From Prevotella sp. (GTDB taxonomy: Bacteria > Bacteroidota > Bacteroidia > Bacteroidales > Bacteroidaceae): DNA of 64,000 bases. The notes beneath the pieces were generated by a model. It did not search any database. It saw only the letters and a program-made list of their open reading frames with translations, and was not told where the DNA came from. This document shows positions 1 through 64,000 of the stretch, piece by piece. The stretch covers positions 1-64,000 of the forward strand of contig JAFUFJ010000012.1 of assembly GCA_017469955.1 (NCBI GenBank), read 5' to 3'. A program made the position numbers and the translations under genes. Each line of letters begins with the position of its first letter. Within the stretch, counting starts at the first letter, position 1.

Positions 1-229
1 CGGAGTCGGAAGGGTCGGCCACCTCACCGACACACTCAATGCCTGGCACGATGGGGGTATTGATATAGTCGTTGTCGGCCTCGAACATTCTCAGCAGGGC
101 TTCCGAATGGTTAAGCCCGGCGGCGTGTACCTTCACCAGCACCCATCCGGGCTTTACTTGCGGCACGGGAATCTCGCTGACCTTCAGGTCTTCTGCCTTG
201 CAGCATTTTTCTAATACTATTGCTTTCAT
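1..229 (-). CDS. zinc-type alcohol dehydrogenase / quinone oxidoreductase, N-terminal part
   Basis: Only the first 76 residues are in the window; the gene runs off the left edge. The protein starts MKAIVLEKCCKAEDL and continues with 'VPQVKPGWVLVKVHAAGLNHSEAL' split over two stretches, then a 'PIVPGIECVGEV' segment. This is the GroES-like N-terminal domain of medium-chain dehydrogenases/reductases (pattern: V-K-V-x-A-x-G-x-N, then P-x-x-P-G-x-E-x-x-G-x-V). Asn replaces the Cys that usually binds catalytic zinc in the 'GxN' position, as in quinone-oxidoreductase-like members, so a zinc-free NADPH reductase is possible. It begins 4 bp after the stop of the flavin-ferredoxin gene and is probably the last or a late gene of the ACGX operon. 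Substrate unknown. Confidence 0.75.
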   Translation of the reverse strand, partial: MKAIVLEKCCKAEDLKVSEIPVPQVKPGWVLVKVHAAGLNHSEALLRMFEADNDYINTPIVPGIECVGEVADPSDS

Positions 230-233
230 ACGC

Positions 234-848
234 TTAGTCTAATTTGATGATGGCATCCGCCGGACAATTCTCAAAGCAGTTACCGCAATGAAGACAATGC
301 TCCGGCTGGATGTGATAGGGGTCGCCCTCCTCAATACAACCTTGCGGGCAATTAGCTTGGCAGGTGCCACAGCCGATGCATTGTTCGGTAATCTCGAAGC
401 CTTTGCGTTCAGGCTCTGCATCGCCCATCGTGAAGTAGGCACGGTCGATGGGTCGTACACCAAGGTTGAAGTATTCTATCTGGGCATCGCGGATGACGAA
501 GATGATTCCGATACTGCGAGTATCACCAGGATAGACATTTACCAGATAAGGCTGTTCCTCGAAGATGACGTCCTTCCAGTGTTCCTGTTCGTCCTCTGGC
601 ACAGGCTTTGCCACAGCCGACAGGCGAATCATCTCCTTGAACTTTGTCAGCGCATGAATCTGTACATGCCCGTCGTCCATCAGTTGTTGGCAGAAGTTCT
701 TTCCGCGAGCCGTATAGAAGTATATGGCATCCGGCTCGTAGTGAACAGCACTGATACTGCGTACCTGCGGATGTCCGTGCTTATCAACGGTGGCGAATGT
801 CAGAATGCCAACATAACCGAGTTTCTTGATACAGGTTTCTGCGTCCAT
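234..848 (-). CDS. FMN-binding split-barrel protein fused to a 2x[4Fe-4S] ferredoxin domain
   Basis: A 204-residue protein. Residues about 1-140 resemble the pyridoxamine 5'-phosphate oxidase-like flavin split barrel, with the typical 'GYVGILTFATVDKHGHPQ' start and 'IYFYTARGKNFCQQL' strand. Residues about 150-204 form a bacterial-type ferredoxin domain with two cysteine clusters, CIGCGTCQANCP and CLHCGNCFENCP, each fit for a [4Fe-4S] cluster. The fusion suggests electron transfer between iron-sulfur clusters and a flavin. It lies 88 bp downstream of the radical SAM gene and 4 bp before the dehydrogenase. A role as electron donor or redox partner for radical SAM maturation is inference from position; nothing in the sequence proves it. 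Confidence 0.85.
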   Translation of the reverse strand: MDAETCIKKLGYVGILTFATVDKHGHPQVRSISAVHYEPDAIYFYTARGKNFCQQLMDDGHVQIHALTKFKEMIRLSAVAKPVPEDEQEHWKDVIFEEQPYLVNVYPGDTRSIGIIFVIRDAQIEYFNLGVRPIDRAYFTMGDAEPERKGFEITEQCIGCGTCQANCPQGCIEEGDPYHIQPEHCLHCGNCFENCPADAIIKLD

Positions 849-936
849 AATTATTCACTTTTCACTTCCTTCCAGCACTGACTTTGTCGATACTGACTCT
901 GCGCTCGGCATAGCCCAAGCAAGCTTGGCTCTGCTC

Positions 937-1962
937 TCACTTGTGCCAGCATTGCGGGTCTGGGGCATAGAAATTCTTGGTATATCCGTAGGCGACGGCT
1001 GGACAGCCGCGACAGAAGCGGAGCAGTTCGCACTGGCGGCATTTCTCGAAGCATTCGTGCTGGCGATATGCGTCCATCTTCGGACCGTAGAAGACATCGT
1101 ATAGTTCCTCTTCGACCGTACCCACAGAACTCTCAAAACGACGACAGGCCATCAGACGCCCTTCGGCAGAAATGGTGAAGTGACAGTTACCACAGTTGCA
1201 GCCGTCGTAGATGGTGTCCTCGTCGAGTCCCTCGGGAATCTTGAAGAGTCCCTTCTCGTAGAGGAAGAGCGTCCAGAGGTGATCCTTCAGGTTGAAGGTG
1301 GTGTCAGAGTCCTTGTACTTCTCAAACTTCGCCCAACACTTTTCAAGGAAATCACGGTAACGTTTAGGCTCCACATGCCATGTTTCTTGATGTGCTCGGT
1401 CTTCGCTCGTCGGACAATAGCGACCGAAAGCAAAAATGTCGGCCTTGTGCTCCACGATGACATCAATCAACTGCGGTATCTCGTCGATATTCGCTGCCGA
1501 GATGGTTGACATGATGGCACAGTGCATCCCGCTCCTGCGAATGGTCTCGATGGCACGTAGCGTGGCATCGAAGGAGCCGGGCTTGCGGAACTTGTCGTGC
1601 GTCTCGCGCAGTCCGTCGAGGGAGAGTTGATACTTTCGGCATCCCAACGACTTCATCCGCTGGCACACCTCGTCCGTCAAATGGAACGGATTGCCCATCA
1701 CGGTGAAGGGGATGCCGTGGGAGTGAACCAGTTCCAGAAAGTCCCAGAAGCGCGAATGCAGAATGGGGTCGCCACCCGTGATGTAAAGATAAGGTGTGCG
1801 CTGCATCCGCTCCGCCATGTGCTCCACGTTTGCAAGCACTGCCACCAGTCTCTCCCATGACATCTCAGTGAGTTTCGGATGCCCCTCCGAAAAGATGTAA
1901 CAGTGCTTGCAACGCTGGTCGCACTCGTCAGTTATGTGCCACTGGAATGCAAAGTAGTCCAT
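937..1962 (-). CDS. radical SAM/SPASM peptide-modifying enzyme, ACGX system
   Basis: A 341-residue radical SAM enzyme. The CxxxCxxC motif for the SAM-binding [4Fe-4S] cluster is C14-C18-C21 (CDQRCKHCYI), followed by a TGGDP segment of the SAM pocket. The C-terminal third is cysteine rich (CNCGNCHF, MACRRF, CFEKCRQCELLRFCRGCP, DPQC), as in SPASM domains that bind auxiliary clusters in peptide-maturing enzymes. The gene starts 14 bp after the stop of an ACGX-repeat peptide gene. That pairing matches the predicted 'radical SAM/SPASM, ACGX system' family. The modification is not known to me; thioether or other Cys/Ala cross-links are only possible. The 88-bp gap to the next gene holds a short hairpin (CCAAGC-AA-GCTTGG, 915-928). 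Confidence 0.9.
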   Translation of the reverse strand: MDYFAFQWHITDECDQRCKHCYIFSEGHPKLTEMSWERLVAVLANVEHMAERMQRTPYLYITGGDPILHSRFWDFLELVHSHGIPFTVMGNPFHLTDEVCQRMKSLGCRKYQLSLDGLRETHDKFRKPGSFDATLRAIETIRRSGMHCAIMSTISAANIDEIPQLIDVIVEHKADIFAFGRYCPTSEDRAHQETWHVEPKRYRDFLEKCWAKFEKYKDSDTTFNLKDHLWTLFLYEKGLFKIPEGLDEDTIYDGCNCGNCHFTISAEGRLMACRRFESSVGTVEEELYDVFYGPKMDAYRQHECFEKCRQCELLRFCRGCPAVAYGYTKNFYAPDPQCWHK

Positions 1963-1976
1963 TGGGATGCGTGTGA

Positions 1977-2222
1977 TTACTTGTCACCTGCTCCACAAGC
2001 AGAACCGCAAGCAGCGGGTTTCTCTTCTTTGTCACCTGCACCGCATGCTGTACCGCAAGCAGCAGGTTTTTCCTCTGCTGGTTTGTCACCAGCACCACAT
2101 GCTGTACCGCAAGCTGCAGGTTTGTCAGCTGCACCACAGGCTGCACCACAAGCAGCAGGAGTTTCAGCCATTTTCAAGATGCCCTGTGCGCTGTGAGAAA
2201 AATTGAAATCACTTCTTTTCAT
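1977..2222 (-). CDS. ACGX-repeat precursor peptide
   Basis: An 81-residue peptide. A leader of about 20 residues (MKRSDFNFSHSAQGILKMAE) is followed by four repeats of the form PAACGxACGAxDK separated by Lys/Glu-rich spacers. In all there are eight ACGX tetrapeptides and eight cysteines, one per motif. There is no lipobox or clear signal peptide. The composition and the adjacent SPASM enzyme identify it as the ribosomal peptide substrate of the ACGX system. An alternative start at MAETPAACG would delete most of the leader; I prefer the first ATG because it leaves about 50 nt after the promoter at 2279-2309. The repeats may be cut at the charged spacers into several short products, which is inference. 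Confidence 0.88.
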   Translation of the reverse strand: MKRSDFNFSHSAQGILKMAETPAACGAACGAADKPAACGTACGAGDKPAEEKPAACGTACGAGDKEEKPAACGSACGAGDK

Positions 2223-2278
2223 ACGACTAATTGTTATTAAAATGAAACATAATGGTCACTATTTGTTCGTAACCGCCG

Positions 2279-2309
2279 CAAAGTTACTACTTTTTATTAG
2301 ATTGACAAA
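2279..2309 (-). promoter_or_regulatory. promoter of the ACGX operon
   Basis: On the minus strand TTTG (2309-2306) is followed after 19 bases by TAACTTTG (2286-2279). This is an exact match to the Bacteroidetes primary sigma factor consensus. Transcription should begin about 5-7 bases further on, leaving a leader of roughly 50 nt before the ACGX peptide ATG. Confidence 0.75.
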
Positions 2310-2931
2310 GAACGGACACCTATGTTAGTTAGTTTCAATAGGAAACCTTTGTTGATAATCAACAATTTGCAAAATGAAGTTTTCAAATTATTAACGATTG
2401 AGAAATAATATAGGTTCATCTATTCCCATAATTACCCATAACCGTCATTGATGTTGCAAATTCGACCTTGGAAAATTGAATTCCATCACCTCATGAAAAA
2501 CGATTATGATTTCATTTCCCTATCTTTTGAACAAAATCGCTACAAGGATTACGGGGCAGCGGATTTTCGTGCCATCTGCCATGCTTCAGAAAGAAAATGT
2601 AGCATTGGCAAGAAAACTGAAAGAAAAAAGCGGTATGGATGTCTGCAGAACGGCAAGAGAAAAGGACTTGCCACCGACATGTTCGGCAGGATTTGCGGGT
2701 TGTACATCTATGATGTATGGAGCAGATTCCATAGATGTATGCCCTGTACATCATAGATGTACGAGCCGTACCACAGCCATGTATGCAACCGGCATGCCCC
2801 CCGTTGAGAGATGAAGAGAAACCTTTTGCCAGATTTTACAAGATGCTTCCGCCGGCTTTTGACGTCGGCTATCCGCTCCAAAGACTGCGACGTTTTTCTA
2901 AGTAGAGGCGTTTTCCTGACTTCTCTTAGCT
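2310..2931. other. intergenic region without a supported gene
   Basis: Two overlapping open frames on the plus strand (from 2448 and 2506) have no recognisable protein features and cross the palindromic repeat at 2657-2763, so I do not call them genes. Apart from that repeat and the operon promoter at its edge I see nothing. Confidence 0.5.
2657..2763. repeat. probable 107-bp lattice element with TACAT-type units
   Basis: Read in 22-bp steps from 2657, the last three units (2701, 2723, 2745) share the pattern nnTACATCTATGATGTA or its complement. 2702-2717 and 2747-2762 are a perfect 16-bp inverted repeat 44 bp apart (start to start of units), and 2746-2762 is itself GTACATC-ATA-GATGTAC. The first unit starts GAGAAAAGG as in other copies, and the 2723 unit starts CAGATTCC like the fourth unit of the 22731 copy. 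Units 1-2 are degenerate, so the left boundary is less certain than in the other copies. Confidence 0.55.
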
Positions 2932-3807
2932 TCAGAAGGGAAGTTCCATACAGGGAAGTTCTTCATGAGCGAAGCCATTTGACTCGAAAGATTCGGCAAG
3001 GCCGATCTCTTTCAACTTGGACCGATAGGTACTTCGGATGGCTTCGTCTTCTATTTCGAAACGACGCCTACGGCTAATTTCTGCAAACTCTCTTTCCCTT
3101 TCTATACCGAGATATCGCCGACCGATGAGATTTGCGGCGATACCCGTGGTCGAAGATCCTGCGAAGGGGTCGAGTATCCACGCATTTTTATGGGTGCTTG
3201 CAAGAATTATGCGGGTCAAGAGTGCCAGCGGTTTCTGTGTGGGATGCTTGCCGCACGACTTCTCCCATGTCGCGATGGCTGGCATTCGCCACACGTCAGT
3301 CATCTGCTTATCTTCGTTCAGGTGCTTCATAAGTGCATAGTTGAAGCAGTGAGGATGCTTTTGAAGTTTTCGTGCCCAGATGATGAATTCTGCCGAATAT
3401 GTGAAATATCTGCAAGAAATATTGGGCGGAGGATTGGTCTTTGCCCACGTCACCACATTGAGGATTTTGAATCCAAGCTTACAAAGGCTGTCTGCAACCG
3501 AGAATATGTTGTGATAGGTACCTGAGACCCAAATAGTGCCATTGTCCTTTAGTTTGTCGCGACATTGTGAGATCCATCGTGTGTTGAACGCTCCTATCTG
3601 ATCGAAAGAAGAAGCCCTGTCCCACTCTCCCTTGTTGACACATACGATTTTTCCAGCCTGAACACTGATGCCATCGTTTGACAAGAAATAGGGAGGATCG
3701 GCAAAAATCATGTCGAACTTGAAGTCGAACTGGGGCAACAGTTCAAAAGTATCGCCGAGAAGCAAATTGAAGTCACGGTCGGCAGAGCAGAAATAAGGTG
3801 CTATCAT
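2932..3807 (-). CDS. DpnA-like DNA adenine methyltransferase
   Basis: A 291-residue N6-adenine/N4-cytosine-type methyltransferase with circularly permuted motif order. The catalytic motif DPPYFLS is near residue 36, and the SAM-binding motif DPFAGSSTTG lies near residue 215, as in beta-class enzymes such as the second methylase DpnA of the DpnII system and HinfI-like enzymes. A target-recognition region lies between them (KHPTQKP precedes the SAM motif). The gene overlaps the end of the endonuclease reading frame by 4 bp and is third in the operon dam-like, endonuclease, dpnA-like. In Streptococcus DpnA methylates GATC, also on single strands; the same role here is inferred from family and context. 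Both key motifs are intact. Confidence 0.88.
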   Translation of the reverse strand: MIAPYFCSADRDFNLLLGDTFELLPQFDFKFDMIFADPPYFLSNDGISVQAGKIVCVNKGEWDRASSFDQIGAFNTRWISQCRDKLKDNGTIWVSGTYHNIFSVADSLCKLGFKILNVVTWAKTNPPPNISCRYFTYSAEFIIWARKLQKHPHCFNYALMKHLNEDKQMTDVWRMPAIATWEKSCGKHPTQKPLALLTRIILASTHKNAWILDPFAGSSTTGIAANLIGRRYLGIEREREFAEISRRRRFEIEDEAIRSTYRSKLKEIGLAESFESNGFAHEELPCMELPF

Positions 3808-4630
3808 GATTCCTCTTTAATTTGTTCTATGAACATGGGAAGACTTGCAAGGTTGAACACGTAAGGAATAGTGTTGTAGGCTTCTTCCAATTTGTTGCGG
3901 GCAGACTGCCAGCCAATGCCGTCTGTAACCCATACAAACTCGAATTCACTGACAGAGTTAATCTTCGGAGCAAGATCGGTATAGGAACGTGCGACTTCAT
4001 TGAGCTTGGACCCTCCGCTACTATAGAAGTTCACTTCTATGAGATATTTTCGCCGTTGAGTCTCAATACAGAAGTCAAAACGTTTCTCATCAGTGCCCAA
4101 TACCGTCAGAGAGGGGAACTCTGACGAGTAGACTTCCTGGCGGAAAGCTATGCCGTTATCATAAAATGTTTTGGCAACACAGGCTTCCATTATACGCCCG
4201 CTACGATTCTTCTGGCATTGGTGTCAAGTCCTGTTTCAATACCAAACACATAGTCAACCAGATTTTTGATACGGCGCGATCGGAATATTTCGGCAAGTCC
4301 CGTGTAACGAAGAAACTCTGTCACCTTGTCGGCTGATGTGAAAAAACTCTGCATCAAGACCACCTTTCCGCCATTGTCTACTACAATATTGCGCCCTTCG
4401 GCCCTGACAGCAATCAGGATGGGCAACACTTCAAACACTTTTGGGTCGCGTTGCCATATCTCCATGACGCCGTTTTCGAGGTTTTCTTTGCCCACCAAAT
4501 AGTTTAGCATGTTCAAACTCATCTCGACTTCAGCCACGTTAACGGAAATCTTATTGAAATCGCAAAAGAAATCAAGCGTCCGGTTGGTTTCTTGAAGTTG
4601 AGACATGAACAAGTTGAAGTCTTTAGTCAT
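3804..4630 (-). pseudogene. DpnII-type restriction endonuclease, split by a one-base frameshift
   Basis: Two adjoining frames together make about 275 residues, close to DpnII/MboI length. The first (4630 to 4190, 146 residues) ends ...GLDTNARR then five unrelated residues and a stop. The second (4190 to 3804, 128 residues) begins at an ATG overlapping that stop. Reading the second frame upstream of its ATG gives KNRSGRI-MEACVA. DpnII-family enzymes carry a GLDTNARKNRSG-like segment here. Adding one A on the minus strand near 4208-4212 (AGAAG to AGAAAG) would restore GLDTNARKNRSGRIMEACVA. The second part holds a plausible PD-(D/E)xK core (FDFC...YLIEVNFY). It is therefore probably a recent loss-of-function lesion, a phase variant, or a sequencing error. 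The gene overlaps the upstream methylase by 8 bp. Confidence 0.8.
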
Positions 4631-5525
4631 AGTTCTTAATAAGCAATTCGGTTAGTTTTCCTCGCTTAGCCGGATTGGCATTGATAGCACGAGATGCGAC
4701 GACTCTGCAGATATTGAAACCGCCATATATGGTTTCAAAGAAGACATCTTCAGGATTCCTTGCCGAGCAGTCGGCATTGCTGAGCATCCAATTCACATTA
4801 GGAAGGGCGTTCAAACGCATACAGAAATCGCGAAGCCTGACTTGCTCTGCATCGTCAAATCCCCCTTTTGCGTAAGCATTGAAACTTGATGTTGCATCGA
4901 GGGGACGATAAGGAGGGTCGAAATAAATGAAATTGAAGCCGTCGTCAATATGGCCCTCGATCTGCTCGAAATCTCCGTCCAGCATCACGATATCTGCCTG
5001 ATTTAGAAGTTTGCTGTCAGCCATTATGGTGTCTGCATTACAAATTGTAGGATGCAACTGTCTTCCAAACGGCACATTAAACGCCCCTTTAGCATTCACA
5101 CGGAACAGCCCATTGAAGCATGTTCGGTTAAGAAATATCAAGTATTTCGCACGTTCAACGTCACTAAGCACATGCTGGTTAAAGACGCTTCGTACCTGTA
5201 GAAAGAATGCTTTCTTTGACACTTCGCCGTTCAATGCAAGATATTGTTTTTCCAACGACGAAAGTTCTTTTATCAGTTGCTCGGGATAGTCCTTAACGAC
5301 TCTATAGATCGTTATCAGAAAAGGGTTGACATCATTGACCACGACACGCCGTATATTTGGAAAATTCCATAGCATATAGAACAGCATGGCACCTCCTCCA
5401 ACGAAAGGTTCCACATAGGTGAACGTCTGTTCAGAAATGTTTCGAGGAAGATGTCGGATGAGCTGTGGCAATAATTGCCCTTTTCCGCCAGCCCATTTCA
5501 AAAAAGGTTTTGCTTCGTTACGCAT
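4623..5525 (-). CDS. dam: Dam/DpnM-like DNA adenine methylase (GATC-type, D12 class)
   Basis: A 300-residue alpha-class N6-adenine methylase. The protein starts MRNEAKPFLKWAGGKGQL, in which FLKWAGGKGQ is the SAM-binding motif found at the extreme N terminus of Dam and DpnM. The catalytic motif DPPY (FIYFDPPYRPL) lies near residue 205. The open frame extends upstream to 5663, but the motif position in the family fixes the start at 5525; the extra 46 residues are unlike the family. It is first in the R-M operon and overlaps the endonuclease by 8 bp. With the nuclease broken, it may act as a solitary GATC methylase. Recognition of GATC is inferred from the DpnII-like neighbours. Confidence 0.9.
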   Translation of the reverse strand: MRNEAKPFLKWAGGKGQLLPQLIRHLPRNISEQTFTYVEPFVGGGAMLFYMLWNFPNIRRVVVNDVNPFLITIYRVVKDYPEQLIKELSSLEKQYLALNGEVSKKAFFLQVRSVFNQHVLSDVERAKYLIFLNRTCFNGLFRVNAKGAFNVPFGRQLHPTICNADTIMADSKLLNQADIVMLDGDFEQIEGHIDDGFNFIYFDPPYRPLDATSSFNAYAKGGFDDAEQVRLRDFCMRLNALPNVNWMLSNADCSARNPEDVFFETIYGGFNICRVVASRAINANPAKRGKLTELLIKNYD

Positions 5526-5633
5526 CTTGTTTCCTTTGATGCGGGCACAAAGAAAGCGTACCTCCTTCGCATTCCATCTCCTAACGAAGGCTGTCCACCA
5601 CAGATGCCTATACAGAGAGATGAAAGGAAGGGG

Positions 5634-5656
5634 TACGCCTATGCAAAATAGGCGTA
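5634..5656 (-). promoter_or_regulatory. stem-loop in the leader of the R-M operon
   Basis: TACGCCTA (5634-5641) and TAGGCGTA (5649-5656) form a perfect 8-bp stem with a 7-nt loop. It lies in the roughly 220-nt transcribed leader between the promoter at 5754-5784 and the dam-like start at 5525. There is no U-run after it, so it is not a standard terminator. It may control the operon, or be a protein-binding operator. Confidence 0.4.
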
Positions 5657-5753
5657 TCCGCATTCCCCGAGACTCCCTGTAACTACAGATTAGTTTGGTG
5701 GACTATTTTCGTTAAAAGTCTCTTCGAATTTAGATACTACTATCTAATTCCCA

Positions 5754-5784
5754 CAAAATTAATGCGCTTCTGATGAGTATCAAC
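5754..5784 (-). promoter_or_regulatory. promoter of the R-M operon
   Basis: On the minus strand GTTG (5784-5781) is followed after 19 bases by TAATTTTG (5761-5754), a good Bacteroidetes promoter. It would give a leader of about 220 nt before the dam-like gene. The region between the DpnD-like gene and this operon holds nothing else I can identify. Confidence 0.55.
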
Positions 5785-5797
5785 AGCGAGTGCAAAG

Positions 5798-6007
5798 TTA
5801 GCGATTTATCTCAAAAGCAGCAAGCACCCGCATTGTTTTTTCATCTTTTACGCTGAATATGGTTGACTTATAGTCTGAAGAATCCAACACAATATCGCCA
5901 TTTCGGTAATATGTCAGCACACGGTTTAAGGCCTCACTTTCATTGCAAGCTTCGGCTTTGACGGTGCGACTTAAAACTTCAGTGACTTCTATGCAGTACT
6001 TCATCAT
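5798..6007 (-). CDS. DpnD/PcfM-like small protein
   Basis: A 69-residue protein (MMKYCIEVTEVLSR...) with the pattern of the DpnD/PcfM family: an initial beta strand YxIxVxExLSRxVxVxA, an EALxxVxxxYxxGDIVLDSxDY core and a hydrophobic tail. DpnD was named from the DpnII restriction locus of Streptococcus, and PcfM from conjugative plasmids. Its biochemical role is not known. It lies just upstream of the R-M promoter on the same strand, about 270 bp from the dam-like start, so it probably has its own promoter. A TACTTTG sequence at 6014-6020 (minus) overlaps the upstream possible starts, so I choose the ATG at 6007. Function beyond association with R-M or mobile loci cannot be stated. Confidence 0.7.
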   Translation of the reverse strand: MMKYCIEVTEVLSRTVKAEACNESEALNRVLTYYRNGDIVLDSSDYKSTIFSVKDEKTMRVLAAFEINR

Positions 6008-6038
6008 AATGGTGCAAAGTAACAAAAAAATAGGAAAA

Positions 6039-6084
6039 GATCCGAGAAAAGATCATAACTTAACAATTTGGATCAAAAAAGATC
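6039..6084. promoter_or_regulatory. cluster of four GATC sites upstream of the DpnD-like gene
   Basis: GATC occurs at 6039, 6051, 6071 and 6081, four sites in 46 bp, where chance predicts about one per 256 bp. GATC is the expected target of the adjacent DpnII-like methylases. The cluster lies directly upstream of the DpnD-like gene, so methylation-dependent control of this promoter region is possible. The rest of 6085-6317 has no gene I can support; it holds one inverted repeat (GCAGAGA 6218-6224, TCTCTGC 6245-6251). Confidence 0.5.
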
Positions 6085-6317
6085 AGATGGAAACTGCCCC
6101 GAAAACACGGTTTTGCCCGTTGGACTGTGCAAGAAAGAGACCCTTATCCGGGAAAGGTGCAAAGAAAAAATCTTCACAAATGGAGTCTTTTTCGTCGAGC
6201 AAACAGATAAAAATGGAGCAGAGACCAGGCATTTCTGCACACGATCTCTGCTGCATGTGGATGAGTGTAAAGTCAGAAAGTCATGAAACGACCATGACTG
6301 ATGCTTCAGAACGACGC

Positions 6318-7271
6318 CTATCGCTTCGGATAGAACGTAGGCTTCGCAACGGTTTGGTGAAGGGTTGGCTCGAGGCGCTGCAATACTTTACCTTCGGCAA
6401 GCACGGCATAGGTCTCGATAGTGACGTCGTCGCCTTTGATTTTCAACAGGCAAACAGAGGCTGGACCGTCAGTGTCGTACCAAGCATTGTTGACCTGAAG
6501 TATCGAAAGACCATAATATTGCTGCACTGACCACTGATGAGTATGCCCTACTAGAAAGGCTGCAAGTCGATAGGGTTGTAGGGTTTCAAGCAGTTGACGG
6601 CGCTGATGGTCGGTCCACCAGTCAAGTGCCCATTCGTCGAACCCATAGTGTTGACAATAGACAACGGGTGTACCGTCGGCACAATAAGTGGCAAGGTCGT
6701 CCCTGAGCCATCCGAAATTACTCTTGCAATAGGTGGAGTCGCCGGCTGCAAGGGTGACCATCACAAAGTGGACTCCTCCGAGATTGAACGAATAGGCACG
6801 GCTGCTTTCGTCGACATTGAGTATCTCGCCTGCGTTCTTCTTTGCAGTAAGCAGCGAGTCAAGATACTGCATGTTCAGCTCATAGCCTGCCTTGTTGAGT
6901 GCCGGTCGTCCATGGTCTGGCTCAATATCGTGGTTGCCATAGAGCGGATAGACGGGATAGTGGATGGTCAGTTCGCCCTCTCCTTGGTGCCAACGCTCCT
7001 TATACAGGGCCTGAGTCTCGGGAGCTGCGTCATTGAAGATGTCGCCTGTTTGCAGAACAGCGTCAAGATGAATGCTGTCGCCGAGGTGGTTGATGGCCAC
7101 GACATGATGGAACTGGTCGGTTTCAGGGGGAAGGTCAAAGTGCAGATCGCTCACGACTGCCACGGTCACTTCGGGCACAGACGGCAGTCCTTCGGCAGGC
7201 TGCGTGGCCTTTTTCGTACAGGATGAAGCCATGAACAGAAGGCAAAGGCCTACAATAGATATATTCTTCAT
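6318..7271 (-). CDS. calcineurin-like metallophosphoesterase lipoprotein
   Basis: A 317-residue lipoprotein. The signal peptide ends in a lipobox MASSC (Cys18), so the enzyme is tethered to a membrane outside the cytoplasm. The metallophosphoesterase motifs are all present in order: SDLHFD (about residue 41), TGDIFND, YGNHDIEP, a YCQHYGF segment and VGHTHQW near residue 243. These supply the two-metal site. The substrate may be a phosphomonoester or phosphodiester. It is the last gene of a four-gene unit that also encodes a nucleoside hydrolase, a glycosidase and an alkaline phosphatase, 41 bp after the nucleoside hydrolase. Release of phosphate from nucleotides or sugar phosphates is inferred from context. 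Confidence 0.85.
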   Translation of the reverse strand: MKNISIVGLCLLFMASSCTKKATQPAEGLPSVPEVTVAVVSDLHFDLPPETDQFHHVVAINHLGDSIHLDAVLQTGDIFNDAAPETQALYKERWHQGEGELTIHYPVYPLYGNHDIEPDHGRPALNKAGYELNMQYLDSLLTAKKNAGEILNVDESSRAYSFNLGGVHFVMVTLAAGDSTYCKSNFGWLRDDLATYCADGTPVVYCQHYGFDEWALDWWTDHQRRQLLETLQPYRLAAFLVGHTHQWSVQQYYGLSILQVNNAWYDTDGPASVCLLKIKGDDVTIETYAVLAEGKVLQRLEPTLHQTVAKPTFYPKR

Positions 7272-7312
7272 GTTTCGATTTTTTGAGGTTTTAAGCGTGT
7301 TGTTGAGGTTAA

Positions 7313-8326
7313 TTACTTCTTTTGCGGAGCTTCCAGCAGGTAGTTGTCAAGGATTTCAGCAATGGCTTCAGGGGCATTCGTCTCCACTAAGCGATAATGC
7401 CTGCCGTTCTCTTCTTCCGTCCATGTGTTGCTTCCGTCCTCTTTTACGCTGATGGTTCCACGTTCGACGCCAAAGAACGGTGCTGCTCCTTTGATGGCAA
7501 CGAGCACTGCGGTGAGATCCCAGCTCTGCCTTCCCTCGGGGTTGTCTTGTGGAAGTGCAATGGCATAGACATCCTTGATGGGGTTCTGGTCGCCGGAAGT
7601 CTGGCTGACTTTGAGCCCTGTACGGATAGGATCGCCAATCTCCCAGCCACTGAAGATGATTTCTGTGGGCCAGTTGTTGATGGCTTCATAGCTGGCTGAG
7701 GCGTCTTTCCAGACGTTATATTCACGCCCTTCGGGGAATCCTCCTGCCATTGAAACGAGGCGTTTGACCTTTTTTCCCACCAACTGCCGGCCGTTCAACT
7801 CGCTGAACTCATCGGGTTCAGACTGTAAGAGGTCACGCATGTTGGTGAAAAATCCCACGGTGCATATCACAACACTGCGGTCCTCTGCCTGACCAAGGAT
7901 GCGTCGGTACAGCTTAACAGCATCCTCGGCATCGGAGGTTGACAACGCCTTGTGGGGATATTTCTCAACAAGCAACTGGGCCCAGCTGGGGTTATGTCCG
8001 TCTCCGTCATACACTCCTCCGTCGCTTTTGGGAGCTCCGAGCGGAATATCCGGCCGGCCATAATAGGTATTAATGACGTCAATACAGGGAATAACCTGCT
8101 CATTATGGTTAGAAGACATAACGGCCAGGATGTTGACTTGCCCGCTGTCAGCCAATACATGCATAACAGCCATGGCACCAACATCATCATAGTCGGGTCC
8201 GAGATCGGTGTCAAGAATCAGATTGACCCTTTCGTTGTTAAGGTTCTCTGCCTCTTTTTGCTTGGAGTCAGAGCATGCTGCCAGCACTGTCAAGGCAGCG
8301 CTTAACAGATAGAAGATATGCTTCAT
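7313..8326 (-). CDS. inosine/uridine-preferring nucleoside hydrolase family lipoprotein
   Basis: A 337-residue protein with a lipobox LAAC (Cys18). The calcium-binding aspartate motif of nucleoside hydrolases, usually DTDPGxDD, appears as DTDLGPDYDD near residue 40. Later family features include SMAGGF and an N-terminal-half Asn/Asp pattern. The family cleaves the N-glycosidic bond of ribonucleosides, giving ribose and base. Export as a lipoprotein is unusual compared with the cytoplasmic enzymes of E. coli and suggests that nucleosides are processed in the periplasm or on the surface. It is co-oriented with, and 26 bp from, the glycosidase gene and is part of the phosphatase-rich unit. Other members of the superfamily act on other N-ribosides, so the exact substrate is open. 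Confidence 0.8.
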   Translation of the reverse strand: MKHIFYLLSAALTVLAACSDSKQKEAENLNNERVNLILDTDLGPDYDDVGAMAVMHVLADSGQVNILAVMSSNHNEQVIPCIDVINTYYGRPDIPLGAPKSDGGVYDGDGHNPSWAQLLVEKYPHKALSTSDAEDAVKLYRRILGQAEDRSVVICTVGFFTNMRDLLQSEPDEFSELNGRQLVGKKVKRLVSMAGGFPEGREYNVWKDASASYEAINNWPTEIIFSGWEIGDPIRTGLKVSQTSGDQNPIKDVYAIALPQDNPEGRQSWDLTAVLVAIKGAAPFFGVERGTISVKEDGSNTWTEEENGRHYRLVETNAPEAIAEILDNYLLEAPQKK

Positions 8327-8352
8327 TTCTTAATATTTTGCTGTTTTTCGTC

Positions 8353-9957
8353 TTAAATGGTTTGCGATCCGGCCTTGACTTCTGCCTCTGCAGTCTGTCC
8401 GTCACCCCATACGAGAGTGACTTTGAACGGAACGTCGGTCTTGATAGATACTTTTGGCTTGTCATTAACGGAGTTGCGCTTGGCTACTTTGATGCTCACG
8501 TTTCCATTCTCGCCTAAGGGATATCTGTCGATACCATAGGCATCGGTCAGGTGAACGTCAATGGTCATGCGCCCTTCTTCCATGTCAGCACGAATGCCAA
8601 AGATATATTCAATGAGCTCAGCGATGGGAGGCAAGCCCGTCCATCCTACGAAATCTTTGCGGGCCATGAATCCCGGCTCGACTGCTTCCGGTGCATAATA
8701 CTCCCAGAATGTGCCTGTCTTCTTGTAGACTTCGAACACGTTCTGGTAGTGATTGGTCACAATGTCCCATGCCAAGTCACGGTATCCTTTGTTGGCAAGG
8801 CCCGAGATCAGCATGTAATTGGCACCGGGCCATACTCCTCCAACCCAGTAACGACCGTTGGCTTTGTACTTCGGATGGCTGTAAGAGAGCGACGGACAGC
8901 GATGGAGGCGGTTGAATTTTGTCGTATCCGACAGGTGGCTTACGAGCTGGTCCAGCTTGTCTTTCGGCAGGACATCGGTGTGAAGAACCCAATAGGCATA
9001 AATGCCCTGGGTCGTAGAAAGCGTGTTGTCTTCAAACTGGTCATAGAGAAATCCGTCCTTTTCGCTCCACATGTTCTCGTTGATATAGGCCTTCAGGCGC
9101 TTGATGTCGTCTTCAAACTCCTCTATTTCCTGCCAACGCTCGAGGTAGAAGCCCATCTTCAAGAGCTGGTCGGCCACCATAATTTGCTGCAAGCAGGCGT
9201 CAAGCCATATCATGTGGCCATTGGAATAGATCGTGTTGTAGCCTTCCGGAACACGAGGCATGTTATCCATCCCCGTACCCCAGCCGCTTGACCAGTAGGT
9301 TCCGTTGCGCCAAGTATGGTTGAGTTTCAGCCATTTGTAGTAGGCTGCCAGCACAGGAAAGACCTTGTTCAGGCGGTTGTCGTCGCCGAATTGGGTATAA
9401 TAGAGCCACTCAGACCATGGCAAGATGTTGGGTCCTGTTGATGTAGGGTCGTAGCGTCCGAAACAGTCAGAGCCGTCGGCACGTATCTCTCTGCAGATGA
9501 ACCCGTCGGGATGTTGCTTGGCATAGAAGTTGTCGAGGGTCTTCTGGAAGGGAAAGAAGGCCTTTCCGTATCGACAGAACATCGTGATGAAGGCACAGTC
9601 CCACATGAAGATATTGCCGTTGTAGGCCGGTGATATGTAGGGAGTCACGAATCCAGAGTCGTCTAAAGGCTGGCTGATGTTGGTGAGTCCTATCTGCCAT
9701 GCCTTCCAATACATCTCGATTTCCCTCTCGTGTCCTTCCCAATAGGGTGCAGGCAACACCTTCTTGGCTTGCTCGAAGGTGCCGGGCTTCTGCTTCTCTA
9801 CTTTGGCCGTACGGAAATGGTTCTCGGCCACAAGCGGTTCGCGTATGTACGTATCTTTATAGGGAAGTTTGTACAAAGGCGAACCTGAGGAAATCAGATT
9901 CTGTGCCTGTGCCATCAATGGCATCAGCATCAGTGTGATAATAGCGGTCTTTTTCAT
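8353..9957 (-). CDS. secreted MGH1-like / GH63-type (alpha/alpha)6-barrel glycoside hydrolase
   Basis: A 534-residue protein with a Sec signal peptide ending MAQAQ. The body resembles the trehalase/GH63 (mannosylglycerate hydrolase-like) toroid. It has the segments FMWDCAF, HPDGFICRE, TGPNILPWSEW, YWSSGWGTGMDNMPR, and later GVWPGANYM and GTFWEYYAPE-x-x-x-PG. The WDCAF and SGWGTGMDN stretches are typical of this clan, whose catalytic acids lie in an Asp and a Glu there. The natural substrate is not deducible; alpha-mannosides or alpha-glucosides are family options. The gene starts 7 bp after the alkaline phosphatase stop, so the two are clearly co-transcribed. A phosphorylated glycan or glycoconjugate as the target of the cluster would explain glycosidase and phosphatases together. 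Confidence 0.82.
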   Translation of the reverse strand: MKKTAIITLMLMPLMAQAQNLISSGSPLYKLPYKDTYIREPLVAENHFRTAKVEKQKPGTFEQAKKVLPAPYWEGHEREIEMYWKAWQIGLTNISQPLDDSGFVTPYISPAYNGNIFMWDCAFITMFCRYGKAFFPFQKTLDNFYAKQHPDGFICREIRADGSDCFGRYDPTSTGPNILPWSEWLYYTQFGDDNRLNKVFPVLAAYYKWLKLNHTWRNGTYWSSGWGTGMDNMPRVPEGYNTIYSNGHMIWLDACLQQIMVADQLLKMGFYLERWQEIEEFEDDIKRLKAYINENMWSEKDGFLYDQFEDNTLSTTQGIYAYWVLHTDVLPKDKLDQLVSHLSDTTKFNRLHRCPSLSYSHPKYKANGRYWVGGVWPGANYMLISGLANKGYRDLAWDIVTNHYQNVFEVYKKTGTFWEYYAPEAVEPGFMARKDFVGWTGLPPIAELIEYIFGIRADMEEGRMTIDVHLTDAYGIDRYPLGENGNVSIKVAKRNSVNDKPKVSIKTDVPFKVTLVWGDGQTAEAEVKAGSQTI

Positions 9958-9964
9958 AGTCGTT

Positions 9965-11092
9965 TTACATCTTCATCAGACGCTTGATTTTCCAGAAGAT
10001 TTCAGTGTTGCTGTAGAAACCTGTGAAGTTTTCAGAACCGGGACCGAAGGCATAGACGGGAACCATGGTGCCCGTATGGTCCTTATTAGAGAAATTACAC
10101 TTCACCGTGCCGGAAGCAAGGTCGCCCCCATGTACGGTCATTCCGCCTGTTTCATGGTCGGCAGTGACGATGACAAGCGTCTCACCGTCACGTGCTGCCC
10201 ACTTGAACACTTCTCCAATAGTCTGATCAAAGTCCAAAGTCTCCTTCATCAGCATGTCGAGCTCGTTGAAGTGGCCATAGTCATCCAGCTGAGAACCCTC
10301 GATCATCATGAAGAATCCCTTTTTGTTCTTACTCATTAAGTCCATGCCTCTCACCGAAGCTTTGGCCAGCATGTCACCTCGTTCATCGGGCTCCGGCGTA
10401 TTCACTTCGAAGGGAACACACCACTGCTTCGAGCTGTCATAGTTCATCATTTCCTCGACGCTGTGCGAGATATGGTAGCCCTTAGCCTCCAGCTCCTTGA
10501 AGATGTTGCGTCCGTCCTTGCGGTGGATGAACTGGCGATAGCCTCCGCCAAAGACGAAGTCGGCATTGCTCTCAGGATAGCATCCCACGATTTCCTCCTC
10601 GTTGTCGCGGTCGATATTGTGGCCGAGGAAGTCGCCTGGTGTGGCGTCCCACAGCCTGCACGTCACAGCGACGCCGGCATCTTTGCCCGCAGCCTTTGCC
10701 AGGTCTACGAGTGTCGTGAGGTCTTTATTGTCAGGATCTACACCCACGGCGTGGTATACCGTCTTGTATCCTGTGGCTAAAGACGTACCGCCGGAGCCTG
10801 AATCGGTGATGAGTCTGTCAGACGCAGGCGTCTCCGACAGGCCGGTATACTGTGCATTCTCCAGCCAAAGATGCCCGCGGTTGCAGGTCCATGCTGCCTG
10901 AATATGCATAAGACTCATGCCGTCGCCTATCATCAAGACGACGTTTTTCACTTTCTTTCCTTTGGGTGCCTTGATTTTTTCCACGGCATACGGTTTTTCA
11001 TGCGTATACGTCTGCAGGTTACCACTCTGCGCAGCCATGGTCATTCCATAGGCTGCCAATGCTGCTGTGAGCAGGATGTTTTTCATTTTCAT
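9965..11092 (-). CDS. alkaline phosphatase
   Basis: A 375-residue exported enzyme (signal peptide MKMKNILLTAALAAYGMTMAA). The active-site segments of the alkaline phosphatase superfamily are visible: LMIGDGMS (metal Asp, about residue 55), TDSGSGGTSLATG with the nucleophilic Ser replaced in the usual DSA/DSG context, FMMIEGSQLDDYGH (metal Glu/Asp/His) and TADHETGG (Asp-His). It releases phosphate from many monoesters in the periplasm. It is first in a unit with the glycosidase, nucleoside hydrolase and metallophosphoesterase and has its own promoter at 11124-11154. A second open frame reading 11282 to 11019 overlaps its start; I regard that as spurious. Confidence 0.9.
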   Translation of the reverse strand: MKMKNILLTAALAAYGMTMAAQSGNLQTYTHEKPYAVEKIKAPKGKKVKNVVLMIGDGMSLMHIQAAWTCNRGHLWLENAQYTGLSETPASDRLITDSGSGGTSLATGYKTVYHAVGVDPDNKDLTTLVDLAKAAGKDAGVAVTCRLWDATPGDFLGHNIDRDNEEEIVGCYPESNADFVFGGGYRQFIHRKDGRNIFKELEAKGYHISHSVEEMMNYDSSKQWCVPFEVNTPEPDERGDMLAKASVRGMDLMSKNKKGFFMMIEGSQLDDYGHFNELDMLMKETLDFDQTIGEVFKWAARDGETLVIVTADHETGGMTVHGGDLASGTVKCNFSNKDHTGTMVPVYAFGPGSENFTGFYSNTEIFWKIKRLMKM

Positions 11093-11123
11093 ATTGTTTG
11101 ATAAAATTAATTACTTCAGTAGG

Positions 11124-11154
11124 CAAAGTTACGAAGAAAATTTCATATGAGCAA
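11124..11154 (-). promoter_or_regulatory. promoter of the alkaline phosphatase unit
   Basis: On the minus strand TTG (11154-11152) is followed after 20 bases by TAACTTTG (11131-11124). Transcription would start about 25 nt upstream of the phosphatase ATG at 11092. A second TAACTTTG box at 11327-11320 (minus) has no matching -33 box. The rest of 11155-11690 holds only the repeat at 11524-11630. Confidence 0.6.
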
Positions 11155-11523
11155 GAATCCGCGGTTTTATTCGGGATGTCACGGTTTTTTGTCGTGCCGA
11201 CAGACGTCTGAGGCTCGCAATTGGCCGTTCCCAGCGGGAAAGTCAGCAGCAGGCAGGTGAGGAATATCCGGTTTTGGTTCATACAACAGTGTTTTTGTCA
11301 AGGTTCGTCATTACGCCTGCAAAGTTACGAACTTATTCCCAGAGATTCTCGCCAGTGAGGCAAGTCGTGTTAACCACATACGCGCGTACCTTATATTGAT
11401 TAGAGACGCCCGGCCCTCTTCCCAGGCATCTCTCTGTCACAAGGCAAGGAGAAAAGAGGGATACGCCAGGGGGTTCCTGCCGATTCCGACCCTTTCCGGA
11501 GGTCAACAGGCCATGAACCCGTC

Positions 11524-11630
11524 GAGAAAGCATAGACTTTAGGGTGAGAAGTCTTAGCTTTCTGCCCAATAACTCTATCCTTTCTCGCCATGAACTCTTA
11601 GCTTTCTTGCCCTGAAGGCTTAGCTTTCTC
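11524..11630. repeat. 107-bp lattice element (reverse orientation)
   Basis: Five units on a 22-bp lattice (starts 11524, 11546, 11568, 11590, 11612; last unit 19 bp). Each unit has the form nnGAA-N3-centre-N3-TTnTn. The outer ends are GAGAAAGC and GCTTTCTC. Read on the minus strand, its third and fourth units match those of the 26476 copy closely, so it lies in the opposite orientation. It sits downstream of the lipoprotein gene and its terminator, upstream of the phosphatase promoter. No coding capacity is proposed. Confidence 0.85.
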
Positions 11631-11690
11631 GCGGAGCAGGCTGCCCAATGGCTGCAAGAGGGAAGCCAGATGCGGGGATGACAGGAAAAC

Positions 11691-11725
11691 AAAAAGTCCG
11701 GCATGTCGGGCGGACATGCCGGACT
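11691..11725 (-). terminator. Rho-independent terminator
   Basis: AGTCCGGCATGTC (11695-11707) pairs perfectly with GACATGCCGGACT (11713-11725) around a 5-nt loop. On the minus strand the stem is followed by a run of five T. It lies 19 bp after the stop of the lipoprotein gene at 11744 and ends the SusCD-EEP-lipoprotein transcript. Confidence 0.85.
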
Positions 11726-11743
11726 GTCTTTCGCGAAGCGCGG

Positions 11744-12544
11744 TCAAAGTTCCTCGATGGAGAGGGTGTAGGCAGTCTGTGTGCCGACAGTCTCGGTGGC
11801 AGTGCTGCGCAGAATGTAGCTTTCGCCGGTGGTCATGAAGATGGTGTATTCGCCTGCAGGCTCGACAAGGGTGAGCTTCATGGCTGGCAGTGTGGCCAGC
11901 TGGGCTTTCAGATCGTCGGCAATACTGGTCTTCACCTCGCCGACGACAACGGCCTTATAGGCACTGGCTGAGAACTTTTTGACGGCATTGACGGCTCCCG
12001 CCACCTGCTCTTTGGCCGAGATCTTTACCATGGCCAAAGGCAAGACAATGGTCTTGTTGGCCTTGGCAATCGACTTGCCTTGGGTCTTTACATACTGCAT
12101 GAAGCAGCCGTCGCCGATGGTTTCGCTCTCGACGGTGTTGATCTTGTGGCCGAGTACGACGGTACTGCCTTGGATATCGTTCCCCTTGTAGCCTTCCATG
12201 ACGAACGAACAGAACTTGGCCGACAGGAACGACAGTTGGGTTGATGTGTTCTGACAGGCCGACTGATCGGCATAGTTCAGCACGTCGGTACGGTCGACAA
12301 TGGCCGGAGTACAGCCTTTTGCCTTGAGATAGTCGGCTGCTTTCTCAACATTGCCGGCCGACGAGGCTTCCGACAGCGACGTAATGTAGCAGACGTTCAG
12401 CGTGTTCTCCTTGTTCCACTCCTGGGTGACTGGCTTGTCGGGTGTGCCGGGATTGTCGGGAGTGTCGGGCGCATCGCTGCCTCCACAAGCCGTAAACAGC
12501 CAACCGCCCATGAGCAATGCCATCCAGATGATATTCTTTTTCAT
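11744..12544 (-). CDS. lipoprotein of unknown function
   Basis: A 266-residue protein with a lipobox FTAC (Cys20), followed by a Gly/Asp/Pro-rich linker (APDTPDNPGTPDKP) typical of Bacteroidetes surface-tethered proteins. The globular part is about 220 residues, alternates strands and helices, and starts 'TLNVCYITSLSEASSAGNVEKA'-like (split here by function, not a motif I know). I do not recognise the family. It follows the endonuclease/phosphatase gene by 16 bp and precedes a strong terminator, so it belongs to the first SusCD transcript. A substrate-binding or accessory surface role is possible from context only. Confidence 0.75.
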   Translation of the reverse strand: MKKNIIWMALLMGGWLFTACGGSDAPDTPDNPGTPDKPVTQEWNKENTLNVCYITSLSEASSAGNVEKAADYLKAKGCTPAIVDRTDVLNYADQSACQNTSTQLSFLSAKFCSFVMEGYKGNDIQGSTVVLGHKINTVESETIGDGCFMQYVKTQGKSIAKANKTIVLPLAMVKISAKEQVAGAVNAVKKFSASAYKAVVVGEVKTSIADDLKAQLATLPAMKLTLVEPAGEYTIFMTTGESYILRSTATETVGTQTAYTLSIEEL

Positions 12545-12560
12545 GCTTTGTTCCTCCTTC

Positions 12561-13379
12561 TTATTTTAGTTTGACAATTGAGACAACCGGGCAATGGTCA
12601 GACAGTTCCTGACCGTTGTAGAAGCGGTCGAGCACCTTCGAACTGACCAACTCAAACTGACCTTTCGCACCGAGAATAAAGTCGATCTTCGAAGCTCCAT
12701 AGTATGTGCCCTGGTCTGTGTCCATACGGTCGTAGCTTTGGGTAAGCAAGTTGATGACGTCTGTGCCCGGCCACATGTTCATGTCGCCCGTAAGAAGGGT
12801 TGGAAGGGTCTGGCTGATGACGGTATTGCCGGTCAACACGCGCGCCTGCTCCATCTGTCCTCCGATATGATCGAGATGACTGCAGGCCACACGCACCATC
12901 CGTCCCGAGGGCAACAGGATGTCTGCTACGACAACTCCGCGCTGATCGGCCGAACCTTCCGGCCGTGGCAAGCGCAAGGCTTGTACGTTGACAATGGGAT
13001 AACGGCTCAGGATGGCGTTGCCATAAAGCTCGTTTTCGCAATAGGTGTATTTCGTTTCATCGTCATCGCCCTTCTTGTTCATCAGGTTGTAGGCATAGCC
13101 GAACACACCGAACATATTGAGTTTCGAAGCCATATCCTGCACCACGTCGCGGTACTTCATATTGACCATCTGGCGCGCACTTCGGTTTTCCACCTCGTTC
13201 AGACAGATAATGTCGGCATTCTCGGGCATGAGGCAGTCGGCAAAGGGCTGCACATTAAAATCGGGTTCAAAAGAGCGGACGTTGAAAGTGACCACCTTCA
13301 ACTGCTCCTGTGCATACATGTCTGCATAAAAGAAAAACGACAGCAGACCGCACATCAAAACGGTTTTCAAGCATTTCAT
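12561..13379 (-). CDS. secreted endonuclease/exonuclease/phosphatase (EEP) family enzyme
   Basis: A 272-residue exported EEP-fold hydrolase. The signal peptide is MKCLKTVLMCGLLSFFFYADMYAQ; the frame opens 7 codons earlier but the signal peptide favours 13379. Catalytic motifs: TFNVRSF near the mature N terminus (metal Asn), CLNEVEN (Glu), SHLDHIG, TGDMNMWPG (Asp-x-Asn) and SDHCPV (Asp-His) at the C terminus. The family cuts phosphodiesters or phosphomonoesters in nucleic acids, inositol phosphates or sphingomyelin. It lies downstream of SusD, separated by a hairpin that may attenuate. In this locus the likely role is extracellular attack on nucleic acids or another phosphate-containing polymer, which is inference. 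Confidence 0.88.
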   Translation of the reverse strand: MKCLKTVLMCGLLSFFFYADMYAQEQLKVVTFNVRSFEPDFNVQPFADCLMPENADIICLNEVENRSARQMVNMKYRDVVQDMASKLNMFGVFGYAYNLMNKKGDDDETKYTYCENELYGNAILSRYPIVNVQALRLPRPEGSADQRGVVVADILLPSGRMVRVACSHLDHIGGQMEQARVLTGNTVISQTLPTLLTGDMNMWPGTDVINLLTQSYDRMDTDQGTYYGASKIDFILGAKGQFELVSSKVLDRFYNGQELSDHCPVVSIVKLK

Positions 13380-13401
13380 AGAAAATTCTTGTCTAAACAT
13401 G

Positions 13402-13441
13402 AAAAAAATCGGGGCGATCCTGATTCAGGAACTCCCCGATT
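13402..13441 (-). terminator. terminator or attenuator between susD and the EEP gene
   Basis: AATCGGGG (13407-13414) pairs with CCCCGATT (13434-13441), and an inner TCCTG-ATT-CAGGA hairpin extends the structure. On the minus strand a run of seven T follows. It lies 33 bp after the SusD stop, so it may end most transcripts after SusCD and lower expression of the downstream hydrolase. Confidence 0.75.
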
Positions 13442-13473
13442 CTGATTACTTCAATAGTGTCGGAAAACGACGG

Positions 13474-15114
13474 TTACTTCCAATAGTCATTGTTCTTCAG
13501 CGCGCCATTGGCCTTGGTCAACTCTGCTGAAGGATAGGGGAATGTTATCATTCCGTCCTCATAACGGCTCTGATTGGTATAGTCTTCATAGTCACCTACT
13601 GTGAAGTCAGACTCAGAATCCATACGGTTCGTATAGTGACGCACCTGAGGATGGCTGTTGAGTTCTTTCTCTGCAAGGGCCTTGATGGTAGCGTCGCCAC
13701 TGTGATACCAGCGCTTCAAGTCGTACAAGTGGTCGACGGCAAGCTCGAATGCCAGCTCGCAAAGACGCTCATGATAGATGTCTGCCATCGATGGAGCATG
13801 GTCAATCTTGGCCAGACCCGAACGAGTGCGGACGTCATCAATATCGGTACGTGCCTGCTCGGCTTGTCCTTTCATGATGTAAGCCTCAGCACGGAAGAGC
13901 TTAAGCTCGGCAAAACGGATGATGGGCCAGTTGGTACGTGTGGTTGGCCAGTCACCGTTTGAGCTCACCAAACCTGCTGCTACTGGATCTTCCGGAGCAA
14001 ACACGTCCATCCACTTGTTAATAGCAAAGCCTGCCTCTACGTCTGAACTCGAGAAGAACTTTCGTGTTTCTCCAAAGAATTGGAACTCATCTCCATACTC
14101 CAATATCGACCTCTTAAGGCGAGCATTGCCTGCTCCGTCTTTCAGGAACTCGGCATAAATGTCGTAGGTTGGCTTGAACTGACCCCAACCATTGTACTTG
14201 CCCCAGCCTTTATTCTCAAGACTTACGCCTACGAATTCTACACCACCGTTGGTTACTCCGTCGTAACCACCGTTGCTTGGAATGGCCCAACAATACTCAC
14301 TGTTGTACCACTTCGAGATGTCATAAGTGAAGTTGTCGTTGAAGTTCGGTGTCAAAGCACGACCATAATTCTGCTGAAGATCGTTGACAACAGCAATGAC
14401 TTCGTCCCACTTAGAGGCATCCCAGCATGCCCAATAGGCAAGAACCTTGGCCTTCAGGGCAAGAGCTGCAGCCTTGTGAGCTCGTCCGAGATCATCGTCA
14501 CCGTATGTTTCGTAACGAGGAAGATACTCGGCTGCCTTGTCCATGTCTTCGCAAATAAGACGATAGTTCTCCATGACGGTAGGCTGTTGCGTAGGAATCG
14601 AGAAGTCATAGTCATTGGGAAAATCCTCGAAACGAATGAAAGGAACGCCGAGCTTGTCCGTACCATAGCGGTAGGCGATAATGAAATGACCCCAACCGCG
14701 AAGGAAAAACGCCTCACCAAGCGAACGACGTTCGATGTCGGTCAGCGAACCTTTCTTGAGCAATGTATTCACAACCCAGTTAGCACGGCTGATGGTCTGG
14801 CGATAGACATTGTTCCAAACATCGCGCAATGGGCTCTCGTCACCATTGTAGTTGAACGTAGCTAAAGTGGAATATCCACGTGTACGTCCCCATACAATCT
14901 CATTGGCACCGGCCTGTTCCCAATATATTTCACGGCCGAAAACACCCTCCTGAGACAACCGAGCATAGCATGCATCAATAGCATCAATGGCATCTTGGTC
15001 GGTCTGGAAGTAGTTTGTTGTCGTAGGAGCACCCTCCGACTGCACATCAAGGAAATCACTACATGAAGTGAATGCCAGCAGACCTGCAGCAAATATATAA
15101 TATATCTTTTTCAT
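13474..15114 (-). CDS. SusD/RagB-family outer-membrane lipoprotein
   Basis: A 546-residue lipoprotein; the lipobox is AFTSC (Cys18) followed by SDFLDVQSEG, the usual SusD start. The TPR-like helical body carries typical SusD segments (ERRSLGEAFFLRGWGHF; WPIIRFAELKLFRAEAYIMKG; IYHERLCELAFELAVDHLYDLKRW) and ends with the characteristic 'PYPSAELTKANGALKNNDYWK'-type tail. It sits on the cell surface as a lid on its SusC partner and captures ligand. It starts 19 bp after the SusC stop. The ligand cannot be read from the sequence; neighbouring phosphatases, a nuclease-like enzyme and a nucleoside hydrolase suggest a phosphorylated compound. Confidence 0.93.
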   Translation of the reverse strand: MKKIYYIFAAGLLAFTSCSDFLDVQSEGAPTTTNYFQTDQDAIDAIDACYARLSQEGVFGREIYWEQAGANEIVWGRTRGYSTLATFNYNGDESPLRDVWNNVYRQTISRANWVVNTLLKKGSLTDIERRSLGEAFFLRGWGHFIIAYRYGTDKLGVPFIRFEDFPNDYDFSIPTQQPTVMENYRLICEDMDKAAEYLPRYETYGDDDLGRAHKAAALALKAKVLAYWACWDASKWDEVIAVVNDLQQNYGRALTPNFNDNFTYDISKWYNSEYCWAIPSNGGYDGVTNGGVEFVGVSLENKGWGKYNGWGQFKPTYDIYAEFLKDGAGNARLKRSILEYGDEFQFFGETRKFFSSSDVEAGFAINKWMDVFAPEDPVAAGLVSSNGDWPTTRTNWPIIRFAELKLFRAEAYIMKGQAEQARTDIDDVRTRSGLAKIDHAPSMADIYHERLCELAFELAVDHLYDLKRWYHSGDATIKALAEKELNSHPQVRHYTNRMDSESDFTVGDYEDYTNQSRYEDGMITFPYPSAELTKANGALKNNDYWK

Positions 15115-15133
15115 ATTCTCAAAAACTTTATAA

Positions 15134-18100
15134 TTAGTACGTCAATTGAATGTTGAACGCGAATACTCTCGAAAGTGGATATTTCAGTGCATCATAGCCG
15201 CCACACTCTGGGTCTACCCCCGAGTAATGGGTGATAGTAAACAGATTTTCACCGCTGACTGACACCTTCAAACGGCTGCCACGATCATTGAAATGAGCAA
15301 TGCTGCGAAGCGCATCCGTAAGGTCATAGCCCAGCGTAATGTTCTTCAGACGCAGATAAGAGGCACTTTCCAGATAGTAAGTCGACGGCATTGTCCAGTT
15401 TTGATTAGGATCGTTCTTCGAGAGACGGGGTATGTTTGAATCCGTATTGGTTGGACTCCAAGCATTGAGAATGTCCTGAGAACGGTTGAATTCTCCCTCA
15501 ACATCGCTCAGGATAGAATACTTGGCAATGTTGTATGCCTGTGCCTTCCCGACGCCTTGCAGCTGGATACCGAACGAGAATTTTCTCCAATCAAATCCAC
15601 CTTGCAGGTTATATGTCACCTTAGGTGTGGCAGATCCCACATATTGGCGGTCCTTAGACGGGTCGATATTTCCATCACCGTCATAGTCAACAAACCACAA
15701 GTCGCCAAGCTGAGCATTGGGTTGAGCCTTGCGAGCCTCTGCAAGATCGGCTTCATTCTTGATGACTCCGTTGCTCTTCACAAGGTAGAATTCATCCATT
15801 GGGCCGTCAAGATGGCTCTGATAGCAATAGTCTACGAGGCGGTATCCACCTCCACCTTGCCATACAGCCTCAGGATCGTTGCCGATATTGGATATCCAGT
15901 TCTTCAAGAATGCTACGTTTCCTGTTACCCAATAGCCAAAGTCATTGTTGATCTTGTCACGCCAAGTGGCCGTAAACTCAAAGCCACGGTTGCTGACTTC
16001 ACCGAGATTAATCTTACGAGCATCAAAGCCTATATAGTTTGGCCAGTCTGTTGTTTGGTCCTGAATAAGGTCTTTTGTCTTCTTCATGAAGAAGTCTGCA
16101 GATACAGAAAGACGGTTCTTCAAGAATGCAGCATCAAGACCAATGTTCCATTGATTTGACGTTTCCCATGTAAGCAACGGGTTCAAGGAGCGACCAAGAT
16201 ACACGAAGTTGTTGTACAACTGGTTGGTGGCTGCACCATACCAAGCCTGTTCGTTCCAGAAAGAAGTGCTGAGGGTGGCACTCTTGTAGTTCATTCCGAT
16301 AGAACCAAGGTTACCTACCTTACCCCAAGATGCACGAAGTTTCAGCAAGTTAATGGCTTCTGTCTTCGGGAAGAAGCTCTCATTGGATATTTTCCATGCA
16401 GCAGTGAAGGCAGGGAAGGTTCCGCTGTTGTGTCCTTCAGGCAGGCGTCCTGCCCAGTCTTTGCGAATGCTTGCAGTAATAAAATAGCGGTCGTCATATG
16501 AATAGGAGAGACGCCCGATGACGGCAACGTTGGCATCTGGACCGGTAAGCCAGTCTGAAGTACTTGTACCGCTGGCATACTTCATGTATTGAAGGTAGTT
16601 GATTTCGTTGGCAAATCCATAACCTGTAGCATCAAAACCACGAGACTTGTAATAATCAGTGGTGACTGCTGCGAGGGCACCCAAGGTGTGTTTACCGAAT
16701 GAATTGTCATAGGTCAGCGTGTTTTCGGTCTTCCACTGGTCGGTACGATAGCTTTGTTCATAGAGAGTATTGGAAAGTTCTGGTTTTCCAACCTCATCAC
16801 GTATCGGGGTAAAGCCTTTATAATAATAGGCATCTTGGAAATAAGTCAGGCGACTCATGAACTTCAGACCGGTGATGATGTTCTTGATAGTCAGCGTAGT
16901 GGTTGACTTCATCGAGTTGTTCTTATTGTAGATGTTTTCAGCCTTAAGCAGGCGTATGGGGTTGATGGCGTCGCCATGTGCGTCTGCAAAGTTAGATCCA
17001 TACTGAGCAATGTATGCCGGATCTTCGGTTGTCGTTCCTCCGTATGTGCCGTCAAGCGGATTGTAGACTGTGGCAGAGCTTGGCATATAGATGGCAGACA
17101 TATAGGTTCCCGAGTAGCCAGAATCAGTATTTGTAGAACGGCTGCTGCTGTTACCATAGTAGAGGTCTTCACCTACACTGACATACTTGCCAAGTTCATA
17201 GTTGCCTACATACTTCACACTGATGTCCTTGTTGAAGGTATTAACAAGTGTTCCGTCTACATTTGAAATATTAAGCGACAGGCGATGCTGGCTCATCTCC
17301 GTACCACTCTCCAAAGCAACGTTATGACGCTGGTAGAGAGCTGTGCGGAAAATCTCGTCAACCCAGTCAGTACGTGTAGTGCCAATCCAAGGGTTCACAG
17401 AGGGATCCCATGCCGATGGCAACGAGATACCTGCGTTTGCATACGACTGCTTGCGCATTTCCATTTCTTCTTCGGCAGTAAGGCCGTGGACAAGGTTTGT
17501 CGGAGTCTTCACGCCGAACGTTCCATTATAGTTAATACGGGTCTCACCCTTCTTTGCACGTTTTGTCGTTACGAGCACGACACCTCCGGCACCTGACTGA
17601 GCACCATAAATAGCGGCAGATGCAGCATCCTTCAAAACAACGATGCTTTCTACGTCATCCATGTCGAATGAGCCACCAGGCACTCCGTCAACGACCCACA
17701 GAACGGCGTCGTTAGACGAACCCTTACCACGTATTACCATACTGGCGCCCTTGGCTCCATCATTCTGTACAGTCACGCCAGGTATCTGACCTTGCAACAT
17801 TGCGGTAGCACCTTGAATGGCTCGCGTCTGCAATTGCGGAATGTTTTCAACCACACCTACAGAGGCCGACAGGTCTTGCTTACGGGCTTGTGCACCATAA
17901 CCGAGTGCAACGACTTCGTCGAGCATGAGGTTGTCCTCTTCCATCTGGACAGCCACATTGCGACCATTGACCTTCACCTGTTGGGTTTTGTAGCCAATAG
18001 ATGAAATTTCAAGTGTCTGACCGGCCTTGGCTTCGATGGCGAAGTTACCGTCAATATCGGTAACCGTACCGCCTTGCTGGCCTACAACACGAACAGTAGC

Positions 18101-18298
18101 TCCGATGACTGGCTCACCGGTTGCGTCTTTCACGGTACCTACTACCTTCTGGTCTTGCTGCTGAATGCCCTGCACACCATTGGTGTCTGCATTGGCTGTC
18201 ATAGCAAAAGAAGGAGCAAGGAATGTGAACACTGAAAATGCGGCTATCTTCAATAACCGGCATTTGCAACATGTAGATTGCTTTCTTTTTTCCATCAT
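15134..18298 (-). CDS. SusC/RagA-family TonB-linked outer-membrane transporter
   Basis: A 1054-residue TonB-dependent transporter. Order of parts: signal peptide (ending MTANA), a carboxypeptidase-regulatory-like domain at about residues 50-125 (GTVKDATGEPVIGATV), a TonB box-like stretch with DEVVALGYG, the plug (about 135-260, with VVDGVPGG and IVVLKDAASAAIYG), and a 22-strand barrel ending FNIQLTY. The frame opens at 18355 with a Tyr/Phe-rich stretch, but the signal peptide and the promoter support 18298. It imports the ligand captured by the downstream SusD. No sigma/anti-sigma pair or hybrid two-component regulator lies next to it. Confidence 0.94.
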   Translation of the reverse strand: MMEKRKQSTCCKCRLLKIAAFSVFTFLAPSFAMTANADTNGVQGIQQQDQKVVGTVKDATGEPVIGATVRVVGQQGGTVTDIDGNFAIEAKAGQTLEISSIGYKTQQVKVNGRNVAVQMEEDNLMLDEVVALGYGAQARKQDLSASVGVVENIPQLQTRAIQGATAMLQGQIPGVTVQNDGAKGASMVIRGKGSSNDAVLWVVDGVPGGSFDMDDVESIVVLKDAASAAIYGAQSGAGGVVLVTTKRAKKGETRINYNGTFGVKTPTNLVHGLTAEEEMEMRKQSYANAGISLPSAWDPSVNPWIGTTRTDWVDEIFRTALYQRHNVALESGTEMSQHRLSLNISNVDGTLVNTFNKDISVKYVGNYELGKYVSVGEDLYYGNSSSRSTNTDSGYSGTYMSAIYMPSSATVYNPLDGTYGGTTTEDPAYIAQYGSNFADAHGDAINPIRLLKAENIYNKNNSMKSTTTLTIKNIITGLKFMSRLTYFQDAYYYKGFTPIRDEVGKPELSNTLYEQSYRTDQWKTENTLTYDNSFGKHTLGALAAVTTDYYKSRGFDATGYGFANEINYLQYMKYASGTSTSDWLTGPDANVAVIGRLSYSYDDRYFITASIRKDWAGRLPEGHNSGTFPAFTAAWKISNESFFPKTEAINLLKLRASWGKVGNLGSIGMNYKSATLSTSFWNEQAWYGAATNQLYNNFVYLGRSLNPLLTWETSNQWNIGLDAAFLKNRLSVSADFFMKKTKDLIQDQTTDWPNYIGFDARKINLGEVSNRGFEFTATWRDKINNDFGYWVTGNVAFLKNWISNIGNDPEAVWQGGGGYRLVDYCYQSHLDGPMDEFYLVKSNGVIKNEADLAEARKAQPNAQLGDLWFVDYDGDGNIDPSKDRQYVGSATPKVTYNLQGGFDWRKFSFGIQLQGVGKAQAYNIAKYSILSDVEGEFNRSQDILNAWSPTNTDSNIPRLSKNDPNQNWTMPSTYYLESASYLRLKNITLGYDLTDALRSIAHFNDRGSRLKVSVSGENLFTITHYSGVDPECGGYDALKYPLSRVFAFNIQLTY

Positions 18299-18375
18299 GT
18301 TTGATTTAAGTTTGTTGTAAAAAAAATAATAATATATTGCTTTATTTTGTAGCATAGATATTTAGATTATTGGTG

Positions 18376-18407
18376 CAAAAGTAACGAAAAAAATATTTAT
18401 TTACAAA
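18376..18407 (-). promoter_or_regulatory. promoter of the first susCD operon
   Basis: On the minus strand TTTG (18407-18404) is followed after 20 bases by TACTTTTG (18383-18376). The start point would lie near 18370, about 70 nt before the SusC ATG at 18298. 18408-18786 has no supported gene: a minus-strand frame at 18710-18438 is unlike any protein I know. Confidence 0.7.
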
Positions 18408-18855
18408 TTTTCAGAGAAGAAAATATTGTCACGCGATTTATTTTTTCATGTGTGCGAGCACAACAAGAATATAAAATGTAAACCTGTAGATTTCACGATG
18501 ACTATTGTGGAAAAATCGGCCATCATCGGTCATTGCTTTCCGTGTGAGCATTGAGACTTTCGGCCAGGAAGAGACAGCATGAAGAGTGGGGATTGCCTGC
18601 CTTCCTGCCTTGAAATCGGCCCATCGAGGCACATCATGTGATTCCGGGCAGCGGACAAACCTGCCGGTTTTGCAAAGTAGGGTTTGCAGTTTTCTGTTTC
18701 GCGCGTACATTATATTATTATATTGCGGGAATTTTGAGAAAAAGAAACCTTAAAAAATGTATTTTCCTATGCCGTGAGAAATTAAAATGTTAAATTTGCA
18801 AGCGGTTTTGATAACCATGGCTTTTGAAGACGTTTTTTAAACTTTAGATATCATT

Positions 18856-19866
18856 ATGGTTAATTACAAAGATCTCGGCCTGGTGAACACTCGTGATATG
18901 TTTGCCCGTGCCATCAACGGCGGTTATGCCATTCCTGCATTCAACTTCAACAACATGGAGCAGCTGCAGGCCATCATCAAGGCTTCTTCTGACCTGAAGA
19001 GCCCGGTCATTCTCCAAGTTTCAAAGGGTGCTCGCAACTATGCCAACCAGACACTGCTGCGCTACATGGCCCAGGGTGCTGTGGAATATGCCAAGGAGCT
19101 GGGGTGCAACCATCCTGAAATTGCCCTCCATCTGGACCACGGTGACAGCTTTGAACTCTGTAAGAGCTGCGTAGACTTTGGTTTCTCAAGCGTGATGATC
19201 GACGGTTCTGCACTGCCTTATGAGGAGAATGTGGCACTGACCAAGAAGGTTGTTGAGTATGCTCACCAGTTTGATGTGACTGTAGAAGGCGAACTTGGTG
19301 TGCTTGCCGGTGTAGAGGATGAGGTGGCCTCAGAGGTTTCTCACTACACAAAGCCTGAGGAAGTAATCGACTTCGTCAGCCGTACAGGCGTCGACTCGCT
19401 TGCTATTTCCATCGGTACCAGCCACGGAGCTTACAAGTTTACCCGCGAGCAGTGTACCATCGATCCTCAGACAGGCAAGCTCGTTCCTCCTCCATTGGCA
19501 TTCGACGTGCTCGACGCCATCATGGAGAAACTGCCAGGGTTCCCCATCGTGCTCCATGGTTCAAGCTCTGTTCCACAGGAGTATGTCGACATCATCAACC
19601 AGTATGGCGGTAAGTTGCCCGATGCAGTAGGTATTCCTGAAGAGCAGCTCCGTAAGGCTGCCAAGAGTGCTGTCTGCAAGATCAACATCGACTCTGACTC
19701 TCGTCTGGCCTTTACAGCTGCCGTTCGTAAGGTATTTGCAGAGAAGCCTGGTGAGTTCGATCCGCGCAAATACTGCGGTCCTGCACGCGACTTGATGATC
19801 GAGCTCTACAGCCACAAGATCAAGGAAGTGCTCGGTTCAGACAACAAACTGGCCCAGCTCGACTGA
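18856..19866 (+). CDS. fba: class II fructose-bisphosphate aldolase
   Basis: A 336-residue zinc-dependent aldolase that splits fructose 1,6-bisphosphate into glyceraldehyde 3-phosphate and dihydroxyacetone phosphate in glycolysis, and reverses this in gluconeogenesis. Seen: PAFNFNNMEQ at the N terminus, the zinc/catalytic segment HLDHGDSFE near residue 90, VEGELGVLAG, SIGTSHGAYKF, and LHGSSSVPQEY with a zinc His. The length and these segments match class II aldolases of Bacteroidetes. The gene is monocistronic, with a TAAATTTG -7 box at about 18790 and a strong terminator just after it. The start is clear because no other ATG precedes the family N terminus. Confidence 0.95.
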   Translation: MVNYKDLGLVNTRDMFARAINGGYAIPAFNFNNMEQLQAIIKASSDLKSPVILQVSKGARNYANQTLLRYMAQGAVEYAKELGCNHPEIALHLDHGDSFELCKSCVDFGFSSVMIDGSALPYEENVALTKKVVEYAHQFDVTVEGELGVLAGVEDEVASEVSHYTKPEEVIDFVSRTGVDSLAISIGTSHGAYKFTREQCTIDPQTGKLVPPPLAFDVLDAIMEKLPGFPIVLHGSSSVPQEYVDIINQYGGKLPDAVGIPEEQLRKAAKSAVCKINIDSDSRLAFTAAVRKVFAEKPGEFDPRKYCGPARDLMIELYSHKIKEVLGSDNKLAQLD

Positions 19867-19887
19867 TAAAGTCTTGCACATAAGAAC

Positions 19888-19923
19888 AAAAAGCGGAACG
19901 GCCCAAGGGCTGTTCCGCTTTTG
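19888..19923 (+). terminator. Rho-independent terminator of fba
   Basis: AAGCGGAACGGCCC (19891-19904) pairs with GGGCTGTTCCGCTT (19907-19920) with one G-T pair. It is followed by TTGTTTT, 22 bp after the aldolase stop. Confidence 0.85.
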
Positions 19924-20063
19924 TTTTCCTAAGGAGGTGTATGACGGACAGGGCTATTTCGGGCCTGTTCCGTCATGCAGGCGAGGGTCTCCTTGCCATG
20001 GCGAGGCCCCTTTCATCTGCCTGCCGGCTTACCTTTTCGGCCGGACTGACGCTCTTTGAGTCT

Positions 20064-20170
20064 GAGAAAGCTAAGCGTTTAGCCCGAGAAGTCTTAGGGT
20101 TCTTGCCAAGAAAGCTATCCTTTCTCGCCAATAACGCTATGGATTCTGGGGCAGAAAGGATAGCTTTCTC
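20064..20170. repeat. 107-bp lattice element
   Basis: Units start at 20064, 20086, 20108, 20130 and 20152 (22, 22, 22, 22, 19 bp). The trinucleotide words at unit positions 6-8 are AGC, GTC, AGC, CGC, AGG. The outermost 10 bp (GAGAAAGCTA) are inverted at the other end. It lies between the convergent aldolase and permease genes. Confidence 0.9.
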
Positions 20171-20284
20171 GTCCATGGAGAATGGCTCGTCAGGAATGAA
20201 GCCTTTCCTGTCTCCGCACCAAGTGGCAGACTTTTTGCAGAGGCAAAGCCTTCTTGCGACCCTTCATTCCTGATGGTCAGTGGT

Positions 20285-21493
20285 TCATTCGCCTCCTTCT
20301 TCCTGCTTGTTCCTCACCAGTCGGGCTGCATAGCAGAGCACTACTGCGAAGCCTAACAGCGGTATCACGAAGGGAAGCACGAGGTTGGTGCGGTCGGCCA
20401 CATAGCCCATCAGCAGAAATCCGCAGCCTCCGACGGGCGTCATCATCAGCACTGAGCCGGCCGTCTTTGTCAGACTGCCCAGACCTCTCACAGCCAACGA
20501 AAAGATGGTTGGGAACATGATGGCTTCAAACAGGTAGTTGAGAATCAGTGCTACGAGCGAAACGGTGCCGAGATCGAGCAGCACCACGAGCATGCAGGCC
20601 ACCGTTCCCACGGCACACCAGAGCAGCATCACCTCGGCTCTGACCGTGCGCATCACCCACGAACCGATAAACCTTCCGGCCATGAAGATGACCAATGCCA
20701 GGGAGATGACACGCGAAGCTGAGAGCTTGTCCATGAGGTTCTGGCCCGTAACGAAGTTGACAAAGTAGCTGTTGATCGATATTTCAGCCACTTCATAGGC
20801 CAGCAAGGCCAGCAGGCCGAAGACGAACATCGGGTGGGTGAAGAGCTTTCCAAGTCCGCCCGCCTGCCCGTTGTCGTCGTCATGGGCTATCTCCGGCAGG
20901 TCGACTCGGCTGAACACAAGGGCTATCAGCACCACGACGACGCCAATCACGGTATAAGGAACGGCCACGTCGCCTCCCGTTCCATCGCTGCTGAACAGAA
21001 ACTGGCCGACGATGAGCGTAGCCAAGAAGCAGCCCATTCCGTTGAATGTCTGCGAAAGATTCAACCTGCTCGAGGAGGTTTCCCTCGACCCGAGTTCCGT
21101 GACATAGGGGTTGGCTGCCGTTTCAAGGAACGTCAGTCCGCAGCCTATCACGAACAAGGCGCCCAGAAAAGCATGGAAAGTACCCCATGAAGAGGCCGGA
21201 ATGAAGGCCAGGGCACCGGCTCCGAAGAGCAGCAAGCCAAGCACTACCCCGCGACGATAGCCGTAACGGTTGATGAACAATCCGGCCGGAATAGCCATCA
21301 GAAAATAACCCAAGTAGGTCGTAACCTGTATCCATGCCGACTGGGCAATGGAGATGTGCAGTTCGTCTTGAAAATGTTTGTTGAGCACGTCTAAGATGGC
21401 TCGTGCGAAGCCCCACAAGAAAAAGAGCGTAGTAATCAGGACAAACGGCACCACGTAGCGTCTGTCTGTCAGTTTGGGTTGGTTGCTGTTCAT
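20285..21493 (-). CDS. MFS sugar permease, FucP/GluP (FHS) family
   Basis: A 402-residue inner-membrane protein with 12 predicted hydrophobic segments. The N terminus has FFLWGFARAILDVLNKHFQ, a hallmark of the fucose/glucose/galactose:H+ symporter family, followed by GYFLMAIPAGLFINRYGYRRG and GLTFLETAANPYVTELG. These are shared with FucP and GluP. It probably imports a monosaccharide with protons. The gene stands alone, 71 bp after the aquaporin start region on the same strand but separated from it by a terminator. Which sugar is carried cannot be decided. Confidence 0.9.
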   Translation of the reverse strand: MNSNQPKLTDRRYVVPFVLITTLFFLWGFARAILDVLNKHFQDELHISIAQSAWIQVTTYLGYFLMAIPAGLFINRYGYRRGVVLGLLLFGAGALAFIPASSWGTFHAFLGALFVIGCGLTFLETAANPYVTELGSRETSSSRLNLSQTFNGMGCFLATLIVGQFLFSSDGTGGDVAVPYTVIGVVVVLIALVFSRVDLPEIAHDDDNGQAGGLGKLFTHPMFVFGLLALLAYEVAEISINSYFVNFVTGQNLMDKLSASRVISLALVIFMAGRFIGSWVMRTVRAEVMLLWCAVGTVACMLVVLLDLGTVSLVALILNYLFEAIMFPTIFSLAVRGLGSLTKTAGSVLMMTPVGGCGFLLMGYVADRTNLVLPFVIPLLGFAVVLCYAARLVRNKQEEGGE

Positions 21494-21515
21494 TGTGTAT
21501 GTTATCTGAAGACAA

Positions 21516-21548
21516 TAAAAAGAGGGGAGCGTCCTGCGACACTCCCCC
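21516..21548 (-). terminator. terminator of the aquaporin gene
   Basis: AGGGGAG-c-GTC (21523-21533) pairs with GAC-a-CTCCCC (21538-21547) around a 4-nt loop. On the minus strand it is followed by TTTTTA. It begins 17 bp after the aquaporin stop. Confidence 0.75.
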
Positions 21549-21564
21549 TATAGAAAACGCAGAG

Positions 21565-22239
21565 TTACTTCTCTGCTGGCTCGAGAACCTTCCACACTAA
21601 AGCGGCCAATGCACCGCCTACGAACGGACCAACGATGAACACCCAGAGCTCAGAAAGAGCCTGACCTCCCTCAAAGAGAGCAGGACCGATCGAACGAGCA
21701 GGGTTCACTGAAGTGCCGGTGAAGTGGATACCTACGAGATGAATCAGAATCAACGACAGACCAATGGCCAGACCTGCGAAGTTGTTGGTTGCGCCATTTG
21801 TCTTTGCCGTAGCACCAAGCACTACGAGCACGAAGATGAACGTGAGCACGATTTCGACTACGAGACCGTTGGTCGTGCCAAAAGCACAAGCGTTGGCACC
21901 CGTCGACGTGGTCACCACTGCACTCGGATCAAGAGCAACAATGCCTGCTAACACGGCTGCAGCAAGGATGGCTCCGATGACCTGGAACAACATATAATAG
22001 CCACAATCCTTAGCATTCATGCGCCCACTCAGATAAACTCCAAGGGTAATTGCCGGATTGATGTGGCAACCAGAGATGCCCCCGATGGTGTATGCCATTG
22101 AGACAACTGCCAGACCAAAGGCGACAGCGGTTCCTACGATGGCTGCGGTATCTTGGCCACAACCCAAAGCAACGGCTGCTCCGCAGCCTAAGAATGTAAG
22201 TACGAACGTACCCACGAGTTCTGCTAAATACTTTTTCAT
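21565..22239 (-). CDS. aqpZ: aquaporin Z-like water channel
   Basis: A 224-residue MIP-family channel with six membrane spans and two half-helices that carry the NPA boxes: HINPAITLG near residue 65 and TSVNPARSIGPA near residue 190. The Arg after the second NPA and the His in the HLVG segment fit the narrow selectivity filter of water-selective AqpZ rather than a glycerol facilitator (which would have Asp after NPAR). The start MKKYLAEL at 22239 is preferred over the ATG three codons upstream, as homologues begin MKKYxAEFxGT. The promoter at 22402-22433 leaves a leader of about 160 nt. Confidence 0.92.
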   Translation of the reverse strand: MKKYLAELVGTFVLTFLGCGAAVALGCGQDTAAIVGTAVAFGLAVVSMAYTIGGISGCHINPAITLGVYLSGRMNAKDCGYYMLFQVIGAILAAAVLAGIVALDPSAVVTTSTGANACAFGTTNGLVVEIVLTFIFVLVVLGATAKTNGATNNFAGLAIGLSLILIHLVGIHFTGTSVNPARSIGPALFEGGQALSELWVFIVGPFVGGALAALVWKVLEPAEK

Positions 22240-22401
22240 AACAATCACTTTTAATAAATTAATAGATGTATTTATAACGCAAAAAGTCCTGTTTTATTGT
22301 ATCTTCCGGCAGATTTCCAGTGGGTCTGACGGGGAAATTCCATAGGGTTTACACCCATTTTCACGGCCGTCCGACTGGCGAGACCTGCCTTCTATCCGTG
22401 A

Positions 22402-22433
22402 CAAAGATATGCATTTTCCCTGTTATCTGCAAA
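22402..22433 (-). promoter_or_regulatory. promoter of aqpZ
   Basis: On the minus strand TTTG (22433-22430), then 20 bases, then TATCTTTG (22409-22402). The resulting leader of roughly 160 nt is long for this genome; I see no known riboswitch in it. 22434-22730 holds nothing I can support. Confidence 0.65.
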
Positions 22434-22730
22434 ATTTAACGGAGAAAACTGCCTAAAAACTTTTCTGCACGGCCGTTTCTTCGCAACTGCAACGCCATGC
22501 CATAATGACTTCTGACGGTAGGCCCAAGCGACAGGAAGCGGAGGGACGAGACTCGGAAAAAGACTGACAGAAAGTGTTAAAGACGCCGGTTTCGTGACGC
22601 GAAAACGGTGATTCCTGGGCAGAGAACTGAAAATCGACGCCGAAAAACGTATTTTCTTTTAAAACCGTCACTCGACTGATTTCCAGACGTTTGCAATTCT
22701 TTCTACCCATTATCTCTTGCGGTTGGCAAA

Positions 22731-22837
22731 AAGAAAGCTAAGCCTTATCGGCCAGAAACCTTAGCTTTCTTGCCCGCAAACGGGGCCTTTATGGCCCAGA
22801 TTCCTTCGGAAAATAGACGAGAAAGGGCAGCTTTCTC
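22731..22837. repeat. 107-bp lattice element, partly degenerate
   Basis: Unit starts 22731, 22753, 22775, 22797, 22819. Units 1, 2 and 5 are clear pseudo-palindromes; unit 5 is GAGAAAGGGCAGCTTTCTC. Unit 3 starts CGCAAACG, and unit 4 starts CAGATTCC as in the 2657 copy. Total length is again exactly 107 bp. It lies in the divergent region between aqpZ and the Nim-like gene. Confidence 0.8.
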
Positions 22838-23023
22838 GGCAGGAAGCTGTCGGTTTCAACAGAAAAACGGGCTGGAAACCGAAAGAAAAGCCCATATATT
22901 CACGACGAAAACGACAAGGCATCAAATCAGAAAGTGTTAACGAGGAAAAGAAAAATCTTGCCATTCCAGCCCTTCCACAACGCTTGAAACCTTCGGGAAA
23001 CGACAGAAAAAACACCCTGACAC

Positions 23024-23054
23024 TTGCCCATTAGGCAGGAAAATCGTACCTTTG
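23024..23054 (+). promoter_or_regulatory. promoter of the Nim-like gene
   Basis: TTG (23024-23026), 20 bases, then TACCTTTG (23047-23054). Transcription would start near 23060, which rules out the upstream ATG at 23052 as the start codon and supports 23118. Confidence 0.65.
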
Positions 23055-23117
23055 TATGGCAACATGGGACAAAAGGAGAAAAAGAACATCAAGCCATCAC
23101 ACGCAGAAAACCGACAT

Positions 23118-23645
23118 ATGAGAAAGAAAAACAGAGAGATGGATGCCGTCTTCGCCTTGGAAGTAATGGACAAGGCGCCCTACATCACGGTCAGCTTTAC
23201 ACGGCCCGACGGCCGTCCATACGGCGTTCCACTGTCATTAGCACGCACCGACGAGCGGACGTTCTACTTCCATTGCGCTCAGGAAGGCGAGAAATTAGAC
23301 TGTATTGCAGCCCATCCCACGGTGGCTTTGTCGGCTGTCACGCGGTGCAGCCCTACGGTTGGTCCGAAAGACGGCAGCTTTACACTCCAATATAAGTCAG
23401 CCATGGCAGTGGGAAAAGCCGGGATCGTGACCGGCAGAGCAGAGAAAATCGAAGCGCTTCGGGCCATTTGCCAGCGATTTCTGCCACTACACATGGACGC
23501 TTTCGACACGGCCATTGAGCGCAGTCTTGACCGGACAGCCGTAGTAAGGATTTCACTGACCGAACCTCCGACGGGCAAACAAAAGCTTTACGGCAAGGAC
23601 GGTGAGGAAACAACCTCGGCAAATGGCATGGAAAAGGAAATATAG
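23118..23645 (+). CDS. Nim-like pyridoxamine 5'-phosphate oxidase-family flavoprotein
   Basis: A 175-residue FMN-binding split-barrel protein starting MRKKNREMDAVFALEVMDKA. The pattern MRxKxREM, then YxxxxFxxPDGRPYGVPLSL and FHCAxEGxKLDCI, is that of the Nim family, some members of which (NimA-F) are linked to nitroimidazole resistance in Bacteroides. Most chromosomal relatives have no proven role, so no resistance is claimed. The start is set by the promoter at 23024-23054. Its 3' end overlaps the next gene by 23 bp, which implies translational coupling to the zinc-ribbon protein. Confidence 0.85.
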   Translation: MRKKNREMDAVFALEVMDKAPYITVSFTRPDGRPYGVPLSLARTDERTFYFHCAQEGEKLDCIAAHPTVALSAVTRCSPTVGPKDGSFTLQYKSAMAVGKAGIVTGRAEKIEALRAICQRFLPLHMDAFDTAIERSLDRTAVVRISLTEPPTGKQKLYGKDGEETTSANGMEKEI

Positions 23646-23916
23646 ATGCGCCACATGCGGCTATGAAGCCGACGTGTATGACGGGCGCGGACTGTTTCGT
23701 CAGCAGATAACCTCCGTCTTATGTACCGACTGCAACAGCATCCAGAACATCGTCGTTGGGGGTATTATCGCTGATGTGGCACCGTCATACCGGAGCGAAG
23801 TGGGGAGGTTGTGCCCGCAATGCGGGAGCGACTGCATCAGGATATGGGACAGGAAGACCTGCCCCAAGTGCCAAGGAAAGATGGAAGATAGCGGAGAAAA
23901 GGAGTTCTGGACGTGA
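23623..23916 (+). CDS. small double zinc-ribbon protein
   Basis: A 97-residue protein starting MAWKRKYRCATCGYEAD. It has four CxxC pairs: CATCG and CTDC, then CPQCG and CPKC. These look like two rubredoxin-type or zinc-ribbon knuckle pairs that hold one or two zinc ions. The family is not one I can name. An ATG seven codons upstream is possible; I chose the one at 23623 because the zinc-ribbon fold begins right after it. It overlaps the flavoprotein gene, so the two are probably made together. Confidence 0.7.
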   Translation: MAWKRKYRCATCGYEADVYDGRGLFRQQITSVLCTDCNSIQNIVVGGIIADVAPSYRSEVGRLCPQCGSDCIRIWDRKTCPKCQGKMEDSGEKEFWT

Positions 23917-24044
23917 GGAACGGGCAGGGAACAACGGCTCCACAGACTGCAAACAGCGATTTTCCCTATTCCTCTGCAACATGAAAAACAAGTATTGAGA
24001 CCCTCAGAGACAACGGTTGAGCCACCAAAGCCGCATGCATCATC

Positions 24045-24902
24045 CTAAGCATGGGCAGCATTGACGAAGGCTTTGATGCGGTCAATGCTGCGCAACCCTT
24101 CTGCCCTACCCATATCATAAGCCCGCTGCATCTCGTCAGGGTTATGCGACGTGTAGCCGATGGGTATGGGTTCTGACGGACGAATGACGAGCGTGCTGCC
24201 CTCGTTCTCTGCCTGTTCTACATAGCGAGTCTGCCCGTTGTACATCTCAGGACGGCGCTTCATAGCCTTCAAAAAATTGGGATAACGGCGAAGAACCAGG
24301 CGCATGAGGGGCAGCAGGCGGTTTTGCCGCTTCACGTATCCGAGGGGTTGCGTGAGAATAACCACGTTACGATCGTAGCCAAGGCTTTGGAAATACTGCA
24401 AGGGAATGGAGTCACTTACTCCGCCATCCAGCAGGTTGCGGCCTTCAAGCGACACCACTCTCGACGCCAAAGGCATCGATGCCGAGGCACGAATCCACTC
24501 ATAGCAGTCGTAATCTACCGAGTCGAGTCGCTTATAAACGGGCGCTCCGGTGTCGACATCCGTACAGACTACGTGAAACTCCATTGGGTTTTCCGCAAAA
24601 GTTTCCTTGTCAAAAATGTCCTCGTTGTCTGGCACATAATGGTAGGCATAGTCAGCTCCGAAGAGGTCGCCCGTCAGCAATAAGGAGCGCAAAGAGCAGT
24701 AACGCCAGTCGCGGGCGAAGCGTTTGTTGTAGCGAATGGCACGTCCTGCCTGGCGCGACTTGTAGTTACATCCGAAAGCTGCACCAGCCGAGACACCCAC
24801 AATGCCGTCGAAACTGATGCCGTTCTCCATCATTACATCCATGACACCCGCAGAAAACAACCCGCGAAGCGCCCCTCCCTCAAGCACAAGTCCAGTCTTC
24901 AT
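24045..24902 (-). CDS. patatin-like phospholipase
   Basis: A 285-residue cytoplasmic patatin-family hydrolase without signal peptide. Seen: oxyanion-hole motif EGGALRGLFSAG (residues 8-19), nucleophile elbow GVSAGAAFG (Ser near residue 39), and the catalytic Asp in LLDGGVSDSIP (about residue 160). A Ser-Asp dyad acting on acyl esters of lipids is expected. The relation is closest to the RssA/YjjU type of bacterial patatins. A -7-like box (TAATTTTG, minus, 24914-24907) lies immediately before the ATG, so the transcript may be nearly leaderless; the -33 box is poor. Confidence 0.9.
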   Translation of the reverse strand: MKTGLVLEGGALRGLFSAGVMDVMMENGISFDGIVGVSAGAAFGCNYKSRQAGRAIRYNKRFARDWRYCSLRSLLLTGDLFGADYAYHYVPDNEDIFDKETFAENPMEFHVVCTDVDTGAPVYKRLDSVDYDCYEWIRASASMPLASRVVSLEGRNLLDGGVSDSIPLQYFQSLGYDRNVVILTQPLGYVKRQNRLLPLMRLVLRRYPNFLKAMKRRPEMYNGQTRYVEQAENEGSTLVIRPSEPIPIGYTSHNPDEMQRAYDMGRAEGLRSIDRIKAFVNAAHA

Positions 24903-25025
24903 GCCACAAAATTAGGAAAAAAGCGACAGTTTTATGCACTTCTTGCATCTTTTTTTCGTAACTTTGCGTCAAATAAAACGTAAATAGTACGATAATGAAC
25001 AAACTGATAAAAAGAAAAGAACACT

Positions 25026-25343
25026 ATGCTTATCACAACAACTCCAACAATTGAGGGACGCCCAATACAGGACTATCGCGGCGTCGTTACGGGTGAAGTC
25101 ATCATCGGAGCCAATGTCATCAAGGACTTCATGGCCAGCCTTCGCGACTTCTTCGGCGGTCGAAGCCAGAGCTATGAGAAAGTACTCATCGAGGCAAAGG
25201 AGGCTGCTCTGAAGGAAATGGCCCAGCGTGCCACGGAACTTCGGGCCAATGCGGTGGTGGGAGTCGACATCGACTATGAGACCATCGGGGCGTCTGGTTC
25301 GATGATTATGGTAGCCTGCAGCGGTACGGCCGTCGTGATTTAG
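25026..25343 (+). CDS. YbjQ/UPF0145-family protein
   Basis: A 105-residue member of the YbjQ family: [19 protein letters not shown] at the start, then [29 protein letters not shown], [25 protein letters not shown] and a closing [13 protein letters not shown]. The family forms small beta-sandwich oligomers, sometimes annotated as heavy-metal binding; the role is not established. A TAACTTTG box at 24959-24966 probably drives it. A 19-codon open frame (24995-25054) overlaps its start in another frame; coupling through it is possible but unproven. Confidence 0.88.
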
Positions 25344-25361
25344 GGCTGCACACCTTATTAT

Positions 25362-25396
25362 AAAGGGTAGGACTCCACTGGAGTCCTACCCTTTTT
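25362..25396. terminator. bidirectional terminator
   Basis: AAAGGGTAGGACTCC (25362-25376) and GGAGTCCTACCCTTT (25380-25394) form a perfect 15-bp stem with a 3-nt loop. A T-run follows on the plus strand. It separates the convergent ybjQ-like and EEP genes. Confidence 0.9.
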
Positions 25397-25430
25397 CGTT
25401 TCGCTGCCCGGACTGCCGGGGGCTTTTTCT

Positions 25431-26351
25431 TTATTTCTTCTTGTAGTTGATTTTGGCCAATACGAGGTAATGGTCGGAGGGAAGACGGCGCTCATAGCGC
25501 TGGAAACGTATCTCACGCGGTGCGCCATTGCCTTGTATTTGCTCTTCATTAGGCTTCTCTGTCCAGTAGCAATTGGTCAAAACACCATAGTGATTGACCT
25601 CGAATCTGGGCGAGAGGAAGATGTGATCGATGCGGCTTTGGGTCTTCAGGTCGGGCCTGAAGGCATTGAATGTGCCGTTCTCGGCAAAGCGTTGTTTGGC
25701 AACAACGTATGAATCGTTGAGCACTCCCGACTGTGTAAATATGTCATAAATCTCGTCGCGCTGGTCGACATTGAAGTCGCCTGTGAGGATGACTGGTGTC
25801 TTACCATCGGTGAGTTCCTTGATTTTCTTGACGACAAGCTTCGCTCCTTCACGGCGAGCAACCTTGCCTACATGGTCCATATGGAGGTTGAAATAGTAGA
25901 ACTTCAGCTTAGTGCGCATGTCCTTGAACTTGCCCCATGTGCAGATGCGCACGCAGGCAGCATCCCATCCAAGGCCAGGTTTCTCGGGCGTTTCGCTCAA
26001 CCAGAAATTGCCTTCATCGAGCTTCTTGATGTAGTCTTTCTTGAAAAAGATGGCCGAGTGTTCTCCCAGTTCTTTGCCATCTTCACGGGCAACTCCGATG
26101 TAGCCATAGCCGTCAAGACCGTTGAGAAGGTCGTGGATCTGGTTGATCTTGGCTTCCTGTGTGCCGAAGATGTCGGGCTGTTCAAAGTTGATCATGTCGC
26201 AGATGACGGGCACGCGCTGTGTCCATCCGTTGCCTTCTTCGGTGTCGTCGTCGTTCTGATAGCGCACGTTGTACGATCCGACAAAAAGGCTTTGTGCGCT
26301 CAAGCACATGGCAAAGGCCAAGGCGAGCATGGTGAGTGTGTATTTCTTCAT
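25431..26351 (-). CDS. exported endonuclease/exonuclease/phosphatase family protein
   Basis: A 306-residue EEP-fold protein with signal peptide MKKYTLTMLALAFAMCLSA. Motifs: GSYNVRYQN (metal Asn), GTQEAKINQ (Glu), NLHMDHVG (His), TGDFNVDQ (Asp-x-Asn), SRIDHIF and SDHYLV (Asp-His). The length and the W-x-x-R-V-P-x-x-x-D segment fit the Bacteroidetes secreted EEP group often found alone or in carbohydrate loci. It is a single gene between two intergenic features. It is a second EEP enzyme beside the one at 12561-13379 but the two are only distantly alike. Substrate unknown. Confidence 0.87.
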   Translation of the reverse strand: MKKYTLTMLALAFAMCLSAQSLFVGSYNVRYQNDDDTEEGNGWTQRVPVICDMINFEQPDIFGTQEAKINQIHDLLNGLDGYGYIGVAREDGKELGEHSAIFFKKDYIKKLDEGNFWLSETPEKPGLGWDAACVRICTWGKFKDMRTKLKFYYFNLHMDHVGKVARREGAKLVVKKIKELTDGKTPVILTGDFNVDQRDEIYDIFTQSGVLNDSYVVAKQRFAENGTFNAFRPDLKTQSRIDHIFLSPRFEVNHYGVLTNCYWTEKPNEEQIQGNGAPREIRFQRYERRLPSDHYLVLAKINYKKK

Positions 26352-26475
26352 TTCTTAATGGTTTGTTGTTATGTTTTCGATTAGACCATGCAAAATTAGG
26401 AAAAAAATCGCGAACGGCCGTCGGCATGAATGAGAAATTGCTCCTTTCGGGGTGAATTTCCACCGTCTGCCGGTC

Positions 26476-26582
26476 GAGAAAGCTAAGGGTTTAGCCTGAG
26501 AAGTCTTAGAGTTATGGACGAGAAAGGATAGAGTTATTGCCAAGAAAGCTAAGACTTCTGGGGCTAAACCCTTAGCTTTCTC
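26476..26582. repeat. 107-bp lattice element (reference copy)
   Basis: Unit starts 26476, 26498, 26520, 26542, 26564. The terminal 21 bp are perfectly inverted (GAGAAAGCTAAGGGTTTAGC plus one base, against the complement at 26562-26582). Unit 2 and unit 4 also pair over 11 bp (AGAAGTCTTAG with CTAAGACTTCT). It sits between two genes on the minus strand. Confidence 0.9.
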
Positions 26583-26630
26583 GGCGTGAAGGGACGGGAG
26601 GGCGGAAATGAAGGGACCCGGTTTGCCTCC

Positions 26631-27101
26631 CTATTCGGTTATGTGCTGCCAGTCTTCGGTGATGCCGTACTTGTATTCGGCAGGTATTTCCAGGTCGTAT
26701 TCCGAAGGCCACTCCTCCTCTTGGGGCTTGAACGGGACGATGGTCCGGTCGATAACCTCCACTTTCACGGTGGCGATGCCCTGCATGATCATGCCCAGCA
26801 GCTGGGCCGCACGTCTCGAAAGATCGATGACTCTGCCACGGGCGTAGGGACCCCGGTCGGTCACTCTGACGATGACTACTTTGCCATTAGACAGATTGGT
26901 GACGCGCAACATGGTGCCGAAAGGATAGAAACGATGGGCACAAGTCATGCTGTCGGGATGCAGACGCTCGCCGCTTGCCGTGCGTCTTCCTTCGAATTTC
27001 TTGGCATAATAAGAGGCTTTACCTGTCTGAGTTTGTGCATGCAGACAGGCAAAGCCCATAACCGTTAAGAATACAATCAGTATAGTTGTCTTTAGGTTCA
27101 T
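26631..27101 (-). CDS. RlpA-like double-psi beta-barrel protein
   Basis: A 156-residue exported protein: signal peptide [22 protein letters not shown], then a double-psi beta-barrel with the RlpA hallmarks [19 protein letters not shown] and [20 protein letters not shown]. RlpA-type proteins bind or cut peptidoglycan strands lacking stem peptides. No SPOR domain follows, so septal targeting as in E. coli RlpA is not expected. The C-terminal 40 residues are acidic and unlike the core. The gene is single, between gdhA and the EEP gene on the same strand. Lytic activity is not certain since the Asp of the active site (D in TDRGPY) is present but other residues cannot be checked. Confidence 0.85.
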
Positions 27102-27144
27102 CAAGTCTCGTTGCTCTCCCTTACGGGAGAATTGCGCGGCTTTG

Positions 27145-28482
27145 CTATACGATGCCCTGGGCCATCATGGCATTGGCGACCTTCATGAAGCCTGCAACAT
27201 TGGCACCCTTCACATAGTCGACATAGCCGTCGGCCTCGGTTCCGTACTTGACACACTGCTCATGGATGGACGACATGATGTAGTGGAGCTTCTCATCCAC
27301 TTCCTTGTCGCTCCAGCTCAGGCGTATGGAGTTCTGTGTCATCTCAAGTCCGCTGGTGGCAACACCGCCTGCATTGACGGCCTTTCCTGGCGCAAACAGC
27401 GTCTTTGCGGCAACAAACTTCTCGGCAGCCTCGGCCGTACATCCCATGTTTGACACCTCAGCCACACAGATAGGATGGTTGGCAAGGATGTTGTCGGCAT
27501 CGTTTCCGTTCAATTCGTTTTGCGTAGCACAGGGAAGATAGATGTCGGCCTTCTGCTCCCAGGGCTTCTTTCCTGCGAAGAACTTTGAACCGGGGAATTC
27601 GTCTTCATAAGGCTTGCAGACGTCATTTCCCGATGCACGCAGCTCTAACATGTAGTCGATCTTCTCGTCGTCAAGGCCGGATGGATCATAGATGTATCCG
27701 TCAGGACCACTGATGGTGATGACCTTTGCGCCCAGCTCTGTTGCCTTCTTAGCAGCACCCCAGGCCACATTGCCGAAACCAGAGATGGCCACTGTCTTGC
27801 CCTTTATGTCCTCTCCCTTGGTTGAGAGCATATGGTTGACGAAGTAGATGGCGCCGTATCCCGTTGCCTCGGGGCGTATGCGTGACCCGCCGAACTCGAG
27901 ACCTTTGCCCGTGAGCACTCCCTGGAATTGATGGGTGAGCTTCTTGTACATGCCGAAAAGGTAGCCGATCTCGCGGCCTCCCACGCCGATATCACCAGCA
28001 GGAACGTCCTCATCGGGACCTATATGGCGATAGAGTTCGGTCATGAATGCCTGACAGAAACGCATCACTTCGGCGTCGGAACGTCCGCGGATAGAGAAGT
28101 CACTACCGCCTTTTCCGCCACCCATCGGCAGCGTGGTGAGCGCGTTCTTAAAGGTTTGTTCGAAGCCGAGGAACTTCAGAATCGAGAGGTTCACCGACGG
28201 GTGGAAGCGCAGTCCTCCCTTGTAAGGGCCAATGGCGCTGTTATATTGGACGCGATAACCGATGTTCACATGCACCTCTCCTTTGTCGTCGGTCCAAGGA
28301 ACGCGGAACGTAATGATACGCTCTGGCTCGACCAAGCGCTCGATGAGCTTGGCTTTTTCGAACTCGGGATGCTGGTTGTAGACATCCTCTATCGAGATTA
28401 ACACTTCGCGCACAGCCTGAAGATACTCAAGCTCTCCCGGATGCTTTTGTTCCAGGTCTCGCATTATTTTCTCAACTTCCAT
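27145..28482 (-). CDS. gdhA: NADP-type glutamate dehydrogenase
   Basis: A 445-residue hexameric-type glutamate dehydrogenase. Seen: the substrate-binding segment [24 protein letters not shown] with its lysines, the catalytic [12 protein letters not shown] (Lys) and [17 protein letters not shown] (Asp), and the Rossmann segment [22 protein letters not shown]. It makes glutamate from 2-oxoglutarate and ammonium, the main ammonium entry step in many Bacteroidales. NADP preference follows from family length and likeness to E. coli GdhA. It is preceded by a near-consensus promoter at 28543-28574. Confidence 0.95.
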
Positions 28483-28542
28483 AAGTAGATTTTTAATAAT
28501 TGTTATTATTAGTAGTATGTCATAATGTCACTTTGGACACCG

Positions 28543-28574
28543 CAAAATTAAGTCTTTTCTGCATTATCACCAAA
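28543..28574 (-). promoter_or_regulatory. promoter of gdhA
   Basis: On the minus strand TTTG (28574-28571), 20 bases, TAATTTTG (28550-28543), with a leader of about 55 nt. Between this and the next promoter (28575-29010) I find no gene; a minus-strand frame to 28943 crosses the promoter and looks spurious. Confidence 0.7.
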
Positions 28575-29010
28575 TAAATTTGCAAAAAAATGCCGGTCTC
28601 GGTGGCATTTTGTTTCGCAAGACGACAGTTGAAATGAGGTCGAAAGGACTGCCAAAGGCTTTTCTTTGCCCCTGTCCATGCCACGACAGGGTGACAGATG
28701 CAGAAAGAAGGGATGATTTTCTGGAGCAGGACCGTTAATAATATATAAAAGAACGCGCACGGGAAAACCGGAAAATGAAAAAAGTTGTAAATTTACATCA
28801 TGTGCATCAAACGCGAGAACGCCCTCCCGAAAACGCGTCTTACAGGGCTCAGAAGAAGCTGTTTTCGTCTCTGAAACGCATGATATGAGCCTTATACAAA
28901 GGAATATTATTGAAAACAGCAACCAGCTGACAATCAACAACATGAAAACAATCGAAGGAAAATACGGTTATACAAACAAGATTTCTTTTTCAAAGAAAGA
29001 AGAAAAAGCG

Positions 29011-29018
29011 TAACTTTG
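29011..29018 (+). promoter_or_regulatory. -7 box for the second susCD operon
   Basis: TAACTTTG lies 84 bp before the SusC ATG. The -33 position holds only a T-run, not TTTG, so the promoter may need an activator or an alternative sigma factor. Confidence 0.45.
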
Positions 29019-29101
29019 CATCGTAACTGAAACACACAAGGGGCCGAAAGCCCGACGACCTAAATCCGGAAGAAAATTTTTGAAATACAAAACTTAATAG
29101 C

Positions 29102-32100
29102 ATGAAACAAAAAACTAAGATCTGCCACACTGCATGGACTCAGCGACTGACTGCAGCCTTCTGTCTTGCGCTTGCCCTTAGTGTGCAGGCAACAACAGCT
29201 CCTGTCTGGGCAGGAACGACCGCTGTGCAGCAGGAACAGCCTAAGCACAACGAAGTGACTGGACTGGTGACCGACCAGCAAAAAGAACCGCTGGTGGGCG
29301 TCACCGTGACTATCGTCGGCGGAGACGCTACGACTGTCACCGACATTGACGGCCTTTTCCGCATCAAAGCCGACAAAGGTCAGACGCTGGAATTCAGCTA
29401 CGTCGGCTTTAAAAAGAAGCAAATCAAGCTGACCGGAGCTAAACTGATCAACGTCATGCTTGACGAAGAGACTTCAGAAATGGCCGAAGTCATCGTCACG
29501 GGTTTCAGCAGTCAGAAGAAGGCTTCTATCGTAGGCTCGATCGAAACCATTAAGCCTGACGAGCTGAAGTTTGGCACGGGTCGCACGCTATCCAACAATC
29601 TGGCCGGCAAATTGAGCGGTATTATTGGAGTACAACGCTCAGGAGAGCCAGGCTACGACGACTCCAATTTCTGGATTCGAGGCATCTCAACTTTCTCAGG
29701 AAACAACTCTCCGCTGATCTTGATCGACGGTATTGCACGCGACCTGAACAACGTCGACGTGAACGAAATCGAATCGTTCTCGGTATTGAAGGACGCCTCG
29801 GCCTCGGCCATGTATGGTGTAAGAGGTGCAAACGGCGTGATCGTCATCACGACGAAACGCGGCAAGATTGGCGCTCCACAAGTAAAATTCCACGTCGAGC
29901 ATGCCATCAATCAGCCCACCAAGATGCCCGAATTTCTCGATGCTCCCGACTATATGACCCTGCTCAACGAGCTTGCCCTGCAGGACGGAGCTGTGCAACC
30001 TTTCACAGAAGAGCAGATCAATCGCACCCGCTCGGGATATGATCCAGACCTCTATCCCAACGTGAACTGGATCGACGAGATTACGAAAGACTATGCCTAT
30101 ACAACGAGAGGAAACGTTGACGTGAGCGGAGGTTCGGACTTCCTCCGCTACTCAATAGTGGCATCTTACTTCAAAGAGTCAGGCATACTTGAACAGGACA
30201 AGAACCTGCCAGTTGACAATGCTACGAACAATCAGCAGTTCAACTTGCGCACAAACATCGACATGGACGTGACAAAAACCACGCTGTTGAGGGTCAACAT
30301 CGGTGGCTATCTGAACCGTTTCAAGAAGCAACGCTGCTCGACAGACGAAGCTTTCAACCAGGCCTTCATGACCCTTCCCTTCGTACATCCTACCCGTTAT
30401 AGCGACGGAGCCATACCCCGCATTTCCAACCGTGCCAACCCTTGGCTCACCGCTACGCAGGGTGGCTACGACTTTATGACGTCGTCCAAGATCCAAACGC
30501 TTTTCTCTGTGGAGCAAGACCTGCGCCAAATCACCAAAGGACTCAAGCTGAAGGGGACGTTTAGTTTCGACCGCTGGAACCGTAGTAGCCGGTCAAGAAC
30601 GGCCAACCCTCCGGTGGTTCTTCCTGCGACAGGACGCGATGTTGAAGGAAACCTCATCTATGTGCAGTCGTCACCGGGCGACGAGTCGATGGGCTTCACA
30701 ACCGGTACTGAATATGGAAACAGCAACGTCTACATGGAAGCCGACATCATGTATAACCGCAGATTTGGCCTGCATGACATTGATGCGCTGTTCCTTTACA
30801 ACCAGAATTCTTATGATGACGGCAGTATTCAAGACTACAGGAAACAGGGAATTGCCGGCCGTCTCTCCTATACTTATGACAACCGATATGTAGCAGAGTT
30901 TAACTTTGGCTACAACGGATCAGAGAACTTTGCCAAAGGAAAGCGCTTCGGATTCTTCCCATCGTTTGCCGTTGGCTGGCTGTTAAGCGAGGAAAAATTC
31001 ATGGAACCCGTCCATGACGTGTTCAACAAAATCAAGTTCCGCGCCAGCATCGGACAGGCCGGTGACGATAATATCGGCGGTCGGCGCTTCGCCTACCTCA
31101 CCACACTCTACACCAATCAAGAGGGTTACACATGGGGAACCACAGGACAGCGGTCCTACAGTGGCATCACTGAGGGCGAAATCGGCGTAAGCAGCCTGAC
31201 ATGGGAGACCGTAACCAAGAAGAACTTCGGTGTCGAACTCGGTCTTTGGGATCTATTAGACATCAACTTCGACCTATTCAGAGAGAACCGCAAGAACATC
31301 TTTATGCAGCGTTCAATCGTACCTACGCAAAGCGGTTTCGTACAGACTCCCTGGGCAAACTTTGGCAAGATGACCAACGGAGGCGTAGAGTTCACGATCA
31401 ACCTTCATAAGCAATGGAACCGAGATTTCTTCACCTCATTCTACGGGAACTTTACCTATGCGAAGAACAGAGTTGACGAAATTGACGAAGCCGAAGTGAA
31501 GAAAGGCACCTACAGAGGGCAGACTGGACGCTCACGTAACGAACTGTGGGGACTCACAGCCGAAAGACTTTTCACTGAAGAGGACTTCAATGAAGACGGA
31601 ACTTTGAAATTTGGCATCCCCCAACAGAACGTCGGAGCAACGACCTTACACCCCGGTGATGTGAAATATGTCGACATGAACGGTGACAATGTGATCAATG
31701 AAGAAGACGAAGGATACATAGGCGGAACCATCGACCCACGCATCGTTTACGGTTTCGGAGGCGTGATATCATGGAAGAACATCGACTTCAACTTCTTCTT
31801 CCAAGGAACAGGCGACACCTACCGGATTATCGGTGGCGGAGCGTCTGTGCCTTACTTCCTCCCAGGAGGAGGCACAACTACCGAGGGTAATGCCTATGCC
31901 TATAACATTAATGACCGCTGGACTGACGACAACCAAGACCCATATGCCTTCTGGCCTCGCCTGACTTATGGACCTAATGTCAACAACTGCCGAGCTTCTA
32001 CCTGGTGGAAAAAAGACATGAGCTTCCTGCGTTGCAAGACCATTGAAGTAGGATACACATTGCCAAAGGCTTGGACGGAGCACATCTACTCCAAGGGATG

Positions 32101-32236
32101 CCGTGTATTTGTCAGCGGAAACAACCTGTTCTGCCTCTCGTCGTTCAAGCTTTGGGACCCAGAAATAGGAACCGACAACGGCTTGCGCTATCCGATGAAT
32201 CGTTCTATACTGTTTGGTATTGACCTCAACTTCTAA
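29102..32236 (+). CDS. SusC/RagA-family TonB-linked outer-membrane transporter
   Basis: A 1044-residue transporter. Signal peptide to about residue 38 (ending APVWAG), carboxypeptidase-regulatory-like domain at about 50-125 (VTGLVTDQQKEPLVGVTV), then the plug with IRGISTFSGNNSPLILIDG and FSVLKDASASAMYGVRGANG, and a barrel ending FGIDLNF. It differs clearly from the SusC at 15134-18298, for example in the plug, so it should have another ligand. It heads a plus-strand unit with SusD, two SusE-like lipoproteins and a surface beta-helix protein. Gaps are short (51, 31, 101 and 29 bp). Confidence 0.94.
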   Translation: MKQKTKICHTAWTQRLTAAFCLALALSVQATTAPVWAGTTAVQQEQPKHNEVTGLVTDQQKEPLVGVTVTIVGGDATTVTDIDGLFRIKADKGQTLEFSYVGFKKKQIKLTGAKLINVMLDEETSEMAEVIVTGFSSQKKASIVGSIETIKPDELKFGTGRTLSNNLAGKLSGIIGVQRSGEPGYDDSNFWIRGISTFSGNNSPLILIDGIARDLNNVDVNEIESFSVLKDASASAMYGVRGANGVIVITTKRGKIGAPQVKFHVEHAINQPTKMPEFLDAPDYMTLLNELALQDGAVQPFTEEQINRTRSGYDPDLYPNVNWIDEITKDYAYTTRGNVDVSGGSDFLRYSIVASYFKESGILEQDKNLPVDNATNNQQFNLRTNIDMDVTKTTLLRVNIGGYLNRFKKQRCSTDEAFNQAFMTLPFVHPTRYSDGAIPRISNRANPWLTATQGGYDFMTSSKIQTLFSVEQDLRQITKGLKLKGTFSFDRWNRSSRSRTANPPVVLPATGRDVEGNLIYVQSSPGDESMGFTTGTEYGNSNVYMEADIMYNRRFGLHDIDALFLYNQNSYDDGSIQDYRKQGIAGRLSYTYDNRYVAEFNFGYNGSENFAKGKRFGFFPSFAVGWLLSEEKFMEPVHDVFNKIKFRASIGQAGDDNIGGRRFAYLTTLYTNQEGYTWGTTGQRSYSGITEGEIGVSSLTWETVTKKNFGVELGLWDLLDINFDLFRENRKNIFMQRSIVPTQSGFVQTPWANFGKMTNGGVEFTINLHKQWNRDFFTSFYGNFTYAKNRVDEIDEAEVKKGTYRGQTGRSRNELWGLTAERLFTEEDFNEDGTLKFGIPQQNVGATTLHPGDVKYVDMNGDNVINEEDEGYIGGTIDPRIVYGFGGVISWKNIDFNFFFQGTGDTYRIIGGGASVPYFLPGGGTTTEGNAYAYNINDRWTDDNQDPYAFWPRLTYGPNVNNCRASTWWKKDMSFLRCKTIEVGYTLPKAWTEHIYSKGCRVFVSGNNLFCLSSFKLWDPEIGTDNGLRYPMNRSILFGIDLNF

Positions 32237-32287
32237 ACGAATGAAAAAGAGAAATGGCAAAGAACGGAAAAAGATGAATGAAAACAA

Positions 32288-34225
32288 ATGATGAAAGATA
32301 TGGAAAAGATTAAAATTGCAACATATGTCGTGGCTGGGATACTTGCCATGAATCTGGCCACTTCATGCTCCGACTTCTTAGACAAAGAGCCCGATACCGA
32401 GCTGAATACCGAGATGGTGTTTGAGAATCGTGACAAGGTATACTCGTGGATGGCCTATGTCTATAACATCATTCATACCCCAGATAAGTGGGCGTTGACC
32501 TCCGACGGATATGAAATTCTTGCCGACGACCTCGTGGCATCAAAACGTTGGGAACAATGGGACTGGCGCGAAGTGCTCGGCAAAATATACGGACAATGGA
32601 CCATCAACTCGACCTGGGGGGGCAACCTTTGGCACATGATGCCTCGATACATCCGCCACGGATATATATTTGAAGAGATGGCACACGCACTGCCAGAAGA
32701 CAACCTTCCACAAGGAGAAATTGACAACATGAAGAATGAAATCAAGTTTCTCTGCGCTTACGGATGGTGGCTTTTGGCAGAAAACTACGGTGGAATCCCA
32801 TTCAAACCTGACTATATCGCACCGACAGACTTTACTCTTTCAGAACTGATGGTAGGGCAATCGAAATTCGATGACGTGGTGAACTATTGCGACCAACAGA
32901 TGCTTGAGGCAGCAAATGCACTACCTGCCGTCTATGATGATCCGTCAAAATACGGACGTATCAATAAGATAATGGCACTCACCGTGCGTGCAAGAATGCT
33001 GCTTTTTGCAGCAAGTCCCTTGGTGAATGGGAACAAGATGTATGCCGACTATCGCAACAATGAGGGAGAACAGATATTCAATATGACATACGACCACCAG
33101 AAATGGGTAAAGGCAGTTGAGGCTTGCAAGTTATGTATTGACGAAGCAGAGAAAGCCGGTTACGAGCTTTACAAGGAGTCTGGTCCCGATGGAGGCATTG
33201 ACCCGTTCATGTCAACATACAACGTTCACATCAAGAAATGGAGCGAAGGCAACCATGAAATCACATTCCCTGTGACTAAAGGGAATGCTTATCGCGACAC
33301 GTATCTTCGCGTTACGTCAGTACGCGACTACAATGGAGGCAATGGTTTGGGTGTATACCAAGGTTTAGTCGATGCATTCTTCACCGAGAACGGATTGCCT
33401 ATCGACGATCCTAATTCAGGGTATACCGAAACAGGCTTCTCGACTTCCGTAGAGTCTCGCCCCGAAATAACGAAATGGTCATACGGGACTGGCGTTGAAG
33501 GTGAAATCACTGCACGCGGTACTTATAATATGTATTGCCACCGAGAGCCCCGTTTCTACAACGCAGTGTCATTCCACAACTCGTGGTTAGCTGTTGCAGG
33601 CCGTCCATATAATTTCCTGTTCGGCGGTGCAGACAATATCCAAAGTTCATCTCCTCATGATGCTCCTCAAAACGGATACTTAGCCCGCAAGGGATTGTGC
33701 GTGACTGATGACTACAAGAGTGGTTCGATAACTGATCGCCAAGCATTCATCTATCGTCTGGCTTTCACCTATCTTGACTATGCAGAAGCCTTGAATGAAA
33801 CATACGATGAGGCTTCACGAAGGAATGAAGCCATAGAGTATGTGAACCGCATTCGAGAGCGTGCCGGAGTGCGCCAGTATACATTCAGTGTCGTAGATGC
33901 CGATGACGAAGAGTATATTCATATTGAAAACACCCAGGAATCGGTACGCAAGGCCATACGGATGGAGCGACGTGTAGAACTGAGTTGCGAGAACAACCGC
34001 TGGTATGACATTCGCCGATGGATGATTGCCGAGGATATTCCCGAGATGACGGGCGACTGCATGGGCATGAATTCACAAGGAAGGACACGCAATGAGTTCC
34101 ACCATCGCACCGCCACTCCTGGCCAAACTCGCGTATGGAAGAAACAATATTATTGGTTCCCCATCTATATTGACGAATATGAAAAGAATCCTAATCTCGT
34201 GGAAGGCCCATTCTGGGTTGACTAA
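32288..34225 (+). CDS. SusD/RagB-family outer-membrane lipoprotein
   Basis: A 645-residue SusD-type lipoprotein, longer than usual (about 500-560). The lipobox is LATSC (Cys27 with this start), followed by SDFLDKEPDTELN. Starts at 32291 or 32300 are equally possible. Typical SusD parts are the N-terminal TPR region with FLCAYGWWLLAENYGGIPF, then RARMLLFAASPLVNG and the C-terminal FTYLDYAEALNETYD ... IRMERRVELSCENNRWYDIRRW. It should form the lid of the preceding SusC. The additional length comes from loops in the ligand-binding half. The ligand cannot be named. Confidence 0.93.
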   Translation: MMKDMEKIKIATYVVAGILAMNLATSCSDFLDKEPDTELNTEMVFENRDKVYSWMAYVYNIIHTPDKWALTSDGYEILADDLVASKRWEQWDWREVLGKIYGQWTINSTWGGNLWHMMPRYIRHGYIFEEMAHALPEDNLPQGEIDNMKNEIKFLCAYGWWLLAENYGGIPFKPDYIAPTDFTLSELMVGQSKFDDVVNYCDQQMLEAANALPAVYDDPSKYGRINKIMALTVRARMLLFAASPLVNGNKMYADYRNNEGEQIFNMTYDHQKWVKAVEACKLCIDEAEKAGYELYKESGPDGGIDPFMSTYNVHIKKWSEGNHEITFPVTKGNAYRDTYLRVTSVRDYNGGNGLGVYQGLVDAFFTENGLPIDDPNSGYTETGFSTSVESRPEITKWSYGTGVEGEITARGTYNMYCHREPRFYNAVSFHNSWLAVAGRPYNFLFGGADNIQSSSPHDAPQNGYLARKGLCVTDDYKSGSITDRQAFIYRLAFTYLDYAEALNETYDEASRRNEAIEYVNRIRERAGVRQYTFSVVDADDEEYIHIENTQESVRKAIRMERRVELSCENNRWYDIRRWMIAEDIPEMTGDCMGMNSQGRTRNEFHHRTATPGQTRVWKKQYYWFPIYIDEYEKNPNLVEGPFWVD

Positions 34226-34256
34226 AACGATGTTTCAAATTTAAAAGAACTGCAAT

Positions 34257-35414
34257 ATGAAGACATTCATCAGAACAATTATACTGGCATGTTTGGCAGG
34301 GTTCTTCACGGCTTGTAATGAAGATCCCGAGTATTACACTTTGGACAGTCAGCCAGACGAGATGCATATACAGGCGTCAGTCGACAGGCTGATTCTCAAC
34401 AAAGGCATTGCCAATCAGCCTGCCATCACGTTTACGTGGGATGCACAGCCGTCGCCTATTAGTGCCGACGATCAAGTAACCTATGCCGTTCGCCTCTATG
34501 CGTCGGCCAACAAGGACGATTTTGTCACCAGCCTTTATGACGTTGGTGATGCACGACAGTTCTCACTCACCCACGAAGAACTCAACAACATCATCGGAAG
34601 ATGGGTTGTTGCTGGCCAACAAGTGAGGGTAACGGCGCAGGTGCTTTCCAGCGTTCATAATGAACTGAAATATGTAAAGCCGGCTTCTTCGACCGTCGAA
34701 TTCGACGTGATTGGCTACGAACGCTTCCCACAATACATATATATCCACCTGACAGACGACGTCACTGGTGAGGTAACTACAGAGTCTCTGTCGCAAAGAG
34801 AACTGGGGACGGGAGTCTACGAAGCCACGCTTGATGTTGTGCCTTGCACCTATTACTTCACCACAACCACCGAGCCCCTTCCTGCATATGGACAGGCTGA
34901 CGGTGAAAAAATGGTATATGTCACCGAAGGAGACGTGCCGGCATTTACCTGTGAAGAGATCGGAACCCGGACGTTTATCGTAGACACCAACCCCGAGTAC
35001 AACGACTGTCGCCTGCTTGACATTATCCAGTTGCCCACAGAAGGGGTCATATGGATTGTCGGGACAGGTACCTCTGTCGGGTGGAATCCCAATGATGCTG
35101 CGGGCAAGATGACTATGACTGGTGGGGCACGCGAACCATATATCTACTCGTGGACTGGCGATTTCTTTAAGCCTGAAGATGCAGTCAACGACTCTCCCGG
35201 ACAATTCAAAATAGGTCTTGGCGGTGGCTGGGGCGACCAGTTCTTCTATGCTCCGTCGCCCGACACCAACCCTGCAGAAGACCATGGAATTGACGGTCCT
35301 CGCTATGAAAACGGCATGGACTACAAGTGGTTGTCGCCCGTAACGGGCCACTATAAGTTCTCTGTCTATCTGCTACGCGACGACTTCCACACGAGTTTCG
35401 AGCCGGCAGAATAG
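34257..35414 (+). CDS. SusE/SusF-like surface lipoprotein
   Basis: A 385-residue lipoprotein with lipobox FTAC (Cys20). The N-terminal part (about 35-150, ILNKGIANQPAITFTWDAQP) resembles the immunoglobulin-like SusE N domain, in which the TFxW core is typical. The C-terminal half has starch-binding-like modules: IWIVGTGTSVGWNPNDAAGKM and FKIGLGGGWGDQFFYAPS, the pattern of SusE/SusF carbohydrate-binding domains. It probably binds glycan on the cell surface for the SusCD pair 31 bp upstream. This suggests that the second locus handles a polysaccharide or oligosaccharide. Confidence 0.85.
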   Translation: MKTFIRTIILACLAGFFTACNEDPEYYTLDSQPDEMHIQASVDRLILNKGIANQPAITFTWDAQPSPISADDQVTYAVRLYASANKDDFVTSLYDVGDARQFSLTHEELNNIIGRWVVAGQQVRVTAQVLSSVHNELKYVKPASSTVEFDVIGYERFPQYIYIHLTDDVTGEVTTESLSQRELGTGVYEATLDVVPCTYYFTTTTEPLPAYGQADGEKMVYVTEGDVPAFTCEEIGTRTFIVDTNPEYNDCRLLDIIQLPTEGVIWIVGTGTSVGWNPNDAAGKMTMTGGAREPYIYSWTGDFFKPEDAVNDSPGQFKIGLGGGWGDQFFYAPSPDTNPAEDHGIDGPRYENGMDYKWLSPVTGHYKFSVYLLRDDFHTSFEPAE

Positions 35415-35515
35415 GAGAAGCATAACCGATTACGAATTATCAACTGACTGGGAGGGCCCATATACCACATGCATATGCCGTTCTTCCCTTTAACAAGAAA
35501 ACAAAACATGCAGAT

Positions 35516-35971
35516 ATGAAAAAGTATATGTCTATTTGGGCGCCATTATTCGCCGTCATGTTCATGCTGGCATCATGCGTGGATGAAGATGGTGCCGGGG
35601 TGCCTGCACCCAAAAGTATGTTCATAGAATCAGCCGAATATAACGTCGACCTGACCAACGATGAAACGAAGACCCTTACTCTCAGGTGGATTGACGTCGA
35701 GAATGCCACCTACAAAGTGTCTCTCTCAAATCAAGAAAACGACATCATACAAGAACTGTCCAACCCCGTGACTGCGGGCGATCTCAGTGTGCTTTCAATG
35801 GATATCCCCTATGAGCAGCTGGCTTCCTATGTGGAGACTGCCGGACTGAACGGCATTGTTGGCTGCGACTTCTTCATCAATGTCACAGGCACGCCGGTCG
35901 ACTTGTCCAAACCTACTGCTCTTGCCCCTTCCGGAAGCACCGCGCGTTCGACTGTTCACTATGTAGAATAA
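35516..35971 (+). CDS. small SusE-N-like lipoprotein
   Basis: A 151-residue lipoprotein, lipobox LASC (Cys21), then an acidic stretch VDEDGAG. The remaining 120 residues look like a single immunoglobulin-like domain with TLRWIDVENATYKVSLSNQ, similar in style to SusE N-terminal modules. It lacks any C-terminal carbohydrate-binding module. It is fourth in the unit, 101 bp after the SusE/F-like gene and 29 bp before the beta-helix gene. A partner or anchor for the beta-helix protein is possible, but not shown by sequence. Confidence 0.7.
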   Translation: MKKYMSIWAPLFAVMFMLASCVDEDGAGVPAPKSMFIESAEYNVDLTNDETKTLTLRWIDVENATYKVSLSNQENDIIQELSNPVTAGDLSVLSMDIPYEQLASYVETAGLNGIVGCDFFINVTGTPVDLSKPTALAPSGSTARSTVHYVE

Positions 35972-36000
35972 CACAGTAAATAATATAGCAAGTAAAAGTT

Positions 36001-39000
36001 ATGAAAAAGAAATGTTTATTGATGCTCGTTGCCATTGCATATGGTGTGAGCAACCTGTGGGCCCTGAACAAGGTCGGAGATGTCTATCAGATTGGTACGG
36101 CAGCCGAGCTTGTTGAATTTGCAGGTATTGTAAACGGCGGTGAAAACGGCGCCAATGCTATCCTGACTGCCGACATCGACATGACTGGATCCTCATGGAC
36201 ACCCATCGGAACTGTCGACAACCGTTACGTCGGAACTTTCGATGGTCAGGGATTTGTCATTGACAACCTGAATTATGATGGTGGCGAGAATGCCGGTATC
36301 TTTGGCGTTGTCAACGGTGGTGCCGTCATTAAGAACCTCATAGCCGGTCCCAACAACGTCATCAAGGGCACCAGCAAAGTGGGAGGTTTCATTGGACGTT
36401 CCGACGGTTCAGGCTGGGTTACGCTTGAAAACTGTGGCCAGGAAGGCCAAGTAGTGGCAACTGGAGCCAACGCTGCAGCCATCATTGGCGTGGTGATGAA
36501 CGGCGGTCCTGCCACTCAGATCACCAACTGCTACAACACAGGCAACATCTCCGGTGGCAACGAAAGTGCCATTCTCACCGGTTGGTTCGGAGGACACGGC
36601 AGCGTAAAGGTGTCAGGTTTCTGGAACACTGGAGTCATTGAAAATGGTGTTGACGGTTCAAACTATCTCTATCGCAACAACAATGGCTTGAACGTATGGG
36701 AAAAGATCTACAATATTAACGACAACCAGAGTGCCGCCGTCATCATCAACGACGACCTGGCTTCCGGCAAGTTTGCCTTTGAACTCAACGGCAACGCCGA
36801 TGCAGGCATTTGGCTTCAGAATCTCGAAGGTGCCGAGAAAGATGCATTTCCGACATTCCGATCGGGACACGGCAAGGTGTATGCCAACGGCGAACTCAAC
36901 TGTGACGGCTCAGCCAAGGGCTCTGTCTCCTATTCAAACACTGAAGGTTCGACCCGCGACGCTCACACTTATGTCGACGGTTTCTGCTCCAAGTGCGGTG
37001 AATATCAAGCCGACTTCATCACAGCTGCCGACGGAGTCTATCCGATTGCTACCGGTGCCGAGCTCAACTGGTTTGCCTACACGGTCAACCATGTGAACGG
37101 CGGTGCCAATGCCCAGTTGGTTTCCGATATTGACATGACAGGTCTCGGCTACACACCTATCGGCCAAGACATGCATGACTTCAGCGGTCATTTCGACGGA
37201 CAGGGACATAGAATCCTCAACCTCGACCTCTCTTCCAACTATGGAGCCTATGACAATCAGGCATTGTTCGGCCAAGCCGTGGGTGGAGCCGTCATCGAAA
37301 ACGTCATCATCGATGCTTCATGCAAGATACAGGGCAAGGCCTTCACGGCCGGAATCCTTGGCCATGTATGGGGCGACGGTGTGATTGTACGCAATTGCGG
37401 CAACGAAGCCAGCATCAAAGGATCGGCTCAAAACGCTGCCGGCATTGTGGGTTGTTCAGAGCGTGTGGTCACCATCGAGAACTGTTATAACACCGGTGAG
37501 ATCGAGGGCAGCCACGAGAATGCTGGTATTTGCGCATGGATGGGCAGCAATTCGTCGGTCATCAAGAACTGCTACAGCACTGCAGTCATTGCTAACGGCA
37601 ACGGCCTGTGGCGCAAAGACGAGATAGCCGGTGCCAATGTCTACCAGATGCAAGGCAACCAAGGCACAGCCTTCACTGCCGAACAGATGGGCAGTGGCGA
37701 GCTGGCCTACCTGCTTAATGGCTCAGTAAACGGCGGGGAAAGCTTCTATCAGCTCATCGGCACCGAGGACCACCCCACTCCTATTGCCAGAGAGGGAGCA
37801 AAGGTCTATGCCAACGGCCAGCTCAACTGCGACGGCTCGCCAAAGGAAGGCACGACGGTCACTTACAGCAACACCGAGGGTTCGACACAAGAACCTCACA
37901 ACTTCGTCGACGGTATCTGCTCTGTTTGCGGCAATGCCTACGACGCAACCTATATGACTGCCAACGACGAAGGCTTCTATGAAGTGGCTGACGGCAAGCA
38001 ACTCAGGTGGATAAGCTTCGCTGAACGCGACAACGATGCCATCAAGGTGCTGCTCACCAACGACATTGACATGCAGGACATTGCTTTCGACGGCATCGGA
38101 CAAAACGACGACAACCAGCGCTTCAAGGGTGTGATTGACGGCCAGTTCTATGTCATCAAGAACCTTAAGATGGAAGCTGAACGTCAGGGCCTTGGCCTGA
38201 TCAACGTGGCTACCGGCGGAGCTGTCGTCAAGAACCTCACCATTGATGCTTCATGCGAGTTCAGGGGACAGAGCGGAACCGGTGCCTTTATCGGCGCCAT
38301 TCGCAACGGTTCTGGCGAGGTGAACATCGAAAACTGCGGTAATGAGGCCACTGTCACCACGACAGGTGTCAATGCCGGCGGCCTGGTTGGCTGCAACTAC
38401 GTCGGTGAAATCAAAGTCATCGTCACCAACAGCTATAACGCCGGTACAATCAGCAGCAGCAATGAAGCCGGAGGACTCTCAGGATGGTTTGGCAATGATG
38501 CCGAGATGCACAACGTCTATAATATCGGAACCGTGAATAACGGCGAGTCGTTCGGCCGAGGAAACAACATCCAGTGCAACGAGTCGAGCTACGACTTAGT
38601 GACTGAATGGCCTGCAATGAAGAACATGACCCTCGAGGAAGTGAAGGACGGAACCTTGCTGAAGAACCTCAGCGACGCCGTGTGGCACCAGGCCTTTGGC
38701 GACAATGCCCACCCTGTTCTCTATCGCCACTACGACTATTCGGAGGACTTCGACCAGCAGCTCAACGCCTATGACAACAGCCAGGTGACCCTCTACCGCT
38801 CTACGGTGGCCAACACTTGGAACACGTTTACGGCTCCGTTTGCCCTTACTGCCGAGCAGATTGCCGACATATTCGGCGAAGGTACGCTCGTGGCTGAGCT
38901 CACTGGCGAGTCTGAAGACATCATCCGATTCACCACCACGACGGCTATCGAGGCCGGCAAGCCTTACCTGCTGAAGCCTGTCAAGGCCCTCTCGAGCACC

Positions 39001-39432
39001 GAAGGCATTGCGGTTGGCACCCTCACTGTCATTGCCGATGCCGCTCAAAGCGAAGCTGTCAGCACCACGTCGGTCTACGAATTTGCCGGCGTCTATGGTC
39101 CTACAGCCATTACCAAGTACGACTATTTCGTGGCCGACGGCAACAAGCTGAAGCGCAACACGGCCGGTTCGTCGCTGAAGGGCTTGCGTGCCTACTTCAA
39201 AGACAGCCGCAACCACCTGCCTATCGACGACGATCCTATCGACAATCCCGACGACCTGCTGGGCAAGGGATTCTCGGTTGACGGCGACCTGACGGGCATT
39301 ATCCTGACTGACGGCAGCCTGGAGACCCTCGAAAGCGTCTACACCGTGGGCGGACAGAAGCTGAACAACGGCTCTGAAGGCCTGCCGAAGGGACTCTATA
39401 TCGTCAACGGCAAGAAAGTTGTTATCAAGTAG
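36001..39432 (+). CDS. giant secreted GLUG-type beta-helix surface protein with three tandem domains
   Basis: A 1143-residue exported protein (signal peptide MKKKCLLMLVAIAYGVSNLWA). Three homologous domains of about 300 residues (about 25-330, 340-635, 650-920) each begin with an ALx-x-IDM segment (TADIDMTG, VSDIDMTG, TNDIDMQD) and contain repeated IENCYNTG-type and GGAVIKNL-type turns, as in GLUG-repeat right-handed beta-helices. Domains 1 and 2 each end with a similar linker of about 40 residues (KVYANGELNCDGS..., ending CSKCG or CSVCG). The last 200 residues form another module ending GLYIVNGKKVVIK, a tail common in secreted Prevotella proteins. It is probably a surface adhesin or glycan-binding protein of the SusCD locus; an enzymatic role is not visible. 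Confidence 0.85.
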   Translation: MKKKCLLMLVAIAYGVSNLWALNKVGDVYQIGTAAELVEFAGIVNGGENGANAILTADIDMTGSSWTPIGTVDNRYVGTFDGQGFVIDNLNYDGGENAGIFGVVNGGAVIKNLIAGPNNVIKGTSKVGGFIGRSDGSGWVTLENCGQEGQVVATGANAAAIIGVVMNGGPATQITNCYNTGNISGGNESAILTGWFGGHGSVKVSGFWNTGVIENGVDGSNYLYRNNNGLNVWEKIYNINDNQSAAVIINDDLASGKFAFELNGNADAGIWLQNLEGAEKDAFPTFRSGHGKVYANGELNCDGSAKGSVSYSNTEGSTRDAHTYVDGFCSKCGEYQADFITAADGVYPIATGAELNWFAYTVNHVNGGANAQLVSDIDMTGLGYTPIGQDMHDFSGHFDGQGHRILNLDLSSNYGAYDNQALFGQAVGGAVIENVIIDASCKIQGKAFTAGILGHVWGDGVIVRNCGNEASIKGSAQNAAGIVGCSERVVTIENCYNTGEIEGSHENAGICAWMGSNSSVIKNCYSTAVIANGNGLWRKDEIAGANVYQMQGNQGTAFTAEQMGSGELAYLLNGSVNGGESFYQLIGTEDHPTPIAREGAKVYANGQLNCDGSPKEGTTVTYSNTEGSTQEPHNFVDGICSVCGNAYDATYMTANDEGFYEVADGKQLRWISFAERDNDAIKVLLTNDIDMQDIAFDGIGQNDDNQRFKGVIDGQFYVIKNLKMEAERQGLGLINVATGGAVVKNLTIDASCEFRGQSGTGAFIGAIRNGSGEVNIENCGNEATVTTTGVNAGGLVGCNYVGEIKVIVTNSYNAGTISSSNEAGGLSGWFGNDAEMHNVYNIGTVNNGESFGRGNNIQCNESSYDLVTEWPAMKNMTLEEVKDGTLLKNLSDAVWHQAFGDNAHPVLYRHYDYSEDFDQQLNAYDNSQVTLYRSTVANTWNTFTAPFALTAEQIADIFGEGTLVAELTGESEDIIRFTTTTAIEAGKPYLLKPVKALSSTEGIAVGTLTVIADAAQSEAVSTTSVYEFAGVYGPTAITKYDYFVADGNKLKRNTAGSSLKGLRAYFKDSRNHLPIDDDPIDNPDDLLGKGFSVDGDLTGIILTDGSLETLESVYTVGGQKLNNGSEGLPKGLYIVNGKKVVIK

Positions 39433-39455
39433 GAAACCCATTCAACCTCAGGATT

Positions 39456-39632
39456 ATGAAAAAGAACTATGTGCATCCAACCCTGAAGTCGCTCGCCGTC
39501 AGCCAGGAAGAACTGCTGCTTACGGTGTCGATCAGCGACGGAAACTCGAATATTGACAACCTGAACGAAGACCCGACTGACGGCGATGCAGGCAACGAAG
39601 GCCTTGCAAAGCCCTTCACAGTGTGGGACTAA
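39456..39632 (+). CDS. 58-residue acidic peptide downstream of the beta-helix gene
   Basis: A short open frame starting MKKNYVHPTLKSLAVSQEEL and ending KPFTVWD. It starts 23 bp after the beta-helix stop, in the same direction. After a basic start it carries a hydrophobic LLLTVSI stretch and then an Asp/Asn/Glu-rich half. It has no lipobox. Short peptides of this style (MKKxYxxPxxxxxxV...) lie beside surface-protein genes in several Bacteroidales as far as I recall; no function is known to me. It could be a secreted peptide, a chaperone for the preceding protein or a partner for sorting. Confidence 0.65.
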   Translation: MKKNYVHPTLKSLAVSQEELLLTVSISDGNSNIDNLNEDPTDGDAGNEGLAKPFTVWD

Positions 39633-39836
39633 GCCAGGTAGAAAACGTCTGTCCGCCGGGATGAACGGTGGGCAGAGCCAGCGATGCGCCCCGACATTCT
39701 CACAGGATTCTGCGAAGATGCCGGGGCACTTTTTTATGCTCCGGCAGGCATGAAAAAGGCCTTTCTGCAGCCGATACGGCTGACTCTGGAGGCTGAACGG
39801 AAAGCCTTTTCGGAGCGACCTTCCCCACAACGCGAT

Positions 39837-39943
39837 GAGAAAGCTAAGAGTTTAGCCTCAGAAGTCTTAGCTTTCATGCTGAGAACTCTATCCTTTCTCA
39901 CCCAGAACTCATAGACTTCTCGACCTGAAAGGATAGCTTTCTC
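39837..39943. repeat. 107-bp lattice element (reverse orientation)
   Basis: Unit starts 39837, 39859, 39881, 39903, 39925. Words at positions 6-8 are AGC, GTC, CTC, CTC, AGG. Read on the minus strand it matches the 26476 copy best. A degenerate further unit (GAGAAGGGGCAGAACTTTCTC, 39969-39989) begins exactly 132 bp (6 x 22) after the first unit. The region 39633-40178 holds nothing else but a TAAATTTG -7 box at 40123-40130 for the next gene. Confidence 0.88.
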
Positions 39944-40178
39944 AGCCTCACCGGCCCTGCATCCTGTCGAGAAGGGGCAGAACTTTCTCAGAAAAGTCTC
40001 AGGAAGGCTGCGGTCGCAAAAAAGCCTTCACAAGGGCACGGCTGTCACATGAAAAGCATGAAAATGATTCGATTTTTGCATTTTTCTGTCCGATTCTTAT
40101 CATGCATTTGCCAAGAATGTGCTAAATTTGCAGCATCAACCAACCATCAGTCGAATCAACATCAAAGAAAAGGAAAAT

Positions 40179-42230
40179 ATGAAAAAGGCATTCATTCTGA
40201 CATTGCTGACGGCAATCGTCGTCACTTCGTGCTATCGCATCACCCTTCTCGAGCAACCTCACGAAGCCTTCACCAACTCAACCTTCAAGGGAAAAATGGT
40301 CATCAAGCGGTCGGGAACCTCCGATAACGGGCTGGTTCAGCATGTCTATGCACTCTTCGGTGTGTGTGTTCCCATAGGATGGGAAGTGGGAACCGACATC
40401 GTGATGACCCAGGTTCCACAGGAAGGCACCGACGTGGGCGACTCCGAATACACCAAAACCATCACCCGGCAGATGGTGCCCAGCAAGGCTTACTCGCAGA
40501 TTCTCAACCGCGACTACCCCAAATCTGGCTACGTTTGGCTCGGCTTTGAGAGCGAACGAGACATCAAGAGTCTTTTCAACACGAAGGAACAGGTCAACGA
40601 AGTCGACTCCATCTACGTCGAGTTCTCCATCAAGACCAACGACAAGACTGGCACGTTCTATCTCGACTACATCGCCGGACAGGTCGATCATGACAAGCTT
40701 GAAAACCTCGGGACGAAGGAAGACAGCTGGAATACGCAGGTTGCAACGTTCAAAGGCGACCGTATAGGCGAAGTGACCTATGCAGACACCAAGATCACTG
40801 TCACCCGTCCCGACGGCACTACCGACGATGATGCCTTCACAGACCCGGCCGAAAATGCCGACTGGAACCTCGTCTACATGGAAGGTTCAACCCGGCCCGG
40901 CGCAGCCATGGCCTACCAAGACAAGAAGTATGACAAGCTCTTCACCCGCACAAGAGGGTGGAATGGAGGCGATGGAGTGTTCACAGTCGGCCTGCCAAAC
41001 GGCGACGTTTTCTGGACGTTCAACGACAGTTTCTACGGCGTTGTCAACTCAAGAACTCGTGCCCGCATGAGTAATTCCTTCCCAAGAAACAGCATCATGG
41101 TGCAGAAAGCCCACGACGGAGTGCTGGGAGAAACATCAAGTGACTTCGTCTGGCTGGCCGACTATGTGCAGGTAACCAACCCTTCAAAAGACCGATACTA
41201 CCACGCCCGCACCCACATTCGCCACCCGAAAGGTGAGCTAAGTCAGGAACAAATCGATGCCGGCGACATCGACCAGACATGGGTTTACTGGTCGGGAGAC
41301 GGCACTATCGTCGACGGAAAGCTACAGTTGCTATGGTTCTCCACCATGTCGAGCGAGCTCAGAAGCGACGGAACAGCCCTGTCAACCTATAGTCTCGACG
41401 GCGATATGCCCACAGGATACTATCAGAAGGGACTGGCCGACTACCTGCCAAAAGCAGGCAACTACCTCTATCGCGAGAACACTATCCACGACTTCAACCA
41501 GAATGCCGTCTCCTATGGCAGCACACTCTGGGAGGACGAGGACGGACATATCTACCTCTATGCCACCAAAGGCTACAAACCAGTAGTGGCAAGAACCGAG
41601 AAACATGACCTCAACAGCAAGTGGCAATACTATGTAAAAGACACCGAAAACGATACCTGGAACTGGCAGGACAACTATCCTTCTGACGAAGAGATGGAAC
41701 GCTCGTCGATCATGAAAGAAGGCCATACCGGCAGCCTGCCATGGATATTCAAGGACGGAGACTACTATTACATGACCATGCAAGGCCCCTATTTCAGCCG
41801 CGAAGTACACATCTATCGCTCGGAAAAACCCTACGGGCCCTTCACCGACCGTAGGATTCTCTTCCTCTTGCCCGACCATATCGACAAGATAGGCAACCAG
41901 AAATACCACTGGCTCTATATGGTCAACCTCCATCAGACGCTCGCTCGCGACGGTGAACTCGTATTCACGACCAACACCGACCCCGACGATTTCTGGGACA
42001 ACTTCAACGCTGATGGCTCAGCTGACTACTACAGGCCATACTTCTACCGCGTCTATAACTGGAAGAGTCTCTACGGAGATGAGACACCAACGGCCATATC
42101 AAGCTTGAAAGCAGACAACCCCCTGAAGCATTCCGTAGACAATTCATACTATAACCTGCAAGGACAGCGGGTGACAAACCCACACAACGGCATCTTCATC
42201 CATAAGGGCCGCAAGGTCATAGTGCCATAG
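40179..42230 (+). CDS. DUF5005-like beta-propeller lipoprotein, putative glycoside hydrolase
   Basis: A 683-residue lipoprotein, lipobox VTSC (Cys18), start 40179; an earlier ATG at 40119 would spoil the signal peptide. Residues about 35-200 form a beta-sandwich-like N domain. From about residue 215 it shows a five-bladed-propeller-like region with RTRGWNGGDGVFTVGLPNGDVFWTFNDSFYG, the DUF5005 signature, and later WVYWSGDG, LPWIFKDGDYYYM and YRSEKPYGPFTDRR, which resemble GH43/GH130-type propellers. A carbohydrate-active role is likely but not proven. The C terminus (YNLQGQRVTN...GIFIHKGRKVIVP) matches the tail type of the beta-helix protein. Confidence 0.8.
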   Translation: MKKAFILTLLTAIVVTSCYRITLLEQPHEAFTNSTFKGKMVIKRSGTSDNGLVQHVYALFGVCVPIGWEVGTDIVMTQVPQEGTDVGDSEYTKTITRQMVPSKAYSQILNRDYPKSGYVWLGFESERDIKSLFNTKEQVNEVDSIYVEFSIKTNDKTGTFYLDYIAGQVDHDKLENLGTKEDSWNTQVATFKGDRIGEVTYADTKITVTRPDGTTDDDAFTDPAENADWNLVYMEGSTRPGAAMAYQDKKYDKLFTRTRGWNGGDGVFTVGLPNGDVFWTFNDSFYGVVNSRTRARMSNSFPRNSIMVQKAHDGVLGETSSDFVWLADYVQVTNPSKDRYYHARTHIRHPKGELSQEQIDAGDIDQTWVYWSGDGTIVDGKLQLLWFSTMSSELRSDGTALSTYSLDGDMPTGYYQKGLADYLPKAGNYLYRENTIHDFNQNAVSYGSTLWEDEDGHIYLYATKGYKPVVARTEKHDLNSKWQYYVKDTENDTWNWQDNYPSDEEMERSSIMKEGHTGSLPWIFKDGDYYYMTMQGPYFSREVHIYRSEKPYGPFTDRRILFLLPDHIDKIGNQKYHWLYMVNLHQTLARDGELVFTTNTDPDDFWDNFNADGSADYYRPYFYRVYNWKSLYGDETPTAISSLKADNPLKHSVDNSYYNLQGQRVTNPHNGIFIHKGRKVIVP

Positions 42231-42232
42231 AC

Positions 42233-42595
42233 ATGAAAATCGTCCGCAACAGATTTCTCCCTATAAAAGGCTATACGGCCATCAACCTGCTGGGCATTCT
42301 CTTCTGCAAGCCATCGGTAAAAGTCACACCCGAGCTTGTGCTTCACGAGAGAATCCATACGGCCCAGATGATTGAAATGCTCGTCATAGGGTTCTATCTG
42401 TGGTATGTCATGGAGTGGATCGTCAGACTTCCCATGCACGGACGTGCCTATTCAAACATATCTTTCGAACGGGAGGCCTATGCAAACATGCACAATGCCG
42501 ACTATCTGAAACACAGGAAACGGTATGCATGGGTCAGCTATCTGAGAGACAAGCCTGCCCAAAGACGGCCGGAAAAGCATCAGATGCAAGTCTGA
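42233..42595 (+). CDS. small membrane protein with an HExxH motif
   Basis: A 120-residue protein starting 2 bp after the stop of the propeller gene. It has an HERIH motif (HExxH, near residue 39-43), a hydrophobic segment (MLVIGFYLWYVMEWIV), and an FEREAYAN segment about 30 residues later that could supply the third zinc-ligating Glu of a gluzincin-like site. There is no signal peptide. Such motifs suggest a tiny membrane-associated metallopeptidase. I do not know a characterised member. The tail is rich in Lys/Arg. Peptidase activity is inferred from the motif alone. Confidence 0.65.
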   Translation: MKIVRNRFLPIKGYTAINLLGILFCKPSVKVTPELVLHERIHTAQMIEMLVIGFYLWYVMEWIVRLPMHGRAYSNISFEREAYANMHNADYLKHRKRYAWVSYLRDKPAQRRPEKHQMQV

Positions 42596-42660
42596 AAGAC
42601 ACCAGATACAGCGCTGAAAGGCTGTCGTCCTGCCGGAGGAACATAGCGAAACAACACCAG

Positions 42661-45600
42661 ATGAACACCAACATCCCCCAGGAATGGAACAAGTTCCTGC
42701 TCAAAGACGTGACCTTCGTCAACCTGATGATGCGTCGCATCTACAATGTTCTCATCGTAGCCAACCCCTATGATGCCTTCATGCTCGAAGACGACGGGCG
42801 CATTGAAGAGAAGATTTACAATGAATATACGCAGTTGGGGCTGCGCTTTCCGCCTACGTTTACGCAGGTAAGCACCGAAGAAGAGGCCGAAGAGGTGCTG
42901 AGTTCGATGAGTGTCGACCTCGTCATCTGCATGCCAGGCAATGCCGACAACGATGCCTTCAGCATTGCCCGGGGAATCAAAGCCCGCTTTCCAGACATCC
43001 ATTGCGTGGTGCTTACCCCCTTCTCCCATGGCATTACCCGCCGTATGGAGAACGAAGACCTTTCCATTTTCGACTATGTCTTCTGCTGGTTGGGCAACAC
43101 CAACCTCATCCTTTCCATCATCAAGCTGATTGAGGACAAGATGAATCTCGAGCATGACATCAAGGAAGGCGGCGTGCAGATGATCCTACTTGTCGAGGAT
43201 TCCATCCGGTTCTACTCCAGCATCTTGCCCAATCTCTACAACTATGTGCTGCTGCAGAGCCAGCGTTTTGCCACAGAAGCCTTGAACAGACACGCCGCAA
43301 CCCTGCGCATGCGCGGACGTCCGAAGGTAGTTTTAGCCCGTAACTACGAAGAGGCGCTCTCTATATATAATAGGTATAAGGACAATGTGCTTGGAGTGAT
43401 CAGCGACGTAAGGTTTCCCATGTCGTCGCAGTCTTCGCTGCCTTCTGGCGGATCAGGAGGCCGACTCGGCGACCCGGAGGCCGGATTTAAGCTGCTAAGG
43501 GCTATCCGTCAACAGGACGAGTTCTTGCCGCTCATCATGGAAAGTTCCGAGAGCAGCAACCGTCAAAGGGCTGAAGAGGAGGGGTTCAGGTTTGTCGACA
43601 AGAACTCGAAGAAGATGAGTCTTGACCTTAAACACTTGTTTGAGGAGCACATGGGGTTTGGCGATTTCATCTTCCGCGACCCTGTTTCCAAGGCTGAAGT
43701 GGCCCGGGTGAGCTCGTTGAAGGAGCTGCAGGACAGCATCTTCAAGATTCCTCGTGACTCAATGCTCTATCACATCTCGCGCAACCACGTGAGCCGTTGG
43801 CTCTCCGCCCGTGCCATTTTTCCGGTATCTGCCTTTCTGAAGACCGTCACATGGCACAAGCTTCAGGACGTGGATGCTCACAGGAAGATCATCTTCGATG
43901 CCATTGTTCAGTACCGACACATGAAGAATCTTGGCGTAGTTGCCGTGTTCGACCGCACGAAATACGACCGCTATGCCCACTTTGCACGTATCGGTGACGG
44001 TTCACTTGGAGGAAAAGGCAGGGGCTTAGCGTTCCTTGATGACGTCATAAAGCGTCATCCCGAATTCGGACGATACCCCAACATGCAGGTGCAGATTCCT
44101 AAGACAGTAGTGCTTTGTACCGACCTGTTCGACCAGTTCATGGAGCAGAACAATCTCTATCAGATAGCCCTGAGCGACGCGTCAGACGAGGAGATTCTCG
44201 CCCATTTCCTTCGAGCCCACTTGCCCGATTCGCTGATAGATGACTTCTTCACTTTCTTCGAAGCTACCCATAGTCCGATAGCCGTCAGGTCGAGCTCGCT
44301 GCTCGAAGACGCCCACTATCAGCCCTTTGCCGGTGTATATGCCACCTACATGATACCGTGGCTTGCCGACAAATATGCCATGCTGAGGATGCTTGCGTGC
44401 GCCATCAAGAGCGTCTATGCCTCGGTCTACTATCGTGATTCCAAGGCATATATGACGGCAACTTCGAACGTGATTGACCAGGAGAAGATGGCTGTTATCC
44501 TCCAAGAGGTGGTGGGACAGCAGCATGGTGACTACTACTATCCGAACATTTCCGGCGTGCTGCGCTCGATCAACTACTACCCGATCGGCGACGAAACAGC
44601 CGAAGAAGGCATTGCCCAGCTGGCGTTCGGACTGGGGAAATACATCGTAGACGGTGGCCAGACGCTGCGTGTTTCGCCGTATCATCCCCATCAGGTGCTA
44701 CAGACAAGCGAGGTTGAAACGGCCTTGCGAGAGACGCAAACCAAGTTCTATGCCCTCGACATGAAGCACGTGGACGACGATTTCAAGGTAGACGACGGCT
44801 TCAACATCGCCACCCTGCGCGTAAAAGATGCGGTCGCTCCAAAGGCTGAAGGGGCTGCCGAAAGCCCGGAAGGCGGAAGCCTGAACGACCAGTCCGACGG
44901 TCTTTCCAGAGCATCTTCACCATCCGCCGACGCTGCAAAGAGAAGGACTTCGCCCCTGCAGCACCTTGTATCTACCTACGATCCCTACGACAACGTCATA
45001 CGCGACGGCCTCTATGAGGGCGGGCGCAAGATCGTTTCTTTCTGTGGAGTGTTACAACACGGGGTATTGCCTCTGCCCGAAGTGCTGCAGATGGCCATGC
45101 AATATGGGTCGGAAGCCATGAGACGTCCGGTCGAGATTGAGTTTGCATGCAACGTTGAACCCCCGGCAGACAGCTCGGGAAAGGGCCCCGTCCAGGGGGC
45201 ATTCTACCTGCTTCAGATACGTCCGATCGTAGACTCCAAGCAGATGCTCGAGCAAGATCTTGCCTCCATTGCCGACGAGTCTTGCCTGCTGCGCTCAGAC
45301 AACTCGCTCGGGCACGGCATCATCGAAGACGTGAACGACGTGGTTTATGTGAAGGCCGACAGCCAGTTTACGGCTGCCAACAACCCCGTTATCGCCCGGC
45401 ACATCGAACAGATCAACCGCAAATTCCTTGACAACGGGCGGGGCTATGTGCTCGTAGGTCCCGGACGATGGGGCTCCAGCGACCCGTGGTTGGGCATCCC
45501 CGTGAAGTGGCCTCACATCTCTGCTGCCCGACTTATCGTCGAGACCACGCTGAAAAACTATCGCGTAGACCCCTCGCAGGGCACCCATTTCTTCCAGAAT

Positions 45601-45804
45601 CTCACCTCGCTTGGCGTGGGCTACTTCACCATTGCCGACGAGCACTCGTTCTTCCGCAAGGATATTCTCGACCAGATGCCCGCCGCAGAAGAGACCGAAT
45701 ACGTGCGCCATGTCCATCTGTCAGAGCCGCTTACCATCATGATGGACGGCAAGAAACAGCAGGGAGTGGCCGTCATCGGCGAGAACTCCCGGAAGGAGGG
45801 CTGA
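42661..45804 (+). CDS. PEP synthase / pyruvate phosphate dikinase-like protein with N-terminal receiver-like domains
   Basis: A 1047-residue protein. Residues about 20-150 and 170-330 look like two response-regulator receiver folds (IYNVLIVANPYDAFMLEDDG; MILLVEDSIRFYSSILPN). From about 440 a PEP/pyruvate dikinase ATP-grasp domain follows: GDGSLGGKGRGLAFLDD, IAVRSSSLLEDAHYQPFAGVY, and FYLLQIRPI near residue 860. The phosphohistidine swivel domain and the PEP-binding barrel of true PEP synthase are not visible, so classical PEP synthesis is doubtful. The ATP-grasp domain carries a low-complexity Ser/Ala/Gly insert (about 735-770). Start at 42661; the frame opens further up at 42400 inside the preceding gene. 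Role: perhaps a signal-controlled phosphotransferase. Confidence 0.82.
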   Translation: MNTNIPQEWNKFLLKDVTFVNLMMRRIYNVLIVANPYDAFMLEDDGRIEEKIYNEYTQLGLRFPPTFTQVSTEEEAEEVLSSMSVDLVICMPGNADNDAFSIARGIKARFPDIHCVVLTPFSHGITRRMENEDLSIFDYVFCWLGNTNLILSIIKLIEDKMNLEHDIKEGGVQMILLVEDSIRFYSSILPNLYNYVLLQSQRFATEALNRHAATLRMRGRPKVVLARNYEEALSIYNRYKDNVLGVISDVRFPMSSQSSLPSGGSGGRLGDPEAGFKLLRAIRQQDEFLPLIMESSESSNRQRAEEEGFRFVDKNSKKMSLDLKHLFEEHMGFGDFIFRDPVSKAEVARVSSLKELQDSIFKIPRDSMLYHISRNHVSRWLSARAIFPVSAFLKTVTWHKLQDVDAHRKIIFDAIVQYRHMKNLGVVAVFDRTKYDRYAHFARIGDGSLGGKGRGLAFLDDVIKRHPEFGRYPNMQVQIPKTVVLCTDLFDQFMEQNNLYQIALSDASDEEILAHFLRAHLPDSLIDDFFTFFEATHSPIAVRSSSLLEDAHYQPFAGVYATYMIPWLADKYAMLRMLACAIKSVYASVYYRDSKAYMTATSNVIDQEKMAVILQEVVGQQHGDYYYPNISGVLRSINYYPIGDETAEEGIAQLAFGLGKYIVDGGQTLRVSPYHPHQVLQTSEVETALRETQTKFYALDMKHVDDDFKVDDGFNIATLRVKDAVAPKAEGAAESPEGGSLNDQSDGLSRASSPSADAAKRRTSPLQHLVSTYDPYDNVIRDGLYEGGRKIVSFCGVLQHGVLPLPEVLQMAMQYGSEAMRRPVEIEFACNVEPPADSSGKGPVQGAFYLLQIRPIVDSKQMLEQDLASIADESCLLRSDNSLGHGIIEDVNDVVYVKADSQFTAANNPVIARHIEQINRKFLDNGRGYVLVGPGRWGSSDPWLGIPVKWPHISAARLIVETTLKNYRVDPSQGTHFFQNLTSLGVGYFTIADEHSFFRKDILDQMPAAEETEYVRHVHLSEPLTIMMDGKKQQGVAVIGENSRKEG

Positions 45805-45815
45805 CGCCTCACGCA

Positions 45816-45922
45816 GAGAAAGCTATCCTTTCAACCCGAGAACCCATAGAGTTATCAACGAGAAAGCTATCCTTTCTGGCCCAGAACCCATAGACTTCTG
45901 GGGCTGAAAGGATAGCTTTCTC
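45816..45922. repeat. 107-bp lattice element
   Basis: Unit starts 45816, 45838, 45860, 45882, 45904. The 5' unit and the complement of the 3' unit agree at 20 of 21 positions (GAGAAAGCTATCCTTTCA...). Words at positions 6-8 are AGC, CCC, AGC, CCC, AGG. It begins 12 bp after the stop of the PEP-synthase-like gene, in a convergent gap. Confidence 0.9.
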
Positions 45923-46005
45923 ACGTTGAAGGGCCGGCAAGCACAGGGAAAAGGCTGTGACCTGCGCGGAAAAGCGGTCGCTGAAGCCGTCTTCAGACGA
46001 TGCTT

Positions 46006-46335
46006 CTACTTCTTCATGCTGGCACACTCATGGGCCTCTTTGGCCACCTTCGCGCCCGGCTTCAGCACGCGGGCTTCATAGCCAAACTTCTTAAAGCCGC
46101 TGATAAGTTTCTCGGGTGAGGTCTTCGAATCATCGTAGGTCACGGTGACTTTCTGCTCCTCGACGCTGGTCTCAATCAGCTTCACGCCCTTCTCAAACCG
46201 AAGATTCGTCTTGATACGGTTCTCGCAGTTGGCACAATGCATCTGCGGTTGGGTGGTGAACACCACCTTCTGCTTCTTTGCAAAGCCCGCGGTCACACTG
46301 ACCATCAGGGCTGCTACTAATACTAATCTTTTCAT
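46006..46335 (-). CDS. exported heavy-metal-associated (HMA) domain protein
   Basis: A 109-residue protein with signal peptide MKRLVLVAALMVSVTAGFA. The mature part is a ferredoxin-like HMA domain with the metal site QMHCANCENRIK (CxxC), followed by VKLIETSVEEQKVTVTYDDSKTSPEKL, the usual second half. HMA domains bind Cu(I) or similar soft metals. The C-terminal tail has one extra Cys. It is last in a minus-strand unit after a TonB receptor and a peptidase, 39 bp from the latter, which points to metal uptake or metal resistance outside the cytoplasm. Confidence 0.88.
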   Translation of the reverse strand: MKRLVLVAALMVSVTAGFAKKQKVVFTTQPQMHCANCENRIKTNLRFEKGVKLIETSVEEQKVTVTYDDSKTSPEKLISGFKKFGYEARVLKPGAKVAKEAHECASMKK

Positions 46336-46374
46336 GTCGTTATGTTGGATTGGTAAATATCATATTCTGAACCC

Positions 46375-48027
46375 TTAGTCCTTCGGCACCAAATACTTGT
46401 CTCCGGTCTCGTTGACGAAGATGCGCCTGTACGACTCGTTGTAGCCTTCACGCAGTGGAGGCGCCCCAAGGCCGTCCTCAGTCTTGTCGAACTCGCCGTT
46501 GGTTTCTGGCTTGACAGCCAGATCGTTGTGCTTCACAATGAGGTATTCGCCCAGCGCTTTCCACCGCGCGAGCATCTCTTCAGCACAAGCTTCGCCGTGC
46601 CGGGTGAGCAGTTCGCGGGCATCTGGCGTATGCGTTCCGCAGAGTTCAAGGGCGCGAGCCTCGATGTCGGCCTGCTGGTTCAGGTACTTGTCTTGCAGTT
46701 CTTCCCTCACCTTCCTGACGTCAGGGAACAAGCGAGAATAGCGAGGATAGGTCATATTCGACACCCAATTGCATACCCAGAAAGCCGAGTTCCACGAGAA
46801 CTTAAGGTCGGTTGCGTCGGGAGCATCGTAGCATAGGGGTATGCGTTTTGCCGAACAATAGACGGGCGTGTAGACCACCATGTTGGCATCGTCGTTGCCA
46901 AACCAGATGATACCTCCCACAGCATCGGGCATCCATGAACGCATCTGGCAGACCATCGTGCAGCAGCTTTGCTGTGTAGCAATGGGACGTTCGAAGAAAT
47001 AGCTCTTGCCATCGACGTCGAATTCCTGCGGTCGAGGCCTGTAAGGAGAGTCCCAAGCACCACCTCCGGGACCCTTGTTCATATCGAAAGGGGTGCCTTC
47101 ATAGTGGTCTCTCATACCGTCCATTGCCATGCGTAATGACACTTTATGCTTAGGCTTCACGTAGAGAGGAATCACCCCTGAGGGGCCGACTTGCTTGCCC
47201 GATGCATAGTCAAAGTACTTGTCCATGCCGTCGGCATGCATGTTGTAGAAGCTCCACACTCGGGCTTCACAGGCACGCTGCATGTGGAAATTCGTAGGAG
47301 AATAGGCATCTGAGAAGCTGAAGTCGGTGTCCTTACCTGAGAAATAGCCCTTCTTGCGGGCAAACGAGATGACGTCTTTCGAGTACATCACGTTCTTCTT
47401 ATCCTTTTGATCGAACTGACGGATGCGGCTTTGGTTGGCATGTGCGCAGATACAATCGTCGGGAATACGGATGGCAACCCAAACTGCGCCCTTCTCGTCC
47501 TTGCCCTTTCCAATCATCTCCATGACCCATATCTCATTAGGATCGACAATGGAGAAGGTCTCACCCGTGCTGGCATAGCCATATTTCTCAACCAGATCGG
47601 TCATCACCTTGATAGCCTCGCGGGCCGTCCGGGCACGCTGTAAGCCGAGCGTCATCAAGCTGACATAGTCAAGAGTGCCGTTGCGCTCGCCGAGTTCCTT
47701 ACGCCCGGTGAAGGTAGTTTCGGTAATAGTCAGCTGGTGTTCATTGATCTGTCCGACCACCTGATAGGTCTCTTCTGCCTCTTCTATCTCACCCATGTAG
47801 TGGTTATGGTCGGCATCTACGACGTGGCGAAGCTCGCCTTGCTGATGCCTTGCGGCAGGAAACAAGGGCAGACGGCCATACATTCCATAGCTGTCCATGT
47901 TGTAAGTAACGATAGTTGAGCCGTCTGTCGAGGCGTCCTTCCCTATCAAAAAGTTCGTACAGGCTCTGCCTTCAAGGCCTAAGACGGTCAGGCAAAGAAC
48001 TGTCAAGATCAGTTTTCTCATGTTCAC
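46375..48027 (-). CDS. C69-family dipeptidase
   Basis: A 550-residue N-terminal nucleophile hydrolase. The signal-like segment ends GRA and is followed by CTNFLIGKDASTDGS, where Cys23 becomes the N-terminal nucleophile of the processed enzyme, as in PepD of Lactobacillus. Further family features are the TYNMDSYGMYGRL segment, ETFSIVDPNEIWVMEMIG and QQSCCTMVCQMRSWMPDAVGG. It should cut dipeptides in the periplasm after signal removal. A start at 48021 (MRKLIL) is equally good. It lies between a TonB receptor gene and the HMA gene. Confidence 0.9.
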   Translation of the reverse strand: MNMRKLILTVLCLTVLGLEGRACTNFLIGKDASTDGSTIVTYNMDSYGMYGRLPLFPAARHQQGELRHVVDADHNHYMGEIEEAEETYQVVGQINEHQLTITETTFTGRKELGERNGTLDYVSLMTLGLQRARTAREAIKVMTDLVEKYGYASTGETFSIVDPNEIWVMEMIGKGKDEKGAVWVAIRIPDDCICAHANQSRIRQFDQKDKKNVMYSKDVISFARKKGYFSGKDTDFSFSDAYSPTNFHMQRACEARVWSFYNMHADGMDKYFDYASGKQVGPSGVIPLYVKPKHKVSLRMAMDGMRDHYEGTPFDMNKGPGGGAWDSPYRPRPQEFDVDGKSYFFERPIATQQSCCTMVCQMRSWMPDAVGGIIWFGNDDANMVVYTPVYCSAKRIPLCYDAPDATDLKFSWNSAFWVCNWVSNMTYPRYSRLFPDVRKVREELQDKYLNQQADIEARALELCGTHTPDARELLTRHGEACAEEMLARWKALGEYLIVKHNDLAVKPETNGEFDKTEDGLGAPPLREGYNESYRRIFVNETGDKYLVPKD

Positions 48028-48098
48028 TTCATTCTTTTATGTTAACATTAGGTGTGGTTTCCTGAATAGAAAGTGCGTCCGTCTGCCGCTGAACGGCA

Positions 48099-50252
48099 TC
48101 AGAAACGCTCCAGATAGACCCTGACTCCTGCATAGAACATGGGTCCGTGAACCGGTCCCCAGACAAGAGTTGGCTCGAAATCCCTGCCCCAAGGATCGTC
48201 AGTTCCATAGACTGGATGCTTTTGACGGAAACCAGTCAGGTTCTCACCTCCGACATAGACAGAGAATCTCCTGAACCAACGCGTCACTTGAAGCGACACT
48301 TGCTCGTAGGCTGAGAAGGTCTTTTCCCACGACATCGAGCCGTCTTCCTTCAGATAAGGGTCAGGCATCCTTCCGCCTCCATTCAACTGTAATGTGGCAT
48401 CAAACTGCCAAATGCCGAGCGGAGTCTTGTAGGAAGCCGTGACGAGTCCTTTGTATCGACTGGTCAAAGGCTTTGTCCTGAGCGTGCCATTCAGCAGCCC
48501 TCCATAGCGCGACTTCACGATATTACGACGATAGGCAGCCGTCATCGTCAGACCATTCAGCACCTCATAGCTCGCATCTACTTGGAATACTCTCGAAAAA
48601 CCGTTACCCTTGCTTGCCTGATTGGTATACAAAAGTATCCGGGAAGGGTCGGCATCATAGTCGACAACCGTCTGCGCTTTGAACTTCGTATAGTAGTATT
48701 CTGCATTCAAACGCAAAGCCTTCTCCCACAAAGGGATGGTGAACTGGGCGCTCAACCCGCAGTTGTATGCCTGTTCCAGGCCAAGTTGTCCAAGGTCAAG
48801 CACAAGATTTCTCCCGCTCGCCATCAAGTAATTATACTCAGCAAGGTGAAAAGGCATGCGGTAACCAAAGCCCGCCGACGCCCTGAAAGACACCCATTCT
48901 GCCGGCATCCACTTCACATGAAGGCGAGGAGTGGGCAGAGGTAAGAAGGCGTTTTCTTGCGCATCATAGGAAGTATGGCGGTTCCGATAGTCGATATCCC
49001 ACTTCCTATAGTCAAGCCTCATGCCCGCTTGTATCACTAATTTGTCCTTCCAGTCGAAGGTATACTGGGCAAAAGCCCCTAACGAAGTTTCCCTTTCCAC
49101 GGCAGCAAGAGGAGCGTTTCCGCCCGCAGGGGCTTCCCTTCCCACACATGTCCACCAGTCAAGCTGCGGATTGTCGACGTCCTGATGCAGGTAATCATGG
49201 TTCATTGACAGCCCGACAGACAAGCTGCTAAGCGAAGAAAGGTTGCTTTCGTAAAGCATTTGTGCCAAGACATTTTTCTCGTTGATGCCATATTTCTTCA
49301 GCCCGTAGCTGGACTTTGTCTCGTGCATGGATGCCGTTGCCACGACAGCTATGTTGCTTGCGTGCTCCTTATTCAATATATAGGCGTGCTTCATGAATCC
49401 CTCATACCGTCGGGTTTCGACAGCGCTTTCCCAGAGATGTCCCATGGATGCAGCCGAGTGATGGGCTGTCTGTCCGCTGCTTCGGTGCTCGTCAAGCACG
49501 CCAACTCCACCGTGAAAGATGTATTTGTCTCCCAAATATGCCCAACGATTATGGATGTTGGCCTGCCTGATGTCTGGCAGATCAGTGAAACCATCGTTGT
49601 TTTCATCGTGATGCCCCCACCTGTTTTCATAGTGGGTTAGCAACTGTGTGCTGAGCTTATCGGTGAGCCTTATGTTGCCAGTCAGGTTGCCTTCCATACG
49701 GCTTTTCGAGTCTCCGTAGACGTTAGCTGTCAGGTTTTCGACGTCTTCGGCTGGCAGATATTGCACATTGATCTGTCCCGTAATCGACTCATATCCGTAC
49801 TTTACCGATGCATTTCCTTTCGAAACCTGAATGCTTTTCATCCAAGGGCCGGGCACATAGCCCAGTGCATAGGGCATTGAAACACCCCTCCAATTAGGAA
49901 TATTGTCGCCCATCATCTGCACATAAGTACCGCTAAGGCCGAGCAGTCGTATCTGTCGTGCCCCAGTAGTGGCATCATCGTAGCTGACGTCGACCGAGGG
50001 ATTAGTGGAAAAACTCTCACCTAAGTTGCAACAAGCTGCCTTGAAAAGTTCCTCTTGATGGATAGTAGTTCCGTTCATAGGACCTGCCATCCTGATGGTG
50101 CCAAGGCGTCGATGTCCCACGACAACCTCGTCAAGCGTCTGCTCTTTCATGGGCTCTGCCGTCTGGAGAGAGTCGTTTTCTTCCTGTGCAGAGGCTGCGA
50201 AGGCGAACGACATCCATAGCAAAGCGATGTAGAATAGTCGTAAATGTTTCAT
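48099..50252 (-). CDS. TonB-dependent receptor, probably metal-related
   Basis: A 717-residue outer-membrane receptor without a SusC-type N-terminal extension. Signal peptide ends AASAQ; the TonB box region is TLDEVVVGHRRLG. The plug has IRLLGLSGTYVQMMGDNIPNWRG and WMKSIQVSKGNASVKYGYESITGQINVQY, and the barrel ends GVRVYLERF. A His/Asp-rich loop (RWGHHDENNDGFTDLPD) may bind metal. Relatives with HMA partners are often annotated as copper or other metal receptors, and the HMA gene downstream agrees; this is inference. It begins 1 bp after the mnmA stop, so the pair must be co-transcribed. Confidence 0.9.
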   Translation of the reverse strand: MKHLRLFYIALLWMSFAFAASAQEENDSLQTAEPMKEQTLDEVVVGHRRLGTIRMAGPMNGTTIHQEELFKAACCNLGESFSTNPSVDVSYDDATTGARQIRLLGLSGTYVQMMGDNIPNWRGVSMPYALGYVPGPWMKSIQVSKGNASVKYGYESITGQINVQYLPAEDVENLTANVYGDSKSRMEGNLTGNIRLTDKLSTQLLTHYENRWGHHDENNDGFTDLPDIRQANIHNRWAYLGDKYIFHGGVGVLDEHRSSGQTAHHSAASMGHLWESAVETRRYEGFMKHAYILNKEHASNIAVVATASMHETKSSYGLKKYGINEKNVLAQMLYESNLSSLSSLSVGLSMNHDYLHQDVDNPQLDWWTCVGREAPAGGNAPLAAVERETSLGAFAQYTFDWKDKLVIQAGMRLDYRKWDIDYRNRHTSYDAQENAFLPLPTPRLHVKWMPAEWVSFRASAGFGYRMPFHLAEYNYLMASGRNLVLDLGQLGLEQAYNCGLSAQFTIPLWEKALRLNAEYYYTKFKAQTVVDYDADPSRILLYTNQASKGNGFSRVFQVDASYEVLNGLTMTAAYRRNIVKSRYGGLLNGTLRTKPLTSRYKGLVTASYKTPLGIWQFDATLQLNGGGRMPDPYLKEDGSMSWEKTFSAYEQVSLQVTRWFRRFSVYVGGENLTGFRQKHPVYGTDDPWGRDFEPTLVWGPVHGPMFYAGVRVYLERF

Positions 50253-50253
50253 T

Positions 50254-51381
50254 TCAGTCTGGTTGTTCTTGTATTGTTATCTCTGCAGAGCCGAAGCAAC
50301 GGTGGAAGTTTTCGTCGTAGAGTGTGCAGAATTGTCCTGGGGCAACGCCCTGTATGAGCGCCTCCGAGTGTACCATATAGGCCTGCTCTCCTATCCTTTC
50401 CAGCTCAGCCTTGTGCCATTCGGGCGTGTGTCTTATCTTGAAAGTCACCGTTGCAGGCAGTTCACATGGGGTAAGCAGGTGAACGTCATGGACGAGGAAG
50501 TCGCGCTTCCACACCTTCAACGGTTCGTATCCTTTGGTGACATAGAGCGTATTGGTCTCCATATCCTTCTTGATGACGTTCCACGGACCTCCTCCAAGTC
50601 CGAGTCCTTTGCGCTGTCCGATGGTGTGAAACCACAGGCCTTTGTGCTGTCCGAGCACCTTTCCTGTCTCCCATTCCACCACATTGCCGGGCATTTCGCC
50701 CAAGTATTGCCTCACGTAGTCGTTATAGTTGATGTGGCCAAGGAAGCATATTCCCTGCGAGTCTTTGCGGTGAGCACTGGCTAAGTTCTCACGTTCGGCC
50801 ACGGCCCTGACCTCTTCTTTCATCATGCCCCCTATGGGAAAGAGGGCTTTTTTGAGCTGCCAGTCGTAGATCTGGGCAAGGAAGTCGGTCTGGTCTTTTA
50901 CCGGATCGGGACTTGTCGTGAGCCATTTCTTCCCGTCTTCCACCAGGGTTTGGGCATAGTGTCCTGTGGCAATCAGGTCATAGTCGTGGCCGGCCTTCTC
51001 GTCAAAGGCCCCGAATTTGATGAGTCTGTTGCACATTACGTCGGGATTGGGCGTGAATCCTGCGCGCACCTTCTCCATCGTGTATCGGGTCACTTGCTCC
51101 CAATACTCGCGGTGACAGTCGACCACTTCCAGCCTGCATCCGTAGCGTCGAGCCACAGAAGAGGCCATTTCAAGGTCTTCTTCCGACGGACAATCCCATG
51201 CGCCTTCGGCTTCGTTCAGCTGCTCTTCCGGACCGATTCTGATGTAGAAGCAGTCGGGACTGACGCCATGAGCCACCAGTTCGTGTAGCGCAACCGAGCT
51301 GTCTACGCCGCCCGAAAGCAGCAAAGCCACCCGTCTATCGGCAGCCTGCTCCCACCATTGGCTTTCCTTGATTGTGTTCAT
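50254..51381 (-). CDS. mnmA: tRNA-specific 2-thiouridylase
   Basis: A 375-residue enzyme that thiolates U34 of tRNAs for Lys, Glu and Gln. Seen: PP-loop ATP site LLLSGGVDSSVAL (about residue 20), PNPDVMCNRLIKFG with the first catalytic Cys, SQGICFLG with the second, and the C-terminal beta domain with HTIGQRKGLGLGG. The sequence departs from the common MnmA in an insert with ECDxx-like acidic residues after the PP-loop, as in Bacteroidetes paralogues. The frame continues to 51414, but the promoter at 51387-51417 overlaps that region, so the start is the ATG at 51381. Confidence 0.9.
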   Translation of the reverse strand: MNTIKESQWWEQAADRRVALLLSGGVDSSVALHELVAHGVSPDCFYIRIGPEEQLNEAEGAWDCPSEEDLEMASSVARRYGCRLEVVDCHREYWEQVTRYTMEKVRAGFTPNPDVMCNRLIKFGAFDEKAGHDYDLIATGHYAQTLVEDGKKWLTTSPDPVKDQTDFLAQIYDWQLKKALFPIGGMMKEEVRAVAERENLASAHRKDSQGICFLGHINYNDYVRQYLGEMPGNVVEWETGKVLGQHKGLWFHTIGQRKGLGLGGGPWNVIKKDMETNTLYVTKGYEPLKVWKRDFLVHDVHLLTPCELPATVTFKIRHTPEWHKAELERIGEQAYMVHSEALIQGVAPGQFCTLYDENFHRCFGSAEITIQEQPD

Positions 51382-51386
51382 GGATG

Positions 51387-51417
51387 CAAAATTAGCACAA
51401 AGAAGCGACACCACAAA
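51387..51417 (-). promoter_or_regulatory. consensus promoter abutting the mnmA start
   Basis: On the minus strand TTTG (51417-51414), 19 bases, TAATTTTG (51394-51387). The predicted start point falls within a few bases of the ATG at 51381, so the transcript should be leaderless or nearly so. Confidence 0.75.
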
Positions 51418-51505
51418 GAAAATTAGATTTATTAACTCACATTATTTCGGCCTTCATCGGAAATTAGATACTTTTGCACCGTAGAAACCAAAACGTACCT
51501 TTCAG

Positions 51506-52258
51506 ATGAAACCATACGCTTCTGTCGTCGTTCTCACCCTGTTGCTGTCGGCAACTGTAACAAGTCACGTCGGCTATCGGCAGGCCGAAGCCCTTATCCG
51601 GGCAGACATGAACCATGCTCTTGCCGAGACTCTTGCCCGGCAAACCGATGCATGGCTCTCGCCCGACACCCTGACTGCCTATCGCAACAGCCTCACTATA
51701 GAGCCGCTACGGCAATGGTCGTTTGTGAGCTACGACATAGCCGACGGGCTCAACGGCCTGTGCAGCGAGCGTCAAGTGTGGCAAGACGGGCGCCGGAGCG
51801 TGGCCTATCGCAGCTATGCCACTTGTCCTTTTGCCACGATATGGATGCTTTCCGACCAGCGCCCCACGGCCGTTCTCCTGCTCTTGGCTGTGCTTTGGAC
51901 CATTGGCTCGGTTCTTTTCTTCCGCCGTCAGCAGCTGGTCGTGAGCCTCAACGGCATCTCTCTCGGCGGAATCACCTATGCCGTCGACGAGCGAAAGTTC
52001 TACGACGTAGGCCGCAACCCTATGCGTCTCACCCCTATGCAGCACCGCTTGCTCGAGATGTTCTTCACCGCCGAGGGTCACCATCTGAGCAAAACAGACA
52101 TTTGCAACAGCCTTTGGCCGAAGAAACCCGATGCCAGTGAGACGCTCTATACGCTCATCCGCAGGTTGAAACCCATTGTCGAGACCGGCAGCCGGCTGCA
52201 CATTGAGAGCGACCGGGGGCAGGGATACCGGCTGGAAGAAGACCCGAAGCGGTCCTGA
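51506..52258 (+). CDS. membrane-anchored winged-helix regulator (ToxR-like topology)
   Basis: A 250-residue protein. Hydrophobic segments lie at about residues 6-20 (VVVLTLLLSATVTS) and 118-138 (PTAVLLLLAVLWTIGSVLFF), leaving an extracytoplasmic domain of about 95 residues with two cysteines. The C-terminal 100 residues are an OmpR/PhoB-type winged helix: RLTPMQHRLLEMFF, HLSKTDICNSLWP, ETLYTLIRRLKPIVE and IESDRGQGYRL. It lacks a receiver or kinase domain, so it is a one-component membrane regulator. It is divergent from mnmA; a TACTTTTG box precedes it at about 51474. Signal and targets unknown. Unlike ToxR, the DNA-binding domain is C-terminal. Confidence 0.85.
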   Translation: MKPYASVVVLTLLLSATVTSHVGYRQAEALIRADMNHALAETLARQTDAWLSPDTLTAYRNSLTIEPLRQWSFVSYDIADGLNGLCSERQVWQDGRRSVAYRSYATCPFATIWMLSDQRPTAVLLLLAVLWTIGSVLFFRRQQLVVSLNGISLGGITYAVDERKFYDVGRNPMRLTPMQHRLLEMFFTAEGHHLSKTDICNSLWPKKPDASETLYTLIRRLKPIVETGSRLHIESDRGQGYRLEEDPKRS

Positions 52259-52320
52259 AAGCACCGGCTGCCGGCGAAAAAGCCTGACGCTCCAGTCCCA
52301 GTTTCCTACTCTTCATCCAC

Positions 52321-52427
52321 GGCAAACGTGCCGTTTCTCGCGCATACACCTATGATGTATGCTCCATACATGTGCCTGGTATGCTTCATACATCTATGAT
52401 GTACAGACGAGAAAGGGCAGCTTTCTC
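52321..52427. repeat. 107-bp lattice element with both unit types
   Basis: Unit starts 52321, 52343, 52365, 52387, 52409. Units 2-4 are of CATAC/GTATG type (for example CATACATCTATGATGTAC at 52387), and unit 5 is GAGAAAGGGCAGCTTTCTC, identical to the last unit of the 22731 copy. Unit 1 agrees with the complement of unit 5 at 14 of 19 positions. This copy proves that the two unit types share one lattice. It lies upstream of the DUF2723 gene. Confidence 0.85.
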
Positions 52428-52547
52428 CGGACGTCAGACATGAAGCCCGGCCGGCCTGTCAGTGAAATGTCAGACAAATGTCAGCATGTTGCAGACCGCC
52501 GACAGCACCTTTCTGCCTACCTTTGCTTGCAGATTCCCATGTAAGCT

Positions 52548-55500
52548 ATGAAACACTACTCACAGATCAACACCGCTTTGGGGTGGCTTTGCTTCCTCAT
52601 CGCATCCATTGTCTACGGTCTCACTATCGAGCCTTCGGCATCGTTCTGGGACTGTCCCGAGTTCATCGTCGCAGCCAACAAGCTGCAAGTAGGCCATCCT
52701 CCGGGAGCTCCGTTCTTCATGCTTGCAGCCAATGTGTTCGGCCAACTGGCCATTGATGCGTCACATGTGTCGATGATGGTCAACCTGATGAACGCCCTTC
52801 TTTCGGCTGCATGCATCATGTTCCTCTTCTGGACCATCACCCATCTGCTCAGAAACCTCGACAAAAGCGACGTTCATACGCCTGACAACGACCTCGCAAT
52901 TCTCGTGGGAGGACTCACAGGATCGATGACATTCATGGTCAGCGACACCTTCTGGTTCTCAGCGACCGAGGCCGAAGTATACGCCTTTTCGTCAGCATTC
53001 ACGGCCGTAGTGTTCTGGCTTATCCTGAAGTGGGAGCAGCATGCCGACCAACCTCACAGCGACCGCTACCTCGTTCTGATGATGTATCTTGTCGGCCTCA
53101 GCATCGGAGTCCACCTGCTCAACTTGCTTTGCTTGCCGGCCATCGTGCTCGTGTTCACCTACAGACGCTGGCCTTCAGCAGGATGGCAGGCGTCCGTCGC
53201 GGCGCTGCTGGTGAGCTTTCTGCTCGTGGCAGCAGTGCTCTATGGACTTATTCCGGGCATAGTCACCGTGGGAGGATGGCTCGAACTGCTGTTTGTCAAC
53301 CGTCTGAACTGCCCCTTCAACACGGGAGTTTTCGTCTATCTTGCTTTGCTTTCAGCCTCGTTTCTATGGGCCATCGCCGAGACATCCCTCGGCCAAAGCC
53401 GGCGTGAAAGCCTTGCCTTCTGCCTCACCATCGGCCTGCTTGGCATCCCGTTTGTGGGCGAAGGTGCTGCATCTGTGGCTGCCGGGCTGCTCGCACTGCT
53501 TGCACTTTGGCTCCTGCAAGAGCACCCTTGGCGAGGCAAACGGCTGCTCTCGTCGCGCACGAAGAACACCATCCTGCTCTGCCTCTTGATGCTCTCCGTG
53601 GGATATTCCTCCTATGCGGTCATCATGATACGCTCGAATGCCAACACGCCGATGGACCAGAATTCGCCTGAAGACATCTTCACCTTGGGGCGATACCTCA
53701 GCCGTGACCAGTATGGCGACCAGCCTTTAGTCTATGGACCGGCCTACACGTCGCAGGTAAGGCTCAGCATCGAAGGCGACCATTGCCGTCCTGTCTTCCG
53801 GCAAGGGGCACCCGTTTGGCAGAAAACTGCCAAGCAATCGCCCGACGACCCTGACCGTTATGTCGCCGTTACCCACAAAGACCGCCTCGTCTATGCCCAG
53901 AACATGTGGTTTCCGAGGATGCATAGTGCACAGCACCGGCAAGACTACGAGGCCTGGATGGGTGGCGTGAAGGGGCACGAAGAGGCCTATGACCGCTGTG
54001 GAGAGACCATGATGGTGAAGACGCCCACGGCATGGGAGAACCTGAGGTTTTTCCTTTCCTACCAATGCAACTTCATGTACTGGCGCTACTTCCTGTGGAA
54101 TTTCGCCGGCAGACAGAACGACTTACAGGGTAAAGGCGAAGCCGAATACGGCAACTGGCTGAGCGGCCTGCCCCTGATCGACAACCTCCGTCTCGGCAAT
54201 CAGCGCCTGATGCCCGACACTTTGAAGCAGAACAAGGGGCACAACGTATACTATTCGCTGCCACTTCTCTTGGGACTTCTCGGCCTGTTCTGGCAGGCCT
54301 GCCGGTGTGGAAGGGAAGGTGTGCGCCAGAGCCTGGTGGTGACGATGCTCTTTGTCATGACGGGTCTTGCCATTGTTGTCTACCTGAATCAGACGCCCAA
54401 TCAGGCAAGAGAGCGCGACTATGCCTATGCGGGATCGTTCTATGCCTTTGCCATCTGGTGCGGAATGGGGGCCACTGCCGTCGGCAAGGCTTTGGGAAGA
54501 CGTCGGGGAAGGCAAGGATTCTGGGCCTTGCCATGCCTGCTTATACCCCTGCAAATGGGCTCACAAACGTGGGATGACCATAACCGTTCGGGGCGCTTTG
54601 TATGCCGGGACTATGGTAAAAACTACCTGCTCTCGGCGGGCGACGACAGCCTTCAGCCCGTCATCTTCTGCAACGGCGACAACGATACCTTCCCTTTATG
54701 GTATGCACAGGAGGTGGAAGGTGTGGCACGAGGGGCACGAGTCTGCAACACGATGTATCTGACTGCCGACTGGTATATCGACCAAATGCGCCGGCCAAGC
54801 TATGCTTCGCCGGGCTTGCCCATCACGTGGGAGAGGAGCAAGTATGTGACTGGCGTGAACGACTACGTAGACATCGCGCCCGAAGTGAAGCCCCAAGTGG
54901 AGCATTTCTATCGAGAACAGCCACAACGGGCAAGGGCGGTTCTGGGCGACAATCCTTATGAAGTGGGCAACGTAATGCAGCATTGGATCAGGTCAGACGA
55001 CGAGACTATGCACCTGATTCCTACCGACACGCTGTGGCTTCGGGGACCATCGCGCGAGGGAACGCTGCTGCCCGTCTCGCTGAAGGGGCGCCGGGCTCTG
55101 TACAAGAACGACCTGATGATGCTCGAAATCCTTGCCCAGTCAGCCTGGAAACGGCCGGTCTACGTGGCATCTTCGGTGTCGGAGGAGTGCTACCAGGGGC
55201 TGGAACCCTACCTGATGCGGGTGGGTCTGGCCTATCAGTTCGTGCCTTTCAACGCGAAAGCCGAGGGCAAAGAGTTCGACGTCGAGCGCGTCTACGACAA
55301 CGTGATGAACCGGTTCTGCTACGGAGGGCTCGACAGAAAAGCCGTATATCTCGACCAGACGTCGATGAAAATGTGCTGGAGCATGCGCGTACTGATGGGC
55401 GAACTGGCCCTGCGACTGATAGCCAACGGCGACAAAGAGCGGGCCCGGAAGGTGCTGGAAAAGGCCGAGCGAGTGCTGCCCGAGCACAGTGTGCCCCTCA

Positions 55501-55877
55501 CAAGCATAAGCGGAGCGTCTGACCTGGCACGGGCATGGTCGCTGCTCGGCGACCGAAAGCGGGCCGCACACATCGTGGAACAGCTGTGGAAAGACAATAT
55601 GCAACACCTCAACTACTACCTGTCGCTGGGCGAAAGCCAGTGGATTGCCCACCAGAAACGGTTCGAATGGCACACAGGAATGATGGTCCGCGACCTCGAG
55701 ACCATGGCCTCCTGCGACCCTGAAAGGGCAGCACAGATGCAGGAAGAGCTCAGGAGCCTGCTCGGCAATCTTCAGGCTTCTTCGGCATGCTTGCCGTCCT
55801 TGCCCGCGAGAAAGCTAAGAGTTATGCCCGAGAAGTCTATGGATTCTCACCGAGAAAGCATAGAGTTATTAGGATAA
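52548..55877 (+). CDS. DUF2723-family membrane glycosyltransferase-like protein with TPR-like C terminus
   Basis: A 1109-residue membrane protein. It begins with the DUF2723 signature: LTIEPSASFWDCPEFIVAANKLQVGHPPGAPFFML, with the Asp-Cys-Pro-Glu and HPPGAP motifs near residues 35-55. Around 12 membrane spans follow up to residue 640, then a soluble C-terminal part of about 450 residues. The family is related to GT-C enzymes and TMEM260-type protein O-mannosyltransferases and in Bacteroidetes is tied to protein O-glycosylation; the specific role here is inference. The last 23 codons (from 55808) and the stop lie inside a 107-bp repeat, so the natural C terminus was replaced or extended. Confidence 0.88.
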   Translation: MKHYSQINTALGWLCFLIASIVYGLTIEPSASFWDCPEFIVAANKLQVGHPPGAPFFMLAANVFGQLAIDASHVSMMVNLMNALLSAACIMFLFWTITHLLRNLDKSDVHTPDNDLAILVGGLTGSMTFMVSDTFWFSATEAEVYAFSSAFTAVVFWLILKWEQHADQPHSDRYLVLMMYLVGLSIGVHLLNLLCLPAIVLVFTYRRWPSAGWQASVAALLVSFLLVAAVLYGLIPGIVTVGGWLELLFVNRLNCPFNTGVFVYLALLSASFLWAIAETSLGQSRRESLAFCLTIGLLGIPFVGEGAASVAAGLLALLALWLLQEHPWRGKRLLSSRTKNTILLCLLMLSVGYSSYAVIMIRSNANTPMDQNSPEDIFTLGRYLSRDQYGDQPLVYGPAYTSQVRLSIEGDHCRPVFRQGAPVWQKTAKQSPDDPDRYVAVTHKDRLVYAQNMWFPRMHSAQHRQDYEAWMGGVKGHEEAYDRCGETMMVKTPTAWENLRFFLSYQCNFMYWRYFLWNFAGRQNDLQGKGEAEYGNWLSGLPLIDNLRLGNQRLMPDTLKQNKGHNVYYSLPLLLGLLGLFWQACRCGREGVRQSLVVTMLFVMTGLAIVVYLNQTPNQARERDYAYAGSFYAFAIWCGMGATAVGKALGRRRGRQGFWALPCLLIPLQMGSQTWDDHNRSGRFVCRDYGKNYLLSAGDDSLQPVIFCNGDNDTFPLWYAQEVEGVARGARVCNTMYLTADWYIDQMRRPSYASPGLPITWERSKYVTGVNDYVDIAPEVKPQVEHFYREQPQRARAVLGDNPYEVGNVMQHWIRSDDETMHLIPTDTLWLRGPSREGTLLPVSLKGRRALYKNDLMMLEILAQSAWKRPVYVASSVSEECYQGLEPYLMRVGLAYQFVPFNAKAEGKEFDVERVYDNVMNRFCYGGLDRKAVYLDQTSMKMCWSMRVLMGELALRLIANGDKERARKVLEKAERVLPEHSVPLTSISGASDLARAWSLLGDRKRAAHIVEQLWKDNMQHLNYYLSLGESQWIAHQKRFEWHTGMMVRDLETMASCDPERAAQMQEELRSLLGNLQASSACLPSLPARKLRVMPEKSMDSHRESIELLG

Positions 55878-55914
55878 AAGCTAAGACTTCTGGGGCATAA
55901 CCCTTAGCTTTCTC
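55808..55914. repeat. 107-bp lattice element overlapping a gene end
   Basis: Unit starts 55808, 55830, 55852, 55874, 55896. The outer units agree as inverted repeats at 21 of 22 positions. Words at positions 6-8 are AGC, GTC, AGC, AGC, CCC. The stop codon of the DUF2723 gene (55875-55877) lies at the start of unit 4. Confidence 0.9.
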
Positions 55915-55926
55915 AAAAACAAAGAG

Positions 55927-55953
55927 CGCCCGGCAGCCGTTGACTGTCGGGCG
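55927..55953. terminator. hairpin between convergent genes
   Basis: CGCCCGGCAG (55927-55936) pairs with CTGTCGGGCG (55944-55953) around 7 nt, with one G-T pair. T-rich sequence follows on both strands (TTCTTCTTC; TCTTTGTTTTT), so it may stop both the DUF2723 and the nicotinamidase transcripts. Confidence 0.65.
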
Positions 55954-56028
55954 TTCTTCTTCACAAACACGGCGCCTCACGTCGCGAACAAGCTTGCAGA
56001 CGGCGCACGAAGGCCTGAGGCACAGGGT

Positions 56029-56622
56029 TCAACCGAGCGCCTTGAGCCCCTGACCGGCCATGTATCCGGCCAATGTCTGGCCTCCATCAAGCGATGCCAC
56101 ACCGGCAAGAAAGACCCGCGGACGCAAGGGTTGCAGCGAACGAAGGGTGTTGAGCACGCAGACATCGCCTGCTATACCGCAGACGACCACCTGCTCTTCC
56201 CGGGCAAATACCATCACGTCGGGCTTGCGATGGGTGGCCGAAGCAACGTTGTAGGCCAAGTGGTCAGCATATTGACGGCGAAAGGTGAAGGCCGTATATT
56301 CCTCTTTGTCGGCCTGCTTGCCCTTGTGAAGAAACTCCGAATAGACGTTCTTCTCCTTGGCCACGGCCAGCAAGTCGGCATGGATGCGGGCTCCATGCGT
56401 GCCACGTACGCAATGAACGGGCCACGGTCCGCCCTGCGGTGTGAACGAGCAATGGCCGGAAGGATGCCAGTCCTGGGTAAAAACCAGGCGCCCCACCCTG
56501 TCGCTTGCAATCAGCTCGCACACGTTTTCTATGGCTTTCCGGCCTCCTTCCACTGCCAGACTACCGCCTTCGATGAAGTCGTACTGGCAGTCAACAACGA
56601 TTAGTGTCAGTTTCTTTCTCAT
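56029..56622 (-). CDS. pncA: nicotinamidase (isochorismatase family)
   Basis: A 197-residue cysteine hydrolase converting nicotinamide to nicotinate in NAD salvage. Catalytic Asp is D11 (VVDCQYDF); metal ligands lie in TQDWHPSGHCSF (Asp, His, His); the WPVHCVRGTHGARI segment and a catalytic Lys (HKGKQADKEEYTAF) follow; the nucleophilic Cys is in GIAGDVCVLNT near residue 153. All residues of the triad are present. It is a single gene, convergent with the DUF2723 gene. Assignment to PncA rather than another isochorismatase-like enzyme rests on the metal-site motif. Confidence 0.93.
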   Translation of the reverse strand: MRKKLTLIVVDCQYDFIEGGSLAVEGGRKAIENVCELIASDRVGRLVFTQDWHPSGHCSFTPQGGPWPVHCVRGTHGARIHADLLAVAKEKNVYSEFLHKGKQADKEEYTAFTFRRQYADHLAYNVASATHRKPDVMVFAREEQVVVCGIAGDVCVLNTLRSLQPLRPRVFLAGVASLDGGQTLAGYMAGQGLKALG

Positions 56623-56681
56623 AAGATTCGTTTCGTTTTGTCAGCTGAAAATGTCGCCGCTACGACGGCAACCCCATGGAT

Positions 56682-56738
56682 ATAAAAAGACTTAAGGCCT
56701 GGGGCTTATGCATCAGCACAACGCCTCAGACCTTAAGT
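56682..56738 (-). terminator. terminator after the tRNA pair
   Basis: ACTTAAGGCCTGGGGC (56690-56705) pairs with GCCTCAGACCTTAAGT (56723-56738) with small mismatches. On the minus strand TCTTTTTATA follows. It lies about 50 bp after tRNA-Val. Confidence 0.75.
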
Positions 56739-56786
56739 TGTCGCTCCTTACCCTCTCATCATGTAAGAATTAGCTTCATTTCTCTG

Positions 56787-56860
56787 TGTCGACACTTGGA
56801 CTCGAACCAAGGACCCCCACCATGTCAAGGTGATACTCTAACCAGCTGAGCTATGCCGAC
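56787..56860 (-). tRNA. tRNA-Val (GAC)
   Basis: On the minus strand the cloverleaf runs GTCGGCA (acceptor), D-arm with AGCTCAGCTGGTTAGAG, anticodon arm TCACC-TTGACAT-GGTGG with anticodon GAC, T-arm with GGTTCGAGTCC, and acceptor TGTCGAC plus discriminator A. All seven acceptor pairs form (one G-T). CCA is not encoded. It is the second of two tRNAs in one transcript. Confidence 0.95.
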
Positions 56861-56925
56861 AAAGGTAATGCCTTCCGTTTGACACCCTGTGAAGAGCCTC
56901 CAGCGGGAGGACTTTGCGGTTGTCG

Positions 56926-57007
56926 TGCGCCTGAAAGGACTCGAACCTTCACGTCGTAAGACACTAGATCCTAAGTCTAGCGCGTCTGCCAATTCCGCCA
57001 CAAGCGC
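56926..57007 (-). tRNA. tRNA-Leu (TAG)
   Basis: On the minus strand: GCGCTTG acceptor start, D-arm GGCGGAATTGGCAGACGC, anticodon arm CTAGA-CTTAGGA-TCTAG with anticodon TAG, a long variable arm typical of class II tRNAs, T-arm GGTTCGAGTCC, acceptor CAGGCGC and discriminator A. Length 82 nt fits a leucine tRNA. CCA is not encoded. It precedes tRNA-Val by 65 bp. Confidence 0.95.
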
Positions 57008-57045
57008 CTGTTCTCATCCTCAAAGAGGAATAACATTACGGAGTG

Positions 57046-57077
57046 CAAAGGTAATAGTTATTTACGAAATGTGCAAA
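57046..57077 (-). promoter_or_regulatory. promoter of the tRNA-Leu/tRNA-Val unit
   Basis: On the minus strand TTTG (57077-57074), 20 bases, TACCTTTG (57053-57046), about 40 bp before the tRNA-Leu 5' end. It is just downstream of the S41 peptidase stop. Confidence 0.75.
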
Positions 57078-57104
57078 TTTTTTCTTCTTTATTCGCTCTT
57101 TTTT

Positions 57105-58115
57105 TTAGTTTATCTGCCTTCGGGCAGTCTCAATGATGGTGTCAATGCCCCTGAGAAGGTCGTCTTGAGACAGATCTACACGAACATCGGGCTCGATACC
57201 GAACTCGGTTGACTGGCGGTTGCGGTCGTACATCGGACAAGCAGAGAAACGGATGCTCCAGCCACAGGGCAGCTCTGACGAGAAGGGAAGGCCGGCACCT
57301 CCGCCGGTACGGTCGCCGACCACCGTGACATTGGGGAAGCATTTCATGTACTTCACAAACTCATTGGCAGCCGAAAACACCTGCCGGTTGGTCAGGATGC
57401 ACACGGGTTTCTGCCATCGGAGGGCTTTTGAAGGCTTTACATACTGGGCCTCCATCGGCGAGAAGTCATTGTGTCCTCGCCCGGTCTTGTGCTGCATATA
57501 GCCCACAAGGCATTCCTCATTGGTGAAACGGGCTGCGAGTTGCTCGGCAGAAGTGAGAAGTCCGCCACCGTTATCACGCAGGTCAATGATGAGCCCACGG
57601 CAGGGTGCCAGGTAATAAAGAATCTGGTCAAGGTTGCCTTCGCCCAGCTCATTGGAGAACGAAGGACAGCGAACGTAGCCTATATGGTCGTCAAGTACGC
57701 GGTAGCGAAGGCCGTTTGATATCTGATAATCCCTACCAAGATACTTGTTCAAGAGGGTGTCTGACAGGTTGGAAGGATAGGCTTCAAACCATGACCAGTA
57801 GCGGCCCATGTCGAAGGATGTATAGAGATTTACATGACCATCACGCAACTCGCCGAGCATATTGGTCAGCACTTCAAACTTCTGTCGGTTGCTCATTCCG
57901 GCATCAAACTGAGGCTTGTAGCGCAGATAGACCTCGTTCCAGTCAAGCCCATACTCCTTTTCTTTATAGTCAAAGAAACAATAATGCTCGTCAATGATAT
58001 GCCAAAGTGCCTCAAAATTGCCCTCGGGCGTGTCGGCATACTCATCTTCTTTGACGCAGGAAGACAAGGAAAGCAGAAGCAAGAGGGGAAGAAACAAATG
58101 GAGCATCCTGTTCAT
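57105..58115 (-). CDS. S41-family (tail-specific/C-terminal processing type) peptidase lipoprotein
   Basis: A 336-residue lipoprotein with lipobox SLSSC (Cys20 from the start at 58115); the 19 residues from an upstream ATG are not signal-like. Residues about 35-120 are a helical N domain with LRDGHVNLYT, which is common to Bacteroidetes S41 proteins. The catalytic core has IIDLRDNGGG and the nucleophile in NRQVFSAANEF (Ser), then GDRTGGGAGLP. No clear PDZ domain is seen. It should process peptides outside the cytoplasm. It starts 4 bp after the DUF3316-like gene stop and is third in the parC operon. Confidence 0.85.
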   Translation of the reverse strand: MNRMLHLFLPLLLLLSLSSCVKEDEYADTPEGNFEALWHIIDEHYCFFDYKEKEYGLDWNEVYLRYKPQFDAGMSNRQKFEVLTNMLGELRDGHVNLYTSFDMGRYWSWFEAYPSNLSDTLLNKYLGRDYQISNGLRYRVLDDHIGYVRCPSFSNELGEGNLDQILYYLAPCRGLIIDLRDNGGGLLTSAEQLAARFTNEECLVGYMQHKTGRGHNDFSPMEAQYVKPSKALRWQKPVCILTNRQVFSAANEFVKYMKCFPNVTVVGDRTGGGAGLPFSSELPCGWSIRFSACPMYDRNRQSTEFGIEPDVRVDLSQDDLLRGIDTIIETARRQIN

Positions 58116-58119
58116 GGCT

Positions 58120-59037
58120 TCAGAGTTTGACGGTGAAATACTTGGTGTAGCCCAGCAAAAGCTGGTGGTCATAGTCGTGATACTTCAGGTTGTTGACCTC
58201 GCGTTGCCGGTAGTTTCCCATGTATCCTATGCGGAAAACGTGGCGTCCGAGACGAAAATCGAGGCTGATTCGCTGCCTCAGCGACAAGGCATTGAAGGGA
58301 GAAGTCACGGCAATGTTGTGGTCATAGTTGCCCCGAGTGAAGATCTCATAGTAGCTTTGTCCGTATTGAGGACTGAAGGTCGCACCCAGGAAAGGCAAGG
58401 AAGCTTCATAATCTATGCCGAAGTTCTTGTTGAGAAAGCTGAAGCTTTTTTCTGCAAGAAGGGTCACTCCTGCCTCAGCCTGGGCATATAACTGGGCGGG
58501 ATTGTTGCCGTTTCGGGTATTGTAAAGTCCTCCTAAAAAAGCTTCAACCATAGGACCGACGGCGAGATACCTGTTCACTCTACGGAGCCAGTCATACTGA
58601 AATGCGAGACTTCCGCCCAGATAGTCGGCATTGTTGGCACGGTTGCTGGCCATGTTCAGGCTGACTTGCCACGTTGACTGGTGCTGCCACTTGCGGTAAG
58701 TCCTTGTCTCTGTGTCGAATCTCAAGCGCCTGTCTACCGAAGAAAGACTAACTGCCGACCCCTTATAGGTCTCAGGAGACAGGTAGGTGTCAAGCACATT
58801 TGCCGGACCAATGCCCAACATATACTCCTGAATGCGGGTTGCCGCGAAGGTATTCACCAACCCTCCACAGACAGTTTTCTTCTTCATCCCCACATCAACC
58901 ACATCCACTTCCGGCAAGAACCGGAGGCTGTCTGCCTGCGATGTCTGTGCCTTCAGCGGAAGAACCGTAAGCAATGACAGGCAGAAAGCCAGGAAAAATC
59001 CTTGGCAAGAAGTGGCGATATGGCTCATTTTACTCAT
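58120..59037 (-). CDS. DUF3316-like outer-membrane beta-barrel protein
   Basis: A 305-residue exported protein (signal peptide ending PLKA). From about residue 85 it shows amphipathic strands with aromatic girdles, such as LAFQYDWLRRVNRYLAVGPMVEAFLGGLYN and a C-terminal YTKYFTVKL, as in small outer-membrane barrels. The layout agrees with the Bacteroidetes DUF3316 family; my match is by general pattern. No function is known. Its start overlaps the end of the topoisomerase gene by 8 bp, so translation is coupled. Confidence 0.7.
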   Translation of the reverse strand: MSKMSHIATSCQGFFLAFCLSLLTVLPLKAQTSQADSLRFLPEVDVVDVGMKKKTVCGGLVNTFAATRIQEYMLGIGPANVLDTYLSPETYKGSAVSLSSVDRRLRFDTETRTYRKWQHQSTWQVSLNMASNRANNADYLGGSLAFQYDWLRRVNRYLAVGPMVEAFLGGLYNTRNGNNPAQLYAQAEAGVTLLAEKSFSFLNKNFGIDYEASLPFLGATFSPQYGQSYYEIFTRGNYDHNIAVTSPFNALSLRQRISLDFRLGRHVFRIGYMGNYRQREVNNLKYHDYDHQLLLGYTKYFTVKL

Positions 59038-61870
59038 CTTCGGGGAACAGACTTAGCTGGAATGGAATGTCGTCTGCATTCTGATGCAGGGGTTCAATGT
59101 CCTGGTTCTGGGAGACAGGGCTGTCGTTTGCCGGCGTTTCCACAGGCTCTTCTTGGGCTGAATCAGCTGTTTCCTGCGGATGTTCGGTGGCATTTTTCTC
59201 CTGTTCTGCTGAGGGTTCTTCATCAGAAAGGGACTCTTTCAAGGTATCTTCCGTCGACGGTTCAGGCTGTCTTAGGGGCTCCAACTCCTCGACAGAGGCC
59301 ACTTCCCAAGTGGTGATGCGTTTGCCTTTTGCCGTGAATTTCTTCACCTGTATGAACTCATCCACATCGATTTCCATCGGCGCACGGTGCTCATCTTGTC
59401 CGCCAAGGGTAACCAACAGGCGGGGATAGGCCTGGTCTGTGAGCAAGATCAGTTTGCTTTCAGGATTATCTCCCACAATGTTCTGCCGTTTTTTCGATGC
59501 CTCCAAGACGAATCTCTTTACGTAGACATAGTCTTGATTGTCAGCATCCCTGATGACAGCGCTCCATATTTTCTCCGGGTTCCATTTCTCTATTACCCGT
59601 ATGTTCTGCTCATAATGGTTGTTGACATCAATGTTTGTGAAGTAGAACTCATTGTTGTCGAGGATGACAAGGATGAGATCTTCCTCTCTGAACTCTCCGA
59701 GATATCGCCCATGTTCCTCATAGTTGATGCGGCTGACATCGGCGTCAAACCACACCTTTCGTCCTCCAAGTGTGGAATGTCCGTGGCTTTTCAGGGTGAT
59801 ACGCTGTACGGGTAACTTGGTGAGGAGGTTGCCTTTTGAGGCTCTTCCCTTGATGATAATCTCCGAGAAGTCTTTCGTTATAAAGAGAGCTTTCTTCTTT
59901 GCCGAGGCGATATAGGCCGGGTCGAAGGTCACCTTTATTACTTCTGCTTCTCCATTTGGGTTAGCCGTGAAGTACATCACCCTCGAGCTTGGTTTGCCTG
60001 AAGTGAGGTCGTTTTCGCGTTCACGGGTGATTCCTGTGATGTTGAAGCGCTTGATATAACACGGACCATTCTTACCGTCGCGATAGACAACGTTGTAGAT
60101 CGTGCGCTGGTCGTTTTTCTTAAATACCTGTACGTGGATGACGTTCTTGCCCACGAACACCTTCTCTGCCACGCGCAACACCTTGTATTTACCGTCGCGG
60201 AAGAACACGATGACGTCGTCAAGGTTGGAGCAGTTGCAGACGAACTCGTCTTTCTTGAGCCCTGTACCCACAAAGCCTTCCTGACGATTGATATAGAGTT
60301 TCTCGTTGGCCTCTGCCACTTTTGAGGCGACAATGGTGTCGAAGTTTCTGATTTCGGTAAGCCTCGGGTGCTGGCTTCCGTATTTTTCCTTGATGAACGT
60401 AAACCAGTTGATGGTCACGTCGGTCATGTGGGCCAGGTCGTGTCGTATGCCTTTCAGCTCGTCATTGATACGTGCGATGAGCTCGTCGGCCTTGTCTTTG
60501 CTGAATTTCAGGATGCGATGCATCTTTATTTCCATCAGGCGAAGGATGTCTTCTCGGGTCACTTCGCGGATGAAGCCGGGCTTGAACGGTTCGAGCCGCT
60601 TGTCGACGTGTGCCACGGCCTTGTCCATGTTCTCGGCGTTTTCGAATCCTTTGTCCTTGTAGATGCGCTCTTCGATGAAGATTCGCTCGAGGGATGCGAA
60701 GAAAAGTTGTTCGAGCAGTTCGTCGCGACGTATCTCAAGCTCCTTGCGAAGCAGGGCCTTTGTGCGGTCGGTAGAGTGTCGAAGCACGTCGCTCACGGTA
60801 AGGAAGCAGGGCTTATTGTCTTCGATGACGCAGCAGTTTGGTGAGATGCTTACCTCACAATCGCTAAAGGCGTAGAGCGCATCGATGGTCTTGTCTGACG
60901 ACACTCCTGGGGCAAGATGCACCTGAATCTCGACGTTTGCGGCCGTGAGGTCTTCCACCTTCTTGGCTTTTATCTTTCCCTCTTCGATGGCACTGACGAT
61001 AGAGTCTTGCAGCGTCTCCGAGGTTTTCGAGAATGGTATCTCGCGGATGACGAGCGTCTTCGAGTCGAGTTTCTCTATCTTGGCCCTCACTTTCACCACT
61101 CCTCCGCGCTGTCCGTCGTTGTATCTCGACACGTCTATGCTGCCGCTTGTGGGGAAATCAGGGTAGAGATGGAACTCCTCTCCGCGCAGATAGCTGATGG
61201 CTGCGTTGCAGAGCTCATTGAAGTTGTGGGGCAATATCTTCGACGACAGGCCCACGGCGATGCCCTCTGCGCCCTGCGCGAGCAAGAGAGGAAACTTGAC
61301 AGGCAGCGTGATGGGCTCCTTGTTGCGCCCGTCATACGACATCTTCCAGTCGGTAGTCTTGGGATTGAACACCACGTCGAGGGCCAGTTTCGACAGTCTT
61401 GCCTCGATATATCGTGGTGCGGCTGCGCTCGAACCCGTCAGTATGTTGCCCCAGTTGCCCTGCGTATCGATGAGCAACTCTTTCTGTCCCATCTGTACAA
61501 GGGCATCTCCGATGCTGGCATCTCCATGCGGATGGAACTGCATAGTGTGTCCAACAATGTTGGCAACCTTGTTATACCGGCCGTCGTCCATGCGCTTCAT
61601 CGAGTGCAGGATGCGCCGTTGCACGGGTTTCAGGCCGTCTTCTATGTGCGGAACGGCACGCTCCAATATGACGTAGGAGGCATAGTCAAGAAACCAGTTG
61701 CGGTACATGCCGCTCAGATGGTGCACGGCAGAGGCGTCGAAACGGTTGGCAGGCCGGTAGTCAGAGTGTCCTTCGCCGTTGTCGCCGGCCACGGTTTCCG
61801 CCTGCAAGTCTTCGTCATTTCCTGCATTCTGCATCTGCTGCAGCTCGTCGTCTTTCGTCTTTTCGTCCAT
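59030..61870 (-). CDS. parC: DNA topoisomerase IV subunit A (ParC-type)
   Basis: A 946-residue type IIA topoisomerase A subunit. The breakage-reunion domain has VILERAVPHIEDGLKPVQRRIL, HPHGDASIGDALVQM (the quinolone-resistance region) and SSAAAPRYIEARL with the catalytic Tyr. A coiled region follows near 400-470, then a C-terminal beta-pinwheel (about 520-860) and an acidic, Glu/Pro-rich tail of about 90 residues. The open frame reaches 61918, but the promoter at 61894-61924 lies in that part, so the start is MDEKTKDDEL at 61870. It decatenates chromosomes with ParE, whose gene is not in the window. ParC rather than GyrA is chosen from the GDASIGDA motif. Confidence 0.9.
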   Translation of the reverse strand: MDEKTKDDELQQMQNAGNDEDLQAETVAGDNGEGHSDYRPANRFDASAVHHLSGMYRNWFLDYASYVILERAVPHIEDGLKPVQRRILHSMKRMDDGRYNKVANIVGHTMQFHPHGDASIGDALVQMGQKELLIDTQGNWGNILTGSSAAAPRYIEARLSKLALDVVFNPKTTDWKMSYDGRNKEPITLPVKFPLLLAQGAEGIAVGLSSKILPHNFNELCNAAISYLRGEEFHLYPDFPTSGSIDVSRYNDGQRGGVVKVRAKIEKLDSKTLVIREIPFSKTSETLQDSIVSAIEEGKIKAKKVEDLTAANVEIQVHLAPGVSSDKTIDALYAFSDCEVSISPNCCVIEDNKPCFLTVSDVLRHSTDRTKALLRKELEIRRDELLEQLFFASLERIFIEERIYKDKGFENAENMDKAVAHVDKRLEPFKPGFIREVTREDILRLMEIKMHRILKFSKDKADELIARINDELKGIRHDLAHMTDVTINWFTFIKEKYGSQHPRLTEIRNFDTIVASKVAEANEKLYINRQEGFVGTGLKKDEFVCNCSNLDDVIVFFRDGKYKVLRVAEKVFVGKNVIHVQVFKKNDQRTIYNVVYRDGKNGPCYIKRFNITGITRERENDLTSGKPSSRVMYFTANPNGEAEVIKVTFDPAYIASAKKKALFITKDFSEIIIKGRASKGNLLTKLPVQRITLKSHGHSTLGGRKVWFDADVSRINYEEHGRYLGEFREEDLILVILDNNEFYFTNIDVNNHYEQNIRVIEKWNPEKIWSAVIRDADNQDYVYVKRFVLEASKKRQNIVGDNPESKLILLTDQAYPRLLVTLGGQDEHRAPMEIDVDEFIQVKKFTAKGKRITTWEVASVEELEPLRQPEPSTEDTLKESLSDEEPSAEQEKNATEHPQETADSAQEEPVETPANDSPVSQNQDIEPLHQNADDIPFQLSLFPEDE

Positions 61871-61893
61871 GTTCTTTCTATATGTACAATGGG

Positions 61894-61924
61894 CAAAGTT
61901 ACGAAAAGTTGAGTGCAATGCAAA
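61894..61924 (-). promoter_or_regulatory. promoter of the parC operon
   Basis: On the minus strand TTTG (61924-61921), exactly 19 bases, TAACTTTG (61901-61894), a perfect match to consensus. A second copy made by a tandem duplication lies at 62012-61982 but its -7 box reads TAACTCTG, which should weaken it. Confidence 0.8.
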
Positions 61925-62070
61925 AGAAAAGACGAAGTTTTTTCATTTTCATGGCCGAGACGAAGTAACTTCGGCGAAAGCCAGAGTTACGAAAAGTTGA
62001 GTGCAATGCAAAAGAAAAGACGAAGTTTTTTCATTTTCATGGCCGAGACGAAGTAACTTCGGCGAAAGCC
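61897..62070. repeat. 88-bp tandem duplication upstream of parC
   Basis: 61897-61984 is repeated at 61985-62070 without a mismatch over about 86 bp. The unit includes the -33 box and part of the -7 box of the parC promoter. The near identity shows that the duplication is recent. Confidence 0.95.
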
Positions 62071-62352
62071 GAGCTGACGAAAACCAGACTGAAACGGACC
62101 TTTCTTCAGCGCGGCGTCCGTCCGTTCCCGGAGAGCAAGGGTTCAGGCGAGGCTGTAAAGAGGCATGGCTGCGGGGGAGAAACATCCTGGAAGAAAATGC
62201 GAAATATGTTGATAGCCGTCGCCACTTTCTGCCATTTCCCGTCAGAATACGCCGAAATGCCTCCAAGAAACGCAAAAAATCGTGGTTTCTGCAACCGGCT
62301 GATTACCAGCACAAGCAAACACATCAAGAAAACACAACGCAGCCATCGCGCC

Positions 62353-62459
62353 GAGAAAGGACAGCTTTCTGCCCGTGAAAGGGCAGCTTTCTCTGCATGA
62401 AGAGGCAGCGAAATGCCTATGAACGCAATGGTTTGACGCCGAGAAAGGGCAGGTTTCTC
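62353..62459. repeat. 107-bp lattice element, partly degenerate
   Basis: Unit starts 62353, 62375, 62397, 62419, 62441. Units 1, 2 and 5 are pseudo-palindromic (unit 5 is GAGAAAGGGCAGGTTTCTC); units 3 and 4 keep only nTGAA starts. The total is exactly 107 bp. It lies in the divergent region between parC and the carbohydrate-binding lipoprotein. The rest of 62071-62688 holds no supported gene. Confidence 0.82.
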
Positions 62460-62688
62460 AACGTGAAAGCCCCGGAAAGCGGCCAAGATGTGGCGATTTC
62501 CTTGCCGGGAAAGGGGATTTTCCTGCCTCAGAAGCAGCCGTCGCAACAAGAAGAAACTGTGAATTATCCTGACAAACCGGGCCGGGCTTACGGAGGGAAA
62601 GGGGCCTCTTCAGCACGCCACCCTTCAGCAATATCGGGCAGCCCGCAAACCGTTTTTGCTGAAAAAAACAGGCCGTTGGCTGATTGTT

Positions 62689-62720
62689 TTTGCAAGACAT
62701 GCCCGCAAAGGCTATCTTTG
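62689..62720 (+). promoter_or_regulatory. promoter of the carbohydrate-binding lipoprotein gene
   Basis: TTTG (62689-62692), 20 bases, TATCTTTG (62713-62720). The leader before the ATG at 62747 is about 20 nt. Confidence 0.7.
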
Positions 62721-62746
62721 CAGCATGTTCAACCAAAAAGATCAAG

Positions 62747-64000
62747 ATGATAAGAAGAGACAAAAGCTTATTCATTGTAGCCATGGCAACGCTGGTAGCA
62801 GCGTCATGCTCGACGTCTGACGACTGGGACGACATCTTCGGCAATGGCAATTCTGGTGGCTCTTCCAGCTCAACATCGGCAGGAAGCAATGCTACGACAT
62901 GTGGCGACCTGGCCACTTTCACGATTGAAGTCGACTCTACATCGCTCAGCGAGACCGACCTTGTGGAGGCCGACAATGAGGACTATCTTGAAAACAACAC
63001 TTTCGGCAGCACCGTCTATATCACCTATAACGGCAGCACCGCTTCGTATAGCGGAGAGGTTGAGGGCGTCAGCATCACCGTCGAGGGGGCCGACGTCGTG
63101 GTGACTTCTACGGCAAAAGGAGTCAACTACGTACTGAGCGGAAGCACCTCCGACGGCATGTTCAAGATGAACGACAGAGACAACGACCGCAAGTTCCAGC
63201 TTACTCTCGACGGCGTAAGCATCCGTAATGCCGACGGACCGGCCGTCAACATACAGACAGGGAAGCGCTGCTACGTGCACCTGAACGAGGGAACGCTGAA
63301 CGTTCTCAGCGACGGAACCGGCTATTCCGACAGCGACGAGGACCAGAAAGGCACCCTCTTCAGCGAAGGCGAACTGCTGTTCAGCGGCAGCGGAAGGCTC
63401 CAAGTCTATGCAAATGCAAAGAATGGCATCTGTTCAGACGACTACATCATGTTCCGACCCGGCAACAATATCTATGTAAAATCGGTAGCCAGCAACTGCA
63501 TAAAGAGCAACGACGGCATCCTGATCAAGGGCGGAGTAGTCAATTGTGAGACATCGGCAACGGCAGCAAAAGGACTGAAAACCGACGGCTATTTCCAGAT
63601 GGACGGCGGACGAGTCACTGCCATCACCACCGGAAACGGCGAATATGACACCGACGAGGCCGACACAAAAGGGGCAGCAGGCTTGAAAGTCGACTCGACC
63701 ATCGTCATCAACGGCGGAGAACTGCGGTGCATGAGCACGGGTAAAGGAGGAAAAGGCATCTCGGCCGACCAGACCATTGAGATCAACGGAGGCACCGTGA
63801 AAGTCATTACTTCCGGCACAACCTACACCTACAACCGCCTCTCTTCCAAGGCCAAAGGCATCAAAGCCGACGGAGACATCACCTTCAACGGAGGCACTAC
63901 ACAGGTCCGTGCCACCGGCGACAGTGGCTCTGAAGGCATTGAAAGCAAAGCCGTCATCACCGTCAGCGACGGCACAGTAGAGGCATATTCCTATGACGAC
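62747..64000 (+). CDS. Cthe_2159-like carbohydrate-binding lipoprotein, 3' end outside the window
   Basis: The first 418 residues are present and the frame is open to the edge. The lipobox is VAASC (Cys21), followed by an Asp-rich and Ser-rich linker (about 22-50). The body is built of repeated short beta-strand turns with 'LTLDGVSIRNADGPAVNIQ', 'KGLKTDGYFQMDGGRV', 'KGISADQTIEINGGTV' and 'KGIKADGDITFNGGTT' type segments, the pattern of the Cthe_2159 / DUF4353 carbohydrate-binding beta-helix family. These proteins bind acidic polysaccharides in Clostridium; here a surface glycan-binding or adhesion role is inferred. It starts with its own promoter, divergent from parC. Confidence 0.85.
   Translation, partial: MIRRDKSLFIVAMATLVAASCSTSDDWDDIFGNGNSGGSSSSTSAGSNATTCGDLATFTIEVDSTSLSETDLVEADNEDYLENNTFGSTVYITYNGSTASYSGEVEGVSITVEGADVVVTSTAKGVNYVLSGSTSDGMFKMNDRDNDRKFQLTLDGVSIRNADGPAVNIQTGKRCYVHLNEGTLNVLSDGTGYSDSDEDQKGTLFSEGELLFSGSGRLQVYANAKNGICSDDYIMFRPGNNIYVKSVASNCIKSNDGILIKGGVVNCETSATAAKGLKTDGYFQMDGGRVTAITTGNGEYDTDEADTKGAAGLKVDSTIVINGGELRCMSTGKGGKGISADQTIEINGGTVKVITSGTTYTYNRLSSKAKGIKADGDITFNGGTTQVRATGDSGSEGIESKAVITVSDGTVEAYSYDD

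What the first reader, a model, noticed from the sequence alone, without database searches (positions are those of the whole stretch)
11524..62459. A dispersed 107-bp intergenic element built on a 22-bp lattice, nine clear copies in 64 kb
Seen directly: copies at 11524-11630, 20064-20170, 22731-22837, 26476-26582, 39837-39943, 45816-45922, 52321-52427, 55808-55914 and 62353-62459, with a tenth probable copy at 2657-2763. Every clear copy is exactly 107 bp = 4 x 22 + 19. Each unit is a 19-bp pseudo-palindrome (arms at unit positions 1-5 and 15-19) plus a 3-bp spacer. Length and phase are kept although the unit sequences differ strongly, which is not expected from passive decay of a mobile element. 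22 bp is close to two DNA helical turns, so equal-faced protein binding is one idea; a folded RNA or a REPIN-like mobile palindrome are others. I know of no described family with this design.
Basis: seen in the sequence. Interest (0 to 1): 0.9.

Follow-up and report, generated by a model that had tools for sequence, protein, structure and literature searches.

The report
Repeat arrays locked to 11-bp lattice
The 107-bp repeats are real, and they turn out to be the sharpest points of an 11-base A/T rhythm that runs in step through most of the sampled chromosome of this Prevotella-like bacterium, genes included, carried largely by silent codon choices, which suggests that the genome is written to fit a regular DNA-packing structure.

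Summary
The repeats are real. A profile scan of 848.5 kb of this genome finds 76 copies, 65 of them clean; a reversed-sequence control gave none. The 107-bp length is real: 55 of 81 end-to-end pairs span 107 bp and all 81 lie on the 22-bp lattice. The basic step is 11 bp: ten half-sites, alternately inverted, with AA/TT invariant every 11 bp.

The element is not the whole story. The sampled chromosome carries an A/T wave of period 11.02 bp whose phase coherence decays over about 1.4-1.7 kb. It is strongest at third codon positions, absent at the same codons of the nearest relatives found, and missing from an integrase-relaxase island and much of a glycosyltransferase cluster. The arrays sit in phase with it (mean vector 0.90, n=65), as does a second array family (0.93, n=10).

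Hairpin RNA, RAYT/REPIN and insertion with target duplication are not supported. Best reading: the chromosome is sequence-adapted to a continuous nucleoprotein or superhelical path, with the 107-bp arrays as its strongest symmetric binding sites. The protein is unknown; HU-HIG and histone searches did not discriminate.

The parts
11524..11630 (.). 107-bp array, 5 units/10 half-sites, clean copy
   Evidence: 131 bits
20064..20170 (.). 107-bp array, clean copy
   Evidence: 144 bits
22731..22837 (.). 107-bp array, degenerate copy
   Evidence: 54 bits
26476..26582 (.). 107-bp array, clean copy; unit 1 and unit 5 are exact reverse complements
   Evidence: 149 bits, sequence
39837..39943 (.). 107-bp array, clean copy
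   Evidence: 143 bits
45816..45922 (.). 107-bp array, clean copy, between convergent genes
   Evidence: 130 bits; context
52321..52427 (.). mixed array: second-family units at 52343 and 52387, last unit of the first family
   Evidence: not recovered by the profile
55808..55914 (.). 107-bp array, clean copy; overlaps the last 70 bp of a predicted gene
   Evidence: 124 bits
62353..62459 (.). 107-bp array, degenerate copy
   Evidence: 36 bits
2701..2763 (.). second-family units (2701-2719 and 2745-2763) on the same 22-bp lattice
1..64000 (.). 11.02-bp A/T lattice of the chromosome; weak in the 2-kb windows that start at 0, 1, 3, 16 and 17 kb
   Evidence: C13 = window + 10 kb: 63 of 73 overlapping windows at power 8 or more, median 16.9

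Best explanation
The chromosome is sequence-adapted to a continuous helical DNA path of about 11.02 bp per turn (under-wound relative to the 10.5 bp of relaxed B-DNA): A/T faces one side every turn, G/C the other. In coding DNA the pattern is carried mainly by synonymous codon choice. The 107-bp arrays are the strongest sites of this lattice, placed in gaps between genes: ten half-sites (most often GAGAA-NN-CT) alternately inverted every 11 bp, that is, five two-fold-symmetric sites every 22 bp on one face of the helix, probably bound side by side by dimers of an abundant DNA-binding protein that wraps or stiffens DNA and fixes its register there. SHOWN (in the 848.5 kb sampled): arrays, lattice, phase lock, synonymous encoding, near absence from an imported-looking island. 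INFERRED: the protein, wrapping, and selection rather than mutation as the cause.
For: Invariant AA/TT every 11 bp over 107 bp in 65 copies; every end-to-end span on the lattice, 81 of 81. A/T spectral power at 11.02 bp: 14.8 in 2-kb windows (background 0.85), 27.8 in 20-kb windows; E. coli MG1655 2.0 (background 1.2) in 2-kb windows. Phase drifts mostly smoothly along 74 kb and 150 kb; coherence between neighbouring 500-bp windows is 4.4 of 6.0 on C6, 0.2 of 1.5 in E. coli. A/T at a base is predictable from the phase of DNA 120-900 bp away: amplitude 0.083 +/- 0.0008 here; E. coli 0.009, the level of its controls. By class: codon position 3 0.162, position 1 0.048, position 2 0.031, intergenic 0.092, arrays 0.155. 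At 28,211 identical-residue codons shared with G262: 0.192 here, -0.002 +/- 0.004 there. Shuffling synonymous codons within genes cuts power from 14.8 to 4.4. Arrays lock to flanking lattice: mean vector 0.90, n=65; random centres 0.08, n=300; second family 0.93, n=10 clusters; G016 arrays 1.00, n=3. A 22-bp A-T and purine-pyrimidine alternation shows genome-wide, modestly (2.9 and 2.8 against 1.65 and 1.47 nearby).
Against: No protein was identified: HU-HIG (PF18291) matches 16 of 16 genomes with and without the lattice, histone-fold PF00808 0 of 16. Lattice strength in 330-bp coding windows does not rise near arrays (3.5-4.1 at all distances), so arrays are not shown to organise it, though windows in stretches with no array are lower (2.7). 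Arrays occur in G262, which has no genome-wide lattice, so the two can be separated; five G006 arrays are only loosely and offset-locked (0.66). Arrays do not share one global register: spacing coherence is weak (mean cosine 0.28, n=25). Phase is not conserved against G006 orthologues (mean vector 0.10). Intergenic amplitude is below that of codon position 3. A residual power of 4.4 remains after synonymous shuffling. No expression, binding or footprint data exist here.
Confidence: 0.5

Rival explanations
1. Mutational lattice: a stably positioned nucleoprotein makes mutation rates differ between inward and outward faces, so A/T accumulates every 11 bp without any benefit; sequence and positioning reinforce each other and the lattice crystallises. 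Arrays are separate operator sites that fall into step.
For: Strongest at synonymous sites, phase not shared with G006, present in coding windows at any distance from arrays, absent from an imported-looking island.
Against: Unconstrained intergenic DNA should then be strongest, but is 0.092 against 0.162 at codon position 3 (part of the deficit could come from indels or promoters). A two-state A/T bias cannot make the specific 9-mers of the arrays (GAGAAAGCT is 135 of 650 half-sites).
Confidence: 0.2
2. Known type of curvature periodicity only: an extreme case of the 10-11 bp A-tract signal that shapes plectonemes, with no dedicated protein; the arrays are simply the most curved spots.
For: Genomes with exceptionally persistent A-tract periodicity are described (PMC3431218, passages). 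11.02 bp fits DNA under-wound by about 5% (10.5 against 11.02; arithmetic).
Against: Bends alone would not need alternately inverted half-sites, a fixed five-unit core or a sequence vocabulary; the second-family unit (CATACATCTATGATGTATG) has no AA or TT and is still on the lattice. Published signals are given as about 100 bp long (PMC4132750, passages); here the coherence decay length is about 1.4-1.7 kb.
Confidence: 0.2
3. Dispersed mobile repeat (REPIN, MITE or similar) that happens to be built of 22-bp units.
For: Many copies, intergenic (75 of 76), species-specific sequence; G262 carries several distinct families.
Against: No excess of target duplications; no Y1 transposase match in G000 (other transposase types not searched); insertions would not be expected to land in step with the surrounding lattice (0.90); copies are a mosaic of half-sites with mean identity 72%, maximum 94%.
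Confidence: 0.07
4. Transcribed hairpin array (terminator or RNA-stabilising 3' element).
For: Over-represented in convergent gaps: 25 copies for 56 gaps of 107 bp or more, against 31 for 142 tandem and 14 for 62 divergent. Mean fold z = -7.5 over 40 copies. Unit-1 right and unit-5 left halves match more than chance (p = 0.002).
Against: 0 of 5 units show positive pairing covariation, and 300 chimeras fold better on average (-50.3, sd 10.8, against -45.6 kcal/mol; arbitrary orientation of copies may contribute); the 11-bp phase continues into genes.
Confidence: 0.03

Closest known systems
10-11 bp A-tract/dinucleotide periodicity of bacterial genomes, including 'exceptionally persistent' chromosomes (Mrazek and colleagues; PMC3431218 and PMC3940949 passages, PMC7537859 abstract and passages, PMC4132750 passages)
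   Same: A/T every ~11 bp, genome-wide in some chromosomes, encoded partly in codon position 3.
   Different: Here one sharp period (11.02), phase-continuous over kilobases, with sequence-specific arrays locked to it; kilobase phase coherence and anchor arrays were not found in the passages read or in the listings.
Class A flexible patterns (PMC1242344, passages)
   Same: Ubiquitous ~11-bp patterns proposed as protein-interaction sites.
   Different: Those have loose spacing (7-12 bp) and span 11-60 bp; here the spacing is rigid and the arrays are 107 bp.
BrickBuilt minisatellite MITE of Porphyromonas gingivalis (PMC4596501, passages)
   Same: Bacteroidales, intergenic, short tandem unit (23 nt).
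   Different: BrickBuilt has 19 elements of 84-991 nt, leader and tail, IS-like terminal inverted repeats and variable unit number; here a mostly fixed 107-bp core, no target duplication, on a genome-wide lattice.
REPIN/RAYT and BIME families (recalled)
   Same: Hundreds of short palindromic intergenic repeats, species-specific sequences, often at gene ends.
   Different: No Y1 transposase match in G000, no within-unit hairpin covariation, fixed 11-bp lattice.
Tandem operator arrays such as E. coli ARG boxes, 18-bp palindromes with 3-bp spacers (recalled)
   Same: Two-fold sites repeated about every two helical turns on one face.
   Different: Those sit at a few regulated promoters; here roughly 150-200 arrays by extrapolation, over-represented in convergent gaps, and the pattern continues degenerately into genes.

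Membership tests
REPIN/RAYT | Y1 (REP-associated tyrosine) transposase in the genome | tested here: not met
   PF01797: 0 matches in G000, which is 75.6% complete, so a gene in the missing part is possible; 6 of 13 genomes searched have one
REPIN/RAYT | Palindromes that fold into hairpins, kept by compensatory change | tested here: not met
   No positive within-unit covariation in 5 of 5 units; one cross-unit pair positive, p = 0.002
MITE | Target-site duplication | tested here: not met
   65 copies, exact lengths 2-11 and offset search for lengths 4-9: no excess over permuted flanks
MITE | Related transposase with matching terminal repeats | not tested
   Only Y1 transposases were searched
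BrickBuilt (P. gingivalis) | Variable number of 23-nt repeats, leader and tail | tested here: not met
   Step is 22 bp and 55 of 81 end pairs span 107; no homology search with BrickBuilt itself was made
Persistent A-tract periodicity genome | Strong ~11-bp A/T periodicity over most of the chromosome | tested here: met
   Overlapping 2-kb windows at power 8 or more: 63 of 73 (C13), 267 of 299 (C6), 195 of 275 (C15); E. coli 3 of 49; G262 contig 20 0 of 78. About 38% of the genome sampled
Persistent A-tract periodicity genome | MaxMax score of 20 or more as defined by Mrazek | not tested
   That index was not computed
Named Rfam RNA | Match to a curated family | tested here: not met
   Window at gathering thresholds: only two tRNAs
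Symmetric protein-binding array | Specific protein bound | not testable with these tools
   Needs footprinting or pull-down

The most novel reading that the evidence does not exclude
Some Prevotella-group bacteria have a true chromatin-like state: a continuous nucleoprotein superhelix of constant pitch (11.02 bp per turn, one dimer per 22 bp) covers most of the chromosome, the whole genome has been recoded at silent sites to fit it, dedicated 107-bp arrays set its register, and newly acquired DNA is recognisable because it is off the lattice. Sequence families of the arrays turn over between species while the 22-bp geometry stays.
Probability: 0.3. Interest if true: 0.97.

Novelty: new variant of a known kind. 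Interest (0 to 1): 0.88.

Why it matters
The role of ~11-bp periodicity in bacterial genomes is described as unclear in the papers seen (PMC3431218, PMC3940949), and elsewhere the signal is weak and short-ranged. Here it is strong, single-period and phase-continuous, has natural controls (relatives without it, an imported-looking island inside the genome without it) and comes with discrete arrays that could be used as bait for the protein. That makes packaging, mutation and supercoiling explanations directly testable. It also points to a further demand on synonymous codons besides translation and base composition, and gives a possible marker of recently acquired DNA.

Tried and rejected
Hairpin/cruciform: not supported by covariation and chimera tests. 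Mobile repeat: no excess of target duplications, no Y1 transposase match in G000. Plasmid or phage origin: no blastn match for one copy in either collection. Exact 11.0-bp global register of arrays: spacing modulo 11 looked random; the 11.02 period and phase drift explain this in part. Arrays as centres that organise the lattice: coding-window power does not rise toward the nearest array. Nucleoid protein by presence/absence: HU-HIG in 16 of 16, PF00808 in 0 of 16. Phase conserved between species: no for G006 (25 stretches); G016 (6) and G363 (2) too few to judge; no orthologous stretch for G012 and G268. Synechocystis plasmid pSYSM as a strong-periodicity control: 0.012 +/- 0.003 at 11.24 bp; it is a plasmid, so a poor stand-in for its chromosome. 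My early reading that the 107-bp element has no real ends was wrong: conservation does drop at the ends and the span peak is at 107.

Rows dropped: 6 of 76 copies had no neighbour gene on one side and were left out of the context table; 11 of 76 below 105 bits were left out of folding, covariation, half-site and flank statistics; 3 of 80 loci under 6 kb were left out. Gene calls were my own simple caller, not an annotation. One 500-bp value for G262 came out as not-a-number and is not used. An earlier count gave 68 copies above 110 bits; the list gives 65.
Full report
WHAT IS THERE. The window lies in G000, a 2.26-Mb, 22-contig genome assembly, 75.6% complete. For a glutamate dehydrogenase of the window the five best matches in genome contigs are Prevotella/Prevotellaceae MAGs at 87-89% identity, three of them labelled cattle or goat gut, so it is probably a gut or rumen Prevotella; the name is inferred. 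The listed copies are present. A two-strand profile seeded with eight of them finds 76 copies in 848.5 kb, 65 at 110-151 bits and 11 at 36-78; the forward profile on reversed sequence gives none above 12 bits. Some stretches were chosen because they held pattern hits, so the density is not unbiased. The three long runs (C6 300 kb, C15 276 kb, C13 74 kb) hold 32, 10 and 9, which extrapolates to about 150-200 per genome. In the 65 clean copies the invariant bases include AA or TT every 11 bp over the whole element. Each unit has one nearly constant half (GAGAAAGCT outermost, GAGAAGTCT or GAGAAGTCA in units 2 and 4, most often GAGAAAGGA in unit 3) and one variable half from a small vocabulary. 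The length claim holds: all 81 end-to-end pairs lie on the 22-bp step and 55 span exactly 107.

WHAT IT IS NOT. Pairing does not explain it. Within-unit self-complementarity is no higher than between copies in any of five units (lower in units 2, 3 and 4), whole-element arm matching is lower in real copies than in re-paired ones (35.8 against 38.0 of 53), and 300 chimeras fold better than the 65 real copies on average (-50.3 against -45.6 kcal/mol). Cautions: the copies were oriented arbitrarily, which by itself lowers self against cross values for asymmetric units, and one pair of half-sites (unit 1 right, unit 5 left) does match more than chance, p = 0.002. There is no excess of target duplications, no Y1 transposase match in G000, no Rfam match in the window besides two tRNAs, and one copy had no blastn match among phages or plasmids. 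By my own gene of 76 copies overlap genes by no more than 20 bp; large convergent gaps are enriched (25 copies for 56 gaps, against 31 for 142 tandem and 14 for 62 divergent; 6 copies at stretch ends dropped).

THE TURN. Flanks of the arrays continue the same phase: A/T content keeps an 11-bp rhythm relative to the array for hundreds of bp, in intergenic and in coding DNA (amplitude 0.072 +/- 0.002 in coding DNA 440-1100 bp away, 0.017 +/- 0.001 at 1100-3300 bp). Most of the sampled chromosome is on this lattice. With A/T as signal the power at 11.02 bp is 14.8 in 2-kb windows (background 0.85), 23.1 in 5-kb, 26.1 in 10-kb and 27.8 in 20-kb windows; in 50 kb of E. coli MG1655 it is 2.0 in 2-kb windows (background 1.2). 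The phase drifts mostly smoothly from one 1-kb window to the next along 74 kb of C13 and 150 kb of C6; coherence falls by about a quarter per 500 bp (decay length about 1.4-1.7 kb, my estimate), whereas in E. coli it drops from 1.5 to 0.2 in one step. Coding windows of 330 bp average 3.55 against 0.84 at control periods, with 3.5-4.1 at every distance from an array, but 2.7 in stretches that hold no array. A/T at a base can be predicted from the phase of DNA 120-900 bp away with amplitude 0.083 +/- 0.0008; eight off-period controls reach at most 0.003.

WHERE IT IS WRITTEN. Amplitude is 0.162 at codon position 3, 0.048 at position 1, 0.031 at position 2, 0.092 between genes and 0.155 in arrays. 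The nearest relatives were picked by one protein, 89-90% identical over about 730 residues in G151, G262 and G287, from 398 genomes. At 28,211 codons with the same amino acid in G262 (96 stretches, 74% identity), third-position A/T follows this genome's lattice with 0.192 here and -0.002 +/- 0.004 in G262; G151, G287, G043, G254 and G055 are also within one standard error of zero; G006, which has a lattice of its own, gives -0.024 +/- 0.009, and G016, G071 and G363 give 0.03, 0.03 and 0.01 with errors of 0.02-0.04. Shuffling synonymous codons within genes cuts the power to 4.4, shuffling codon order to 2.3. So it is mainly not protein helix periodicity, and it arose, or was lost elsewhere, since these lineages parted. 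A block at C6 from about 259 kb to 277 kb is off the lattice; it carries or borders an integrase, an HTH protein, ResIII, KAP-NTPase and Schlafen-AlbA genes and a relaxase, and a nucleotidyl transferase gene lies near its far edge. A second run in C15 (about 192-230 kb, with breaks) holds several glycosyltransferase genes. Both look imported, though only 20 proteins in and beside them were scanned and nothing was scanned at C15 192-200 kb.

ARRAYS AND LATTICE TOGETHER. Array phase agrees with the lattice of its flanks (150-1200 bp away): mean vector 0.90 for 65 arrays, 0.08 for 300 random centres. The 11 degenerate copies give 0.86, a second array family with a different sequence (10 clusters, a few of them overlapping degenerate first-family copies) 0.93, and G016's three arrays 1.00; five arrays of G006 give 0.66 with an offset, and 16 of G262, which has no lattice, 0.29, about what chance gives. 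The 22-bp alternation of the arrays (A on one turn, T on the next) also shows genome-wide, modestly: A-T and purine-pyrimidine peaks at 22.08 and 22.04 of 2.9 and 2.8 against 1.65 and 1.47 nearby; no other genome was tested for this.

RELATIVES. The exact array pattern is in G000 only among 40 genomes; with the sequence model 12 of 398 genomes of the genus, G000 included, match at E <= 1e-7 with strict filters, and 21 of 60 at E <= 0.01. A sequence-independent lattice scan shows 22-bp arrays with different sequences in other species, such as G055, G006, G071, G151, G287, G380 and G254, and several families in G262. The genome-wide lattice is patchy. In one search it is clear in G016, G006, G012, G363, G268, G100, G148 and G077 (0.026-0.055), weak in G055, G254 and G071 (0.016-0.020); G262, G151, G287, G380, G113, G040 and G266 have only small maxima away from 11.0 bp, and G133 0.012 +/- 0.005 at 11.06 against a control maximum of 0.010. 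G043, G056, G061, G138, G162 and G361 were measured only by power (1.4-2.7 in 2-kb windows). Seven genomes of other families reach 1.7-2.8, one of them at 11.00. All but G000 and G262 rest on 14-80 kb. Among 77 of 80 genome-contig loci the top three are L201 (UW_TS_PREV2_1, 4.8), L208 (Hallella bergensis DSM 17361, 4.3) and L180 (3.7, control maximum 2.7), all at 10.98-11.00. Xylanibacter ruminicola shows none; Phocaeicola coprophilus (0.021 at 11.00) and Bacteroides congonensis (0.017 at 10.96) show at most weak signals.

HOW IT PROBABLY WORKS. The fixed spacing, the alternating orientation and the tolerance for half-site variants point to symmetric dimers side by side on one face of double-stranded DNA, two turns per dimer. 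An 11.02-bp repeat is what 10.5-bp DNA shows when under-wound by about 5% (arithmetic). A continuous wrap or superhelix of constant pitch would demand phase continuity over kilobases, and weak pressure on every silent site would be enough to write it. Whether the writing is by selection or by phase-dependent mutation is open. No protein is identified: the HU-HIG model, which also matches ordinary HU relatives in control genomes, matches 16 of 16 genomes (4 to 65 copies in eight lattice genomes, 2 to 19 in the eight others), histone folds 0 of 16.

WHAT IS KNOWN. Bacterial 10-11 bp periodicity, its concentration in third codon positions, and chromosomes with exceptionally persistent signals are in print (PMC3431218, PMC4132750, PMC3940949, PMC1242344: passages; PMC7537859: abstract and passages). 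Signals are given there as about 100 bp long (PMC4132750). In the listings of seven searches of the open library I found no report of kilobase phase coherence, of arrays locked to it, or of this in Prevotella; subscription papers are mostly missing there, and the 2010 paper on persistent periodicity (recalled, cited in PMC3431218 as reference 11) was not read. BrickBuilt of P. gingivalis (PMC4596501, passages) is the nearest named repeat found and differs in design. I therefore file it as a new variant of a known kind, with a bolder reading kept open.

Noticed in passing
G000 C6 about 259-277 kb (L021:18479 to L022): Mobilizable island with integrase, HTH, ResIII, KAP-NTPase, Schlafen-AlbA and relaxase genes; off the 11-bp lattice, so the lattice marks its borders.
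   Followed up: partly
G000 C15 about 192-230 kb (scanned in L039-L040): Glycosyltransferase genes with PIN-domain and ATP-grasp genes, mostly off the lattice.
   Followed up: partly
L044:7907, L044:11419, L045:5174 upstream flanks: Three arrays share a nearly identical ~40-bp upstream flank, perhaps a repeated promoter or duplicated gene start.
   Followed up: no
G262 contig 20, about 76968-77445: A lattice array lies directly beside an HU-HIG match.
   Followed up: no
G363 whole genome: 65 HU-HIG matches, far more than any other of the 16 genomes searched; its 20-kb sample also has the lattice.
   Followed up: no
G262 stretches L113, L114, L124; L097, L116, L138; L134, L137, L142: At least three unrelated 22-bp array families in one genome without a genome-wide lattice.
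   Followed up: partly
G016 contig 1, 610881-669235: Three Y1 transposase matches, one with a stop inside, within 60 kb of a lattice-bearing genome.
   Followed up: no
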